A stretch of 40,206 bases of DNA from positions 1 through 40,206 of the forward strand of contig CAIWXI010000040.1 in the NCBI GenBank assembly GCA_903916595.1, written 5' to 3'. Both the position numbers and the translations under genes were made by a program. A model generated the notes under the pieces. The model saw nothing but the letters and a program-made list of their open reading frames with translations. It was not told where the DNA came from and made no database searches. Below, one piece after another: positions 1 through 40,206 of the stretch; within the stretch, counting starts at the first letter, position 1; each line of letters opens with the position of its first letter. Source of the stretch: an uncultured Bacteroidales bacterium (lineage in GTDB: Bacteria; Bacteroidota; Bacteroidia; Bacteroidales; FEN-979).

Positions 1-24
1 ATTTTCAATAGCAATCCTTTTTTT

Positions 25-2796
25 ATGCAAAAGAAAACCGTATTACTTATAGCAATTTCCCTTTCAGTTTTCTGTTTGGGACTGCAGGCCCAGTGGCAGC
101 CTGATTTCAGGTTGACCAACGATAATTCAGGTTCCTGGACCTACGGGCATACTCCTTCGGATAATAATGTGTGGTGCGTCGCAGCAAATGGGAATGATGT
201 TCATGCTGTGTGGTATGATTATCGCTTTGATGTAGGTGGCACTGGTGAGATTCTTTATAAAAAATCTACAGACGGAGGTGTTACCTGGGGGGCGGATATC
301 CGTTTGACCAATGATCCTTCGGTATCGGTAAATCCTTCAATCGCGGTATTCAACTCAGTTGTACATGTGGTATGGCAGGAAATGCGTGATGGGAACTATG
401 AAATTTATTATAAACGTTCGATTGACGGAGGTCTCACCTGGGGCACTGATATCCGCTTAACGAATTCTTCATTTGATTCCTGGAATCCTTCGATAGCTGT
501 TTCGGGTTCAGTTGTACATGTTGTGTGGCAGGACAACCGCAACGGAAACTTTGAGATATATTATAAGAATTCGGCGGATGGAGGTTTGACCTGGGGATCC
601 GACACCCGTTTAACAAATGATGCTGCTTTATCCTCGACCCCTGTAGTCAGCGTTTCCGGCTCGGATGTTCATATAGCCTGGCGTGATTCCAGGGACGGCA
701 ACGATGAGATTTATTACAAACACTCAACAGATGGGGGTTTAACATGGGGTGCAGATACAAGGCTTACAAATAATATTGATAATTCACGATATCCTTCTAT
801 TGCAGTCTCAGGTTCTTCGGTGCATTTGGTATGGAATGACATCCGCGACGGGAACTGGGAGATTTACTACAAGTCATCGGCCAACGGAGGAAACACATGG
901 AGCTCCGATACCCGGCTTACAAATGATATAAACCGTTCAGAACATACCTCTTTGGCAGTTTGCGGTGCATTTCTGAATGTGGTATGGATGGATAACCGCG
1001 CAGGGAAATATGCGATTTATTTCAAACAATCTGCGGATGGAGGCGCAACCTGGAATCCAGACCTTCAGTTGACGACAAGTCCTGCAAATTCCGTTTATCC
1101 CTCGGTGGCAGTTTCATCCTCAGGCGTGCACGTGACCTGGGTGGATGAACGTGATGCGAATGATGAGATTTACTATAAACGTAACCCCACCGCCGGATGC
1201 AATCCCAATGGCAGCCTTTGCGGACAAAAATATAATGACCTCAACGGCAATGGCGCCAAAGATCCGGGTGAGCCCATACTTACAGACTGGCAGATCGACC
1301 TTAGTGGCACATCCGTATTATCGGTAAGAACCGACAATGAAGGAAACTATTGTTTCAACAATCTTACCCCTGGCACATATACCGTATCGGAAGTTTACCA
1401 GGCAAACTGGGTACAAACCCAGCCGGCTTTTCCTGGAACTTACACCGTAACACTCGCCGCAGGTCAAACTATTAATAACCTCGTATTTGGAAATCAGTAC
1501 GACACCTGTAAAAGCGGATCCAAAACATGGTCACCACTTGCGAGCGGGTTCAACGGACAAGTAAAAGCCCTTGTCGTAATGGGAGGTGAGCTGTATGCAG
1601 GAGGAGAGTTTTCGCTTTCAGGTGCTACAAGTGTACATAATATTGCTAAATGGAACGGTACTACCTGGTCGGCTCTCGGTAGTGGAATGAATGGTTCTGT
1701 TTCCGCTCTTGCCGTGATGGGGAGCAATCTATATGCCGGCGGGTCATTCACAACTGCAGGAGGTGTTAGCGTGTCTAACATTGCAAAATGGGACGGTACA
1801 AACTGGTCGGCGCTGGGAAGCGGGATAACTACTTCCTTAAAGGCTCTTGCCGTGATAGGCGGAAACCTTTACGTGGGCGGAAATGTTATCACCGCAGGTG
1901 GCTTCGTTGTAAATCGTATTGCTAAATGGGACGGAACCACTTGGTCAGCATTGGGAAGTGGTACAAACGGTTTGATCAATGCTCTGGCAGTAAACGGAAC
2001 CGATCTTTATGTTGGTGGCGGCTTTACCCAGGCAGGGGGTACCATTGTAAATTGTATTGCTAAATGGGACGGAGCAAATTGGTCGGCAGTCGGAAGCGGG
2101 ATGAATTTAAATGGCGTATTCGCTCTTGCCATGATGGGAAACAACCTTTATGCCGGGGGTATGTTTAACATAGCCGGAGGGTTAAGCGTAAATAACATAG
2201 CGAAATGGGATGGAGTAAACTGGTCGGCGCCTGGAACCGGAGCAAACGGCACTGTCCTTTCTCTGGCGGCAAGCGGAACGGATCTATATGCCGGAGGTGA
2301 TTTTTCTAATGCCGGAGGGGTTACCGCTATGAAAATTGCCAAATGGGATGGAGCAACCTGGTCCCCACTCGGCGGTGGGATGAACTCCAATGGAGTGTTC
2401 GCTCTTGCCCTGATGGGAACCAACCTTTATGCCGGAGGAATGTTTTCCCTTGCCGGAGGGATGAACGTTAGTAATATTGCGAAATGGGGATGCGGAGGTT
2501 CTACAGGTATAGATGACAGTAATGTCGCACAGCCTGATTTCCGGCTGGATCAAAATTTTCCCAATCCCTTCATCACCAAAACGACCATCCGTTATGCAAT
2601 AACCCAAGCGGAGTCTGTAAAAATAAGCATATGCAACTTCCTGGGCGAAGAAATCAGAGTATTACTCAATGAGAAAAAAGATCCGGGAACTTATGAAGTT
2701 GTTTTCGAAGCAAATGGCATACCAGACGGAATTTATTACTATACCATCCGAACCGGCAACTTCACCCAAAGTAAAAAGATGGTATTATTAAGATAG
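25..2796 (+). CDS. Secreted BNR/beta-propeller protein with T9SS type A sorting domain
   Basis: A 923-residue exported protein, probably cell-surface or released through the type IX secretion system. Residues 1-22 form a signal peptide ending in LQAQ. Residues about 50-385 hold tandem units of roughly 55 residues with six Asp-box motifs (S-x-D/N-x-G-x-T-W, such as SADGGLTWG) each preceded by an EIYYK-like strand, which is the BNR/sialidase-type propeller pattern. Residues about 393-490 match an SdrD B-like fold (GQKYNDLNGNGAKDPGEP, then TDNEGNYCFNNLTPGTY). Residues about 497-830 hold seven repeats of about 47 residues built on LYAGGxF ... NIAKWDGTxW. The last 85 residues are a type A sorting domain (LDQNFPNPF ... 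GIYYYTI ... KKMVLLR). I see no sialidase catalytic set, so an enzymatic role is not claimed. The gene starts 24 bases into the window, so its promoter lies outside. Confidence 0.88.
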   Translation: MQKKTVLLIAISLSVFCLGLQAQWQPDFRLTNDNSGSWTYGHTPSDNNVWCVAANGNDVHAVWYDYRFDVGGTGEILYKKSTDGGVTWGADIRLTNDPSVSVNPSIAVFNSVVHVVWQEMRDGNYEIYYKRSIDGGLTWGTDIRLTNSSFDSWNPSIAVSGSVVHVVWQDNRNGNFEIYYKNSADGGLTWGSDTRLTNDAALSSTPVVSVSGSDVHIAWRDSRDGNDEIYYKHSTDGGLTWGADTRLTNNIDNSRYPSIAVSGSSVHLVWNDIRDGNWEIYYKSSANGGNTWSSDTRLTNDINRSEHTSLAVCGAFLNVVWMDNRAGKYAIYFKQSADGGATWNPDLQLTTSPANSVYPSVAVSSSGVHVTWVDERDANDEIYYKRNPTAGCNPNGSLCGQKYNDLNGNGAKDPGEPILTDWQIDLSGTSVLSVRTDNEGNYCFNNLTPGTYTVSEVYQANWVQTQPAFPGTYTVTLAAGQTINNLVFGNQYDTCKSGSKTWSPLASGFNGQVKALVVMGGELYAGGEFSLSGATSVHNIAKWNGTTWSALGSGMNGSVSALAVMGSNLYAGGSFTTAGGVSVSNIAKWDGTNWSALGSGITTSLKALAVIGGNLYVGGNVITAGGFVVNRIAKWDGTTWSALGSGTNGLINALAVNGTDLYVGGGFTQAGGTIVNCIAKWDGANWSAVGSGMNLNGVFALAMMGNNLYAGGMFNIAGGLSVNNIAKWDGVNWSAPGTGANGTVLSLAASGTDLYAGGDFSNAGGVTAMKIAKWDGATWSPLGGGMNSNGVFALALMGTNLYAGGMFSLAGGMNVSNIAKWGCGGSTGIDDSNVAQPDFRLDQNFPNPFITKTTIRYAITQAESVKISICNFLGEEIRVLLNEKKDPGTYEVVFEANGIPDGIYYYTIRTGNFTQSKKMVLLR

Positions 2797-2828
2797 ACAG
2801 TATTAGAAATCCGGCTACTGACCATATT

Positions 2829-3380
2829 ATGATTCGACAACAAACAATCTGTATTATTATCCTTTTGCTACTTTTCAGCGGTTTGACAAACCATGGACAA
2901 ACAATAAGGAACAACACCCCGGACTCCGTAACACCGGTATACCTGGACCATAAGGAACCGATATATATAACAATTTATAAACGTGTGGCATGGGACCTCA
3001 TACAAAAAGCCGACACGGGATCAGTTGAGAATAAACTTATTGCAGCTAAAATGAGTGCACTGACTCCCGAACAGCAAAATCAATTGGAGCCACTGTTCGT
3101 AAAATCAATAACCGGGTATGCCGATAAGACTCATTTCGAAGCATGGACACTTATGATGAATTTTAACAAAGTGGCGAGAAAAACTCCGAAAGAGATCGCA
3201 GATAAATATGAAATCCGGGTTCAAAACCTGGGTGGCGAATGCTACGCTGCGGAATTTTGGGAAGCCATTGAACAGGGGGACTACAATAAAGTGATGGCCT
3301 TGCTTTACGTCAGGGAACAGGATGGCTCAGTTACATTTCGAGATCCCTTCCAGGGAATAACTGATTTTTTAAACCGGTAA
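2829..3380 (+). CDS. Exported protein of unknown function
   Basis: A 183-residue protein I do not recognise. It begins with a clear signal peptide (MIRQQTICIIILLLLFSGL, likely cleaved near NHGQ) and continues as a soluble, mainly helical, charged domain with no membrane segment. It starts 32 bases after the upstream T9SS cargo gene on the same strand and no promoter is visible in the gap, so the two may be cotranscribed. Because the upstream product is a surface protein, a periplasmic or envelope location is inferred. No catalytic motif is visible. Confidence 0.7.
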   Translation: MIRQQTICIIILLLLFSGLTNHGQTIRNNTPDSVTPVYLDHKEPIYITIYKRVAWDLIQKADTGSVENKLIAAKMSALTPEQQNQLEPLFVKSITGYADKTHFEAWTLMMNFNKVARKTPKEIADKYEIRVQNLGGECYAAEFWEAIEQGDYNKVMALLYVREQDGSVTFRDPFQGITDFLNR

Positions 3381-3445
3381 ACCTGCCGTTGATTTGAGAA
3401 TTCATACCGTTTAAAAAATAGCCTTTACCGATTGAAGGTTCTCTA

Positions 3446-3476
3446 TTGCCGCAACATCGTGTTACAATTATGTTTG
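3446..3476 (+). promoter_or_regulatory. Bacteroidota-type promoter for the small ORF and adhesin operon
   Basis: TTG at 3446-3448, a 20-base spacer, then TATGTTTG at 3469-3476, which fits the Bacteroidota consensus TTG / TAnnTTTG. Transcription would begin near 3481, so a GTG codon at 3478 would not be usable as start for the next gene. The predicted transcript would cover the small protein, the type B adhesin, SprF and the PorE-like gene. Confidence 0.6.
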
Positions 3477-3498
3477 TGTGTTTCTCCAAAAAAACAAG

Positions 3499-3765
3499 TT
3501 GAAAAAATTAGAAAAATTTAAGCAACTCTTTATAAAAAAGCATTCTGATCCATTGCCTCTTTTGATTATAAAAAAGAATGCTGATGACGGCAATGTAAAG
3601 GAATACAATTCCATTGAGGAAGCTATTGAAGACCTTGGGAAGGATCCCAATGTTTCAGCTGAAAAAATAGAAAAACTACGATCAGCTCTGAAAAACCTGA
3701 AAAACAAGAGTTCAATCCGCATCAGGAATGGAGAACTCTTAAATAGTGAGCAGGCCAAGAAATAA
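3499..3765 (+). CDS. Small charged cytosolic protein, unknown function
   Basis: An 88-residue lysine-rich protein with no signal peptide or membrane segment and no family I recognise. The central part (SIEEAIEDLGKDPNVSAEKIEKLRSALKNLKNKSS) looks like two or three amphipathic helices. The start is uncertain: a GTG at 3478 would give 95 residues, but a TAnnTTTG promoter element at 3469-3476 puts the likely transcription start at or after that codon, so I prefer the TTG at 3499, which has an A-rich leader. It ends 30 bases before the large adhesin gene and is probably the first gene of that operon. Confidence 0.55.
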   Translation: MKKLEKFKQLFIKKHSDPLPLLIIKKNADDGNVKEYNSIEEAIEDLGKDPNVSAEKIEKLRSALKNLKNKSSIRIRNGELLNSEQAKK

Positions 3766-3795
3766 AAACTTTCAAGATCATCAAAAATTAAAAAA

Positions 3796-6700
3796 ATGAA
3801 AAAAATTCTTCTTCTTCTAAGCATATTATTTATTGCCTCTTTTTCCCGGGCACAGGTAAATGGGTTTACAATTGCAGAATCTTCATTCCCTGCGGCACAT
3901 AATCTGGGCACATCATTTCCCATTAATGTGTCGTTCAACTGGACTACATCTACTACATCCGCAGTCGTAAAAATTAATTACAATGCAGCCCTGGTAAATT
4001 ACGATCCCAGCTGTTCCTCTGCTTTACCATCATGTATGGTTGTATCAAACAGCGGCTCTCAGCTTACCATTACCATGAGCAGTTTATCGGCCTGCACTAA
4101 CACCGGAGCAGTCAGTTTTAATGTATGCTTCAGGTTCAACTGTCCGGATTCATGCACAGGCGTGGTAAAACCAGCCGCCTTTACTGCAACGCTCACAGAT
4201 AATCGAAGTACTACATTAAATTCAAATTGCACCGCCAACGGAATTCTGAACAACATGGTTTCACTTACTCACAGCTTTTTCTCATTTAATGTGATGACTG
4301 CGGAAGTAACGTTCAGGGTATGGTTTAACAATCCTGATTGCTTTTTAATCAGAGATCCTCATTTTGACATTGCACTTTCACCCGCGTTGGGTATTATCAC
4401 CTCGGTTTATGGCGGTAATTATGCTTATACACTGTCCGGAAACACTATTACCCCGAACGTTTCAGCATTTACCTCCAATGCAAACGATGCTTTTTTTTAT
4501 GTTGTAAGGCTTGACTCATGCAGCTTCAAACTCGCTCAAACGCTTACCTGCAATGTAACTTTAAAAGGCAAAAACTGCGGTGTGGCAAACAGTACCATTA
4601 AAGGACCTGTGCCTGCATCGTTTGCGATTCCTTTAGTACCGGTGGCTACATCCAGCATCATAGTTTCTAATTTGTCGGCATCGTCTTCGTCGTTTTCTTA
4701 TACAGTCAATAATACTGGGAATACCCCGGTAAATTTAACGATCACCAACTTTTTACCTTTGGTGCATTTGAAAAGTTCAACTGATTCCCCTCCCTCCAAT
4801 TCGGTATTTCAAAATACATCGCAAGCGGGAATAGTAGCCCAGGTCACATATGATGCATGCCCTTTTGCAACTGCCGGACCTTTTCCTTTAATTGGCAATA
4901 ATGCATCTAACAATACTGCACCGTCTGCAAACACCACAAAGTTTGACCATAAAGTAAACAATTTGTTGCCTGGCCAATCGGTGAGCCTGACAATGTATTA
5001 TAACCTGAGCGCTTCATGCAGCGGAGCAGCAGGAAACCCGCCATATAAAGACAGTTTAAAAATTGTTTATGAATGTGAATCCGGAGGCGGACCTGTTGGG
5101 GGTTGTGTGCCTTGTGGCCATGGCGACACAATAACCAGGGTGATCACTTATAATCCGCAACCCCACCTGGGTTGCATTCAAAATCAGTCCATCCCGGGAT
5201 GCAAAAACCTGGGAGATACTATCAGCCTTTGTTATGAATTTAAAAATGATGGCGATGCTGCCATGACTGGCAGTGTTTTTAACATTCAATTTCCTTTATG
5301 GCTGCAGGCTGTTAATTCAAGCGTAGTTTATACCGGCTTTTCGCCGGATCCGACAATCGTGCCTTCTACGAATCTCAAATTTAATTTGCCCGGCATACCC
5401 CCCGGAACAAATACTTATAAGATTTGTTTGAAAGCAGTAGTTCAAAGTGGCGCTGTGGGCGGTCCTTACGGTTATTGGTCTAATGTTTCAGGCGGTACGG
5501 CGGGTAATCCTCAGAATGTATGCTATACTTCTCTTACCATCTGCGCATTTGCGGCGATCGGGATTGAGAAAAAAGTCAAAGGAAGTCTGAACAGCAGTTT
5601 CGGGAGCAGCGGAAGCGGGAAACCCAATACAACAGTATTTTATGAAATAACAGTCCGTAATACCGGGACCATAGCAGTAGACAGCCTTATCGTAATTGAC
5701 AGGATCCCTGCACCAGGGAATCTCACTATCCTCGGCAGCCCGGCTTCAATACCTGTCAACTGTCAGTTTAACATGCTAATGCTTCCAGCTCCCGTAAACA
5801 TTTATACTGCTTCGTATACTCTCACTCAAAATATATGTACAGGATGGCCGGCAACAGGAACACCCTGCACTGTAGGTGTTTGGGGTGGCGTTGTTCTGCC
5901 AGGCGGAGTAAAATTTGATTTTAATATACCATACACTTTGGCGCCCGGGGCATTTTACACATTTACATTTCAAACTCAAATTCCGGCCGGCACTGCCGAT
6001 GGATTAATAGATTGCAACACCGCCGGATTTATTGCAAGATCGAAAACACCAGGTTACACTATCAACCCGGTTGAAACCAATCCGGTGTGTATTCAGGTAT
6101 CAAACGATACATGTAATCATTTATGTAATTCCGACTTTGAAGATGAGCAGTTTGTTGCTCACGACAGCCATCGCCTGGTTAGTATGGATTCCGTCTCATG
6201 CTGGAAAACCACGGCCAAGGTTCATAAGATCGACTTCTGGGGCGACGGGTACAATGGCGTACCGGCCTATTCGGGCAATCAGTTCGTAAGAATAAGCAAT
6301 GATACGAGTGGAACACTGTATCAGAATTTTACAGCTGTGCCCGGAAGTACCGTTACAATCTCTTTTGCACATCGGGGTTTGCCAGGGTTCATTAACAAGA
6401 TGAAAGTTGCCATCGGACCAGCTCCAGTTGGCAGTGGAACGCCCGTTATTATTGGAACACCCGTTGCAAGTGTTACCTCTTGGACGATGAATACAATAAC
6501 TTATACCTTCCCGAATTCCGGCACGAATTATGTGCTGAGTTTCACTTCTCTCCCTTCAGGCGACACTATAGAATGTGGTAATCTTGTTGACGCTATTTCC
6601 GTTGATTGCCATACCGACATCTGCAGTAAAACAGATTCAAGAATAACCAAACTGCCAACAGGCGAATGTTGCTATCTGGTTGAAATATCTAACACTTACC

Positions 6701-8355
6701 GGCCGGATTATTTTACCGGGATATCCGTTACTTCCGACAACCTCACCCTTGCTAATGTCTCTTCCAGTAACACCTGGAGCACGATCAGCTACCAGTCGAC
6801 CAACCAGGTTATTTTTACGAAAACTCCATCTTCAAGTGGCATCCCTCTCGACACTGCAGGATTTCAATCACTGGGTGTTATCTGTTTTGCCGGTTTCGGT
6901 GTAAATCACATCAAAGTCGATTTCATCGGCAATCCTCCCGGCTACGATACGGTATGCAGCAAAACACTTATCAATCAGGGATGCAGCATCCCGGTCGACA
7001 CAAACTGCGTTGCCATTCTTGATCTGAAGGCGGAATGTGATACGGGCTCTGTGAAGATGAAGTTCAAAGTGCGGAACAATTCAGCTTTTACAGTACGTGG
7101 TTTAACACTGTATTCCCAGACCCCGGATGTAAGCCCGTCTCCCAAATTTATCGGGATTCCTGATCTGCTACCCGGACAAACCTCTGCTTATATAGAGACC
7201 GCTCTGATCATTTCCAATAATGCAACCAATGCATGTTTCTTCTTCGCAGCCTGCGATCAGTATACAAGACCGGGACCCGGAGGTCCGTTCCCGAGCTGGT
7301 GCTGTATGGACAGTATTGAGTATTGCGTCAACATTCCTCATTGCGATCCCTGTGATGGCATATCCTTTACAGCAACAAAGAATGATCCCGTAAAATGTTG
7401 TTATAGTCTTACCCTGAGAAGCAATTATCACAATGCCAACATCGAATATCTCGAATTCACCGGAATAGGAGGAACACAATTTGCAATTTTCACCGGATGG
7501 AACATAGTTCCTCCTGTGGGAAGCAGCCACATTAAGATCAAGGCTCCGGCGGGTGGCATCCCACCGGGGACTTATCCCGATTTTGCTTCCTTCTGTCTTA
7601 CCGGCACATCCTCTCCCCCTCATATGGTAGTGATCAAAAGTACCGATACCAAAGGCAATCATTTATGTACCGATACCCTGAAGTTCGATTCCTGCCTGAT
7701 GGTAACACCCAGCTGTGCCAATATCGTCGATGATTCTCTCTATTGTTCAGGAAGCAAAGTCAGATATACCTTCTCGGTGAAGAACAATTCGCCTTTTACC
7801 ATATACCAGATTGACTACAGGACAACAGACCTCAGCGTGGTGCTCGATTCAAACTACACTCAACCTCATCCGCCAATACCACCAGGTACAATCGCTGGCC
7901 CTTATACTGTAACGATAGATTCAAGCAGACTGAATCTCGACAGGTTCTGCATGTATCTTACAGCTCATAACGGGATCTATGATACTGCAACCGGTCAGGG
8001 AGCTACGGAATGCTGCACCGATTCTCTCGGAGGGGTATGCCTCCCGATGATCAAATGCGGGGGAGCCGACACAGCCTGCTGCCAGTTTGGAAATCTGAAG
8101 ATACCCAATGGGATCACTCCCAATGAAGACGGCATCAACGACGTGTTTAAAATTGTTAATTCCGTCTGCTGCTCTTACATCTCCATTAAGATCTTTAACC
8201 GCTGGGGAAATATAGTCTATCAGAACGACGATTACAAAAACGACTGGAAGGGAGAAAACAACAGTGGACAGAGATTGGTTCAGGGAACCTATTTCGTACT
8301 GCTCGAGCTTCCAAACGGAAGCAAACAAAGTATCTATGTCGATCTCCGGTATTAA
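3796..8355 (+). CDS. Large cysteine-rich surface protein with gliding-motility (T9SS type B) C-terminal domain
   Basis: A 1519-residue secreted protein. Residues 1-20 are a signal peptide (ends SRAQ). The body is a chain of beta-sandwich modules. A DUF11-type repeat is at about 600-680 (FYEITVRNTGTIAVDSLIVID). A ligand-binding-like jellyroll is at about 775-935 (NSDFEDEQF ... YSGNQFVRISND), and a duplicated pair of modules runs from about 945 to 1410. The last about 90 residues (LKIPNGITPNEDGINDVFKI ... IKIFNRWGNIVYQ ... GTYFVLLEL) are the CHU_C/gliding-motility type B sorting domain, which directs T9SS export. Many paired cysteines suggest disulfide-stabilised modules. The PorP/SprF gene starts 17 bases downstream, the usual partner arrangement for type B cargo. 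The start has an A-rich leader rather than a Shine-Dalgarno sequence. Adhesion is an inference from size and architecture. Confidence 0.9.
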   Translation: MKKILLLLSILFIASFSRAQVNGFTIAESSFPAAHNLGTSFPINVSFNWTTSTTSAVVKINYNAALVNYDPSCSSALPSCMVVSNSGSQLTITMSSLSACTNTGAVSFNVCFRFNCPDSCTGVVKPAAFTATLTDNRSTTLNSNCTANGILNNMVSLTHSFFSFNVMTAEVTFRVWFNNPDCFLIRDPHFDIALSPALGIITSVYGGNYAYTLSGNTITPNVSAFTSNANDAFFYVVRLDSCSFKLAQTLTCNVTLKGKNCGVANSTIKGPVPASFAIPLVPVATSSIIVSNLSASSSSFSYTVNNTGNTPVNLTITNFLPLVHLKSSTDSPPSNSVFQNTSQAGIVAQVTYDACPFATAGPFPLIGNNASNNTAPSANTTKFDHKVNNLLPGQSVSLTMYYNLSASCSGAAGNPPYKDSLKIVYECESGGGPVGGCVPCGHGDTITRVITYNPQPHLGCIQNQSIPGCKNLGDTISLCYEFKNDGDAAMTGSVFNIQFPLWLQAVNSSVVYTGFSPDPTIVPSTNLKFNLPGIPPGTNTYKICLKAVVQSGAVGGPYGYWSNVSGGTAGNPQNVCYTSLTICAFAAIGIEKKVKGSLNSSFGSSGSGKPNTTVFYEITVRNTGTIAVDSLIVIDRIPAPGNLTILGSPASIPVNCQFNMLMLPAPVNIYTASYTLTQNICTGWPATGTPCTVGVWGGVVLPGGVKFDFNIPYTLAPGAFYTFTFQTQIPAGTADGLIDCNTAGFIARSKTPGYTINPVETNPVCIQVSNDTCNHLCNSDFEDEQFVAHDSHRLVSMDSVSCWKTTAKVHKIDFWGDGYNGVPAYSGNQFVRISNDTSGTLYQNFTAVPGSTVTISFAHRGLPGFINKMKVAIGPAPVGSGTPVIIGTPVASVTSWTMNTITYTFPNSGTNYVLSFTSLPSGDTIECGNLVDAISVDCHTDICSKTDSRITKLPTGECCYLVEISNTYRPDYFTGISVTSDNLTLANVSSSNTWSTISYQSTNQVIFTKTPSSSGIPLDTAGFQSLGVICFAGFGVNHIKVDFIGNPPGYDTVCSKTLINQGCSIPVDTNCVAILDLKAECDTGSVKMKFKVRNNSAFTVRGLTLYSQTPDVSPSPKFIGIPDLLPGQTSAYIETALIISNNATNACFFFAACDQYTRPGPGGPFPSWCCMDSIEYCVNIPHCDPCDGISFTATKNDPVKCCYSLTLRSNYHNANIEYLEFTGIGGTQFAIFTGWNIVPPVGSSHIKIKAPAGGIPPGTYPDFASFCLTGTSSPPHMVVIKSTDTKGNHLCTDTLKFDSCLMVTPSCANIVDDSLYCSGSKVRYTFSVKNNSPFTIYQIDYRTTDLSVVLDSNYTQPHPPIPPGTIAGPYTVTIDSSRLNLDRFCMYLTAHNGIYDTATGQGATECCTDSLGGVCLPMIKCGGADTACCQFGNLKIPNGITPNEDGINDVFKIVNSVCCSYISIKIFNRWGNIVYQNDDYKNDWKGENNSGQRLVQGTYFVLLELPNGSKQSIYVDLRY

Positions 8356-8372
8356 ATAAAAAAAACTGAAAA

Positions 8373-9278
8373 ATGAAAAAACTGATCATACTTGCATTCA
8401 TTGGTTGTTCTCTGTTTGCAAAAGCCCAGCAGGAACCGCAGTATACCCTCAACCAGTTTAACAGTAACCTGCAGATCAACCCGGCTTATGCCGGTGCTCA
8501 CGACGATGCAAGCATCAGTCTGAGGTACCGTAAACAATGGGTTGGCTATACCGGCTCCCCCTCAACCGTATGTTTTAACGGCGAAAGTAAAATAATCAAA
8601 CAGAGGCTTGCATTGGGGCTCACCGTGACGGGCGACTGGATCGGGATTCAGCAAAGTACAACGGCCGATCTGAGTATAGCATCCCAGCTTCGCCTGGGAG
8701 ATAAAAGTACCCTGTCGGTCGGGATCAAGCTCGGGGTGGAGTTCCTGAAATCTGATTTCTCAAAGCTTACAAACGTGAACCTTACCGACCCTCTGTATAA
8801 CACCAATTCAACGGTATTTATGCCCTATGCAGGATTTGGATTTCTGTTCTTTACCAAAAAGTTGTACATTGGCTTTGCTGTTCCCCAGGTGGTGTCGTTC
8901 GAAAATGTATCTCCGGAATCAAAGATCATCAAACCCCATTATTTTTTATATGGCGGATACAGGGTCGTTCTTAGCAAAGATTTTGAACTCAGGCCTGCCC
9001 TTTTAGGCAAATATGTGGCTGCAGCTCCTTTTGAAGCAGATATCGCCCTCGATGCATGGTTCAAGGGCATGGTCGGCCTCGGAGTCTCATACCGCACCAT
9101 GGATGCATTAAGTTTTATGGTCAAAGCCCGGTTCGGAAATTTTTATATCAGCTATGCTTACGACATGACCTTGTCTGCTATGAAATCTTATAACTCGGGT
9201 TCACATGAAATCTATCTCGGGTTTGAATTCGGGAAGAAAAGCAGCCTTGACAGAAAACAGAATAACCGGTATTTTTAA
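8373..9278 (+). CDS. PorP/SprF family type IX secretion outer-membrane protein
   Basis: A 301-residue outer-membrane beta-barrel protein of the PorP/SprF family. Residues 1-19 are a signal peptide (FAKAQ). It is followed by the family hallmark near the mature N terminus (QYTLNQFNSNLQINPAYAGA) and by alternating amphipathic strands ending in a glycine/aromatic-rich C terminus (EIYLGFEFG). SprF-like proteins are needed for surface delivery or attachment of type B T9SS cargo and typically follow such a cargo gene, as here. The gene lies 17 bases after the adhesin and 11 bases before the PorE-like gene, so the three look like one transcription unit. It is one of what is usually a large paralogous family, so equivalence to SprF of Flavobacterium cannot be asserted. 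Confidence 0.92.
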   Translation: MKKLIILAFIGCSLFAKAQQEPQYTLNQFNSNLQINPAYAGAHDDASISLRYRKQWVGYTGSPSTVCFNGESKIIKQRLALGLTVTGDWIGIQQSTTADLSIASQLRLGDKSTLSVGIKLGVEFLKSDFSKLTNVNLTDPLYNTNSTVFMPYAGFGFLFFTKKLYIGFAVPQVVSFENVSPESKIIKPHYFLYGGYRVVLSKDFELRPALLGKYVAAAPFEADIALDAWFKGMVGLGVSYRTMDALSFMVKARFGNFYISYAYDMTLSAMKSYNSGSHEIYLGFEFGKKSSLDRKQNNRYF

Positions 9279-9289
9279 TATTTACAAAG

Positions 9290-11896
9290 ATGAAAAAAGT
9301 AATACTGATACTGTTGTGCTTTTGCAGCCTTACGCTCTTTGCCCAGAAATCACAGGCCGACAAAAAGTTTAAACTGTACGAATACAGTGAAGCGATTCCT
9401 TTGTATAAACAATACCTCGAAAAATCGCCCAACGATTATGAGTCTGCCAGAAACCTGGCCCTGTCGTACAGGTATATCAACAATATTGCAGGCTCAATAG
9501 AAGCATACCGGAGTTTATTAAAACTGAAAGATGCAGTCCCCGAAGACTGCTTCGACCTGGTTCAGCTGTTAAGAATCAACGAAAATTTGCCGGAGGCCAG
9601 GCAATACGCTGTTCAGTACCAGCAGAAAAACGCGGGTGAAAAAGCCAATAACCTCATCCGCTCTCTTGATATGCATGATGAACTGATGTCGGGCAAAGAC
9701 AACTACAACGTCATCAATAAAACAGACCAATACCCTCAGTCGGTCTTCTCCCCGGTATACTACCAGGGAGGTCTTATGGTCACTGCAGAAAACCTCTCGG
9801 GAGCCAAAAGCGACTGGACCGGCAGGGGATATACCAAGCTGTTTCTTACCGATTTCAATTGCACTAAACTGCTTCCCGTTGCCACTGAACTGATGTCAAG
9901 ATTCAATGACGGCCCCGCTTCCGTTTCAAACAACGGAACTACGGTATATTATACAACCATCAATAAAAAGTCTATCCGCGAAGATGACGTCAATACCAGC
10001 AAACTGCAAATCTCGGCCGGGGTACTCAAAGACGACAAATGGCAGCCGGCTGATCTTTTTCCGTTCAATAATACCAGTTATAACCTGGCCCATCCTGCCT
10101 TGCGTGCCGATGGGAACATGCTGGTGTTTTCGTCGGATAAGCCTGGTGGAAAGGGCGGAATGGATTTGTATTATTGCTCAAAACTGCCCGACAACTCATG
10201 GTCTGAGCCTGTAAATATTTCTTTATTGAACACTGCGGAAAACGAAATATTTCCATCCTGGGATGTCTCGGGTAATTTATATTATGCATCCAACGGACTC
10301 CCTGGCCTCGGCGGACTGGATGTCTTCGTTTCGAAGAACGAAGGCATAAACTTTACAAGCCCGCTTAACCTGAAAGCGCCGGTAAACTCCAGCTACGATG
10401 ATTTTTCACTGATCACAAACAATAACATGGAAAGTGGTTTTATCTCTACAAACAGATTTGGCAGTCCGGAAACGGATGACATCGCATTCTTTTCTAGAAA
10501 AGAGATCCCTAAACCGGTTTTCAAACCCATGGTCAAGATAAACGTGGTGGATAAATACACCCTCACTCCCCTGCCCTATGTCTCGGTAACATTAAAAGAC
10601 GACAAGAACAACATCGTCTTCCAGGGAATGACCGATCCGAAAGGGGTTTTAATGGTTGAAGACCTGCCGCCCGGCAACTACCGGGTTCAGGGTATACTGA
10701 ATGATGTTACCACTACCATTGCAAACATTGGGAAAGAGGAATTCAGCAAGGAATTAATAGAAAAGACTATCACGCATAACGATCCCAGGTTTACTTTATC
10801 AGGAATAGTCACCAATGCCCACGACGACAAGCCGGTTGCAGGGGTAACTGTGAGCTGTAAGAATACTGATTTGAATAAAACGAGCAGCAAAATAACAGCT
10901 GCTGATGGCAAATTTTTCTTTCAGCTGGAACAGGCCAGTGATTTTAAAGTCAACGGGGAACTGAAGGGATGGCTGAGCAGTGAGGAGATCTATGCAACTA
11001 CCAAAGGACTGGACCGGAGCAAGGACTTGTACGTTAAGATAAAACTAAGTATGCAGCAACCGGCAGCAGGAGCGGTTATAAGGCTCGACAAGATCTATTA
11101 CGATTATGATAAAAGCAATATTAAAACCCGATCGGCCGAGGAACTGGACAGACTTGTGAAACTGATGAATGATTTTCCTGACATGAAAATTGAATTATCG
11201 TCTCATACCGACAGCAGGGGAAGCGATGCCTATAATCAGAAACTATCGCAAAGCCGCGCCAACTCAGCCGTAGCCTACATCCTGGGCAAAGGAATATCAA
11301 AAAGCCGGATTACTGCCGTCGGGTATGGAGAAACCAGGCTTGTGAACGGCTGTTCAAATGGAGTGAATTGTACCGAAGCCCAGCATCAGGAAAACCGCAG
11401 AACCGAGTTTGAGATTGTTTCCTGTCCGTCGTGCCCGAAGAGCTACCTGGTATCTTTCAATGACACTATCAATGGCGGATATGGTTATAAAGATCAGCAG
11501 GGGAAAGTGGTTATCGCTCCGGGAAAATACCCAATGGTTTTCACTGATACATTCAGGATCTATGCCTTTGTAGTGAATCCTGAAAAAGGTTTTGTGGCCA
11601 TCGACCGTCAGGAAAAAGTTTTATATGAAGTCTTTCCTTTTGATAACGGGCCCGATAATGTATCCGACGGACTTTTCAGGATAAAAGAGAACCATAAAAT
11701 CGGTTATGCTGATTCAGAGACCGGATTGGTTATAATAAAACCACAATTCGATTGTGCCTGGCCTTTTGAGAATGGGATTGCCAGGGTTAGTATCGATTGT
11801 AAAACCCTGACGAGCGGAGAACATTCAACCTGGAAAAGCGATCATTGGTTTTTTATTGACAAGAAGGGACGCCGGCAGACCGGAGGAAACCAATAA
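9290..11896 (+). CDS. PorE-like OmpA-family protein (TPR, PD40 propeller, CRD, OmpA) with WG-repeat tail
   Basis: An 868-residue envelope protein. The signal peptide is residues 1-18 (LTLFAQ). TPR-like helices occupy about 24-125, a PD40/WD40-like propeller about 200-395 (motifs such as PALRADGNMLVFSSDKPGGKGGMDLYY), and two carboxypeptidase-regulatory-like beta domains about 412-480 and 500-575. An OmpA peptidoglycan-binding domain is at about 595-712 (YYDYDKSNI ... SSHTDSRGSDAYNQKLSQSRA ... ENRRTEFEI). This order matches PorE, the T9SS protein that links the PorKLMN apparatus to peptidoglycan. Residues 716-868 are extra: WG-type repeats (GYKDQQGKVVIAPGKY, IGYADSETGLVIIKPQFDCAWPFENGIARV). It follows SprF by 11 bases. 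Many Bacteroidota carry several such proteins, so it may serve one cargo system rather than the core machine. Confidence 0.87.
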   Translation: MKKVILILLCFCSLTLFAQKSQADKKFKLYEYSEAIPLYKQYLEKSPNDYESARNLALSYRYINNIAGSIEAYRSLLKLKDAVPEDCFDLVQLLRINENLPEARQYAVQYQQKNAGEKANNLIRSLDMHDELMSGKDNYNVINKTDQYPQSVFSPVYYQGGLMVTAENLSGAKSDWTGRGYTKLFLTDFNCTKLLPVATELMSRFNDGPASVSNNGTTVYYTTINKKSIREDDVNTSKLQISAGVLKDDKWQPADLFPFNNTSYNLAHPALRADGNMLVFSSDKPGGKGGMDLYYCSKLPDNSWSEPVNISLLNTAENEIFPSWDVSGNLYYASNGLPGLGGLDVFVSKNEGINFTSPLNLKAPVNSSYDDFSLITNNNMESGFISTNRFGSPETDDIAFFSRKEIPKPVFKPMVKINVVDKYTLTPLPYVSVTLKDDKNNIVFQGMTDPKGVLMVEDLPPGNYRVQGILNDVTTTIANIGKEEFSKELIEKTITHNDPRFTLSGIVTNAHDDKPVAGVTVSCKNTDLNKTSSKITAADGKFFFQLEQASDFKVNGELKGWLSSEEIYATTKGLDRSKDLYVKIKLSMQQPAAGAVIRLDKIYYDYDKSNIKTRSAEELDRLVKLMNDFPDMKIELSSHTDSRGSDAYNQKLSQSRANSAVAYILGKGISKSRITAVGYGETRLVNGCSNGVNCTEAQHQENRRTEFEIVSCPSCPKSYLVSFNDTINGGYGYKDQQGKVVIAPGKYPMVFTDTFRIYAFVVNPEKGFVAIDRQEKVLYEVFPFDNGPDNVSDGLFRIKENHKIGYADSETGLVIIKPQFDCAWPFENGIARVSIDCKTLTSGEHSTWKSDHWFFIDKKGRRQTGGNQ

Positions 11897-11901
11897 AGTG
11901 A

Positions 11902-11909
11902 TAACTTTG
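11902..11909 (+). promoter_or_regulatory. -7 promoter element (TAACTTTG) of the fluoride channel gene
   Basis: TAACTTTG matches TAnnTTTG and ends 5 nt before the crcB ATG. No TTG is visible at the expected -33 distance, so only half of the signal is present. If used, the mRNA would have almost no leader. Confidence 0.4.
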
Positions 11910-11914
11910 CCCTC

Positions 11915-12295
11915 ATGTTCAGGTTGATTTTCGTTATTGGCACGGGAAGCTTTGCAGGAGGAGTTGCAAGGTTTTTATTATCCCGGTTTATTCACAGCCA
12001 TGCCCATACCGGCTTTCCACTGGGGACCATGATTGTAAACATTGCAGGATGTTTGCTGATAGGTGTTATTTTTGGCATTTCCGAGAGAAGTGATATTCTG
12101 AGCCCGGAGGTACGGATGTTCCTCACGGTTGGTTTTTGCGGCGGATTTACCACTTTCTCAGCCTTCGCCTATGAAAATATTGCGATGCTCAAAGACGGGA
12201 ACTTCCTGTATTTTTCTCTCTATACAGGCCTGAGTGTTTTTCTTGGGCTCCTGGCTGTTAATATGGGCAATCTCTTCATTCAGAAAATACTGTAA
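11915..12295 (+). CDS. crcB: Fluoride ion channel CrcB/FluC
   Basis: A 126-residue, four-helix inner-membrane protein that exports fluoride as a dual-topology dimer. It has the family signature GTMIVNIAGC in helix 2, with the conserved asparagine, and GFCGGFTTFSAFAYE in helix 3, carrying the phenylalanine/threonine/serine track of the pore. Length is typical. It begins 18 bases after the PorE-like gene but has its own TAACTTTG element 5 nt before the ATG. I see no fluoride riboswitch upstream, as there is no room for one. It converges on the phospholipase-like gene with only 4 bases between the stop codons. Confidence 0.95.
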   Translation: MFRLIFVIGTGSFAGGVARFLLSRFIHSHAHTGFPLGTMIVNIAGCLLIGVIFGISERSDILSPEVRMFLTVGFCGGFTTFSAFAYENIAMLKDGNFLYFSLYTGLSVFLGLLAVNMGNLFIQKIL

Positions 12296-12299
12296 ACTC

Positions 12300-14204
12300 T
12301 CAGCGCTTCGGTTGTCTTGAAAAATAATATCTCCAGTCAAAGGCAAGTCTTATTCCCGCCGTCCAGATAGTCTTGACTTTAGGACCTGGCTGATTTGCAG
12401 GAGCTATCACCTTTACTTTACCCGGGATATCAAATCCGCCGAATACCTGTATTACGAGACTTGCGGTCTGATTGGAAGAAAAACTATGAAACGGCCTGTA
12501 TTCCACGATCGGGAATTCCAACTGAACTGACCGCATTGAAACCAGTACCTGGTCTGGATCATCTTCGCTGCTGATTGGAAAAATGAGCCTGTCGGGTGCT
12601 AGAGGAAAGCCATAAAGATAAACACCTACTTCGCGGCCCAGGATAAACTGAAATCTTCCAATAGAGGTAACCATTCCCGACTGCCAGGGAAGCAATCCGC
12701 CATTACTGGCCGTGGTGACCATTTTCGTGGCGGCTGCCGGAGCGAACAGATAGAGAAAGGGAGCTACGATAAGAAGGTCTCCTGGAATAAGGAAGTATGG
12801 CAATCGAAGACGCGCATAGATGGCATCCCTCGAGGGTATGGCTGATGTCATGGCTCCAAACTGCTTCAGCGAAGGGTCGGTTGCAAACTTCATGGTTGAT
12901 GCCCCATCCTGTCTCCACCCGAGATCGAGAAACACCAGTCCGTCGCCTGCTTCATTCAGTACTCCTTCAAGTCCGAGTCCGATTCGCAAAGCAATCTCCA
13001 TGCTGATAATAGCTCCGGCATCATTCTGGTGGCTGTCAAAACCGCTGAACACAGCGGAACCCCTGCCGGCGGCGGTAAGTCCAATGAATGGACCAACTTC
13101 TGCACGAAAGCGGGGAAGCTCTCCGAGACCTGTTGCCAGGCCGGGAACAGGTGTTGAAGCAAGTATTCCTTTGAGCATCACGCTCACCGTTGTGTCAAGG
13201 ATACGCGAAGGCATCACGCTGTTTTTACAGACATTGAATGTATCAGCCCCCGCAGCGAGGTCTTCCGCTGTATTAAACAGCGTTTTGCCCGATCCGCTTG
13301 CAGCGTCGAGAACCTCCGTAAGGCTTTTCAGTACAGTCAGCGAAGCTCTTTCAGCATCTTCAGGTCTCATAAAGGCATCTCCCATCAAAATGAGCTTTTC
13401 ACCAGCCCAGGTCGACACCTCCAGTCCTCTTTCATCGTAATAATCATGTGTGCCCTTGCGCTGGGCTGCATTCCCCCAGGTACCTGAAACGTGGCCCGAT
13501 GCGAACATGTCCTCCAGAAAATGAATGGCGAAAGCCTCATCGGCCAGAGCCGATAAAATGAGAGCCGAACGCTGATCAGTGTTCATTGAGTCATGTGCAA
13601 ACTTCTGTGCTTTGAGCAAGGCGCTGAAATGGAACCAACTGTAGGTTCCCATGGCATTCAACCCGGCTCCCTGCTTGAAACAGGCTGTAAAATATTGGTC
13701 TGCCGTAGTATTTACATCCGGCCGCGCAAGCATAAAATGAACATTGTTGGAACCAGCCCTGGTCACATATTCAGGGTCTACCCTGAAAAGCTTAAGATCG
13801 GAATCCCTGAGTTTGTTCGTAAGTTCGCTCCTGTCGCGCGAGCGGGCAATGCCAACTTTCAGCTCCGCCGCAACACCGGCCACCTTCAGTATCCAGTCCG
13901 TTTCAAGGACATTATACAGCAGATTGGCAGGAGATGTGGAATGATCACCACCGATACCAGGCCAGGCGGAATAATCAAGGGTTTTCGGATTATAGTTAAC
14001 CGAAGTATCAATTGGGAGGACAAATAGCCTTGATTCGTGGCCCCTGCGCGCTAAAGCCCACAGCCGGTCAAGCTCGGCACGGTGGGCCGGATCAAGTTTC
14101 TGAATGGCGAGCATCAGAATATCCCTGTGCTCGGGATAGATCCAGGCAAAGCTGCGAAGATTAAAAGCAGTCAGTAAAAGCAGGAGCAGTATTACTTTTT
14201 TCAT
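12300..14204 (-). CDS. Exported zinc phospholipase C / S1-P1 nuclease-fold protein with long C-terminal extension
   Basis: A 634-residue protein. The signal peptide (MKKVILLLLLLTAFNLRSFA) is predicted to be cut before Trp21, giving a mature N-terminal W-x4-H (Trp21, His26). In P1 nuclease the mature Trp1 and His6, and in bacterial phospholipase C Trp1, are zinc ligands. Further ligand-like residues have matching spacing: His228-x3-Asp232-x5-His238 (HFLEDMFASGH) and His253-x3-Asp257 (HDYYD). Asp87/His88 and His156 are candidates for the remaining ligands. The trinuclear zinc site therefore looks intact. Residues about 300-634 lie outside that fold; they are glycine- and aromatic-rich with amphipathic strands and end FDWRYYF..., suggesting an outer-membrane beta-barrel or other beta domain. 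Whether the substrate is phospholipid or nucleic acid cannot be told. Expression is divergent from the cytochrome b gene. Confidence 0.72.
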   Translation of the reverse strand: MKKVILLLLLLTAFNLRSFAWIYPEHRDILMLAIQKLDPAHRAELDRLWALARRGHESRLFVLPIDTSVNYNPKTLDYSAWPGIGGDHSTSPANLLYNVLETDWILKVAGVAAELKVGIARSRDRSELTNKLRDSDLKLFRVDPEYVTRAGSNNVHFMLARPDVNTTADQYFTACFKQGAGLNAMGTYSWFHFSALLKAQKFAHDSMNTDQRSALILSALADEAFAIHFLEDMFASGHVSGTWGNAAQRKGTHDYYDERGLEVSTWAGEKLILMGDAFMRPEDAERASLTVLKSLTEVLDAASGSGKTLFNTAEDLAAGADTFNVCKNSVMPSRILDTTVSVMLKGILASTPVPGLATGLGELPRFRAEVGPFIGLTAAGRGSAVFSGFDSHQNDAGAIISMEIALRIGLGLEGVLNEAGDGLVFLDLGWRQDGASTMKFATDPSLKQFGAMTSAIPSRDAIYARLRLPYFLIPGDLLIVAPFLYLFAPAAATKMVTTASNGGLLPWQSGMVTSIGRFQFILGREVGVYLYGFPLAPDRLIFPISSEDDPDQVLVSMRSVQLEFPIVEYRPFHSFSSNQTASLVIQVFGGFDIPGKVKVIAPANQPGPKVKTIWTAGIRLAFDWRYYFSRQPKR

Positions 14205-14272
14205 GTCAGTATTATTGTCGTCTGTTTTTCAGGAGTTAAAAATAAGAATTTCCAGTATACCGCGAATCTTAT

Positions 14273-14280
14273 TATTTTTG
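14273..14280 (+). promoter_or_regulatory. -7 promoter element (TATTTTTG) of the cytochrome b gene
   Basis: TATTTTTG fits TAnnTTTG and ends 5 nt before the preferred ATG at 14286. A -33 TTG is not clear. The spacing points to a leaderless or nearly leaderless mRNA. Confidence 0.42.
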
Positions 14281-14285
14281 TGGCC

Positions 14286-14996
14286 ATGAAAACATATATC
14301 TGGACTTTGCCTACAAGGATATTTCACTGGCTGCTTGCCATCAGCTTCGCTCTTGCTTTTATCTTAGGTGGCGAAGAGGACTTCCTGAGGTTGCATATCG
14401 CCCTTGGCTCCTTTGCCGGAGTACTGGTGCTGTTTCGAATCATCCAGGGCTTCAACGGGCCCCTGTATGCAAGGTTTCGCGATTTTCCGGTCTCAGTTAA
14501 GGCTTTAACATTATTTTTCACCAACATGAAAATGAGCAAGTCTGAACATCCCGGGCATAACCCCATGGCCTCAGTCATCATGCTCTCAATCTTATTAGTT
14601 GCATTGATTTCCGCCATCTCAGGGATACTGCTGTCGGCATCTGAAGGAACAGGAATATTCGGAATTACCTTATCAGTATCGTACAAGGAAACTTTTGAAG
14701 AGTTGCATGATGTGGTTGTTCATCTAATGTTAATACTGGTTGTCATACATCTCACCGGGATCCTTGCTGATACCGTTTTACATTATGCCCAAGGCACCTT
14801 GTTCTCGATGTTCACAGGATATAAAAACATAAAGGCGGAAAATGCCAGCCTCACCCCGGCACAAAAAGTCTTTTCAATATTCTGGATCCTAATACCCCTG
14901 CTGACATTTTTTTATATAATGTTATATCAGCCGGTCCCTAAGGGAGATAAAGAAAAAACAGAAGAGGTAAAAGAAAAAGGAGAATCTGATGATTGA
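14286..14996 (+). CDS. Cytochrome b561 / hydrogenase-type cytochrome b membrane protein
   Basis: A 236-residue inner-membrane protein with four predicted helices and heme-ligand-type histidines. The N terminus MKTYIWTLPTRIFHWLLAIS has the FHW signature of the Ni/Fe-hydrogenase b-type cytochrome family. Histidines in LRLHIALGSFAG, LHDVVVHLMLILVVIHLTG and ADTVLHYA are candidates for two b hemes. A fifth helix (FSIFWILIPLLTFFYIML) is followed by a Lys/Glu-rich cytoplasmic tail. I chose ATG 14286 rather than GTG 14280, because the GTG overlaps the promoter element. The physiological redox partner is unknown, since no hydrogenase or dehydrogenase subunit lies nearby. The gene overlaps the cation transporter start by 8 bases, so translation is probably coupled. 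Confidence 0.8.
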   Translation: MKTYIWTLPTRIFHWLLAISFALAFILGGEEDFLRLHIALGSFAGVLVLFRIIQGFNGPLYARFRDFPVSVKALTLFFTNMKMSKSEHPGHNPMASVIMLSILLVALISAISGILLSASEGTGIFGITLSVSYKETFEELHDVVVHLMLILVVIHLTGILADTVLHYAQGTLFSMFTGYKNIKAENASLTPAQKVFSIFWILIPLLTFFYIMLYQPVPKGDKEKTEEVKEKGESDD

Positions 14997-15891
14997 AAAT
15001 AATAAAATGGAACAGGAGAAACAAAGGGTTGCCGGCCTTTCCGTCATTGCAGCCTTTCTTCTTACTTCTTTTAAACTTGTGATCGGTTTGATGACAGGAA
15101 GTCTTGGGCTTCTGTCGGAAGCATTACATTCGGGACTTGACCTCTTTGCTGCAGTGATCACCTGGTTCTCGGTAAGAATCTCCGACAAGCCTCCCGACAA
15201 GGAGCATCCATACGGCCATGGCAAGATCGAGAATTTCTCGGCCCTGGTAGAGACTTTTCTTTTACTCATCACCTGTGCATGGATCGTGTACGAAGCAGTT
15301 AAACGGCTGAGCAGCGGAGATACTCATATCGAAGTCAACGTATTCAGTTACATCGTGGTAGTAACTTCCATCGTGATTGATATCACACGCTCCAGAGCCC
15401 TTTATCGTGTAGCACGCAAATACAACAGCCAGGCCCTTGAAGCCGATGCCCTTCATTTCTCAACCGATATCTGGAGTTCGGCGGTAGTGTTACTCGGACT
15501 TATATTGGCCCATTTTGGCTGGTTTTTCGCCGACTCCGTTGCAGCGCTCGCGGTGGCCCTGATCGTGCTGGGAGTCTCGTACAGACTGGGAAAGCGTGCA
15601 GTCGACGTATTGCTCGACCGCAGTCCGGCTTCCGTTGTAGCAAGCGTGGAATCGGTTCTAAGCCAGGCCCAGGGGATCCTCAGGTATCATGACCTCAAAG
15701 TAAGGTCGGCCGGAGCGGAAAATTTCATCGAAGTCACTATCCATGTCGAAGCCGGACTAAGTCTGGAGCTGGCACACGAAATTTCTCACAGAATTGAAAA
15801 CCAGATCATCAAAGCCTTGCCAAGGTCTTTTGTCCATGTTCACATTGAGCCTGACAAACACCAGCCCGAAAAAATCGAAAAAGAGGAATAA
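14989..15891 (+). CDS. Cation diffusion facilitator (CDF) family metal efflux transporter
   Basis: A 300-residue inner-membrane proton/divalent-metal antiporter, six helices plus a cytoplasmic C-terminal dimerisation domain. The transport-site motifs are present: His47-x3-Asp51 in helix 2 (HSGLD) and His156-x3-Asp160 in helix 5 (HFSTD), the H-D/H-D pattern usually associated with zinc (and sometimes cadmium) selectivity. The HPYGHGKIE signature is at 73-81. The C-terminal domain (VRSAGAENFIEVTIHVEAG ... HVHIEPD) has the usual ferredoxin-like pattern. A second ATG at codon 7 is an alternative start. It overlaps the cytochrome gene by 8 bases, and its TAA is followed directly by the oppositely oriented pdxH stop with no bases between. 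Confidence 0.92.
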   Translation: MIENNKMEQEKQRVAGLSVIAAFLLTSFKLVIGLMTGSLGLLSEALHSGLDLFAAVITWFSVRISDKPPDKEHPYGHGKIENFSALVETFLLLITCAWIVYEAVKRLSSGDTHIEVNVFSYIVVVTSIVIDITRSRALYRVARKYNSQALEADALHFSTDIWSSAVVLLGLILAHFGWFFADSVAALAVALIVLGVSYRLGKRAVDVLLDRSPASVVASVESVLSQAQGILRYHDLKVRSAGAENFIEVTIHVEAGLSLELAHEISHRIENQIIKALPRSFVHVHIEPDKHQPEKIEKEE

Positions 15892-16473
15892 TCAGGGTGC
15901 CAGCCTTTCGATGATCCATCCCGATTTTATTTTGCGGTACTGAATCCTGTCGTGAAGGCGGTTCTCCCTGCCTGTCCAAAACTCAAACCGGTTTGGAATC
16001 AGCATATAACCTCCCCAGTTGGCAGGCCTTTCCGGATCTCCTGAACCAAGATCGTTTGAAAACGATTCATGCATGGCTTCGAGGAAAAGCCGGTCGGGGA
16101 TCACCGAACTCTGAGGTGAGATGCTCGCACTGATACGGCTTCCCAGGGGGCGGGAATGAAAATAATCATCCGATAATTTTGCCGCTACTTTTTTAATTTT
16201 GCCTTCCATTCTTACCTGAAGATACAGTCCCGGCCAGTAAAACAGCAGCGCGGCATACCGGTTTGAACGGAGATGCATGGCTTTCCGGCTTTCGAAATTC
16301 GTAAAAAAATAAAACCCATCAGGCTTTATATCCCTGAACAGTACCATTCTCACCGAAGGCCTACCCTTGTCATCCGCAGTAGCTAAAGCCATAGCTTCAG
16401 GTTCATGCCCGCCATTTTGTTTTGCCAGTTCAAACCACAATCTGAACTGCTTCATGGGGTCTTTATGCATCAT
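15892..16473 (-). CDS. pdxH: Pyridoxamine 5'-phosphate oxidase
   Basis: A 193-residue FMN-dependent oxidase that makes pyridoxal 5'-phosphate from pyridoxine or pyridoxamine 5'-phosphate in the cytosol. Recognisable blocks are GRPSVRMVLFRDIKPDGFYFFTNFESRK (FMN binding), FYWPGLYLQVRMEGKIKK, SRPLGSRISASISPQSSVI, and the conserved C-terminal RLHDRIQYR ... IERLAP. It is about 20 residues shorter at the N terminus than E. coli PdxH. ATG codons at 16473, 16470 and 16455 compete. A TAATTTTG element ends 4 nt before the first, so either a leaderless start there or initiation at MKQF (16455) is plausible. The promoter region is shared, in the opposite direction, with the CDGSH gene. Confidence 0.94.
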   Translation of the reverse strand: MMHKDPMKQFRLWFELAKQNGGHEPEAMALATADDKGRPSVRMVLFRDIKPDGFYFFTNFESRKAMHLRSNRYAALLFYWPGLYLQVRMEGKIKKVAAKLSDDYFHSRPLGSRISASISPQSSVIPDRLFLEAMHESFSNDLGSGDPERPANWGGYMLIPNRFEFWTGRENRLHDRIQYRKIKSGWIIERLAP

Positions 16474-16502
16474 TGAACAAAATTAATTATTTCCTATCTT
16501 TA
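16473..16502 (+). promoter_or_regulatory. Promoter of the CDGSH gene (overlaps divergent pdxH promoter)
   Basis: TTG at 16473-16475, 19-base spacer, TATCTTTA at 16495-16502 (one mismatch to TAnnTTTG). The start codon at 16523 lies about 20 nt downstream. It may also serve the pnt genes, because no separate promoter is visible before pntAA. Confidence 0.45.
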
Positions 16503-16507
16503 CCGCA
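16478..16507 (-). promoter_or_regulatory. Promoter of pdxH (overlaps divergent CDGSH promoter)
   Basis: Reading the minus strand: TTG at 16507-16505, 19-base spacer, TAATTTTG at 16485-16478. The first pdxH ATG begins 4 nt later. The two opposing promoters occupy the same 35 bases, so polymerase binding in one direction should exclude the other. Confidence 0.55.
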
Positions 16508-16522
16508 AATTATAATTTCCTT

Positions 16523-16762
16523 ATGGCGGATAATTTTACTGATGAAGGCAGGCAGGATACTGCTATAGAAAATGCTCCGGCGACCAGCATCCGGATCCTT
16601 AAAAACGGGCCGGCCGTGATCCGCGGCAATTTCACTATCACCGGCGCCGACGGCGAACCGCTGAGCCTTGACCGGCCTATTGCTTCGATCTGCCGCTGCG
16701 GAAGTTCAAAGAAAAAGCCGTTCTGCGACGGGTCACATATTAAATCGGGGTTCACAGACTAA
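16523..16762 (+). CDS. CDGSH-type iron-sulfur protein
   Basis: A 79-residue cytosolic protein with a single CDGSH zinc-finger-like domain binding one [2Fe-2S] cluster through three cysteines and one histidine. The ligands are all present: Cys57, Cys59, Cys68 and His72 in CRCGSSKKKPFCDGSH. The N-terminal half (IRILKNGPAVIRGNFTITGADG) is the beta-strand segment seen in stand-alone bacterial members that precede the cluster motif. There is no membrane anchor, unlike mitoNEET. The role of bacterial CDGSH proteins is not settled; redox or cluster transfer functions have been proposed. It is 29 bases upstream of pntAA and may be cotranscribed with it. Confidence 0.88.
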   Translation: MADNFTDEGRQDTAIENAPATSIRILKNGPAVIRGNFTITGADGEPLSLDRPIASICRCGSSKKKPFCDGSHIKSGFTD

Positions 16763-16791
16763 AATTTTAATCTGAATAACAAAAAAATCGT

Positions 16792-17916
16792 ATGATCATA
16801 GGATTGCTAAAAGAGGAACTGCCCGAACGCAGGGTGGCTCTGTTGCCCGAAGCGGTGAAAACGCTTACAGGGATGAGTGTAACGGTTTTAGTTGAAACCA
16901 ATGCAGGCCGGAATGCCTTTGCTTCTGATGCAGATTATATAGCTGCCGGCGCCTCGGTCTGCTCAAAAGAAGAAGTTTTCGGATCGGCCGTTTTTATCAT
17001 CAAGATTCAGCCTCCTGATGCCAAAGAGCTGGGGTTGATGAAAGAAGGTCAGGTTTTTATGGCTGTTTTCAACCCTCTCATCAACACAAGCCTGGTAAAA
17101 GAACTCGCTGCAAAAAACGTCACGAGCTTCAGCCTCGATATCCTTCCCCGCACTTCCCGTGCCCAGGCTATGGATATACTGTCGTCGATGGCTACCGTGG
17201 CCGGATATAAAGCAGTACTTACTGCAGCGAATAATCTCGCGAAGTTCTTCCCTATGTTCATGACCGCCGCGGGTACAGTGACCCCTGCCAAGGTGATGAT
17301 TCTGGGAGCCGGTGTGGCCGGACTCCAGGCCCTTGCCACCTCGCGCAAACTCGGGGCCGTGGTAGAGGTGTTTGATGTTCGGGCCGCGGTAAAAGAAGAA
17401 GTGACCGGACTGGGTGGCAAGTTCATCGATGTTGAAGGGGCCACCGACGACAAAGCCGCGGGCGGGTATGCCGTTGAGCAGACTGAAGAGTTCAAACAAC
17501 GGCAGGCACAGGCCATTCATGACCATGCCGTGAAATCTGATGCCGTGATATGTACCGCGCAGATACCCGGGCGAAAAGCTCCTCTGCTGCTCCGTAAAGA
17601 AACCGTTGAAGCTATGAAAGCCGGCGCCGTGATCATCGACCTGGCCGCATCCTCGGGAGGAAACTGTGAGCTTACAAAAGATAACGAAACGTATATTCAC
17701 GGGCAGGTGAAGATCATCGGTAATTCTGCCTTTGCTGCCGATATGCCGTCGGACGCGAGTAAAATGTTTGGTAAAAATGTGATCAATTTTCTCAAACTGA
17801 TGATCAGCAGCAAAGGGGAATTCAAACTTAACTGGGAAGATGACCTGGTGAAGGGTACCTGTGTAACCCACAACAAAGAAGTGGTGAATGAACGCGTTAA
17901 ATCAGTAATCAATTAA
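16792..17916 (+). CDS. pntAA: NAD(P) transhydrogenase alpha subunit, part 1 (NAD(H)-binding domain I)
   Basis: A 374-residue soluble subunit related to alanine dehydrogenase that binds NAD(H) in the proton-translocating transhydrogenase. Visible landmarks are the N-terminal MIIGLLKEELPERRVALLPE, the RAQAMDILSSMATVAGYKAV segment, the Rossmann glycine motif ILGAGVAGLQALATSRKLGA, and QTEEFKQRQAQAIHDHAVKSD plus the hydride-transfer loop near VICTAQIPGRKAPLLL. The alpha subunit is split here: this gene lacks the membrane helices, which are encoded by the next gene 10 bases downstream. That three-gene arrangement is also known in Rhodospirillum and is common in Bacteroidota. It is the first gene of a tight pntAA-pntAB-pntB operon that interconverts NADH/NADP+ and NAD+/NADPH using the proton gradient. 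Confidence 0.95.
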   Translation: MIIGLLKEELPERRVALLPEAVKTLTGMSVTVLVETNAGRNAFASDADYIAAGASVCSKEEVFGSAVFIIKIQPPDAKELGLMKEGQVFMAVFNPLINTSLVKELAAKNVTSFSLDILPRTSRAQAMDILSSMATVAGYKAVLTAANNLAKFFPMFMTAAGTVTPAKVMILGAGVAGLQALATSRKLGAVVEVFDVRAAVKEEVTGLGGKFIDVEGATDDKAAGGYAVEQTEEFKQRQAQAIHDHAVKSDAVICTAQIPGRKAPLLLRKETVEAMKAGAVIIDLAASSGGNCELTKDNETYIHGQVKIIGNSAFAADMPSDASKMFGKNVINFLKLMISSKGEFKLNWEDDLVKGTCVTHNKEVVNERVKSVIN

Positions 17917-17926
17917 TTCTATATAT

Positions 17927-18238
17927 ATGAATGAATTTTTAGCTTTTTTCCTTCAATACAGGGAAGCGATCTTTATCATCCTGTTGTCTCTTTTCCTGGG
18001 GATCGAAGTGATCTCTCATGTACCTTCAGTACTTCATACTCCGCTGATGTCGGGGGCCAATGCCATCCACGGTGTAGTCATCATCGGAGCAATTATCGTG
18101 ATGGGCCATGCAAACGATGTGATTTCGATGGTTCTCGGGTTCCTTGCTGTAATTCTCGGCACCCTCAATGTTGTCGGGGGCTTCGTGGTCACCGACCGTA
18201 TGCTGGAGATGTTCAGGAAAAAGAAATCAAAAAACTAA
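17927..18238 (+). CDS. pntAB: NAD(P) transhydrogenase alpha subunit, part 2 (membrane helices)
   Basis: A 103-residue inner-membrane subunit with three transmembrane helices (FFLQYREAIFIILLSLFLGIEV, NAIHGVVIIGAIIVMGHA, MVLGFLAVILGTLNVVGGFVVTDRML). It supplies part of the proton channel (domain II) of transhydrogenase. The VTDRMLEMF motif after the last helix is characteristic. It is separated from pntAA by 10 bases and from pntB by 6, so the three subunits are expected to be made from one mRNA. Confidence 0.94.
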   Translation: MNEFLAFFLQYREAIFIILLSLFLGIEVISHVPSVLHTPLMSGANAIHGVVIIGAIIVMGHANDVISMVLGFLAVILGTLNVVGGFVVTDRMLEMFRKKKSKN

Positions 18239-18244
18239 GGAACT

Positions 18245-19663
18245 ATGGAAACGATCAGCATTCTCGAGATGTCCTATATACTTGCTTCGGTATTGTTTAT
18301 AGTGGGTTTAAAGAAATTAAGTCATCCCGACACGGCTCGTAACGGGAATCTTATGGCAGCGGGCGGCATGGGTCTTGCCATTGTATTTACTATTCTCTTT
18401 CATAAAAAAGACGGGGAAGGCATAGGGAATATTCCCTGGATCCTCGGTGCCCTTGTTATTGGGACCTCTGTAGGTTGGGTTGCAGCCAGAAAAGTCAAGA
18501 TGACGGCAATGCCCCAGATGGTCTCCATATTCAATGGTATGGGAGGTGCGTGCGCAGCGCTGATTTCGCTGATGGAATTTCCGAGACTTCAGGAGAAACT
18601 GGCTATTGCCGGGGTATCAAGTATGCTGCATGGCGAAACCCTGGCCATTCTGTTCGGACTTACCATCGGTGGGGTTTCGTTCGCGGGCAGTATGATCGCC
18701 TTTGGAAAACTCGATGAAAAGATAGGCGATATCAAAGCAAGCTGGCTAAGGTATCTTAACCTTTTCTTCCTGGCTCTGCTGGTGGTCATTGTGGTGATGA
18801 TCATGTTCAAACATCCGGTAAGCGGCGATAACACGATCATTTATATTTTAACTGCTCTGGCTCTGATCTATGGAGTGAGTTTTGTAATGCCTATAGGCGG
18901 GGCCGATATGCCTGTGGTCATCTCCCTCCTGAACTCATTCACCGGGATTGCCGCTGCCTGCGGAGGCTTTCTCTATAATAATCAGGCTATGCTCACAGGC
19001 GGTATCCTCGTGGGTTCATCGGGAACTCTTCTCACAATTCTGATGTGTAAAGCCATGAACCGCTCGCTGCTGAATGTAATTATAGGCGCCTTCGGCGGAG
19101 ATGCCTCTGCCCTGAGTGAAACGGGCGACAAAACCGTGAAGGAGATAACCCTCAGTGATGCAGCGGTACTGCTGAGCTATTCACAGAAAGTACTTGTTGT
19201 TCCCGGATACGGCCTTGCAGTAGCCCAGGCACAACACCTTTGCCATGAACTCGATGTGTTGCTTGCATCCAAAGGAGTTGAAGTAAAATACGGTATCCAT
19301 CCTGTGGCCGGTCGTATGCCTGGTCATATGAACGTTCTGCTGGCCGAAGCCGACGTGCCCTATGAGAAGCTGCTCGAAATGGAAGAAGCCAATAACGAGA
19401 TGCTCAATACCGATGTGGTTATTGTGATCGGGGCCAACGATGTTGTTAACCCTGCTTCAGAGGATGACCCCTCATCTCCTATCTATGGAATGCCCGTGAT
19501 CAAGGCATGGGAAGCAAAGAATGTGATCGTCATGAAACGTAGCATGGCCAAAGGGTATGCTGCCATCGAAAACAAACTGTTCTATCATCCAAAGAACAAT
19601 ATGCTGTTCGGCGATGCGAAATCTACCCTGCAAAAACTTATTGCTGAAATTAAAAATCTCTGA
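18245..19663 (+). CDS. pntB: NAD(P) transhydrogenase beta subunit
   Basis: A 472-residue inner-membrane subunit with about nine helices (domain II) and a C-terminal NADP(H)-binding domain III. Domain III begins around residue 305 and shows the expected VVPGYGLAVAQAQHLCHELD, KYGIHPVAGRMPGHMNVLLAEADVPY, VVIVIGANDVVNPAS and the KRSMAKGYAAIEN nucleotide loop. The membrane part has GGADMPVVISLLNSFTGIAAACGGF. Length is normal for the family. It is the last gene of the pnt operon, and a strong hairpin terminator begins 11 bases after its stop codon. Confidence 0.96.
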   Translation: METISILEMSYILASVLFIVGLKKLSHPDTARNGNLMAAGGMGLAIVFTILFHKKDGEGIGNIPWILGALVIGTSVGWVAARKVKMTAMPQMVSIFNGMGGACAALISLMEFPRLQEKLAIAGVSSMLHGETLAILFGLTIGGVSFAGSMIAFGKLDEKIGDIKASWLRYLNLFFLALLVVIVVMIMFKHPVSGDNTIIYILTALALIYGVSFVMPIGGADMPVVISLLNSFTGIAAACGGFLYNNQAMLTGGILVGSSGTLLTILMCKAMNRSLLNVIIGAFGGDASALSETGDKTVKEITLSDAAVLLSYSQKVLVVPGYGLAVAQAQHLCHELDVLLASKGVEVKYGIHPVAGRMPGHMNVLLAEADVPYEKLLEMEEANNEMLNTDVVIVIGANDVVNPASEDDPSSPIYGMPVIKAWEAKNVIVMKRSMAKGYAAIENKLFYHPKNNMLFGDAKSTLQKLIAEIKNL

Positions 19664-19673
19664 AACAAAAAGC

Positions 19674-19720
19674 CTGTAAAACAAAAAACCCCGCTGTTGG
19701 CGGGGTTTTTTGTTTTACAG
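19674..19720. terminator. Bidirectional intrinsic terminator between pntB and the lipoprotein gene
   Basis: A perfect inverted repeat: a left arm at 19674-19694 and a right arm at 19700-19720, 21 bp each without mismatch, around a 5-base loop TGTTG. Each arm contains CCCCGC/GCGGGG next to a run of six A or T, so the structure has a GC core followed by a T tract in both directions. It sits between convergent genes and should end transcription from both. Confidence 0.93.
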
Positions 19721-19727
19721 AAAAAGC

Positions 19728-19994
19728 TTACTTTTTCTTGGGAGCTTTAGCTTTCTTGATCAGACCTTTTTTAACTGAGTCTTCGTGAGCAACTGAATCG
19801 GCTTTCTTCTTTTCTTCGCCAGCCTTAGCAATTGAATCAGAAATTCTCTGCTGTTCAGCCTGTACCATTGCTAATGAATCAGCTACGCGGATTGAATCAG
19901 CAATTCTTTTTTCTTCCATTTCTTTTGCGCTTGGGCCGCAAGCATACATGAAAGCTACAGCACCTACTACTAATAATGTTGCAAATTTTTTCAT
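19728..19994 (-). CDS. Small lipoprotein with Asp-Ser repeat coiled region
   Basis: An 88-residue predicted lipoprotein. The signal sequence MKKFATLLVVGAVAFMYAC ends at Cys19, the lipidation site. The mature part is highly charged and helical, with recurrent (A/S)DS(I/L/V) triplets (ADSIR, ADSLA, SDSIA, ADSVA, EDSVKK) and a C-terminal AKAPKKK tail. Such short DS-repeat lipoproteins are common in Bacteroidota, but I know no defined function. An upstream in-frame ATG at 20051 is rejected: the promoter element at 20020-20027 lies between it and the chosen start, leaving a leader of about 20 nt. Confidence 0.75.
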   Translation of the reverse strand: MKKFATLLVVGAVAFMYACGPSAKEMEEKRIADSIRVADSLAMVQAEQQRISDSIAKAGEEKKKADSVAHEDSVKKGLIKKAKAPKKK

Positions 19995-20019
19995 CGTTTC
20001 GTTCGTTTTGAATTTGATG

Positions 20020-20051
20020 CAAAGATAAAGCAAGAGAATCATACGTTGCAA
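20020..20051 (-). promoter_or_regulatory. Promoter of the small lipoprotein gene
   Basis: On the minus strand TTG at 20051-20049, a 21-base spacer, and TATCTTTG at 20027-20020, a full match to TAnnTTTG. The ATG follows about 25 nt later. The position decides the start codon of the lipoprotein. Confidence 0.6.
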
Positions 20052-20184
20052 GTTTTTTGACCATTATTTTTTAACATTTTTTAACATATCGCATATCATG
20101 CTGATTATCAGCGACAATAATTTTATAATTTTTTAGATATTAACAATCAATAAAGGTCATAAAGACAGTTAAATGCCATAATCG

Positions 20185-20192
20185 TACCTTTG
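20185..20192 (+). promoter_or_regulatory. -7 promoter element (TACCTTTG) of rarA
   Basis: TACCTTTG matches TAnnTTTG and ends 7 nt before the ATG at 20200 and 1 nt before another ATG at 20194. No good TTG is seen at -33. Because transcription normally begins 4-7 nt after this element, the ATG at 20200 is favoured, with little or no leader. Confidence 0.45.
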
Positions 20193-20199
20193 AATGATT

Positions 20200-21468
20200 A
20201 TGTTGATACCCCTTGCAGAACAACTTCGACCCGATTCGCTCAATGAATACATAGGGCAGGAACATCTCGTTGGCCCTGGAGCCATACTTCGGAAAGCTAT
20301 TGAATCGGGAAATATCCCTTCGATGATATTATGGGGGCCTCCTGGAGTTGGCAAGACCACCCTGGCCTATATTATTTCGAAACAGTTATCGAGGGAGTTC
20401 TTCACCCTGAGTGCAGTCAGTGCAGGAGTAAAAGAAGTAAGGGAGGTTATAGCCAAAGCCAAAGAAAGCGGTGCCAGTCCGTTTCTGTTCATCGACGAGA
20501 TTCACAGGTTCAGCAAATCGCAGCAGGATGCCCTTCTGGGAGCTGTAGAGAAAGGCATTATCACATTTATTGGTGCCACCACCGAAAATCCCTCATTTGA
20601 AGTGATCTCCCCACTACTCTCACGATGCCAGATCTATATTCTGAAAGTTCTTGATGAACCTCAGCTGCTCAGGCTGCTCGAACAAGGCAGAATAAGGCTT
20701 GAGCAACAGCTGGGCATAAAGATCACGATTGACGAGTCTGATGCCCTGCTGCGCATTTCCGGTGGCGACGCCCGCAAACTGCTGAATGCTCTTGAGCTCA
20801 TTGCCACATCCCTTAGCGTGGGTGCAAGCGCTATCAGCATAGATAACAAAAACACCCTCAGCATCATACAGCAGAATCTGGCCATGTACGATAAAACGGG
20901 TGAAATGCACTATGACGTGATCTCGGCATTTATCAAATCGATGCGGGGCTCTGACCCCAACGCGGCAGTATACTGGCTGGCCCGTATGGTTGAAGCCGGA
21001 GAAGACCCGAAGTTTATTGCAAGACGCATGCTTATCCTGGCATCCGAAGATATCGGGAATGCCAATCCGAATGCCCTGCTGCTGGCCAACACCTGTTTTC
21101 AGGCCGTGGATGTGATTGGTTACCCCGAATGCGACCTGATACTTTCACAGACTGCCATTTACCTGGCCACATCGGTAAAAAGCAATGCGTCCTATCTAGC
21201 CATCCGCAGTGCACAGAAAATATTCAGAGAGCATGGCGACCTGCCCGTTCCTCTTCATATCAGAAATGCACCCTCCAGCCTGATGAAGAAGATCGGCTAT
21301 GGCAAGGATTACAAATACGCCCATGATTTCGACAATAATTTCGCCGAACAGGAGTTTTTACCAGAGAAGATAAAAGGCTCGAAATTCTACGATCCACAGG
21401 AAAATCCGAAGGAGAAGGAGATAAGAGCGCGTTTAAAAGCGTTATGGAAAGAGAAGTATAAATACTAA
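20200..21468 (+). CDS. rarA: Replication-associated recombination protein A (AAA+ ATPase)
   Basis: A 422-residue AAA+ ATPase of the RarA/MgsA/WRNIP1 family, acting at stalled replication forks and related to clamp-loader subunits. The N terminus PLAEQLRPDSLNEYIGQEHLVG is diagnostic. Walker A is GPPGVGKTT, Walker B is FLFIDEIHRF, sensor 1 is FIGATTENPSFEV, and the arginine-finger segment is PLLSRCQIY. The C-terminal half has the MgsA-type tetramerisation region (DAVIYWLARM-like AAVYWLARMVEAGEDPKFIARRM) and the terminal FLPEKIKGSKFYDPQENPKEKEIRARL. ATG 20200 is preferred over 20194 because of promoter spacing. Two heptamer repeat arrays follow the stop codon. Confidence 0.95.
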   Translation: MLIPLAEQLRPDSLNEYIGQEHLVGPGAILRKAIESGNIPSMILWGPPGVGKTTLAYIISKQLSREFFTLSAVSAGVKEVREVIAKAKESGASPFLFIDEIHRFSKSQQDALLGAVEKGIITFIGATTENPSFEVISPLLSRCQIYILKVLDEPQLLRLLEQGRIRLEQQLGIKITIDESDALLRISGGDARKLLNALELIATSLSVGASAISIDNKNTLSIIQQNLAMYDKTGEMHYDVISAFIKSMRGSDPNAAVYWLARMVEAGEDPKFIARRMLILASEDIGNANPNALLLANTCFQAVDVIGYPECDLILSQTAIYLATSVKSNASYLAIRSAQKIFREHGDLPVPLHIRNAPSSLMKKIGYGKDYKYAHDFDNNFAEQEFLPEKIKGSKFYDPQENPKEKEIRARLKALWKEKYKY

Positions 21469-21473
21469 TCATT

Positions 21474-21508
21474 ATGTACGATGTACAATGTACGATGTAC
21501 GATGTACG
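21474..21508 (+). repeat. Heptamer tandem array, 5 units of ATGTACG
   Basis: Five contiguous 7-bp units, four ATGTACG and one ATGTACA, begin 5 bases after the rarA stop. A degenerate sixth unit follows. It is the left member of an inverted pair; the right member is at 21595-21615. Confidence 0.9.
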
Positions 21509-21548
21509 ATTTATAATCCCTGATACTTAATCCGATTTACGAATAACT

Positions 21549-21556
21549 TATCTTTG
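21549..21556 (+). promoter_or_regulatory. -7 promoter element (TATCTTTG) of kdsA
   Basis: TATCTTTG is a full TAnnTTTG match about 84 nt upstream of the kdsA ATG. The -33 TTG is not evident. The element lies between the two inverted heptamer arrays, so the right array would be in the mRNA leader. Confidence 0.4.
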
Positions 21557-21594
21557 AATCACAAATCTTAATTCTGACTTCAAATCTTAAATTT

Positions 21595-21615
21595 CGTACA
21601 TCGTACATCGTACAT
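21595..21615 (-). repeat. Heptamer tandem array, 3 units of CGTACAT (inverted copy)
   Basis: Three perfect 7-bp units CGTACAT, which is the reverse complement of ATGTACG. It faces the 21474-21508 array across 86 bases and ends 24 bases before kdsA. Confidence 0.9.
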
Positions 21616-21639
21616 TTTAATTCGTAAATTTAAATTCCT

Positions 21640-22452
21640 ATGTTCCCCTCCAACATTCCCCATTTAACCGTCAGAGACCCGAATATGTTTTTCCTCATCG
21701 CTGGTCCATGCGTTGTTGAAAACGACATTATGCCGCTTGAAGTGGCAACGCATATCAGGCAGGTATGCGATCGGCTGAACATACCGTTCATCTTCAAATC
21801 ATCGTACAAAAAAGCCAACCGATCCAGGGGCGATTCGTTTACCGGCATAGGTAACGAGAGGGCCATGAGCATCATCTCTGAGGTTGGTAAAAAACTTGGC
21901 ATACCAACGCTTACCGATGTGCATTCGGAAGAAGAAGCCGGTTTCGCGGCTGCATACGTGGATGTGCTTCAGATCCCCGCATTTCTGTGCCGGCAAACCG
22001 CACTTCTTATTGCAGCGGGCAGGACGGGAAAAACCGTTAACATCAAAAAAGGCCAGTTTTCCTCGCCCGAATCCATGAAGTATGCCGTGCAAAAGATCCT
22101 CAGTACCGGTAATGTGAACGTGATGCTGACTGAACGCGGAACCACTTTCGGCTATCAGGACCTGATTGTCGATATGCGCTCCATCCCGGAGATGCAGAAG
22201 TTTAATGTGCCGGTTATCCTCGATGTAACACATTCCCTGCAGCAACCCAATCAACCGGAAGGGGTCACCGGTGGAAAACCGGAACTCATTGAAATTATGG
22301 CAAAGACAGGGATTGCCGCGGGGGCGGATGGGATATTCATTGAGACCCATCCTGATCCGGGAAAGGCAAAATCAGACGGGGCCAACATGCTCAGGCTGGA
22401 ACTCCTGGAAGATTTACTGGTAAAACTGGTAAGGATCAGAAAAGCCCTTTAG
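21640..22452 (+). CDS. kdsA: 3-deoxy-8-phosphooctulonate synthase (metal-dependent type)
   Basis: A 270-residue cytosolic TIM-barrel enzyme condensing arabinose 5-phosphate with phosphoenolpyruvate to Kdo 8-phosphate, the precursor of the LPS inner-core sugar Kdo. Key blocks are FLIAGPCVVEND, FKSSYKKANRSRGDSFTGIG, VDVLQIPAFLCRQTALLIAA, NIKKGQFSSPESM, ERGTTFGYQDLIVDMRS and DVTHSLQQPN. Cys24 in the GPC motif, the histidine of DVTHS, the glutamate of FIETHPDP and the aspartate of KSDGANM are the four metal ligands of the metal-dependent class; the E. coli metal-free class has asparagine at the Cys position. The gene is monocistronic: it is preceded by repeat arrays and meets the DUF4831 gene tail to tail with 6 bases between. 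Confidence 0.95.
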   Translation: MFPSNIPHLTVRDPNMFFLIAGPCVVENDIMPLEVATHIRQVCDRLNIPFIFKSSYKKANRSRGDSFTGIGNERAMSIISEVGKKLGIPTLTDVHSEEEAGFAAAYVDVLQIPAFLCRQTALLIAAGRTGKTVNIKKGQFSSPESMKYAVQKILSTGNVNVMLTERGTTFGYQDLIVDMRSIPEMQKFNVPVILDVTHSLQQPNQPEGVTGGKPELIEIMAKTGIAAGADGIFIETHPDPGKAKSDGANMLRLELLEDLLVKLVRIRKAL

Positions 22453-22458
22453 TCCTGG

Positions 22459-23652
22459 CTATTCAATACTGAGGCTCTTAATACCTCCTGTTTCCTGGTG
22501 GAAGAGTACTTTCCATTTGCTCGACGGCAGATTGGTCACCAGGCCAAGCTGGCTGATCAAACACTGCTGTTCTTCCTGGGTATTGTCATCAACCTTCACG
22601 GTAACCCTTGCGTATTCAGGTATCCTGTAATAGAACCCACTTGATTTAGCGGTCTTTCCGGCTTTCTGGAGATAGGTTGAAACGGAATGTGTATTGCCTA
22701 CCCTCTGCACTTTGATGGTTATCACCTTGCCCCCGCCGGGAGCATCCAGATCCTGAACCCCCTTCGACTTGTTGAATTTAAGCACGGGAATTTCGGTATT
22801 GATCTGGTTTGGAATAGGAATAAACTTGTACGAGAATGTCATGGTCTTATGAATCCTTACCCCGGTAAACAGCTTCAGGTACTCCCTTTCGAGGTTTTTC
22901 AGCTGGGCATCCATAAATTCGAGCGTCTCTTTATTGTAATTCACTTCCTGAAACCCGGTGATCAGGTTGAAGCGGTTATCTTTGATCTTTGAAAGAAAAT
23001 CAGCCGCTTCCTTGGCTTTCTGTTCAGGTGATTTTTCAACCATCGTCTTCTTCAGGTACTGACGTTCAAGCGTCATAGTATCTATATTTACTTTTCTGCG
23101 GATGGTGTCGATCTTTTCAAATACACTGATATCAGTATAGTTTCTGAACAGCTCACCAAATGCGTCCTTCTCGAGTTCCAGTGGAGGCTCTTCCGCGTTT
23201 AACAACCTGTTGGCGCCGGCAGAAGTGTCTGTTACCACAGGCAAGGTACCCAGTATGATTCCGGCATCGGTAAGCGAAAGCAAACCGGCATTCTCACCTT
23301 TCAGCGCTTTATCTCCAAGCTCAACAAAATAGTACTGGTCGGGATCCGGTTCGAAGGAAGTTGAAATATTGATATCAGATATCTTATATTCAATAGTGTT
23401 CGACTGAACCACGTTCTTCAGTCCGAGAAAACGCAGGGCATAATCAGCATACGGTCCCTGGTAATTTTCAACCCGGTCAATTTTTACTGTAATATTGACA
23501 ACCGTTCGCGGAAGACTGTAAAATATTCCTTCGTTAGTCTGGGGGAACGTATTGTTGTCGATATGCACCACGTTGATCTGTGCAAATGCTGTAAAGCTGC
23601 CAATCATAAGCAGAACCAGCATCAGCCGGATAAGAAACCCATGAAAAGTCAT
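22459..23652 (-). CDS. DUF4831 family exported protein
   Basis: A 397-residue protein of the Bacteroidota-specific DUF4831 family. It starts with a signal peptide (LIRLMLVLLMIGSFTAFAQ). The family N-terminal block is visible: EGIFYSLPRTVVNITVKIDRVENYQGPYADYALRFLGLKNV. The middle has a FLSKIKDNRFNLITGFQEVNYNKETLEFMDAQLKNLEREYLKLFTG segment, and the C-terminal part is predominantly beta. No catalytic residues are apparent and the function is unknown; a periplasmic location is inferred. An in-frame upstream ATG at 23709 is inside glnN and is rejected, as the chosen ATG has the signal peptide directly after it. It starts 14 bases after the glutamine synthetase stop and is probably cotranscribed with it. 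Confidence 0.83.
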   Translation of the reverse strand: MTFHGFLIRLMLVLLMIGSFTAFAQINVVHIDNNTFPQTNEGIFYSLPRTVVNITVKIDRVENYQGPYADYALRFLGLKNVVQSNTIEYKISDINISTSFEPDPDQYYFVELGDKALKGENAGLLSLTDAGIILGTLPVVTDTSAGANRLLNAEEPPLELEKDAFGELFRNYTDISVFEKIDTIRRKVNIDTMTLERQYLKKTMVEKSPEQKAKEAADFLSKIKDNRFNLITGFQEVNYNKETLEFMDAQLKNLEREYLKLFTGVRIHKTMTFSYKFIPIPNQINTEIPVLKFNKSKGVQDLDAPGGGKVITIKVQRVGNTHSVSTYLQKAGKTAKSSGFYYRIPEYARVTVKVDDNTQEEQQCLISQLGLVTNLPSSKWKVLFHQETGGIKSLSIE

Positions 23653-23666
23653 AATTTCAGAACGTC

Positions 23667-25856
23667 TTAGTGAATAAACAATAGTTCGCGGTATTTTGGC
23701 AATGGCCACACTTCGTCGTCGACCATCAGTTCCAGTTTATCGGAATGATAGCGTATTTTTTCAAAAAAAGGAAAGACATGATGGCAGTACGATTTTGCTT
23801 TCTCTTCAGGGTCCTGCATCCTGTTAGCCACCTTGCGGGCTTCAGTCATCTCGCTAACATAGGTCATAATCTTATCGATATGTTCTGATATTTCGGTAAT
23901 CTGCTCCATTTGATTCTGCGAAATCTTACCGTAAGTCTTCAGATCAAGAACCAATTTCAGTCCTTTCACATTGTCGACCAGGACATTCTGGTACCTGATG
24001 GCAACCGGAATAACATGGTTAGAAACCAGATCGCCAAGAACCCTCGATTCAATCTGTATCTTTTTAGTATAATTTTCGAGCCCGATCTCATAATGTGCAT
24101 GAACCTCGCGGCTTGTAAGCACTCCGGTTCGTTCAAAAACATCCACGAATTTCTTATTCACATAAGCTTTGAGGGCATCGGGAGTTGTCTTGTGGTTTGA
24201 AAGTCCTCGTTTTGCAGCTTCCTTCAGCCATTCCTGTCCGTAATTATTCCCTTCAAACCTGATGGCTTTAGACTCTTTGATGTATTTTTTAAGTATGGTC
24301 ATGATGGCTTCATCGGGTTTCACTTTCTTTCCCGCGACGGCCTTCAGATCCTTCATAAACTGATTCAGCTGATCAGCTACAATCATGTTCAGAGTGATCA
24401 TGGCAGGTGCGCAGGAGTGGGATGAACCAACAGCCCTGAATTCAAATTTATTCCCGGTAAAAGCAAACGGGGAGGTACGGTTACGGTCAGTATTGTCCAG
24501 AAGTATCTCGGGAATCTTGGGGAAATTTTTCAGCAAACCGCCATCGTTATCAAGACTGAACTTGAAATTCTTGTCGCTTTTCTCGATCGTATTCAGCCAA
24601 TGAGTAAGCTGAGCTCCTATGAATACCGAGATGATACCCGGAGGTGCTTCGTTGGCGCCCAAACGGTGATCGTTACCCGGTGTGGCTATGATAGCCCTTA
24701 AAAGGTCGGCATTTTCATGCACGGCTTTCACAATATTAACAAGAAAAGTAAGAAAACGCAGCTCCGATTTTGCAGTGTCACCAGGTATCAGCAGGTTTTC
24801 TTTTGTATTGGTAGAAAGGGACCAGTTATTGTGTTTGCCCGATCCGTTAACGCCGCTAAAGGGTTTCTCGTGAAGCAATACAGTGAAATTGTGCCGGCTG
24901 GCAATTTTCTCAACAAGGTGCATCATCAGCTGGTTGTGGTCAACCGAGAGATTGGCCTCCTCAAATACAGGAGCACACTCAAACTGGTTTGGCGCTACTT
25001 CGTTATGCCTTGTCTTTACAGGGATTCCCAGCCTGTGGGCTTCCAGTTCAAATTCCTGCATAAAGGCCATCACCCTCTGCGGAATAGTTCCGAAATAGTG
25101 GTCTTCAAGCTGCTGGTCTTTGGCCGAAGAATGTCCGAACAGAGTACGCCCGGTCAGAACCAGGTCGGGCCTGGCACTGTGGAGCGCTTTATCAACCAGA
25201 AAATATTCCTGCTCCCATCCGAGAGTTGAAAACACTTTGGTTACATCCTTATCGAACAGCTGACAAACCTCAACAGCGGCCTTATCTATGGCATGCAGAG
25301 AGCGAAGCAAAGGTGTTTTATAGTCGAGGGCTTCACCGGTATACGAAATAAAGACTGAAGGTATACACAGGGTTTTATCCATGATAAATGCCGGCGAAGA
25401 AGGATCCCATGCCGTATAACCTCTGGCTTCGAAAGTACTGCGAATACCACCGCTGGGGAAGCTCGAAGCATCAGGTTCCTGTTGGGTCAGCTCTATCCCC
25501 CTGAATTTCTCAATCCCAGTTCCGCCTTCCACCGGACTTACAAAAGCATCGTGCTTTTCGGCGGTGGCTCCGGTAAGAGGAAGAAACCAGTGAGTATAAT
25601 GGGTCGATCCATTGCTGATAGCCCAGGCTTTCATGCCGGCCGCTACCTGATCGGCTATCCTGCGGTCAATTTTCTCGCCTTTTTCTATTGAATTGATAAC
25701 AGCAGTATAGGCTTCTTCCGTGAGAAACTCTTTCATTGCAACCCTGTTGAACGTAAGTTCTCCGAAATATTCTGATGCTTTTTTATCAGGAAAATTAACG
25801 AACTTGGGAACCCTGCTCATGGTCATCTCCAAAGCTCTGAATCTCATGTTGTCCAT
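23667..25856 (-). CDS. glnN: Glutamine synthetase type III
   Basis: A 729-residue glutamine synthetase of the GSIII class, which makes glutamine from glutamate and ammonia with ATP and is typical of Bacteroidota. The length is diagnostic, since GSI is about 450 residues. The GSIII N-terminal domain is visible (MDNMRFRALEMTMSRVPKFV, FGELTFNRVAMKEFL). Catalytic motifs are GWEQEYFLVDKAL, PVKTRHNEVAPNQFECAPVFEEAN, HEKPFSGVNGSGKHNNWSL, RLGANEAPPGIISVFIG and NRTSPFAFTGNKFEFRAVGSSHSCA. A heptamer/octamer repeat cluster fills the 65 bases before the start, and no TAnnTTTG element is visible there, so the promoter may lie upstream of the symporter gene. Confidence 0.96.
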   Translation of the reverse strand: MDNMRFRALEMTMSRVPKFVNFPDKKASEYFGELTFNRVAMKEFLTEEAYTAVINSIEKGEKIDRRIADQVAAGMKAWAISNGSTHYTHWFLPLTGATAEKHDAFVSPVEGGTGIEKFRGIELTQQEPDASSFPSGGIRSTFEARGYTAWDPSSPAFIMDKTLCIPSVFISYTGEALDYKTPLLRSLHAIDKAAVEVCQLFDKDVTKVFSTLGWEQEYFLVDKALHSARPDLVLTGRTLFGHSSAKDQQLEDHYFGTIPQRVMAFMQEFELEAHRLGIPVKTRHNEVAPNQFECAPVFEEANLSVDHNQLMMHLVEKIASRHNFTVLLHEKPFSGVNGSGKHNNWSLSTNTKENLLIPGDTAKSELRFLTFLVNIVKAVHENADLLRAIIATPGNDHRLGANEAPPGIISVFIGAQLTHWLNTIEKSDKNFKFSLDNDGGLLKNFPKIPEILLDNTDRNRTSPFAFTGNKFEFRAVGSSHSCAPAMITLNMIVADQLNQFMKDLKAVAGKKVKPDEAIMTILKKYIKESKAIRFEGNNYGQEWLKEAAKRGLSNHKTTPDALKAYVNKKFVDVFERTGVLTSREVHAHYEIGLENYTKKIQIESRVLGDLVSNHVIPVAIRYQNVLVDNVKGLKLVLDLKTYGKISQNQMEQITEISEHIDKIMTYVSEMTEARKVANRMQDPEEKAKSYCHHVFPFFEKIRYHSDKLELMVDDEVWPLPKYRELLFIH

Positions 25857-25865
25857 AGGTGCGAT

Positions 25866-25922
25866 TTACGATTTACGATAATTAAATGGTGAAATGGTGA
25901 AATCTGATATCTTTCATCTGCT
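25866..25922 (+). repeat. Composite repeat cluster: TTACGAT x2, AAATGGTG x2, ATCTGNN x3
   Basis: Two TTACGAT units (25866-25879), a 4-base joint, two AAATGGTG units (25884-25899), then three 7-bp units ATCTGAT, ATCTTTC and ATCTGCT (25902-25922). It occupies almost the entire gap between the symporter stop and the glutamine synthetase start. The last unit overlaps the symporter stop codon by one base. Confidence 0.85.
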
Positions 25923-27370
25923 CAGGTTTTACGTCTCACAATATAAAGTCCTGCAAAAGTAATCAATCCGTTAAGAATGAGAAGTTCAAAACCAAATTTA
26001 TATCCACCAAATATTAACATTGAGTATCTGCTGATTAAATAACAAACAACAGGTGATATAAGGGCAATGACAGGTACCAGTTTATCTTTCACCTGCTTAC
26101 GGGTAAACAGACCGAAAGCATAGAGGCCCAGCAGGGGCCCGTAAGTATACCCGGCCACGGTGAATAACTTATCGATTACAGCCCTGTCGTTGATCGCCCG
26201 GAACAGAATAATAACAGCAAGCAGAATTAAGGCAAAGGCAATATGTACCAGGTAACGGATCTTTTCCTTCTGTTTTTCATTCAATGTATTTTTCTGCGGA
26301 AGGCGTAGAAAGTCAATGCAAAAGGAGGTCGTGAGCGAGGTCAATGCCCCGTCGGCACTGGGATAAGCAGCAGAGATAAGTCCTATAACAAAGACCAGCC
26401 CGGCCAGGGGCCCGAGATGGTTTATGGCAATCATCGGAAACAGATCATCGGAGCGAGCAGGCAATGCAATACCTTTGAAGTCGGCGAAAAGGAAAAGAGT
26501 AGCCCCGAGAAAAAGGAAAACAAAATTCACGAAAACAAGTACCCCGCTGAAAGTAAACATGTTCTTCTGTGCGTCTTTGAGATTGCGACAGCTCAGGTTC
26601 TTCTGCATCATCTCCTGATCCAGCCCGGTCATCACGATCGTAATAAACATCCCGCTGAAAAACTGCTTCAGAAAAAACCGGCGGTCGCTCCAGTCGGTAT
26701 TAAAAATGTTCGTCAACCCTTTATCAACAGCCTTATGGAACAAACCCGAAAGGCTCAGATCCATATTCTTCGAAATAAGGTATATCGACAATCCTACAGC
26801 AAGAAGCATAAACGTAGTCTGAACCGTATCGGTCCAGATGATCGTTTTGATACCGCCCTTAAAAGTGTAGAGCAGGATCAGGATAATAAAAATAAGGACT
26901 GTCAGTGCGAAAGGGATATTCCATGCATCGAACACGAAGACCTGAAGTACATTCACAACCAGGAACATCCTGAACGAAGCACCGATGACCCTTGAAAGAA
27001 GAAAATAAAATGCGCCTGTTTTATAGGACCAGAAACCGAAGCGCGATTCGAGGTAGGAATAGATAGACGTGAGGTTCATCCTGTAATACAAAGGCAGCAG
27101 AACGGTGGCGATCACCGCGTATCCTAAAAGGTATCCCGAAACAACAAGAAAATAAGAGAACTGGGTCTCTCCTACCCAACCAGGCACCGACATGAATGTG
27201 ACGCCCGAAAGTGAGGCTCCGATCATACCATAAGAAACGACGAACCATGGCGACGATTTATTTCCAATATAAAAACTCCGGTTCGTTGCTTTTCTCGCCG
27301 TGAGCCAGGTAATAAAAAACAGCAGGGCCGTGTATGCAAAGAAAGCGATGAGGATGGATTTGGGAGTCAT
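25922..27370 (-). CDS. Sodium:solute symporter (SSS family)
   Basis: A 482-residue inner-membrane transporter with about 13 helices. The family N terminus is present (ALLFFITWLTARKATNRSFYIGNKSSPWFVVSYGMIGASLSGVTFMSVPGWVG), as are YYRMNLTSIYSYLESRFG and the sodium-site region MTGLDQEMMQKNLSCRNLKDAQKNM. AAYPSADGALTSLTTSFCIDFL matches helix 8, with serines and threonines positioned to coordinate sodium. SSS members import sugars, amino acids, carboxylates or sialic acid; the sequence does not reveal the substrate. It lies downstream of the heptose genes and upstream of glutamine synthetase. Repeat arrays flank it on both sides, so its membership in either operon is uncertain. Confidence 0.9.
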   Translation of the reverse strand: MTPKSILIAFFAYTALLFFITWLTARKATNRSFYIGNKSSPWFVVSYGMIGASLSGVTFMSVPGWVGETQFSYFLVVSGYLLGYAVIATVLLPLYYRMNLTSIYSYLESRFGFWSYKTGAFYFLLSRVIGASFRMFLVVNVLQVFVFDAWNIPFALTVLIFIILILLYTFKGGIKTIIWTDTVQTTFMLLAVGLSIYLISKNMDLSLSGLFHKAVDKGLTNIFNTDWSDRRFFLKQFFSGMFITIVMTGLDQEMMQKNLSCRNLKDAQKNMFTFSGVLVFVNFVFLFLGATLFLFADFKGIALPARSDDLFPMIAINHLGPLAGLVFVIGLISAAYPSADGALTSLTTSFCIDFLRLPQKNTLNEKQKEKIRYLVHIAFALILLAVIILFRAINDRAVIDKLFTVAGYTYGPLLGLYAFGLFTRKQVKDKLVPVIALISPVVCYLISRYSMLIFGGYKFGFELLILNGLITFAGLYIVRRKT

Positions 27371-27377
27371 GGTAGAT

Positions 27378-27454
27378 GTACGATGTACGAATTACGAATT
27401 ACGATTTACGATTTACGATTTATTACATCTGCCATCTGATATCAGGCATCTGGC
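27378..27454 (+). repeat. Composite repeat cluster: TTACGAT-type x6 then ATCTGNN x4
   Basis: Six contiguous 7-bp units of GTACGAT/GTACGAA/TTACGAA/TTACGAT type (27378-27419), then after 7 bases four 7-bp units ATCTGCC, ATCTGAT, ATCAGGC and ATCTGGC (27427-27454). The cluster starts 8 bases from the symporter start and extends 42 bases into the 3' end of gmhB, whose TAA stop is supplied by the last TTACGAT unit. Confidence 0.88.
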
Positions 27455-27994
27455 AAAAGACTGTAAATCAGGAAACACATAGTTTATCGTCCTGAATCCA
27501 CTGCGGATGTGCGGAAGGTCGGATGAGAGAAACACGGTTTTCATGCCAACCCTTTTGCCGAAAACCATGTCGGAAAGCGAATCGCCTGCCATGATTGATT
27601 GCCGGAACCGTATTTCGGGAAAGCGTTTCCGGGCTTGCAGGGCCATTCCTATGTTCGGTTTGCGGTTGAACGATTTTTCACTTTCCAGTGCCGGACAATA
27701 AAACACCGCGTCAATCCTGCCTCCTGCAGCTTCCACTTCAGATATCATCCTCTGGTGTACCTTTTCAACTTCACTGTTAGTCATCAATCCCTTTCCAACC
27801 CCCTGCTGGTTGCTTACCACCACAATACGGCCAAACAGACCTGAAACTTCTTTCAATGCTTCTTTAACCCCGGGGTTGAATTCGAACTGCCCCCAGTTAC
27901 TAACATAGCCGTCAATAATCCGTCGGTTGATAACACCATCGCGGTCAAGAAACAAGGTCCAGGTATTATCGATCTTTAAATCCTTCAAATTCAT
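27413..27994 (-). CDS. gmhB: Heptose bisphosphate phosphatase (GmhB-like HAD hydrolase)
   Basis: A 193-residue HAD phosphatase that would remove the 7-phosphate of D-glycero-D-manno-heptose 1,7-bisphosphate, step 3 of GDP-heptose synthesis. HAD motif I is FLDRDGVINRR (Asp17, Asp19), motif II VVVSNQQGVGKG, the lysine is in NRKPNIGM, and the final acidic motif is MAGDSLSDM. The zinc loop of classical GmhB (Cys-x-His ... Cys-x-Cys) is absent: YCPALESEKSFNRKP replaces it. An upstream in-frame ATG at 28060 is rejected because the domain begins at MNLKDLKIDNTWTLFLD. It overlaps hddC by 29 bases. The last 14 residues (ARCLISDGRCNKS and the stop) are encoded by tandem repeat units. Assignment rests on the pathway neighbours as well as motifs. 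Confidence 0.85.
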   Translation of the reverse strand: MNLKDLKIDNTWTLFLDRDGVINRRIIDGYVSNWGQFEFNPGVKEALKEVSGLFGRIVVVSNQQGVGKGLMTNSEVEKVHQRMISEVEAAGGRIDAVFYCPALESEKSFNRKPNIGMALQARKRFPEIRFRQSIMAGDSLSDMVFGKRVGMKTVFLSSDLPHIRSGFRTINYVFPDLQSFARCLISDGRCNKS

Positions 27995-28670
27995 GTTGTG
28001 CTTTATGATAATCTTCAGGGATCCCGATATCCAGAAAATAGCCGTCAAACGGGAAACCAAACATACGGGCCAGTCCGTAATACCTCTCGAAACAATCTTT
28101 TTCTATGGAAAATTTACCCCGGAAGTCAGGTTCCATTAAAAACATCTTCTCTATAATATATACCCCGCCGTTGATCAGGCCGGGACCGGTATTCTCATTT
28201 TTCTCTTCAAAACCCGTGATCCTGCGCCGGCGGTTCAGTGTGACCCTTCCGTAACGCCCGGTATTGCTGAGTTTTCTAAGCGCGAGCGTGGCATCGGCTT
28301 TGTTGGCAAGATGGGCCTTTTCCAAAGCCGGCAGGTCGATCCTGAATAAACTGTCGCCATTCATCACCACCGCCCTGTCACCATTGATCCGCCAAAACGA
28401 CAGCCTGATGCCACCTCCGGTACCCAGGGGTTCTTCCTCCACGGCGTAATCGATTTCGATATCACGGTATCTTTCTTTAAAATGACTGCGGATGACATCC
28501 CGTTTGTAACCCACGCTCAGTACCGCTCGTGTCACACCTTGTATAATAAGGAAATCGAGCAGATATTCCAGGAAAGGCCGGCCATTGATCAGAGCCATGG
28601 ACTTTGGCACATCGTTCACGACTGTCTGCAAACGTGTACCAAATCCGCCGGCCAGTATGATTGCTTCCAA
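27966..28670 (-). CDS. hddC: D-glycero-alpha-D-manno-heptose 1-phosphate guanylyltransferase
   Basis: A 234-residue nucleotidyltransferase joining GTP and heptose 1-phosphate to give GDP-D-glycero-alpha-D-manno-heptose. The N-terminal nucleotide-binding signature is AIILAGGFGTRLQTVVNDVPKSMALINGRPFLEYLLD. The metal/substrate motifs are EEEPLGTGGGI, VVMNGDSLF and LINGGVYI, ending with FLDIGIPEDYHKAQ. General sugar-nucleotidyltransferases share these, so the heptose specificity is inferred from adjacent gmhA, gmhB and hddA. It starts 6 bases after gmhA and overlaps gmhB. Confidence 0.88.
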   Translation of the reverse strand: MEAIILAGGFGTRLQTVVNDVPKSMALINGRPFLEYLLDFLIIQGVTRAVLSVGYKRDVIRSHFKERYRDIEIDYAVEEEPLGTGGGIRLSFWRINGDRAVVMNGDSLFRIDLPALEKAHLANKADATLALRKLSNTGRYGRVTLNRRRRITGFEEKNENTGPGLINGGVYIIEKMFLMEPDFRGKFSIEKDCFERYYGLARMFGFPFDGYFLDIGIPEDYHKAQHEFEGFKDR

Positions 28671-28676
28671 GCGTGA

Positions 28677-29255
28677 TTACGGTTTGGGAAATAAAGATGA
28701 CTCCACGAGTTCGCAGATGATATGGCCGATGAGGATATGTGATTCCTGTATACGCGGAGTGTCGGAAGAAGGCACATTGATAAGGAAATCCACAACATTT
28801 TTCATCAATCCGCCACTCTCTCCTGTAAACGCCACAGTATGCATCCCGATCTCATTTGCCACTTCAAAAGCCCGGATCACATTCTTCGAATTACCCGAGG
28901 TTGAAAGCCCGATCAGCACATCACCCTCCTTGCCGCTGCCACGAATAATACGGGAATACACCTCGTCGTACGAATAGTCGTTGGCCACTGCGGTAAGGTA
29001 AGACGTGTTAACATGCAAAGCTTCCGATGGCAAAGGCGGGCGATCATAGTAAAACCGGCCTGAGAATTCGGCCGAAAGATGCTGGGCGTCGGCAGCACTG
29101 CCGCCATTACCGCAAAACAACACCTTATTACCGTTACAAAACGCCTCAGTACACACCGATGCAACATTCTCAATGATTTGAAGCAGATCAGGATTGTTCA
29201 GGATCTTCTGCTTGGTGTCGATTGACTGGCGGATGGATTCAAGGATTCGGGACAT
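28677..29255 (-). CDS. gmhA: Sedoheptulose 7-phosphate isomerase
   Basis: A 192-residue SIS-domain enzyme converting sedoheptulose 7-phosphate to D-glycero-D-manno-heptose 7-phosphate, the first step of ADP- and GDP-heptose synthesis. Diagnostic motifs are FCGNGGSAADAQHLSAEFSGRFYYDRPPLPSEAL, VANDYSYDEVYSRI, GLSTSGNSKNVIRAFEVANE and the C-terminal ESHILIGHIICELVESSLF, with the catalytic histidine in HILIGH. The length fits the family. Sense-strand upstream sequence consists of five octamer repeats and no TAnnTTTG element, so it is probably transcribed from further upstream. Confidence 0.95.
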   Translation of the reverse strand: MSRILESIRQSIDTKQKILNNPDLLQIIENVASVCTEAFCNGNKVLFCGNGGSAADAQHLSAEFSGRFYYDRPPLPSEALHVNTSYLTAVANDYSYDEVYSRIIRGSGKEGDVLIGLSTSGNSKNVIRAFEVANEIGMHTVAFTGESGGLMKNVVDFLINVPSSDTPRIQESHILIGHIICELVESSLFPKP

Positions 29256-29263
29256 ATCTTTTT

Positions 29264-29307
29264 AAATGGTGAAATGGTGAAATGGTGAAATGGTGAAATG
29301 GTGAAAT
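29264..29307 (+). repeat. Octamer tandem array, 5 units of AAATGGTG
   Basis: Five perfect 8-bp units AAATGGTG (29264-29303) plus a partial AAAT. It fills most of the 60 bases between the nitroreductase stop and the gmhA start, ending 8 bases from the former and starting 8 bases from the latter. Confidence 0.93.
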
Positions 29308-29315
29308 TTTGTTCA

Positions 29316-29840
29316 TTATTTTTGATCAAAAGTAATAATTTCTTCGAATGATTTCCTCCTCAGATGACGGGTGGTATCATCGGTAGAATCGGCAGGGTAG
29401 CCCAGAGTAAGATAGGCGATGGGTTCGATATTGTCGGGAAGATTCAGGATCTGTGCGCATTTTGCAGCGTTGAAGTTACAGATCCAGCAGGTTCCGAGGC
29501 CCTGTTCAGCCGCGGCCAGGGTGATGTGATCTGCCATGATAGCGATGTCGATGTCAGTGTGATCCTTGCCGTCGGCGCGTCTCCAGCCTTTGCGGTGATC
29601 GCCGGTGAAAACCAGAATTACCGGGGCCTGTTTGAACCATTCCCTGCCATACGTTTCAGCCAGTCTTTTCTTCAGCTCCTCATCTCTTATCACATTGATC
29701 TTCCACGGCTGGAAGTTAGCAGCGGAAGGCGCGATCCGCCCACATTCCAATATGTAATGAAGTTTTTCCTCCTCCACAGCTTTAGCGAGGTAATTCCTCA
29801 CCGAGTACCGTGATTTAGCCAGATCCATGAATGTTTGCAT
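29316..29840 (-). CDS. Nitroreductase family flavoprotein
   Basis: A 174-residue FMN-dependent oxidoreductase. It begins MQTFMDLAKSRYSVRNYLAKAVEEEKL, with the SxR FMN-binding motif, followed by GRIAPSAANFQPWKINVI and ADHITLAAAEQGLGTCWICNF, ending LTLGYPAD ... RRKSFEEII. Short members of this group reduce nitro compounds, quinones or related electrophiles with NAD(P)H; the natural substrate is not predictable. It sits between hddA and gmhA, with repeat sequences on both sides, and has no known role in heptose synthesis, so it looks like an unrelated gene placed inside the cluster. Confidence 0.9.
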   Translation of the reverse strand: MQTFMDLAKSRYSVRNYLAKAVEEEKLHYILECGRIAPSAANFQPWKINVIRDEELKKRLAETYGREWFKQAPVILVFTGDHRKGWRRADGKDHTDIDIAIMADHITLAAAEQGLGTCWICNFNAAKCAQILNLPDNIEPIAYLTLGYPADSTDDTTRHLRRKSFEEIITFDQK

Positions 29841-29846
29841 ATTTTT

Positions 29847-29877
29847 CAGATATCAGATATTTCACCATTTAAATGGT
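29847..29877 (-). repeat. Short repeat cluster: one AAATGGTG-type unit and two ATCTGNN units, with a 14-bp palindrome
   Basis: Minus-strand reading gives a unit AAATGGTG followed by two 7-bp units ATCTGAT and ATCTGAA. At 29864-29877 is the perfect palindrome ACCATTTAAATGGT, whose central TAA is the hddA stop codon. The cluster lies in the 28-base gap between hddA and the nitroreductase. Confidence 0.75.
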
Positions 29878-30891
29878 CCAACTCCTCAGTCCTTTCTGCG
29901 TAAAGTCATACCGTTTGGCTTGTCCGCCGAATTTTTTCAGGGCTTCGATCACGGCCGAGCGTGTATTTCCCGGACAATAAAAGAACATAAACCCTCCGCC
30001 TCCGGCGCCCGAAACCTTGCCCCCGGATGCACCGTATTTTTTTGCTGTATCGTAGATTTCATCGAGCATGGGGTTCGTGATCCCGTTAGCCATATTCTTT
30101 TTGAATTTCCAGCCAAAATCAAGGATCTCCCCTATCTTATCCAGTTCGCCCATCAGCAAGGCTTCCTTCATCATCACCGCCTGTTCTTTGAGCTTGTTCA
30201 TGGCTTCGAGAGATTTTTCGTTGCCCGACATCACATTCTTTTGCTGTTCTTCGATGATATGGCTTGACAGACGACTGGTTTCGGTATGATACAATACCAG
30301 GTTATGAGCCAGCTCATCAAGGTATTTATCGCGGATACGCAGGGGATTTACGATGACTTTATCGTCCTTAAAAAATTCCATAAAATTAACCCCGCCAAAC
30401 GTGGCGGCATACTGATCCTGCTTCCCCCCTGCCATCTTCAGGTCGATTCGTTCGATCTCGTAGGCCAGATGTGCCAGGTCGTACTCGCCCAGCGGAAGGT
30501 TAAGCCATTCGGAAAAAGCGCCCAGAATCGCGACAACCAGGGTTGAGCTGCTACCGAGGCCAGATCCCGGAGGTGCATCCACATAAGTCGACAGCTCGAA
30601 TGAAAGAGGTTTCAGGGAATAATCTTTCACGATCCTGTTATAAATTCCTTTGATCAGATCAAGATTCCCGTCAATAGAGAGATTCGAAACCGAAGGCAGT
30701 TCATAGCGTTCATGCCGGTCGAGGGAATTCAGTATAATCTTCCCGTCGTTTCGCGGTTCAATCGCGGCTGTGGCATACATGCTGATGGTGGCATTCAGGA
30801 TAGCCCCGCCATACAAGTCAGAGAACGGTGCAACATCCGTGCCGCCACCCGCCAAACCCAGGCGCAATGGGGCTTTGCTTCGAATAATCAT
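29869..30891 (-). CDS. hddA: D-glycero-alpha-D-manno-heptose 7-phosphate kinase
   Basis: A 340-residue GHMP kinase that phosphorylates C1 of heptose 7-phosphate in the GDP-heptose branch. N-terminal motif 1 is SKAPLRLGLAGGGTDVAPFSD, the ATP-binding GHMP motif is DAPPGSGLGSSSTLVVA, an acidic substrate motif is MAGGKQDQYAATFGGVN, and the C-terminal motif 3 is GGKVSGAGGGGFMFF. Sugar kinases such as fucokinase share these, but presence with gmhA, gmhB and hddC supports HddA. The stop codon TAA is the centre of a repeat-derived palindrome. Upstream, 134 bases of repeats separate it from the GT4 gene. Confidence 0.92.
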   Translation of the reverse strand: MIIRSKAPLRLGLAGGGTDVAPFSDLYGGAILNATISMYATAAIEPRNDGKIILNSLDRHERYELPSVSNLSIDGNLDLIKGIYNRIVKDYSLKPLSFELSTYVDAPPGSGLGSSSTLVVAILGAFSEWLNLPLGEYDLAHLAYEIERIDLKMAGGKQDQYAATFGGVNFMEFFKDDKVIVNPLRIRDKYLDELAHNLVLYHTETSRLSSHIIEEQQKNVMSGNEKSLEAMNKLKEQAVMMKEALLMGELDKIGEILDFGWKFKKNMANGITNPMLDEIYDTAKKYGASGGKVSGAGGGGFMFFYCPGNTRSAVIEALKKFGGQAKRYDFTQKGLRSWTI

Positions 30892-30903
30892 GAATCAGTT
30901 TCT

Positions 30904-30915
30904 ATTATGCATAAT
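30904..30915. other. 12-bp perfect palindrome upstream of hddA
   Basis: ATTATGCATAAT is self-complementary and centred about 18 bases upstream of the hddA ATG. It could be an operator half-site pair, but it may be chance in AT-rich DNA; no second copy was noticed. Confidence 0.3.
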
Positions 30916-30934
30916 GGGTACGAAGATAAGAAGA

Positions 30935-31046
30935 AAGTAGCGAAGTAGCGAAGTAGCGAAAAAACATGATGGCAGATATCAGATTTCACCATTTCACCAT
31001 TTCACCATTTCACCATTTCACCATCTCACCATTTCGCCATTTGCCC
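30935..31046 (-). repeat. Composite repeat cluster: AAGTAGCG x3, ATCTGNN x2, AAATGGTG-type x8
   Basis: On the plus strand there are three 8-bp units AAGTAGCG (30935-30958), then GGCAGAT and ATCAGAT (30971-30984), then eight 8-bp units of ATTTCACC type (30983-31046). The first five are identical and the last three degenerate (ATCTCACC, ATTTCGCC, ATTTGCCC). On the minus strand this reads AAATGGTG units followed by ATCTGAT and ATCTGCC. The degenerate end lies inside the GT4 coding sequence and encodes its last residues and stop. Confidence 0.9.
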
Positions 31047-32165
31047 AATCGCTTCCACCATCCTTCCCCAGGAGTACTTCTGCTTTTCAATGGCCGCATT
31101 AGCCGAGAACCCGGCTTCACTGCCTGAGGAATAGAATTCGAGTATGGCCGCTGCCAGTGCAGAGGGATCGGGCTGAACCACGTATCCGACTTTGCCGTGT
31201 GGCACAAACTCGGCCAGTCCGCCTACACCGGTGATGATCATCGGCTTGTCGAAATGGTAGGCGATCTGCGTAACCCCGCTCTGGGTAGCACTTTTGTAAG
31301 GCTGGACAATCACATCCGCCGAGCAGAAATAGTTTACAACCTGGCTGTCGGGAATAAAATCGTTGCTCATGATCACCGTCTGTTCCAGCGCATGTTTTTT
31401 AATGATCTCATGGTAGGGAGCAGGATCGCAGTAAAATTCGCCAGCGACCAGGAGCTTGATACCGGAGTTCTTTAAGGCTTCGGCGCCGAAGGCTTCTAGC
31501 AGCAGATCCAATCCCTTGTAATCTCTGATAAAGCCAAAGAAAAGCGCGTATTTTGAGGAGGAGTCGAGACCAAGTTTTTTCTTTGCTTCGTCTTTGCTGA
31601 TGGCCGCACCGAAATTGTCGTAAAGGGGATGCGGGCACCAGATTTTTGGCTTACGTGCATCGAATGTCTCAAGATCGGCCATCACGCTATGAGACATGGC
31701 CACAAAGCCATCCGCAGAGTTAATAAAATAAGATGATAACAGCCGGTCGCCGGGGCGTTTTTCATGAGGGATGATGTTATCGATCACCGAGACCACCCGG
31801 GTATGGCCGTTGCTTCTAACGCGGCGGCAGACGGTCCCCAGGCAGGGTGCCATGAATGGCATCCAGTATTTCACGATGACCAGGTCGGGCCGTTGTTTCG
31901 CGATCTGATGGCCAACCGAAAGCCAGTTCAGGGGGTTTACCGAATTCAGCTTAGCCTCTATCGGCAGGCCTTCAGGCGCGGGCTCTGAGGAATACTGGGT
32001 TTTTCCGGGGAACAAAATCGAAGGGTACTGCAGACTGAAAGTAACAATTGAAGCATCTGAGCCCAGGCTGATATATTCACGCACCAGTCGCTCGTTGAAT
32101 GTTGCAAGGCCTCCCCTGAGCGGGTATGCCGAACCGATTAAGACCACTTTCTCCGGGACTGTCAT
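31026..32165 (-). CDS. Glycosyltransferase family 4 protein
   Basis: A 379-residue GT-B-fold glycosyltransferase, presumably cytosolic or membrane-associated. The acceptor domain begins VVLIGSAYPLRGGLATFNERLVREY. The donor domain has YALFFGFIRDYKGLDLLLEAF and the donor-binding FIPDSQVVNYFCSADVIVQPYKSATQSGVTQIAYHFDKPMIIT, where GVTQIAYHFDKP replaces the classical EX7E block. Context (two glycosyltransferases and the GDP-heptose genes) suggests synthesis of a heptose-containing surface glycan, but the donor sugar is not visible in the sequence. It starts 7 bases after the kinase stop. The C-terminal QMAKW and the TGA stop come from octamer repeats. Confidence 0.87.
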   Translation of the reverse strand: MTVPEKVVLIGSAYPLRGGLATFNERLVREYISLGSDASIVTFSLQYPSILFPGKTQYSSEPAPEGLPIEAKLNSVNPLNWLSVGHQIAKQRPDLVIVKYWMPFMAPCLGTVCRRVRSNGHTRVVSVIDNIIPHEKRPGDRLLSSYFINSADGFVAMSHSVMADLETFDARKPKIWCPHPLYDNFGAAISKDEAKKKLGLDSSSKYALFFGFIRDYKGLDLLLEAFGAEALKNSGIKLLVAGEFYCDPAPYHEIIKKHALEQTVIMSNDFIPDSQVVNYFCSADVIVQPYKSATQSGVTQIAYHFDKPMIITGVGGLAEFVPHGKVGYVVQPDPSALAAAILEFYSSGSEAGFSANAAIEKQKYSWGRMVEAIGQMAKW

Positions 32166-32172
32166 GGTCTGA

Positions 32173-33363
32173 TTACAAGGCTGTGGGAATGGTGAACCGG
32201 AAAACAGAGCCGAACCCTTTCAGGCTCTCCACTTTAAGGGTACCCTTGTTAAGACCTACAAATTCCTGGCAAAGGTGAAGGCCCAGTCCGGTTCCTTTTT
32301 CCCCGGAAGTCCCCAGGGAAGTCTGTGCTTTATCGAGCCGGAACAGGTTTTCAAGGACTTCGGGCGACATCCCGAGCCCATTATCCTGAACTGTTATTTC
32401 CACATTGTTTTCTTTCGGGATCATGATCACCTGCACCTCCCCACCAGGCTGAGTGAACTTGATGGCATTCGAGATCAGGTTCCGCAGAACCACCCTGATC
32501 ATGTTTTTATCGGCCAGCACGTTAAAAGGAGTGATATTCAGAGCAGACAGTTTGATCTGTTTATCGAGGGCGTATGGTTTGTAAAAGACCATCACATCCT
32601 GAATCGCCTCCTCGAGGTTAAAATCGACCGGCTCAGGAACCATGCGGCCCGATTGAACCCGGGCCCATTGAAGCAGGTTATCGAGCAGCCTCAGATAATT
32701 TCGCGAAAGATCATGAAGGCTCTGAAGGATCTCTTCCTGCTGCAGTGTGTCGAGCAGGTCCATATCGGTACGTAATACCTCCGAAAGTGATATCAGAGTG
32801 GTTATCGGGCTGCGCAGGTCGTGAGCGATGATAGAGAAAAACTTATCTTTGGTGGCATTCAGCTCGGTAAGTTCATGCTTTTGTTTTTCAAGAATATTTT
32901 TCTGCTGAAGGATCTCAGTATTCTGCGAAACAAGCTGCTCCTCAATCACGTTCATATCCCTGAGCCGGCGCACCAGGGCTTTCAGTATACCCCTGAAAAC
33001 AGTATTCTCATTCTGGGTGATCCTGTGAAATTCCTCCTGATCAAAACGCAGCAGAAAAGTATGCGAAAGCGCCGTAACCGTGGCCGACCTTTCCTGCTGG
33101 TCGAGGAGATAATATTTCCCGAAAACATCCCCCGATTTAAGAACAGTGAAAATATATTCTCCATCGTGAACCTTAACGCGCCCGTCGCGGATGATATACA
33201 TCGAATCGCCCAGTTCGCCTTTGAGAACGATGTGGTCCCCTTCCGAAACCTCCATCTCAGTAAGGCTTTCGGCAACCCGGGACAAAAGTTCATCTGGCGA
33301 TTCCTCGAAAATAAGCACCTTTTTCAGGAACCTGACCCTGCGTTCTATATCTTTTGAATCCAT
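32173..33363 (-). CDS. Histidine kinase with N-terminal cyclic-nucleotide-binding-like domain
   Basis: A 396-residue soluble sensor kinase. Residues about 20-130 form a cNMP-binding-like beta barrel (DHIVLKGELGDSMYIIRDGRVKV, DVFGKYYLLDQQERSATV). The phosphate-binding cassette usually reads FGE..AL...RAATV; here Lys83 replaces the glutamate that contacts the ribose, so cyclic nucleotide binding is doubtful. A coiled linker (140-172) leads to HisKA with His181 (IIAHDLRSPITTL). The HATPase part has the N box RVVLRNLISNAIKFT, G1 VQDNGLGMS and G2 GTGLGLHLCQEF. No membrane segment and no response regulator is nearby. It is the third gene of a DUF4199-GT2-kinase-GT4 unit, with gaps of 18 bases before and 7 after. 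Confidence 0.9.
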   Translation of the reverse strand: MDSKDIERRVRFLKKVLIFEESPDELLSRVAESLTEMEVSEGDHIVLKGELGDSMYIIRDGRVKVHDGEYIFTVLKSGDVFGKYYLLDQQERSATVTALSHTFLLRFDQEEFHRITQNENTVFRGILKALVRRLRDMNVIEEQLVSQNTEILQQKNILEKQKHELTELNATKDKFFSIIAHDLRSPITTLISLSEVLRTDMDLLDTLQQEEILQSLHDLSRNYLRLLDNLLQWARVQSGRMVPEPVDFNLEEAIQDVMVFYKPYALDKQIKLSALNITPFNVLADKNMIRVVLRNLISNAIKFTQPGGEVQVIMIPKENNVEITVQDNGLGMSPEVLENLFRLDKAQTSLGTSGEKGTGLGLHLCQEFVGLNKGTLKVESLKGFGSVFRFTIPTAL

Positions 33364-33381
33364 AGGATGTTTAATAATGTA

Positions 33382-34320
33382 TCAGAAGCCGGTTTTCTTT
33401 TCAACCAGGTAATGATTTCGGTCAGCGGAGTTCCGGCTGACCAGTTCGCCCAGAAAACCCGCTATAAATAGCTGGGTACCCAGGATCATGGCAAGCAGTC
33501 CGAAGAAAAACAGCGGCCTCTCGGTCATTTTGAAAGCCTGGTGAAAAAACTTTTCATACGCCAGGTATAGGGCAATGAACATACCACCGGTAAATAAAAA
33601 ACTCCCCCATAAACCAAAGAAATGCATGGGTCGCTTAGCGAACCGCGACATGAACGAGATGGTGAGCAGGTCGAGATACCCCTTATAAAAACGATCCAGT
33701 CCGAATTTCGTTTTGCCGTATTTACGTTTCTGATGGCGGACTACCTTTTCCCCGATTTTCCTGAATCCTGCCCATTTGGCGAGAAACGGGATGTAGCGGT
33801 GCATATCGCCATAAACCTCTATGCTTTTGATCACTGATTTGCGGTATGCTTTAAGGCCGCAGTTGAAGTCGTGCAGCTTGATCCCCGACATCCTCCGGGC
33901 CGACCAGTTATAAAACCGGGTCGGAACGGTCTTGGTAATCGGGTCATGCCGTTTTTTCTTCCAGCCTGAGACCAGATCAAATCCATCTTTTTTAATCATA
34001 CTGTAAAGCTCGGGAATCTCGTCGGGACTGTCCTGCAGATCAGCATCCATCGTAATAACCACATCGCCCGAGGCTTCCTGGAAAGCGACGTTCAAAGCGG
34101 CGGCCTTGCCATAGTTACGTCTGAATTTGATACCGCGGATGGCAGGACTCTTTACCGATAGATCTTCGATGATCTGCCAGGAATTGTCGGAACTGCCGTC
34201 ATCAACAAAAATAATTTCCCAGGAGAACTTGTTTTCAAGCATCACCTTTTCAATCCAGCCGGCCAGTTCCGGAAGAGACTCTTCTTCGTTCAGAAGGGGT
34301 ATTACAACAGAAATATCCAT
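33382..34320 (-). CDS. Family 2 glycosyltransferase, DPM1/GtrB-like, with two C-terminal helices
   Basis: A 312-residue membrane-anchored glycosyltransferase likely to transfer a sugar from a nucleotide donor to a polyprenyl phosphate on the cytosolic face. The GT-A domain has the start ISVVIPLLNEEESLPEL, the donor motif IIFVDDGSSDNSW, the metal motif VITMDADLQDSPDEIPEL, and NCGLKAYRKSVI. Two transmembrane helices follow (FFGLWGSFLFTGGMFIALYLAY, LFFFGLLAMILGTQLFIAGFLGEL), the usual layout of undecaprenyl-phosphate glycosyltransferases. It begins 8 bases after DUF4199. Confidence 0.92.
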   Translation of the reverse strand: MDISVVIPLLNEEESLPELAGWIEKVMLENKFSWEIIFVDDGSSDNSWQIIEDLSVKSPAIRGIKFRRNYGKAAALNVAFQEASGDVVITMDADLQDSPDEIPELYSMIKKDGFDLVSGWKKKRHDPITKTVPTRFYNWSARRMSGIKLHDFNCGLKAYRKSVIKSIEVYGDMHRYIPFLAKWAGFRKIGEKVVRHQKRKYGKTKFGLDRFYKGYLDLLTISFMSRFAKRPMHFFGLWGSFLFTGGMFIALYLAYEKFFHQAFKMTERPLFFFGLLAMILGTQLFIAGFLGELVSRNSADRNHYLVEKKTGF

Positions 34321-34328
34321 TTTTAAAT

Positions 34329-34859
34329 TTATAAGGCGGATGTGGGAGCGTTGGGATCAGGCTTTTTAAGAAAAATAGCAGCAATCAAACCCAGGATAGC
34401 AGAGACCAAGGCATAAGCACCTAATCCAAAGACCGTCATCAGCCCGGGGGTCGTGAATTTGCGGGTCATGTCGAGAGCCGCTTCGATCTGATCTTCGGTA
34501 AGGTTTTTATCCTGCATCTGTACCCTTGCCTGTTCAATGATCTCGTTGATCATTCCCGGGTTGATGTACTGAATAAAAATAAAAGAATAAATAGTCACGA
34601 GAACCCCGGCAATCATCCCGATGATAAAACTGGAAGTGAATGCCTGCCCGTATGTCATAAAGCCATTATCGGTTTTTTTTCTGTATTCCAGAGTTCCCCA
34701 AACCATCCCACCGAGCAGGAATAAATAGGAGATAGAGCTAACCCACTTGTTCATGTATAGATTTGCAATGTACATAAGCAGACTGTATACGATAACGACA
34801 GCCCCGGTGATTAAACCGTACGTAAGGGCATTGACTGCGACAGATTGTTTTTTTTCCAT
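34329..34859 (-). CDS. DUF4199 family membrane protein
   Basis: A 176-residue inner-membrane protein of the DUF4199 family with four predicted helices (LTYGLITGAVVIVYSLLMYI, SISYLFLLGGMVWGTLEY, FTSSFIIGMIAGVLVTIYSFIFI, GLMTVFGLGAYALVSAILGLIAAIF). A soluble helical segment rich in acidic residues lies between helices 3 and 4. The function is unknown. In Bacteroidota it is often next to a DPM1-like glycosyltransferase, as here, which suggests a shared role in lipid-linked sugar handling. It is the first gene of the minus-strand unit, with a TATGTTTG element 27 bases upstream. Confidence 0.85.
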   Translation of the reverse strand: MEKKQSVAVNALTYGLITGAVVIVYSLLMYIANLYMNKWVSSISYLFLLGGMVWGTLEYRKKTDNGFMTYGQAFTSSFIIGMIAGVLVTIYSFIFIQYINPGMINEIIEQARVQMQDKNLTEDQIEAALDMTRKFTTPGLMTVFGLGAYALVSAILGLIAAIFLKKPDPNAPTSAL

Positions 34860-34885
34860 GGCGTTGAAATTTTACTGGTTCACTA

Positions 34886-34893
34886 CAAACATA
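34886..34893 (-). promoter_or_regulatory. -7 promoter element (TATGTTTG) for the DUF4199-glycosyltransferase unit
   Basis: On the minus strand TATGTTTG ends 26 nt before the DUF4199 ATG. A TTG at optimal distance is not present. It is divergent from the SRP RNA promoter, 20 bases away. Confidence 0.45.
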
Positions 34894-34912
34894 CGAAAAA
34901 AACAATTTCCTC

Positions 34913-34941
34913 TTGAATTGGCTTGAATTTTTATACCTTTG
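34913..34941 (+). promoter_or_regulatory. Promoter of the SRP RNA gene
   Basis: TTG at 34913-34915, 18-base spacer, TACCTTTG at 34934-34941. The RNA start is 4-5 nt later. The 18 bases at 34928-34945 are identical to those at the tRNA-Lys promoter (35738-35755). Confidence 0.7.
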
Positions 34942-34945
34942 CACC

Positions 34946-35042
34946 GGGTAAGTCTTATACGACCAGCTCCCTACAAAATCCCCCAGGTTCGGAAGGAAGC
35001 AAGGGTAAGTTGGTTGAGCGGTGCGATATAAGGGGCTTACCC
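34946..35042 (+). ncRNA. ffs: Signal recognition particle RNA (4.5S-type, small)
   Basis: A 97-nt RNA. The terminal helix pairs GGGTAAG at 34946-34952 with CTTACCC at 35036-35042. The central SRP54 (Ffh)-binding domain is unmistakable: CCCAGGTTCGGAAGGAAGCAAGGG, with the GGAA-type tetraloop in the apical hairpin and the asymmetric internal loop AGGTTCG/AAGCAAGGG order. It has no Alu domain, as expected for this group. It guides nascent membrane and secreted proteins to the membrane with Ffh and FtsY. A strong -7/-33 promoter lies directly upstream and a run of nine T (35044-35052) follows. Ends are estimated to within a few bases. Confidence 0.93.
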
Positions 35043-35052
35043 ATTTTTTTTT
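35043..35052 (+). terminator. T-run terminator of the SRP RNA
   Basis: The GC-rich end of the SRP RNA closing helix is followed by an uninterrupted run of nine T, so the RNA's own terminal stem serves as the terminator hairpin. One AAATGGTG unit follows at 35053 and could pair with CCATTT before the run. Confidence 0.6.
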
Positions 35053-35071
35053 AAATGGTGAAATCAATAAT

Positions 35072-35683
35072 ATGCTTCTGAAGGTACATCCGGATAATCC
35101 GGGGGAAAGGCATTTAAAGATCATCACCGACTGTCTCAAGAGCGGGGGTGTGATCATCTATCCTACCGATACGGTTTATGGATTGGGGTGTGATATTACA
35201 AAGATCAAGGCGGTTGACCGGGTAGCGCAAATCAAGGGGATCAAAAGAGAGAAAGCGAATTTTTCGTTTATATGCCATAGCCTCAGTCAGCTGGCAGACT
35301 ATACCCGGCCTATCAATAACGACATTTTCCGTCTGATGCGCAGAACACTTCCTGGTCCTTATACCTATATATTAAAGGCCAACAATAACGTTCCGCATTT
35401 TTTCCAGAGTAAAAAAAAGAGCGTCGGCATAAGAATACCTAACCATAAAGTGCCTCTGGAAATCGTTGAAAAGCTGGGTAATCCTATCATGACTACTTCT
35501 ATTCACTCCGACAACAGTTTTATCGAATACCCGGTAGATCCTGAAGAAATTTACGAAAGATTCAAAAAACTGGTTGATATCGTGATCGATTCGGGCCATT
35601 CTGGCGATATTCCCTCCACCGTAATCGACTGCAGGGACGATGTAGCGGTAGTTCTCAGGCAGGGTAAGGGTGAAATTTCATAA
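35072..35683 (+). CDS. YciO/Sua5/YrdC family protein (threonylcarbamoyl-AMP synthase-like)
   Basis: A 203-residue single-domain protein of the YrdC fold. The signature is VIIYPTDTVYGLGCDI, and nucleotide/threonine-pocket residues occur in KRE...FSFICHSLSQLADYTRP, TLPGPYTYILKANNNVP, KKSVGIRIPNH and the C-terminal IPSTVIDCRDD. YrdC/Sua5 make threonylcarbamoyl-AMP for the t6A37 modification of ANN-decoding tRNAs. Length and the N terminus (LKVHPDNPGERHLKIITDCLK) look more like the YciO subgroup, whose activity is weaker or uncertain. An upstream in-frame start at 35021 would lie inside the SRP RNA and is rejected. The next gene is tRNA-Lys(UUU), itself a t6A substrate. Confidence 0.88.
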   Translation: MLLKVHPDNPGERHLKIITDCLKSGGVIIYPTDTVYGLGCDITKIKAVDRVAQIKGIKREKANFSFICHSLSQLADYTRPINNDIFRLMRRTLPGPYTYILKANNNVPHFFQSKKKSVGIRIPNHKVPLEIVEKLGNPIMTTSIHSDNSFIEYPVDPEEIYERFKKLVDIVIDSGHSGDIPSTVIDCRDDVAVVLRQGKGEIS

Positions 35684-35699
35684 GGTTTATAACTTGTAC

Positions 35700-35734
35700 T
35701 TCGTAATTAGTAATTCGTAATTTGTAATTTGTAC
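35700..35734 (-). repeat. Heptamer tandem array, 5 units of TTNGTAA type
   Basis: Five contiguous 7-bp units: TTCGTAA, TTAGTAA, TTCGTAA, TTTGTAA, TTTGTAC. The reverse complement of TTCGTAA is TTACGAA, so this is the inverted, more diverged form of the TTACGAT unit. It begins 17 bases after the YciO/Sua5 stop and ends 9 bases before the tRNA -7 element. Confidence 0.82.
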
Positions 35735-35751
35735 TTTTTTTTATACCTTTG
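35722..35751 (+). promoter_or_regulatory. Promoter of tRNA-Lys and the downstream ketoacyl synthase gene
   Basis: TTG at 35722-35724, 19-base spacer, TACCTTTG at 35744-35751. The TTG falls inside the fourth unit of the adjacent heptamer array. Confidence 0.65.
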
Positions 35752-35754
35752 CAC

Positions 35755-35768
35755 CCTCATTTTTGAGG
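35755..35768 (+). other. Small hairpin in the 5' leader of tRNA-Lys
   Basis: CCTCA, loop TTTT, TGAGG: a 5-bp perfect stem that ends 1 base before the tRNA acceptor stem. It would be part of the precursor removed by RNase P. Confidence 0.5.
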
Positions 35769-35769
35769 C

Positions 35770-35842
35770 GACTCAGTAGCTCAGCAGGTAGAGCATCGCC
35801 CTTTTAAGGCGGGGGTCTTGGGTTCGAATCCCAACTGGGTCA
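35770..35842 (+). tRNA. tRNA-Lys, anticodon TTT
   Basis: A 73-nt cloverleaf. The acceptor stem pairs GACTCAG with CTGGGTC, the D arm has GCTC/GAGC, the anticodon stem TCGCC/GGCGG (last pair a mismatch-type T-G) encloses loop CTTTTAA with anticodon TTT, and the T arm is TTGGG/CCCAA with loop TTCGAAT. The discriminator is A at 35842. CCA is not encoded (the next bases are CAA). The following coding sequence starts 3 nt after the discriminator base. Confidence 0.97.
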
Positions 35843-35845
35843 CAA

Positions 35846-36943
35846 ATGAATTCAGTCAGACAAGAATCTTATTATTCTGTAATTACAGGATCGGGGAGAT
35901 ATATACCTGATCGTATTATTAAGAATGAACAATTTCTTGACAATGAATTTTTTGATAACGCCGGCGAAAAAATCACCAAGTCGAATGACGATATCATCGA
36001 TAAATTCAAACAGATTACCGAGATAGAGGAAAGAAGATATATCGATGACCTTCATGTAACTTCCGACATGGGATTTTTTGCTGCCCATGATGCCATCCAA
36101 TCTTCGGGCATTGATAAGGAAACTCTCGATTACATTATTGTTGCGCATAATTTCGGGGATGTAAAAAAGGATAACCTGAAATCAGACATGGTTCCGACCC
36201 TGGCTGCAAGGATTAAATATAAGCTGGGTATCGAAAATCCATACACCGTAGCTTACGATCTTGCATTTGGTTGCCCGGGATGGCTTCAGGCGATCATTCA
36301 CGCAGACTATTTCCTGAAATCAGGGGATGCGAAAAAAATCCTGGTCATTGGAGCGGAAGCTTTATCGCGGGTTTCAGATCCTCACGACATCGACAGTATG
36401 TTATATTCCGATGGCTCGGGAGCTGTTATTCTTACTGCCGTAAAAAGCGATGTGCCATTGGGGATCTTAGGCCATTGTACCCGGTCAGATACCATTCAGC
36501 ATGCCAATTTGCTGAGGATGGAGAAATCATATAATCCGGAATTCGGAAGCGATGATATTTTTCTGAAAATGAATGGCCGTAAATTATATGAATATGCGCT
36601 GAACACGGTTCCCCAGTCAGTGAAAGATTGTATCGACAAATCGGGGGTTCCCATTGCAATGATTAAAAAAGTGCTGATCCATCAGGCCAATGCCAAAATG
36701 GATGAGGCCATCTTGTCGCGTCTTTTTAAACTTTACGGTATTGAAACAATTCCGGTCGGTATAATGCCAATGACCATCTCTTTGCTGGGAAATAATTCTG
36801 TTGCGACCATACCGGTTTTATACGACTTGCTTGTAAAAGGAGAATTGGAAGGACACCATTTATCGGGCGGCGATTATTGTGTGTTTGCCTCAGTAGGCGC
36901 CGGAATGAACGTTAATGTTATTGTTTACCGTACCCCGTATTAG
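35846..36943 (+). CDS. 3-oxoacyl-ACP synthase III (FabH-like) family protein
   Basis: A 365-residue thiolase-fold condensing enzyme. The catalytic triad is recognisable: Cys143 in DLAFGCPGWLQ, His279 in IHQANAKMDEAIL, Asn316 in LLGNNSVA. SDGSGAVILTA and the C-terminal GDYCVFASVGAGMNVNVIVY are also typical of the family. It is about 45 residues longer than E. coli FabH, and the insertions near residues 30-60 and 230-250 resemble FabH-like proteins of secondary or specialised lipid metabolism, so it may not be the housekeeping FabH. The only plausible start is ATG 35846, 3 nt after the tRNA-Lys 3' end; there is no separate leader or promoter. It ends 21 bases before cysC. Confidence 0.88.
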   Translation: MNSVRQESYYSVITGSGRYIPDRIIKNEQFLDNEFFDNAGEKITKSNDDIIDKFKQITEIEERRYIDDLHVTSDMGFFAAHDAIQSSGIDKETLDYIIVAHNFGDVKKDNLKSDMVPTLAARIKYKLGIENPYTVAYDLAFGCPGWLQAIIHADYFLKSGDAKKILVIGAEALSRVSDPHDIDSMLYSDGSGAVILTAVKSDVPLGILGHCTRSDTIQHANLLRMEKSYNPEFGSDDIFLKMNGRKLYEYALNTVPQSVKDCIDKSGVPIAMIKKVLIHQANAKMDEAILSRLFKLYGIETIPVGIMPMTISLLGNNSVATIPVLYDLLVKGELEGHHLSGGDYCVFASVGAGMNVNVIVYRTPY

Positions 36944-36964
36944 TCTCTATTGCTATCCCCTCTA

Positions 36965-37573
36965 ATGAAACTTCAGAATCAGCATATTTATCCGAGCGAA
37001 TCGCTCAAACTCAGCAGGGACCTCAAAGAAAAGCAACTTCATCAGCGCTCAAAGATCATCTGGATGACAGGTCTCTCGGGAGCAGGCAAAACCACGCTTT
37101 CGTATGCACTTGAATCGGCTTTGCATGGCATGGGGTATTTTATCCAGACCCTCGACGGGGATAACGTGCGAACGGGGATCAACAAAAATCTGGGATTTTC
37201 CGACGACGACCGCTACGAGAACATCCGCCGTATTGCCGAAGTCTCAAAACTGTTCCTGAACTGCGGCATCATCACAATCGCCAGCTTTATCAGTCCCACC
37301 AATGAAATACGCGATATGGCCCGGACTATTATCGGCAAAGACGACTTTATAGAATTCTTTGTCAACGCCCCCCTTGAAGTCTGCGAATCCCGCGATGTAA
37401 AAGGGCTATACGAAAAAGCCCGAAGAGGCGAGATAAAGGAATTCACCGGGATCAACGCTCCATACGAAATCCCGGTAAACCCGGCTCTGGAAATACGTAC
37501 CGACCTGCTGTCGATAGATGGATCAGTAAAGCAAATGATTGATTTCCTTCTCCCGCTTATACAATGCCGTTAA
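36965..37573 (+). CDS. cysC: Adenylylsulfate kinase (APS kinase)
   Basis: A 202-residue P-loop kinase converting adenosine 5'-phosphosulfate to PAPS with ATP. Walker A is MTGLSGAGKTTLS. The APS-binding segment is TLDGDNVRTGINKNLGFSDDDRYENIRRIAEVSKLFLNCGIITIASFISP, followed by FFVNAPLEVCESRDVKGLYEKARRGEIKEFTGINAPYE, all hallmark CysC blocks. A TTG at 36950 is an alternative start, but ATG 36965 is preferred. No sulfate adenylyltransferase gene is adjacent, so PAPS may serve sulfation or assimilation elsewhere. It is probably cotranscribed with the ketoacyl synthase gene. Its stop codon overlaps the stop codon of the oppositely oriented SPFH gene. Confidence 0.95.
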   Translation: MKLQNQHIYPSESLKLSRDLKEKQLHQRSKIIWMTGLSGAGKTTLSYALESALHGMGYFIQTLDGDNVRTGINKNLGFSDDDRYENIRRIAEVSKLFLNCGIITIASFISPTNEIRDMARTIIGKDDFIEFFVNAPLEVCESRDVKGLYEKARRGEIKEFTGINAPYEIPVNPALEIRTDLLSIDGSVKQMIDFLLPLIQCR

Positions 37574-38439
37574 TCGTCTGATTTCTTTCTGATCGGAACC
37601 ACGCCCGACATCTCACCCATCACATTCACGAGATCGGAACCAGTAGGCACAATCACCTTGCTGTTGTCCTTGAGCGAAGTCTCCATTGCCTGGATACGCC
37701 TGAGCATCTGGGCATTTCCAACGAAATATTTCTGGGCAGATTCATTCACAAGCTGAATTGCCTGGGCTTCACCTTCGGCACGCAAAATAGCGCCCTGCTT
37801 GATCCCTTCAGCCCTGCGGATCTCGGCACGCTTCTCGCCATCGGCCTTGGTTTCAGTAGCAGTTGCATAATCTACCGCGGCAATCTTCTCGTTCTCGGCT
37901 TTTACGATCTTGTTCATCGTTTCCTGCACATCCTTGGGAGGATCAATCTCCTTGAGCTCGGTTCGGATGATCTCGATACCCCAGCTGATAGTTTCTTCAT
38001 GCAGGGTTCCATGCAACTCCTTATTGATCTTTCCACGTTCGCTATTGGCGGATTTCAGTGTCATGGTGCCAATGATGTTACGCAAAGTCGTACGTGCAAG
38101 GTTCACAATCTGGTATTCAATACTATTAACATTGTACTGGGAATTTTTAACATGATCCTCATCCGACTTAATCTTAAAATACACCTGGGCATCGACTCTT
38201 GCATTCAGGTTGTCGTTGGTAATGATCTCCTGAGGTTCTGCATTGATCATTTTCTCGGTTATGTTCACCTGGTACATCTGCTCAATACCCGGCATAATCC
38301 AATGAAAACCAGGCATGGCAAAACGGTTATACTTCCCTAAACGCTCAACCAGACCGCGGTGGGTCGGGCGAACGATACGGATCCCTGCGAAGAAAAAAAG
38401 CAGTACGATCCCGATAGCAACTAGAATAGGAATTTCCAT
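37570..38439 (-). CDS. SPFH/band 7 (stomatin/paraslipin-type) membrane protein
   Basis: A 289-residue protein anchored by one N-terminal helix (IPILVAIGIVLLFFFAGIRIV). The band 7 domain follows at about 25-190: RPTHRGLVERLGKYNRFAMPGFHWIMPGIEQMYQVNITEKMI, NARVDAQVYFKIKSDEDH, and the stomatin-type ARTTLRNIIGTMTLKSANSERGKIN. A coiled-coil follows at about 195-250, rich in Ala/Glu/Lys (KADGEKRAEIRRAEGIKQGAILRAEGEAQAIQL). Such proteins oligomerise into membrane rings and organise quality control with membrane proteases. An NfeD partner is usual for this family but is not adjacent here. The stop codon shares bases with the convergent cysC stop. Confidence 0.93.
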   Translation of the reverse strand: MEIPILVAIGIVLLFFFAGIRIVRPTHRGLVERLGKYNRFAMPGFHWIMPGIEQMYQVNITEKMINAEPQEIITNDNLNARVDAQVYFKIKSDEDHVKNSQYNVNSIEYQIVNLARTTLRNIIGTMTLKSANSERGKINKELHGTLHEETISWGIEIIRTELKEIDPPKDVQETMNKIVKAENEKIAAVDYATATETKADGEKRAEIRRAEGIKQGAILRAEGEAQAIQLVNESAQKYFVGNAQMLRRIQAMETSLKDNSKVIVPTGSDLVNVMGEMSGVVPIRKKSDD

Positions 38440-38467
38440 AATATTTGTGGGTTTTGGTTTTACCCAT

Positions 38468-38498
38468 CAAACCTACACCGAAAAAGGCAATAAAACAA
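38468..38498 (-). promoter_or_regulatory. Promoter of the SPFH gene
   Basis: Minus strand TTG at 38498-38496, 20-base spacer, TAGGTTTG at 38475-38468. The ATG follows after a leader of about 24 nt. Confidence 0.55.
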
Positions 38499-38507
38499 GA
38501 AATTGAA

Positions 38508-38515
38508 TAAATTTG
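38508..38515 (+). promoter_or_regulatory. -7 promoter element (TAAATTTG) of the methyltransferase gene
   Basis: TAAATTTG matches TAnnTTTG, 15 nt before the ATG at 38531. No clear -33 TTG. It is divergent from the SPFH promoter in a 91-base intergenic region. Confidence 0.42.
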
Positions 38516-38530
38516 TAAAAAATCTACGGT

Positions 38531-39538
38531 ATGACCCGAATCGAAACCCCGGCCTCACTGATGGAAATCGTGAACGGCTTCAGGCTAAGCAGAATTATCC
38601 TTACAGCCCACGAATTAAGAATATTTGACCATCTGGAAGGAAAATCCATTTCTTCATTCGACGTGGCCTCCCTGATCGGGGCAGACAAAAGAGCCACCGA
38701 CCGCCTGATGAACGTGTTGGTTTCGCTGGGCCTGCTCGAAAAGAGGCATGATCTTTTTACAACTTCCCTATTCGCCGACAAATACCTGACATCCTCCTCC
38801 CCTGCCTTTCTGGGCGGTCTCGGGCACGCGGCCGATCTCTGGAGAAAATGGGATACCCTCACCGCGGTCATCCGAAAAGGATCTGCCATTGACATAGAAG
38901 ATGACTTCAACGAAAGGGGGCCTCAGTGGCTGGAAGCGTTTATCGCCGCCATGCATACCCGTGGTGTAAGCCAGGGCCAGGAACTCGCCTCCCTGCTTGA
39001 CCTTTCCGGGGTAAAACGCACGCTGGATGTAGGCGGAGGTTCCGGGGCATTCACCTTTGCCTTTATCGAAAAGGATCCCTCAATACAGTCGGTCGTGTTC
39101 GACCTGCCCAAAGTGATCCCCATAACACAGAAATACATCGACCGCTACCATCACGGCGCCAACGTCACTACCATGGCCGGCGATTACCATACCGACAGCT
39201 TCGGCCAGGGATATGACCTTGTACTGATGTCGGCCATCATCCACATCAACAATCCGCCGGAAAACAAGATGCTGATAAAAAAAGGAGCCGATTCTCTTGC
39301 ACCCGGCGGAATGCTCGTGATCATGGACCACCTGATGAACGAAGACCGCACAAAACCCCAGCAAGGCACGGTGTTTGCCATCAACATGCTCGTTGGGACA
39401 AAGCAAGGCGACACCTACACGGCAGATGAGATAAAAGGATGGATGCAGGATGCAGGATTACAGGATATCAGTATCCTCGATGCCACTTCAGGAACACAGT
39501 ACATTATTGGAATAAAGCCGATCACCATCAATCAGTAA
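38531..39538 (+). CDS. SAM-dependent O-methyltransferase-like protein (AdoMet_MTase type 2 family)
   Basis: A 335-residue methyltransferase with an N-terminal winged-helix dimerisation domain (residues about 10-80: NGFRLSRIILTAHELRIFDHL ... LMNVLVSLGLLEKR) and a C-terminal Rossmann-type catalytic domain. SAM motif I is LDVGGGSGAFTFAFI, then SVVFDLPKVIPITQKY and LVLMSAIIHINNPPENKMLIKKGADSLAPGGMLVIMDHLM. This two-domain layout is that of the acetylserotonin/caffeate O-methyltransferase family, used in bacteria on quinone-like, carotenoid or polyketide substrates. The substrate here is unknown. It is a lone gene facing the SPFH gene across shared upstream DNA. Confidence 0.88.
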   Translation: MTRIETPASLMEIVNGFRLSRIILTAHELRIFDHLEGKSISSFDVASLIGADKRATDRLMNVLVSLGLLEKRHDLFTTSLFADKYLTSSSPAFLGGLGHAADLWRKWDTLTAVIRKGSAIDIEDDFNERGPQWLEAFIAAMHTRGVSQGQELASLLDLSGVKRTLDVGGGSGAFTFAFIEKDPSIQSVVFDLPKVIPITQKYIDRYHHGANVTTMAGDYHTDSFGQGYDLVLMSAIIHINNPPENKMLIKKGADSLAPGGMLVIMDHLMNEDRTKPQQGTVFAINMLVGTKQGDTYTADEIKGWMQDAGLQDISILDATSGTQYIIGIKPITINQ

Positions 39539-39713
39539 GTAATCCTGAAACGCTTCAACATCAAGTTCTCCAATATTTGACAGGATAATGAAACAACAGG
39601 AATATTAATTGTCAAGGTTTTCATAAGACAAAGAGACTATTTTTTTTATTTTTTCACAATAGCTTTCCAATGAATATTTCTCAGGACCAATGCAGTTCGC
39701 TGATTTACGATAA

Positions 39714-40206
39714 TTAACTTCTCGGATCCTTTTTCAGCGGCATTTTAGCCATTTTTTCAACCTGCAGGCTGGGGAAACCGAATTCCTCAACGATTTTTCC
39801 CATCACAAGATAAACCCCTTCACCCCTAAATGGGTATTTTTCCACAGCCTGCGGAAAATGAACCGTATCGAAAAACTGTCCTTCGAAATCGATGAAGGTG
39901 CCGAAATGCATCCACTCTTTTTTTACGGTCCGCACATATTTGATGGTTACCAGCAAGCCCAGCATACGTACTTTTTTACCCAGTTTGCCCATCATCTCCC
40001 CGGCCATGATCTCGCCCCGGAACGAGGTTTCGAGAAGTTCGAAATATGAATGTGAAACAGGCCAGCCCAGCAGTTCGATCTCATCGTAAACCTCCTCCAC
40101 AGAGTTTTGTTCCAGAGCCGGGAGTTCGAATTTCTTTGCTTCAGCGGGGAAAAGGCCCGGGAGTCGTGATACGTGACACGTGGCACGTGATACGTGAGTC
40201 GTGGCA
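39714..40206 (-). CDS. dnaE: DNA polymerase III alpha subunit (DnaE-type), C-terminal part, cut by window edge
   Basis: The reading frame stays open from the TAA stop at 39714-39716 to the end of the window, giving about 163 residues of the C terminus. The segment KFELPALEQNSVEEVYDEIELLGWPVSHSYFELLETSFRG and the OB-fold block KKVRMLGLLVTIKYVRT, FGTFIDFEGQFFDTVHFP, YPFRGEGVYLVMGKIVEEFGFPSLQVEKMAKMP match the C terminus of the roughly 1000-residue DnaE homologues of Bacteroidota. A GTG at 40098-40100 is not the real start. At 40161-40206 the frame runs through a 7-bp tandem repeat array encoding a 7-residue peptide repeat. Catalytic residues would lie beyond the window. Confidence 0.78.
   Translation of the reverse strand, partial: ATTHVSRATCHVSRLPGLFPAEAKKFELPALEQNSVEEVYDEIELLGWPVSHSYFELLETSFRGEIMAGEMMGKLGKKVRMLGLLVTIKYVRTVKKEWMHFGTFIDFEGQFFDTVHFPQAVEKYPFRGEGVYLVMGKIVEEFGFPSLQVEKMAKMPLKKDPRS
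40161..40206 (+). repeat. Heptamer tandem array, at least 6 units of GRNACGT type, in frame in dnaE
   Basis: Contiguous 7-bp units GAGTCGT, GATACGT, GACACGT, GGCACGT, GATACGT, GAGTCGT, then GGCA at the window edge. It has the same period as the intergenic arrays but a different unit. In the minus-strand dnaE frame it encodes TTHVSRA and TCHVSRL, a 7-residue repeat. Confidence 0.85.

Follow-up and report, generated by a model that had tools for sequence, protein, structure and literature searches.

Gene-junction arrays of 7- and 8-bp tandem repeats often keep their positions while their words turn over genome-wide in a genus of Bacteroidales

Arrays of 7- and 8-bp tandem repeats stand mostly at gene junctions in the genome of an uncultured Bacteroidales bacterium, and their positions are often shared with related species while their words turn over genome-wide. 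We conclude this because arrays are conserved at orthologous junctions, the units found there generally differ, and units agree between junctions of one genome. The window, a stretch of 40,206 nucleotides (contig CAIWXI010000040.1), belongs to the source genome G000, which we compared with seven congeners (G001 to G007; one genome per species). An initial annotation of the window had proposed a family with a fixed period and no shared sequence. Its definition by period rather than by a single sequence stands, as does the placement mostly at gene junctions, and there are indeed orthologous junctions that hold on to a 7/8-bp array and swap its unit. The independence of the units does not stand, since a few words recur at many sites of one genome; the octamer AAATGGTG gave 801 doublet matches in G000 versus 0 to 4 in the seven congeners. 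Kept places with changing words, together with species-favoured words, suggest a shared process that makes and spreads the repeats.

To locate the arrays of the window, we ran TRF. Ten of the 11 positions listed in the initial annotation hold the feature as described, the exception being a weak doublet at 29847. The array at 30983..31042, the longest octamer array of the window, had no entry of its own in that list. The GGATGCA array at 39441..39458, also without an entry, lies inside a called ORF, and the statement that all arrays lie between genes or at gene ends is therefore nearly, not strictly, correct. The first 21 kb, described as free of arrays, contain no strong 7/8-bp array by TRF but do contain two weak rows, an A-rich 2.7-copy repeat at 8362 (score 31) and a two-copy 8-bp repeat at 20117 (score 32).

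Table 1. Short-period arrays and single units in the window, with TRF units and copy numbers for the arrays and the state of the orthologous junction in congeners
Position	Strand	Feature	Context	Congeners
21474..21510	+	(ATGTACG)5.3 array	3' of stop codon of RarA/MgsA-type AAA ATPase gene (MgsA_C match)	
21594..21615	-	TCGTACA x3.1 array, ATGTACG word inverted	before DAHP synthase gene (DAHP_synth_1 match)	arrays with other words in 5/6 compared; gap of 3 bp in G001
25862..25879	+	(CGATTTA)2.6 array	upstream of type III glutamine synthetase gene	5/7 have a unit with at most one mismatch
25884..25903	+	(AAATGGTG)2.5 array	close 3' of the CGATTTA array at 25862..25879	
27375..27422	+	(GATTTAC/GATGTAC)6.9 array	upstream of sodium:solute symporter gene (SSF match)	
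27426..27455	+	degenerate CATCTGN array (TRF CATCTGG x4.3)	adjoins array at 27375..27422	
29264..29307	+	(AAATGGTG)5.5 array	upstream of SIS-domain gene	AAATAGCG/AAGTAGCG instead of AAATGGTG in G001 and G004
29846..29871	.	short composite, CAGATAT doublet (2.1 copies, score 30) then TTTCACCATTT; strand undefined	between nitroreductase and GHMP kinase genes	
30935..30960	+	(AAGTAGCG)3.2 array	upstream of GHMP kinase gene	
30983..31042	-	(AAATGGTG)7.5 array read on minus strand (TRF unit ATTTCACC)	at end of glycosyltransferase gene	
35053..35064	+	single AAATGGTGAAAT	directly 3' of SRP RNA gene (34939-35046)	arrays in G002 and G007
35686..35737	+	degenerate (TTTGTAA/TTCGTAA)7.4 array	between protein gene and tRNA-Lys	no array seen in the four compared (G002, G005, G006, G007)
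39441..39458	+	(GGATGCA)2.6 array	within 3' part of called ORF	
39702..39717	+	single GATTTACGATAATTAA; single unit at 39702-39709	16-mer identical to that at 25870-25885	
40165..40206	+	(CGTGAYA/CGTGRCA) array, TRF unit CGTGACA	contig ends in array	

Beyond the window, we counted repeats in a sample of 401,217 bases of G000, comprising the window and 20 further stretches, one of which read N (19 readable). Seventeen of the 20 were taken from contigs already known to hold AAATGGTG, so array density is overestimated; this bias should affect the contrast between periods less than the density. Exact doublets or longer numbered 117 at period 7 and 57 at period 8, compared with 22 and 3 in one third-order Markov surrogate. 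The neighbouring periods gave 15 versus 5 (period 6) and 5 versus 1 (period 9), and periods 10 to 13 at most 2 exact doublets each. At a stricter TRF threshold, periods 7, 8, 14 and 21 yielded 37, 40, 18 and 10 rows, respectively, where the surrogate yielded 0; heptamers thus lead by exact arrays but not by TRF rows, a ranking that depends on the measure. AAATGGTG alone formed 34 exact arrays in the 401 kb. The initial annotation had named a scan beyond the window as the refuting check; as far as this sample and whole-genome pattern counts show, its outcome went against refutation. Arrays are present on other sampled contigs, with at least one exact 7- or 8-bp doublet in each of the 19 readable extra stretches (some expected by chance); an array-poor left half is not a general feature, nor does the window's right half stand out. 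When 7- and 8-bp islands were pooled, 65% of their bases fell outside called ORFs, which cover 93% of 192 kb by simple longest-ORF calls.

The same periods are enriched in relatives. Against a Markov control, congener stretches showed a period-7 excess in G002, G003, G005, G006 and G007 and a period-8 excess in G004, while the 14 kb sampled from G001 showed no period-7 excess. One stretch each was taken from genomes of other genera of the family, and 12 of these 15 contained 7/8-bp islands; one stretch from each of 5 other families contained none, with a surrogate giving 1 island in 20 stretches. The genome G011 (95% complete) held 31 AAATGGTG matches and 9 GAARTAGCG matches.

To compare addresses between species, we examined 412 orthologous gene-junction pairs of G000 and its congeners. 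A congener array of 7/8 bp was present in 33 of the 62 pairs facing a G000 array and in 9 of the 350 facing an array-free junction. These pairs are not independent, as they derive from 23 array junctions and cover the seven congeners unevenly; counted per junction, a congener array occurred at 13 of the 23 array junctions versus 5 of 127 array-free junctions. Conservation is therefore incomplete, with no congener array at 10 of the 23. An earlier version of the comparison (31/55 versus 0/99) was biased by the omission of G000 gaps shorter than 30 bp and was redone without this filter. A further contig agreed in direction, though weakly (2/6 versus 0/18, Fisher p 0.054). Where both species carried an array (n = 31), the unit was different in 23 pairs and within one mismatch in 8, and 11 pairs had no common period.

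Next, we asked how far words are shared within and between genomes. Units of different junctions matched within one mismatch in 115 of 384 pairs from one genome (30%) versus 91 of 1616 pairs from different genomes (6%), and units of the same junction in different genomes did so in 23 of 80 pairs. With G000 excluded, the corresponding counts were 24/131, 21/683 and 16/47. Label permutations reached the observed sharing in 0 of 500 trials with G000 and 0 of 1000 without it. Within-genome sharing was absent in G003 (0/10) and G006 (0/6), so the effect is driven by some genomes. Across 62 arrays on five contigs of G000, word sharing did not fall with distance. The commonest words differ among G000, G002, G004, G005 and G007.

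The best explanation of the whole, to which we would give about an even chance, is that the arrays are slippage or duplication products at tolerant junctions and that their words are spread by ectopic copying. The sites would be gene junctions chosen by their tolerance, mostly co-directional ones: arrays occurred at 61 of 296 co-directional junction pairs, 7 of 67 convergent and 3 of 49 divergent. Array length and higher-order structure, which includes 21- and 24-bp blocks such as (GGATGCG GGATGCG GGATGCA)n, may result from slipped-strand or multi-unit duplication in DNA synthesis. Slippage has left no strong imprint on the arrays: of the 39 long variable ones, only 7 had a neighbour order beyond shuffles (p <= 0.05), where chance would give about 2. 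Loops of 7-8 nt would probably promote such duplication in that they escape mismatch repair and match a polymerase step; the polymerase part of this idea is Mrazek's, as cited in the accessible parts of two later papers (PMC4679880, PMC4692102). Over genus-level divergence an array would then often persist at its junction but change its word. New words would be taken for the most part from arrays elsewhere in that genome, presumably through ectopic template switching, or through conversion, at microhomologies. The outcome would be concerted evolution of dispersed arrays. No copying intermediate was seen, nor, with one genome per species, any polymorphism within a species. Slippage by itself does not explain why the period should be 7 or 8 rather than 6 or 9.

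Arrays could also be selected sites, where a sequence-specific protein reads the unit by start or stop codons and a change of its specificity changes the word at all sites; we find this doubtful. A protein-binding role in translation or transcription was proposed for TAACTGA repeats in the accessible text of MacGregor 2015 (PMC4679880). Consistent with such a role, the outer array edge was close to the stop codon (about 20 bp or less) in 18 of 19 array-bearing gaps and to the start codon (about 50 bp or less) in 16 of 19, and one word is by far the commonest in some genomes. The strands are also polarised: of 70 arrays with |G-C| >= 3, 59 have a G-rich strand that reads away from the gene end closest to it, compared with 223 of 382 array-free gaps. 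A first version by gap midpoint gave away:toward ratios of 32:9 in G000, 37:10 in other genera and 18:18 in congeners; restriction to arrays no more than 30 bp from a gene end, picked post hoc after the midpoint result, gave 24:3, 25:3 and 16:9, respectively. Two hold-out sets, too small to confirm the polarity, gave 6:2 at |G-C| >= 3 and 7:4 without the threshold. However, polarity could also stem from spurious-start avoidance or base composition. Several unrelated words coexist in one genome, orthologous genes carry a different word, none or another period, the array junctions that lack a congener array (10/23) speak against selected sites as well, and the window genes beside arrays are functionally unrelated by prediction.

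We consider it unlikely that conserved junctions receive their 7/8-bp words from a dedicated trans-acting machine working with a few species-specific templates. A change of template would then change the word genome-wide while the addresses stay, a logic like that of telomere addition or of a diversity-generating retroelement.

Purely local and independent slippage, with every unconstrained gap growing an array of its own and no sharing among gaps, would account for word change and for the avoidance of coding and divergent gaps. The recurrence of AAATGGTG in exact arrays and doublet matches, and the higher sharing within than between genomes (30% versus 6%), argue strongly against it, and we judge it improbable.

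Equally improbable is that the arrays are hairpin arms of REP/REPIN- or MITE-like elements moved by a single-copy Y1 (IS200-like) transposase. Each of the 8 genus members has exactly one Y1_Tnp match with matching surroundings, and some gaps hold an array and its inverse, as at 21474/21594 of the window and in several congener gaps. As in REP/REPIN and RAYT systems (available text of PMC3733652), short intergenic repeats reach high copy number with species-specific words and inverse pairs; unlike the elements described there, ours have no fixed palindrome, and the GTAG tag is found only inside AAGTAGCG. The transposase explanation is not supported, given that the array-bearing G011 lacks a Y1_Tnp match and that no array was visible by eye in the flanks of the Y1 match (450 bp per side, 8 genomes). 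No target-site duplication was visible by eye at the one junction with a 3-bp congener gap. Inverted matches in array gaps exceed shuffles, but their longest match (mean 8.1 versus 7.9 in array-free gaps) and the fold z-score (-1.14 versus -0.78) are hardly above those of array-free gaps; we do not claim a hairpin as a general feature of the arrays.

Very unlikely, in our view, is that loss of the SbcCD hairpin nuclease in the family lets palindromic arrays persist. The family-level contrast is striking, with SbcD above cut-off in 1 of 27 family genomes versus 8 of 16 genomes from the order's other families. Strong SbcC matches fall in SbcD-positive genomes (G048 excepted), although all score under the curated cut-off; only 1 of 14 control genomes passes it. 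Inside genus g3, however, there is no density difference: the SbcCD-positive G022 has 10.8 arrays per 100 kb, within the range of its three SbcD-negative genus mates (8.3, 14.8 and 1.8). The SbcD-negative families of G049 and G057 were array-free in 20 kb each, and the explanation is not supported. An assembly artefact is extremely unlikely: the window does end inside an array and the draft genome consists of 166 contigs, but no window array is longer than about 60 bp, the genes on either side keep their synteny in up to seven relatives, and the AAATGGTG octamer also occurs in records not labelled as MAGs, such as that of Hymenobacter citatus strain BT507.

Returning to slippage with ectopic copying, the genus offers a natural experiment, with one junction set, eight species, a stable period class and many words. 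Address, period class and strand polarity tend to be kept and sequence is not, which argues against single-sequence causes (a quadruplex, one binding protein) and for a length-acting process with copying between arrays. A quadruplex is not the common cause because the main words, AAATGGTG and ATGTACG, lack a G-tract of three; AAGTAGCG and CAGATAT have none either, while the GGGATGC class has one. If word replacement is truly concerted over hundreds of dispersed bacterial sites, there must be some information route between arrays, which is open to test. Heptamer repeats recur in unrelated bacteria, and the accessible parts of MacGregor 2015 and Rehm 2015 give no function or proven mechanism for them (PMC4679880, PMC4692102).

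Our literature word searches, which covered few subscription papers, returned no account of AAATGGTG arrays or of orthologous gaps changing their word. The arrays belong with the known bacterial heptamer repeats (STRRs, Xanthomonas GGGNATC, TAACTGA) as a multi-word 7/8-bp variant. Cyanobacterial STRRs are short tandemly repeated repetitive heptamers, with several words per genome. The likeness to them seen in the initial annotation is borne out by heptamer tandem repeats lying mostly outside genes; the host here is a member of Bacteroidales rather than a cyanobacterium, octamers are present, and no shared word is known. For Calothrix, three heptamers are cited in the accessible text of PMC4692102. 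That annotation knew of no equivalent family in Bacteroidota, but the available sections of MacGregor 2015 report TAACTGA direct repeats in Beggiatoaceae, cyanobacteria and five Bacteroidetes, accompanied by further heptamers in Gramella/Aequorivita sets and in Elizabethkingia (PMC4679880). As there, our arrays are intergenic, relatives' shorter gaps lack obvious repeats, and the distribution is patchy over distant phyla. In those sections one word dominates, similar heptamers are rarely repeated in the main genome, and repeats lie mostly just upstream of start codons, whereas here many words and octamers occur and, of 70 arrays, 44 lie closest to a stop and 26 to a start. The lists of commonest units for G000 and its congeners do not include TAACTGA.

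The GGGNATC/GGGGAYT heptamers of Xanthomonas and Nostoc (Rehm 2015) number 186 and 183 patterns in two Xanthomonas genomes, according to the accessible parts of the paper (PMC4692102). There, GGGNATC arrays are favoured between aligned genes and rare between divergent ones, include some inverted pairs, and have the G-rich strand as the non-coding strand upstream and the coding strand downstream of genes; 83% are at the same place in two species, with varying length and sequence. Our arrays resemble them in their 7-bp units, in avoiding divergent gaps and, with the post hoc reservation above, in the G-rich strand running away from the nearest gene. They differ in that one word family is kept in Xanthomonas, as far as that text goes, whereas words differ between congeners at one place here. 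Long simple sequence repeats of the prokaryotic 5-11 nt class (LSSR; Mrazek 2007, as cited in the accessible parts of PMC4679880 and PMC4692102) are tandem units above chance, phylogenetically scattered, with heptamers commonest. Tandem units in this range are likewise in excess here, at periods 7 and 8; compared with that account, an octamer is as important here as any heptamer, many words coexist, and orthologous gaps swap the word within the period class. Finally, the available text of PMC6749651, which shows no comparison between orthologous gaps, describes (GATAGRA)n of Chloroflexus as a heptamer-derived satellite with many arrays of one heptamer per genome, a single word where our genomes hold many.

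Tandem arrays in the source genome (G000, a draft of 3.79 Mb in 166 contigs) are restricted in period. We sampled the window (C40:1-40206) and 20 further stretches (401,217 bases, with one stretch reading N). Exact arrays of at least two units numbered 117 for period 7 and 57 for period 8, where a third-order Markov surrogate had 22 and 3; this density is biased upward because 17 of the 20 extra stretches were drawn from contigs already known to contain the octamer. Period 6 gave 15 exact arrays (surrogate, 5), period 9 gave 5 (surrogate, 1), and periods 10 to 13 gave at most 2 apiece. The most frequent exact unit, or word, was AAATGGTG with 34 arrays, and AGGATGC, ATGTACG (canonical form ACATCGT) and GGGATGC (canonical form ATCCCGC) formed 19, 18 and 15. 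By eye, words such as GGATGC recurred with variation at one or two positions, and blocks of three units were visible in some of the long arrays. The initial annotation had placed 7- and 8-bp arrays at gene boundaries in the right half of the window; TRF recovered them except at 29847, where there is a doublet (two tandem units) only, and the long array at 30983-31042 had been left without a separate entry. As the contig ends within an array, such arrays may break assemblies of G000.

Array addresses, that is, the gaps or junctions between neighboring genes, are common to members of the genus above background. Synteny between G000 and its seven congeners (G001-G007) is good, with DNA identity mostly 73-84%, so that gaps could be compared one by one. 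We compared 150 junctions (412 orthologous pairs) from the window and contigs C30, C31 and C10 with the congeners, with uneven coverage; C10 was added later as a check and is counted within these totals. The congener carried a 7- or 8-bp array in 33 of 62 pairs facing a G000 array versus 9 of 350 facing an array-free G000 junction. Per junction, the values were 13/23 and 5/127, and three of the five exceptional junctions are window sites where G000 has a remnant (the doublet at 29846 and single units at 35053 and 39702). C10 alone gave 2/6 versus 0/18 (0/22 with ATG starts only). The words at orthologous junctions, two of which are detailed in the table, turn over: among a first set of 31 pairs with an array in both genomes, the unit was identical in 3, one base apart in 5 and two to four bases apart in 12, and the other 11 had no period in common. 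Upstream of glutamine synthetase, an ATTTACG-type unit was found in G000 and five of the seven congeners. A common binding protein behind the arrays may account for single words, but as a general explanation it is hard to square with the many words and with orthologous genes that have different arrays or none.

Coordinates of arrays and neighboring features (window unless a contig or sampled stretch is named)
Location	Feature	Details
3688-3807, 8354-8385	A-rich short repeats, left half	CTGAAAAAC, AAAAATTAA; period mostly 9 or 16
21468-21640	Junction	ATGTACG arrays in G000; ATGAGTG-type in G003; AAATAGCG-type in G004 and G007; TTCACTG-type in G005; CACTGGG- and CCCAGTA-type in G006; just 3 bp in G001
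30983-31042	Long array	
34939-35046	Bacteroidales small SRP RNA gene	Lone AAATGGTGAAAT directly behind gene
40165-40206	ACGTGNN array	At contig end; contig stops inside array
G000 C30:34618	Junction	AAATGGTG in G000; GCGAAAR in G002; RRCAGGG in G005; TTGAATA in G007
G000 C141:50223-50567	Lone Y1 (IS200-like) transposase gene	Counterparts in G001-G007; surroundings match in 8/8
L136:12637-12711 (G007)	Dispersed intergenic element, ~60-75 bp	Matches in L134, L131, L127, L128, L186, L216, L217

Word sets are genome-specific in several species. Across 65 array-bearing genome-junction entries, units agreed (within one mismatch) in 115/384 comparisons of different junctions in one genome versus 91/1616 of different junctions in two genomes. 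For one junction compared between two genomes, agreement was 23/80. When G000 was left out, these values were 24/131, 21/683 and 16/47. The observed within-genome value was reached by none of 500 genome-label shuffles with G000 and none of 1000 without it. Sharing was 0/10 in G003 (5 array junctions) and 0/6 in G006 (4). Within G000 (62 arrays, five contigs), sharing was about 0.15-0.18 at every distance and between contigs, unlike local duplication. Such within-genome sharing is hard to reconcile with slippage acting independently and locally at each gap.

Doublets of AAATGGTG matched 801 times in G000 and 2, 0, 0, 3, 0, 0 and 4 times in the congeners, with 197 in G037, 45 in G012 and 31 in G011 among further comparison genomes; G031 had 23, but the reversed control pattern gave 18 there. 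Any such doublet was present in 1 of 57 genomes from other families of the order and in 4 of 296, G000 among them, in an even draw across the phylum. GAARTAGCG doublets numbered 164 in G004 and 19 in G000, and the 16 genomes examined from other families had none. When the collection was scanned for three copies in tandem, at least 64 stretches matched, including at least 36 labeled Bacteroidales, 7 Hymenobacter and 4 Chryseobacterium; among the matches listed, further stretches were Bacteroidota of several kinds, and at least four came from beyond the phylum, namely one from Desulfobacterales, one from Caballeronia and two from archaea. Congeners G004 and G007 correspond to the MAGs KR_bin-2728 and AM5_bin-0527, in which a marker hit falls at identical coordinates. 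With one 4-20 kb stretch per genome, 7/8-bp islands were found in 12/15 genomes from other genera of the family and 0/5 from other families.

Called ORFs make up 93% of a 192-kb portion of G000, and 65% of the array bases there fell outside them; part of the remainder lies at ORF ends possibly over-extended by the caller. Among 19 array-bearing G000 gaps of at least 30 bp, the outer array edge was within about 20 bp of a stop codon in 18 and within about 50 bp of a start codon in 16. Orthologous pairs with an array in either genome made up 61/296 of the pairs at co-directional, 7/67 at convergent and 3/49 at divergent junctions. The G-rich strand more often than not reads away from the closest gene end (59/70 arrays with |G-C| ≥ 3 and within 30 bp of a gene end, versus 223/382 array-free gaps), with the reservation that the 30-bp limit was chosen after a gap-midpoint result and that hold-out sets are too small to decide. 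That first version gave away:toward ratios of 32:9 in G000, 37:10 in other genera and 18:18 in congeners. The GGGNATC repeats of Xanthomonas and Nostoc have been described as following a G-rich-strand rule of like form (PMC4692102).

As causes of the arrays, a Y1 transposase, the formation of hairpins and loss of SbcCD were considered in turn, and none was supported. We propose that array length rises and falls by slippage, multi-unit steps included; higher-order blocks of 21 and 24 bp suggest this, as does variant order, the latter found in 7 of 39 long arrays. Words would spread because arrays template one another at short homologies; adjoining arrays built from different words can join at letters they share, for example GTACGATTTACGATTTCACCATTT in the sampled stretch L035. 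Addresses may persist because just some junctions tolerate such DNA. Loops of 7-8 nt escape mismatch repair, which would set a lower bound on the period only. A guess from the literature (Mrazek, as cited by PMC4679880 and PMC4692102) ties the period to the stretch of DNA that the polymerase holds.

Bacterial intergenic heptamer arrays are already known, with their place conserved between two Xanthomonas species (83%; PMC4692102), and have been described in a few Bacteroidetes, where relatives without obvious repeats were also noted (PMC4679880). As far as literature word searches show, a multi-word 7/8-bp system throughout a Bacteroidales family, genus-wide replacement of the word at conserved junctions, and word sets common genome-wide are new.

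The dispersed element in the table had 8 matches in stretches of G001, G002, G004, G006 and G007 but did not occur in the 401 kb sampled from G000; Rfam gave no match on L131, L134 or L136. SbcD was above cut-off in only 1 of the 27 genomes of the family (f1, G000-G026); this genome, G022, likewise has the family's best SbcC match. That each of the eight genus members carries one Y1 gene, with surroundings that match, is as expected of a domesticated gene.
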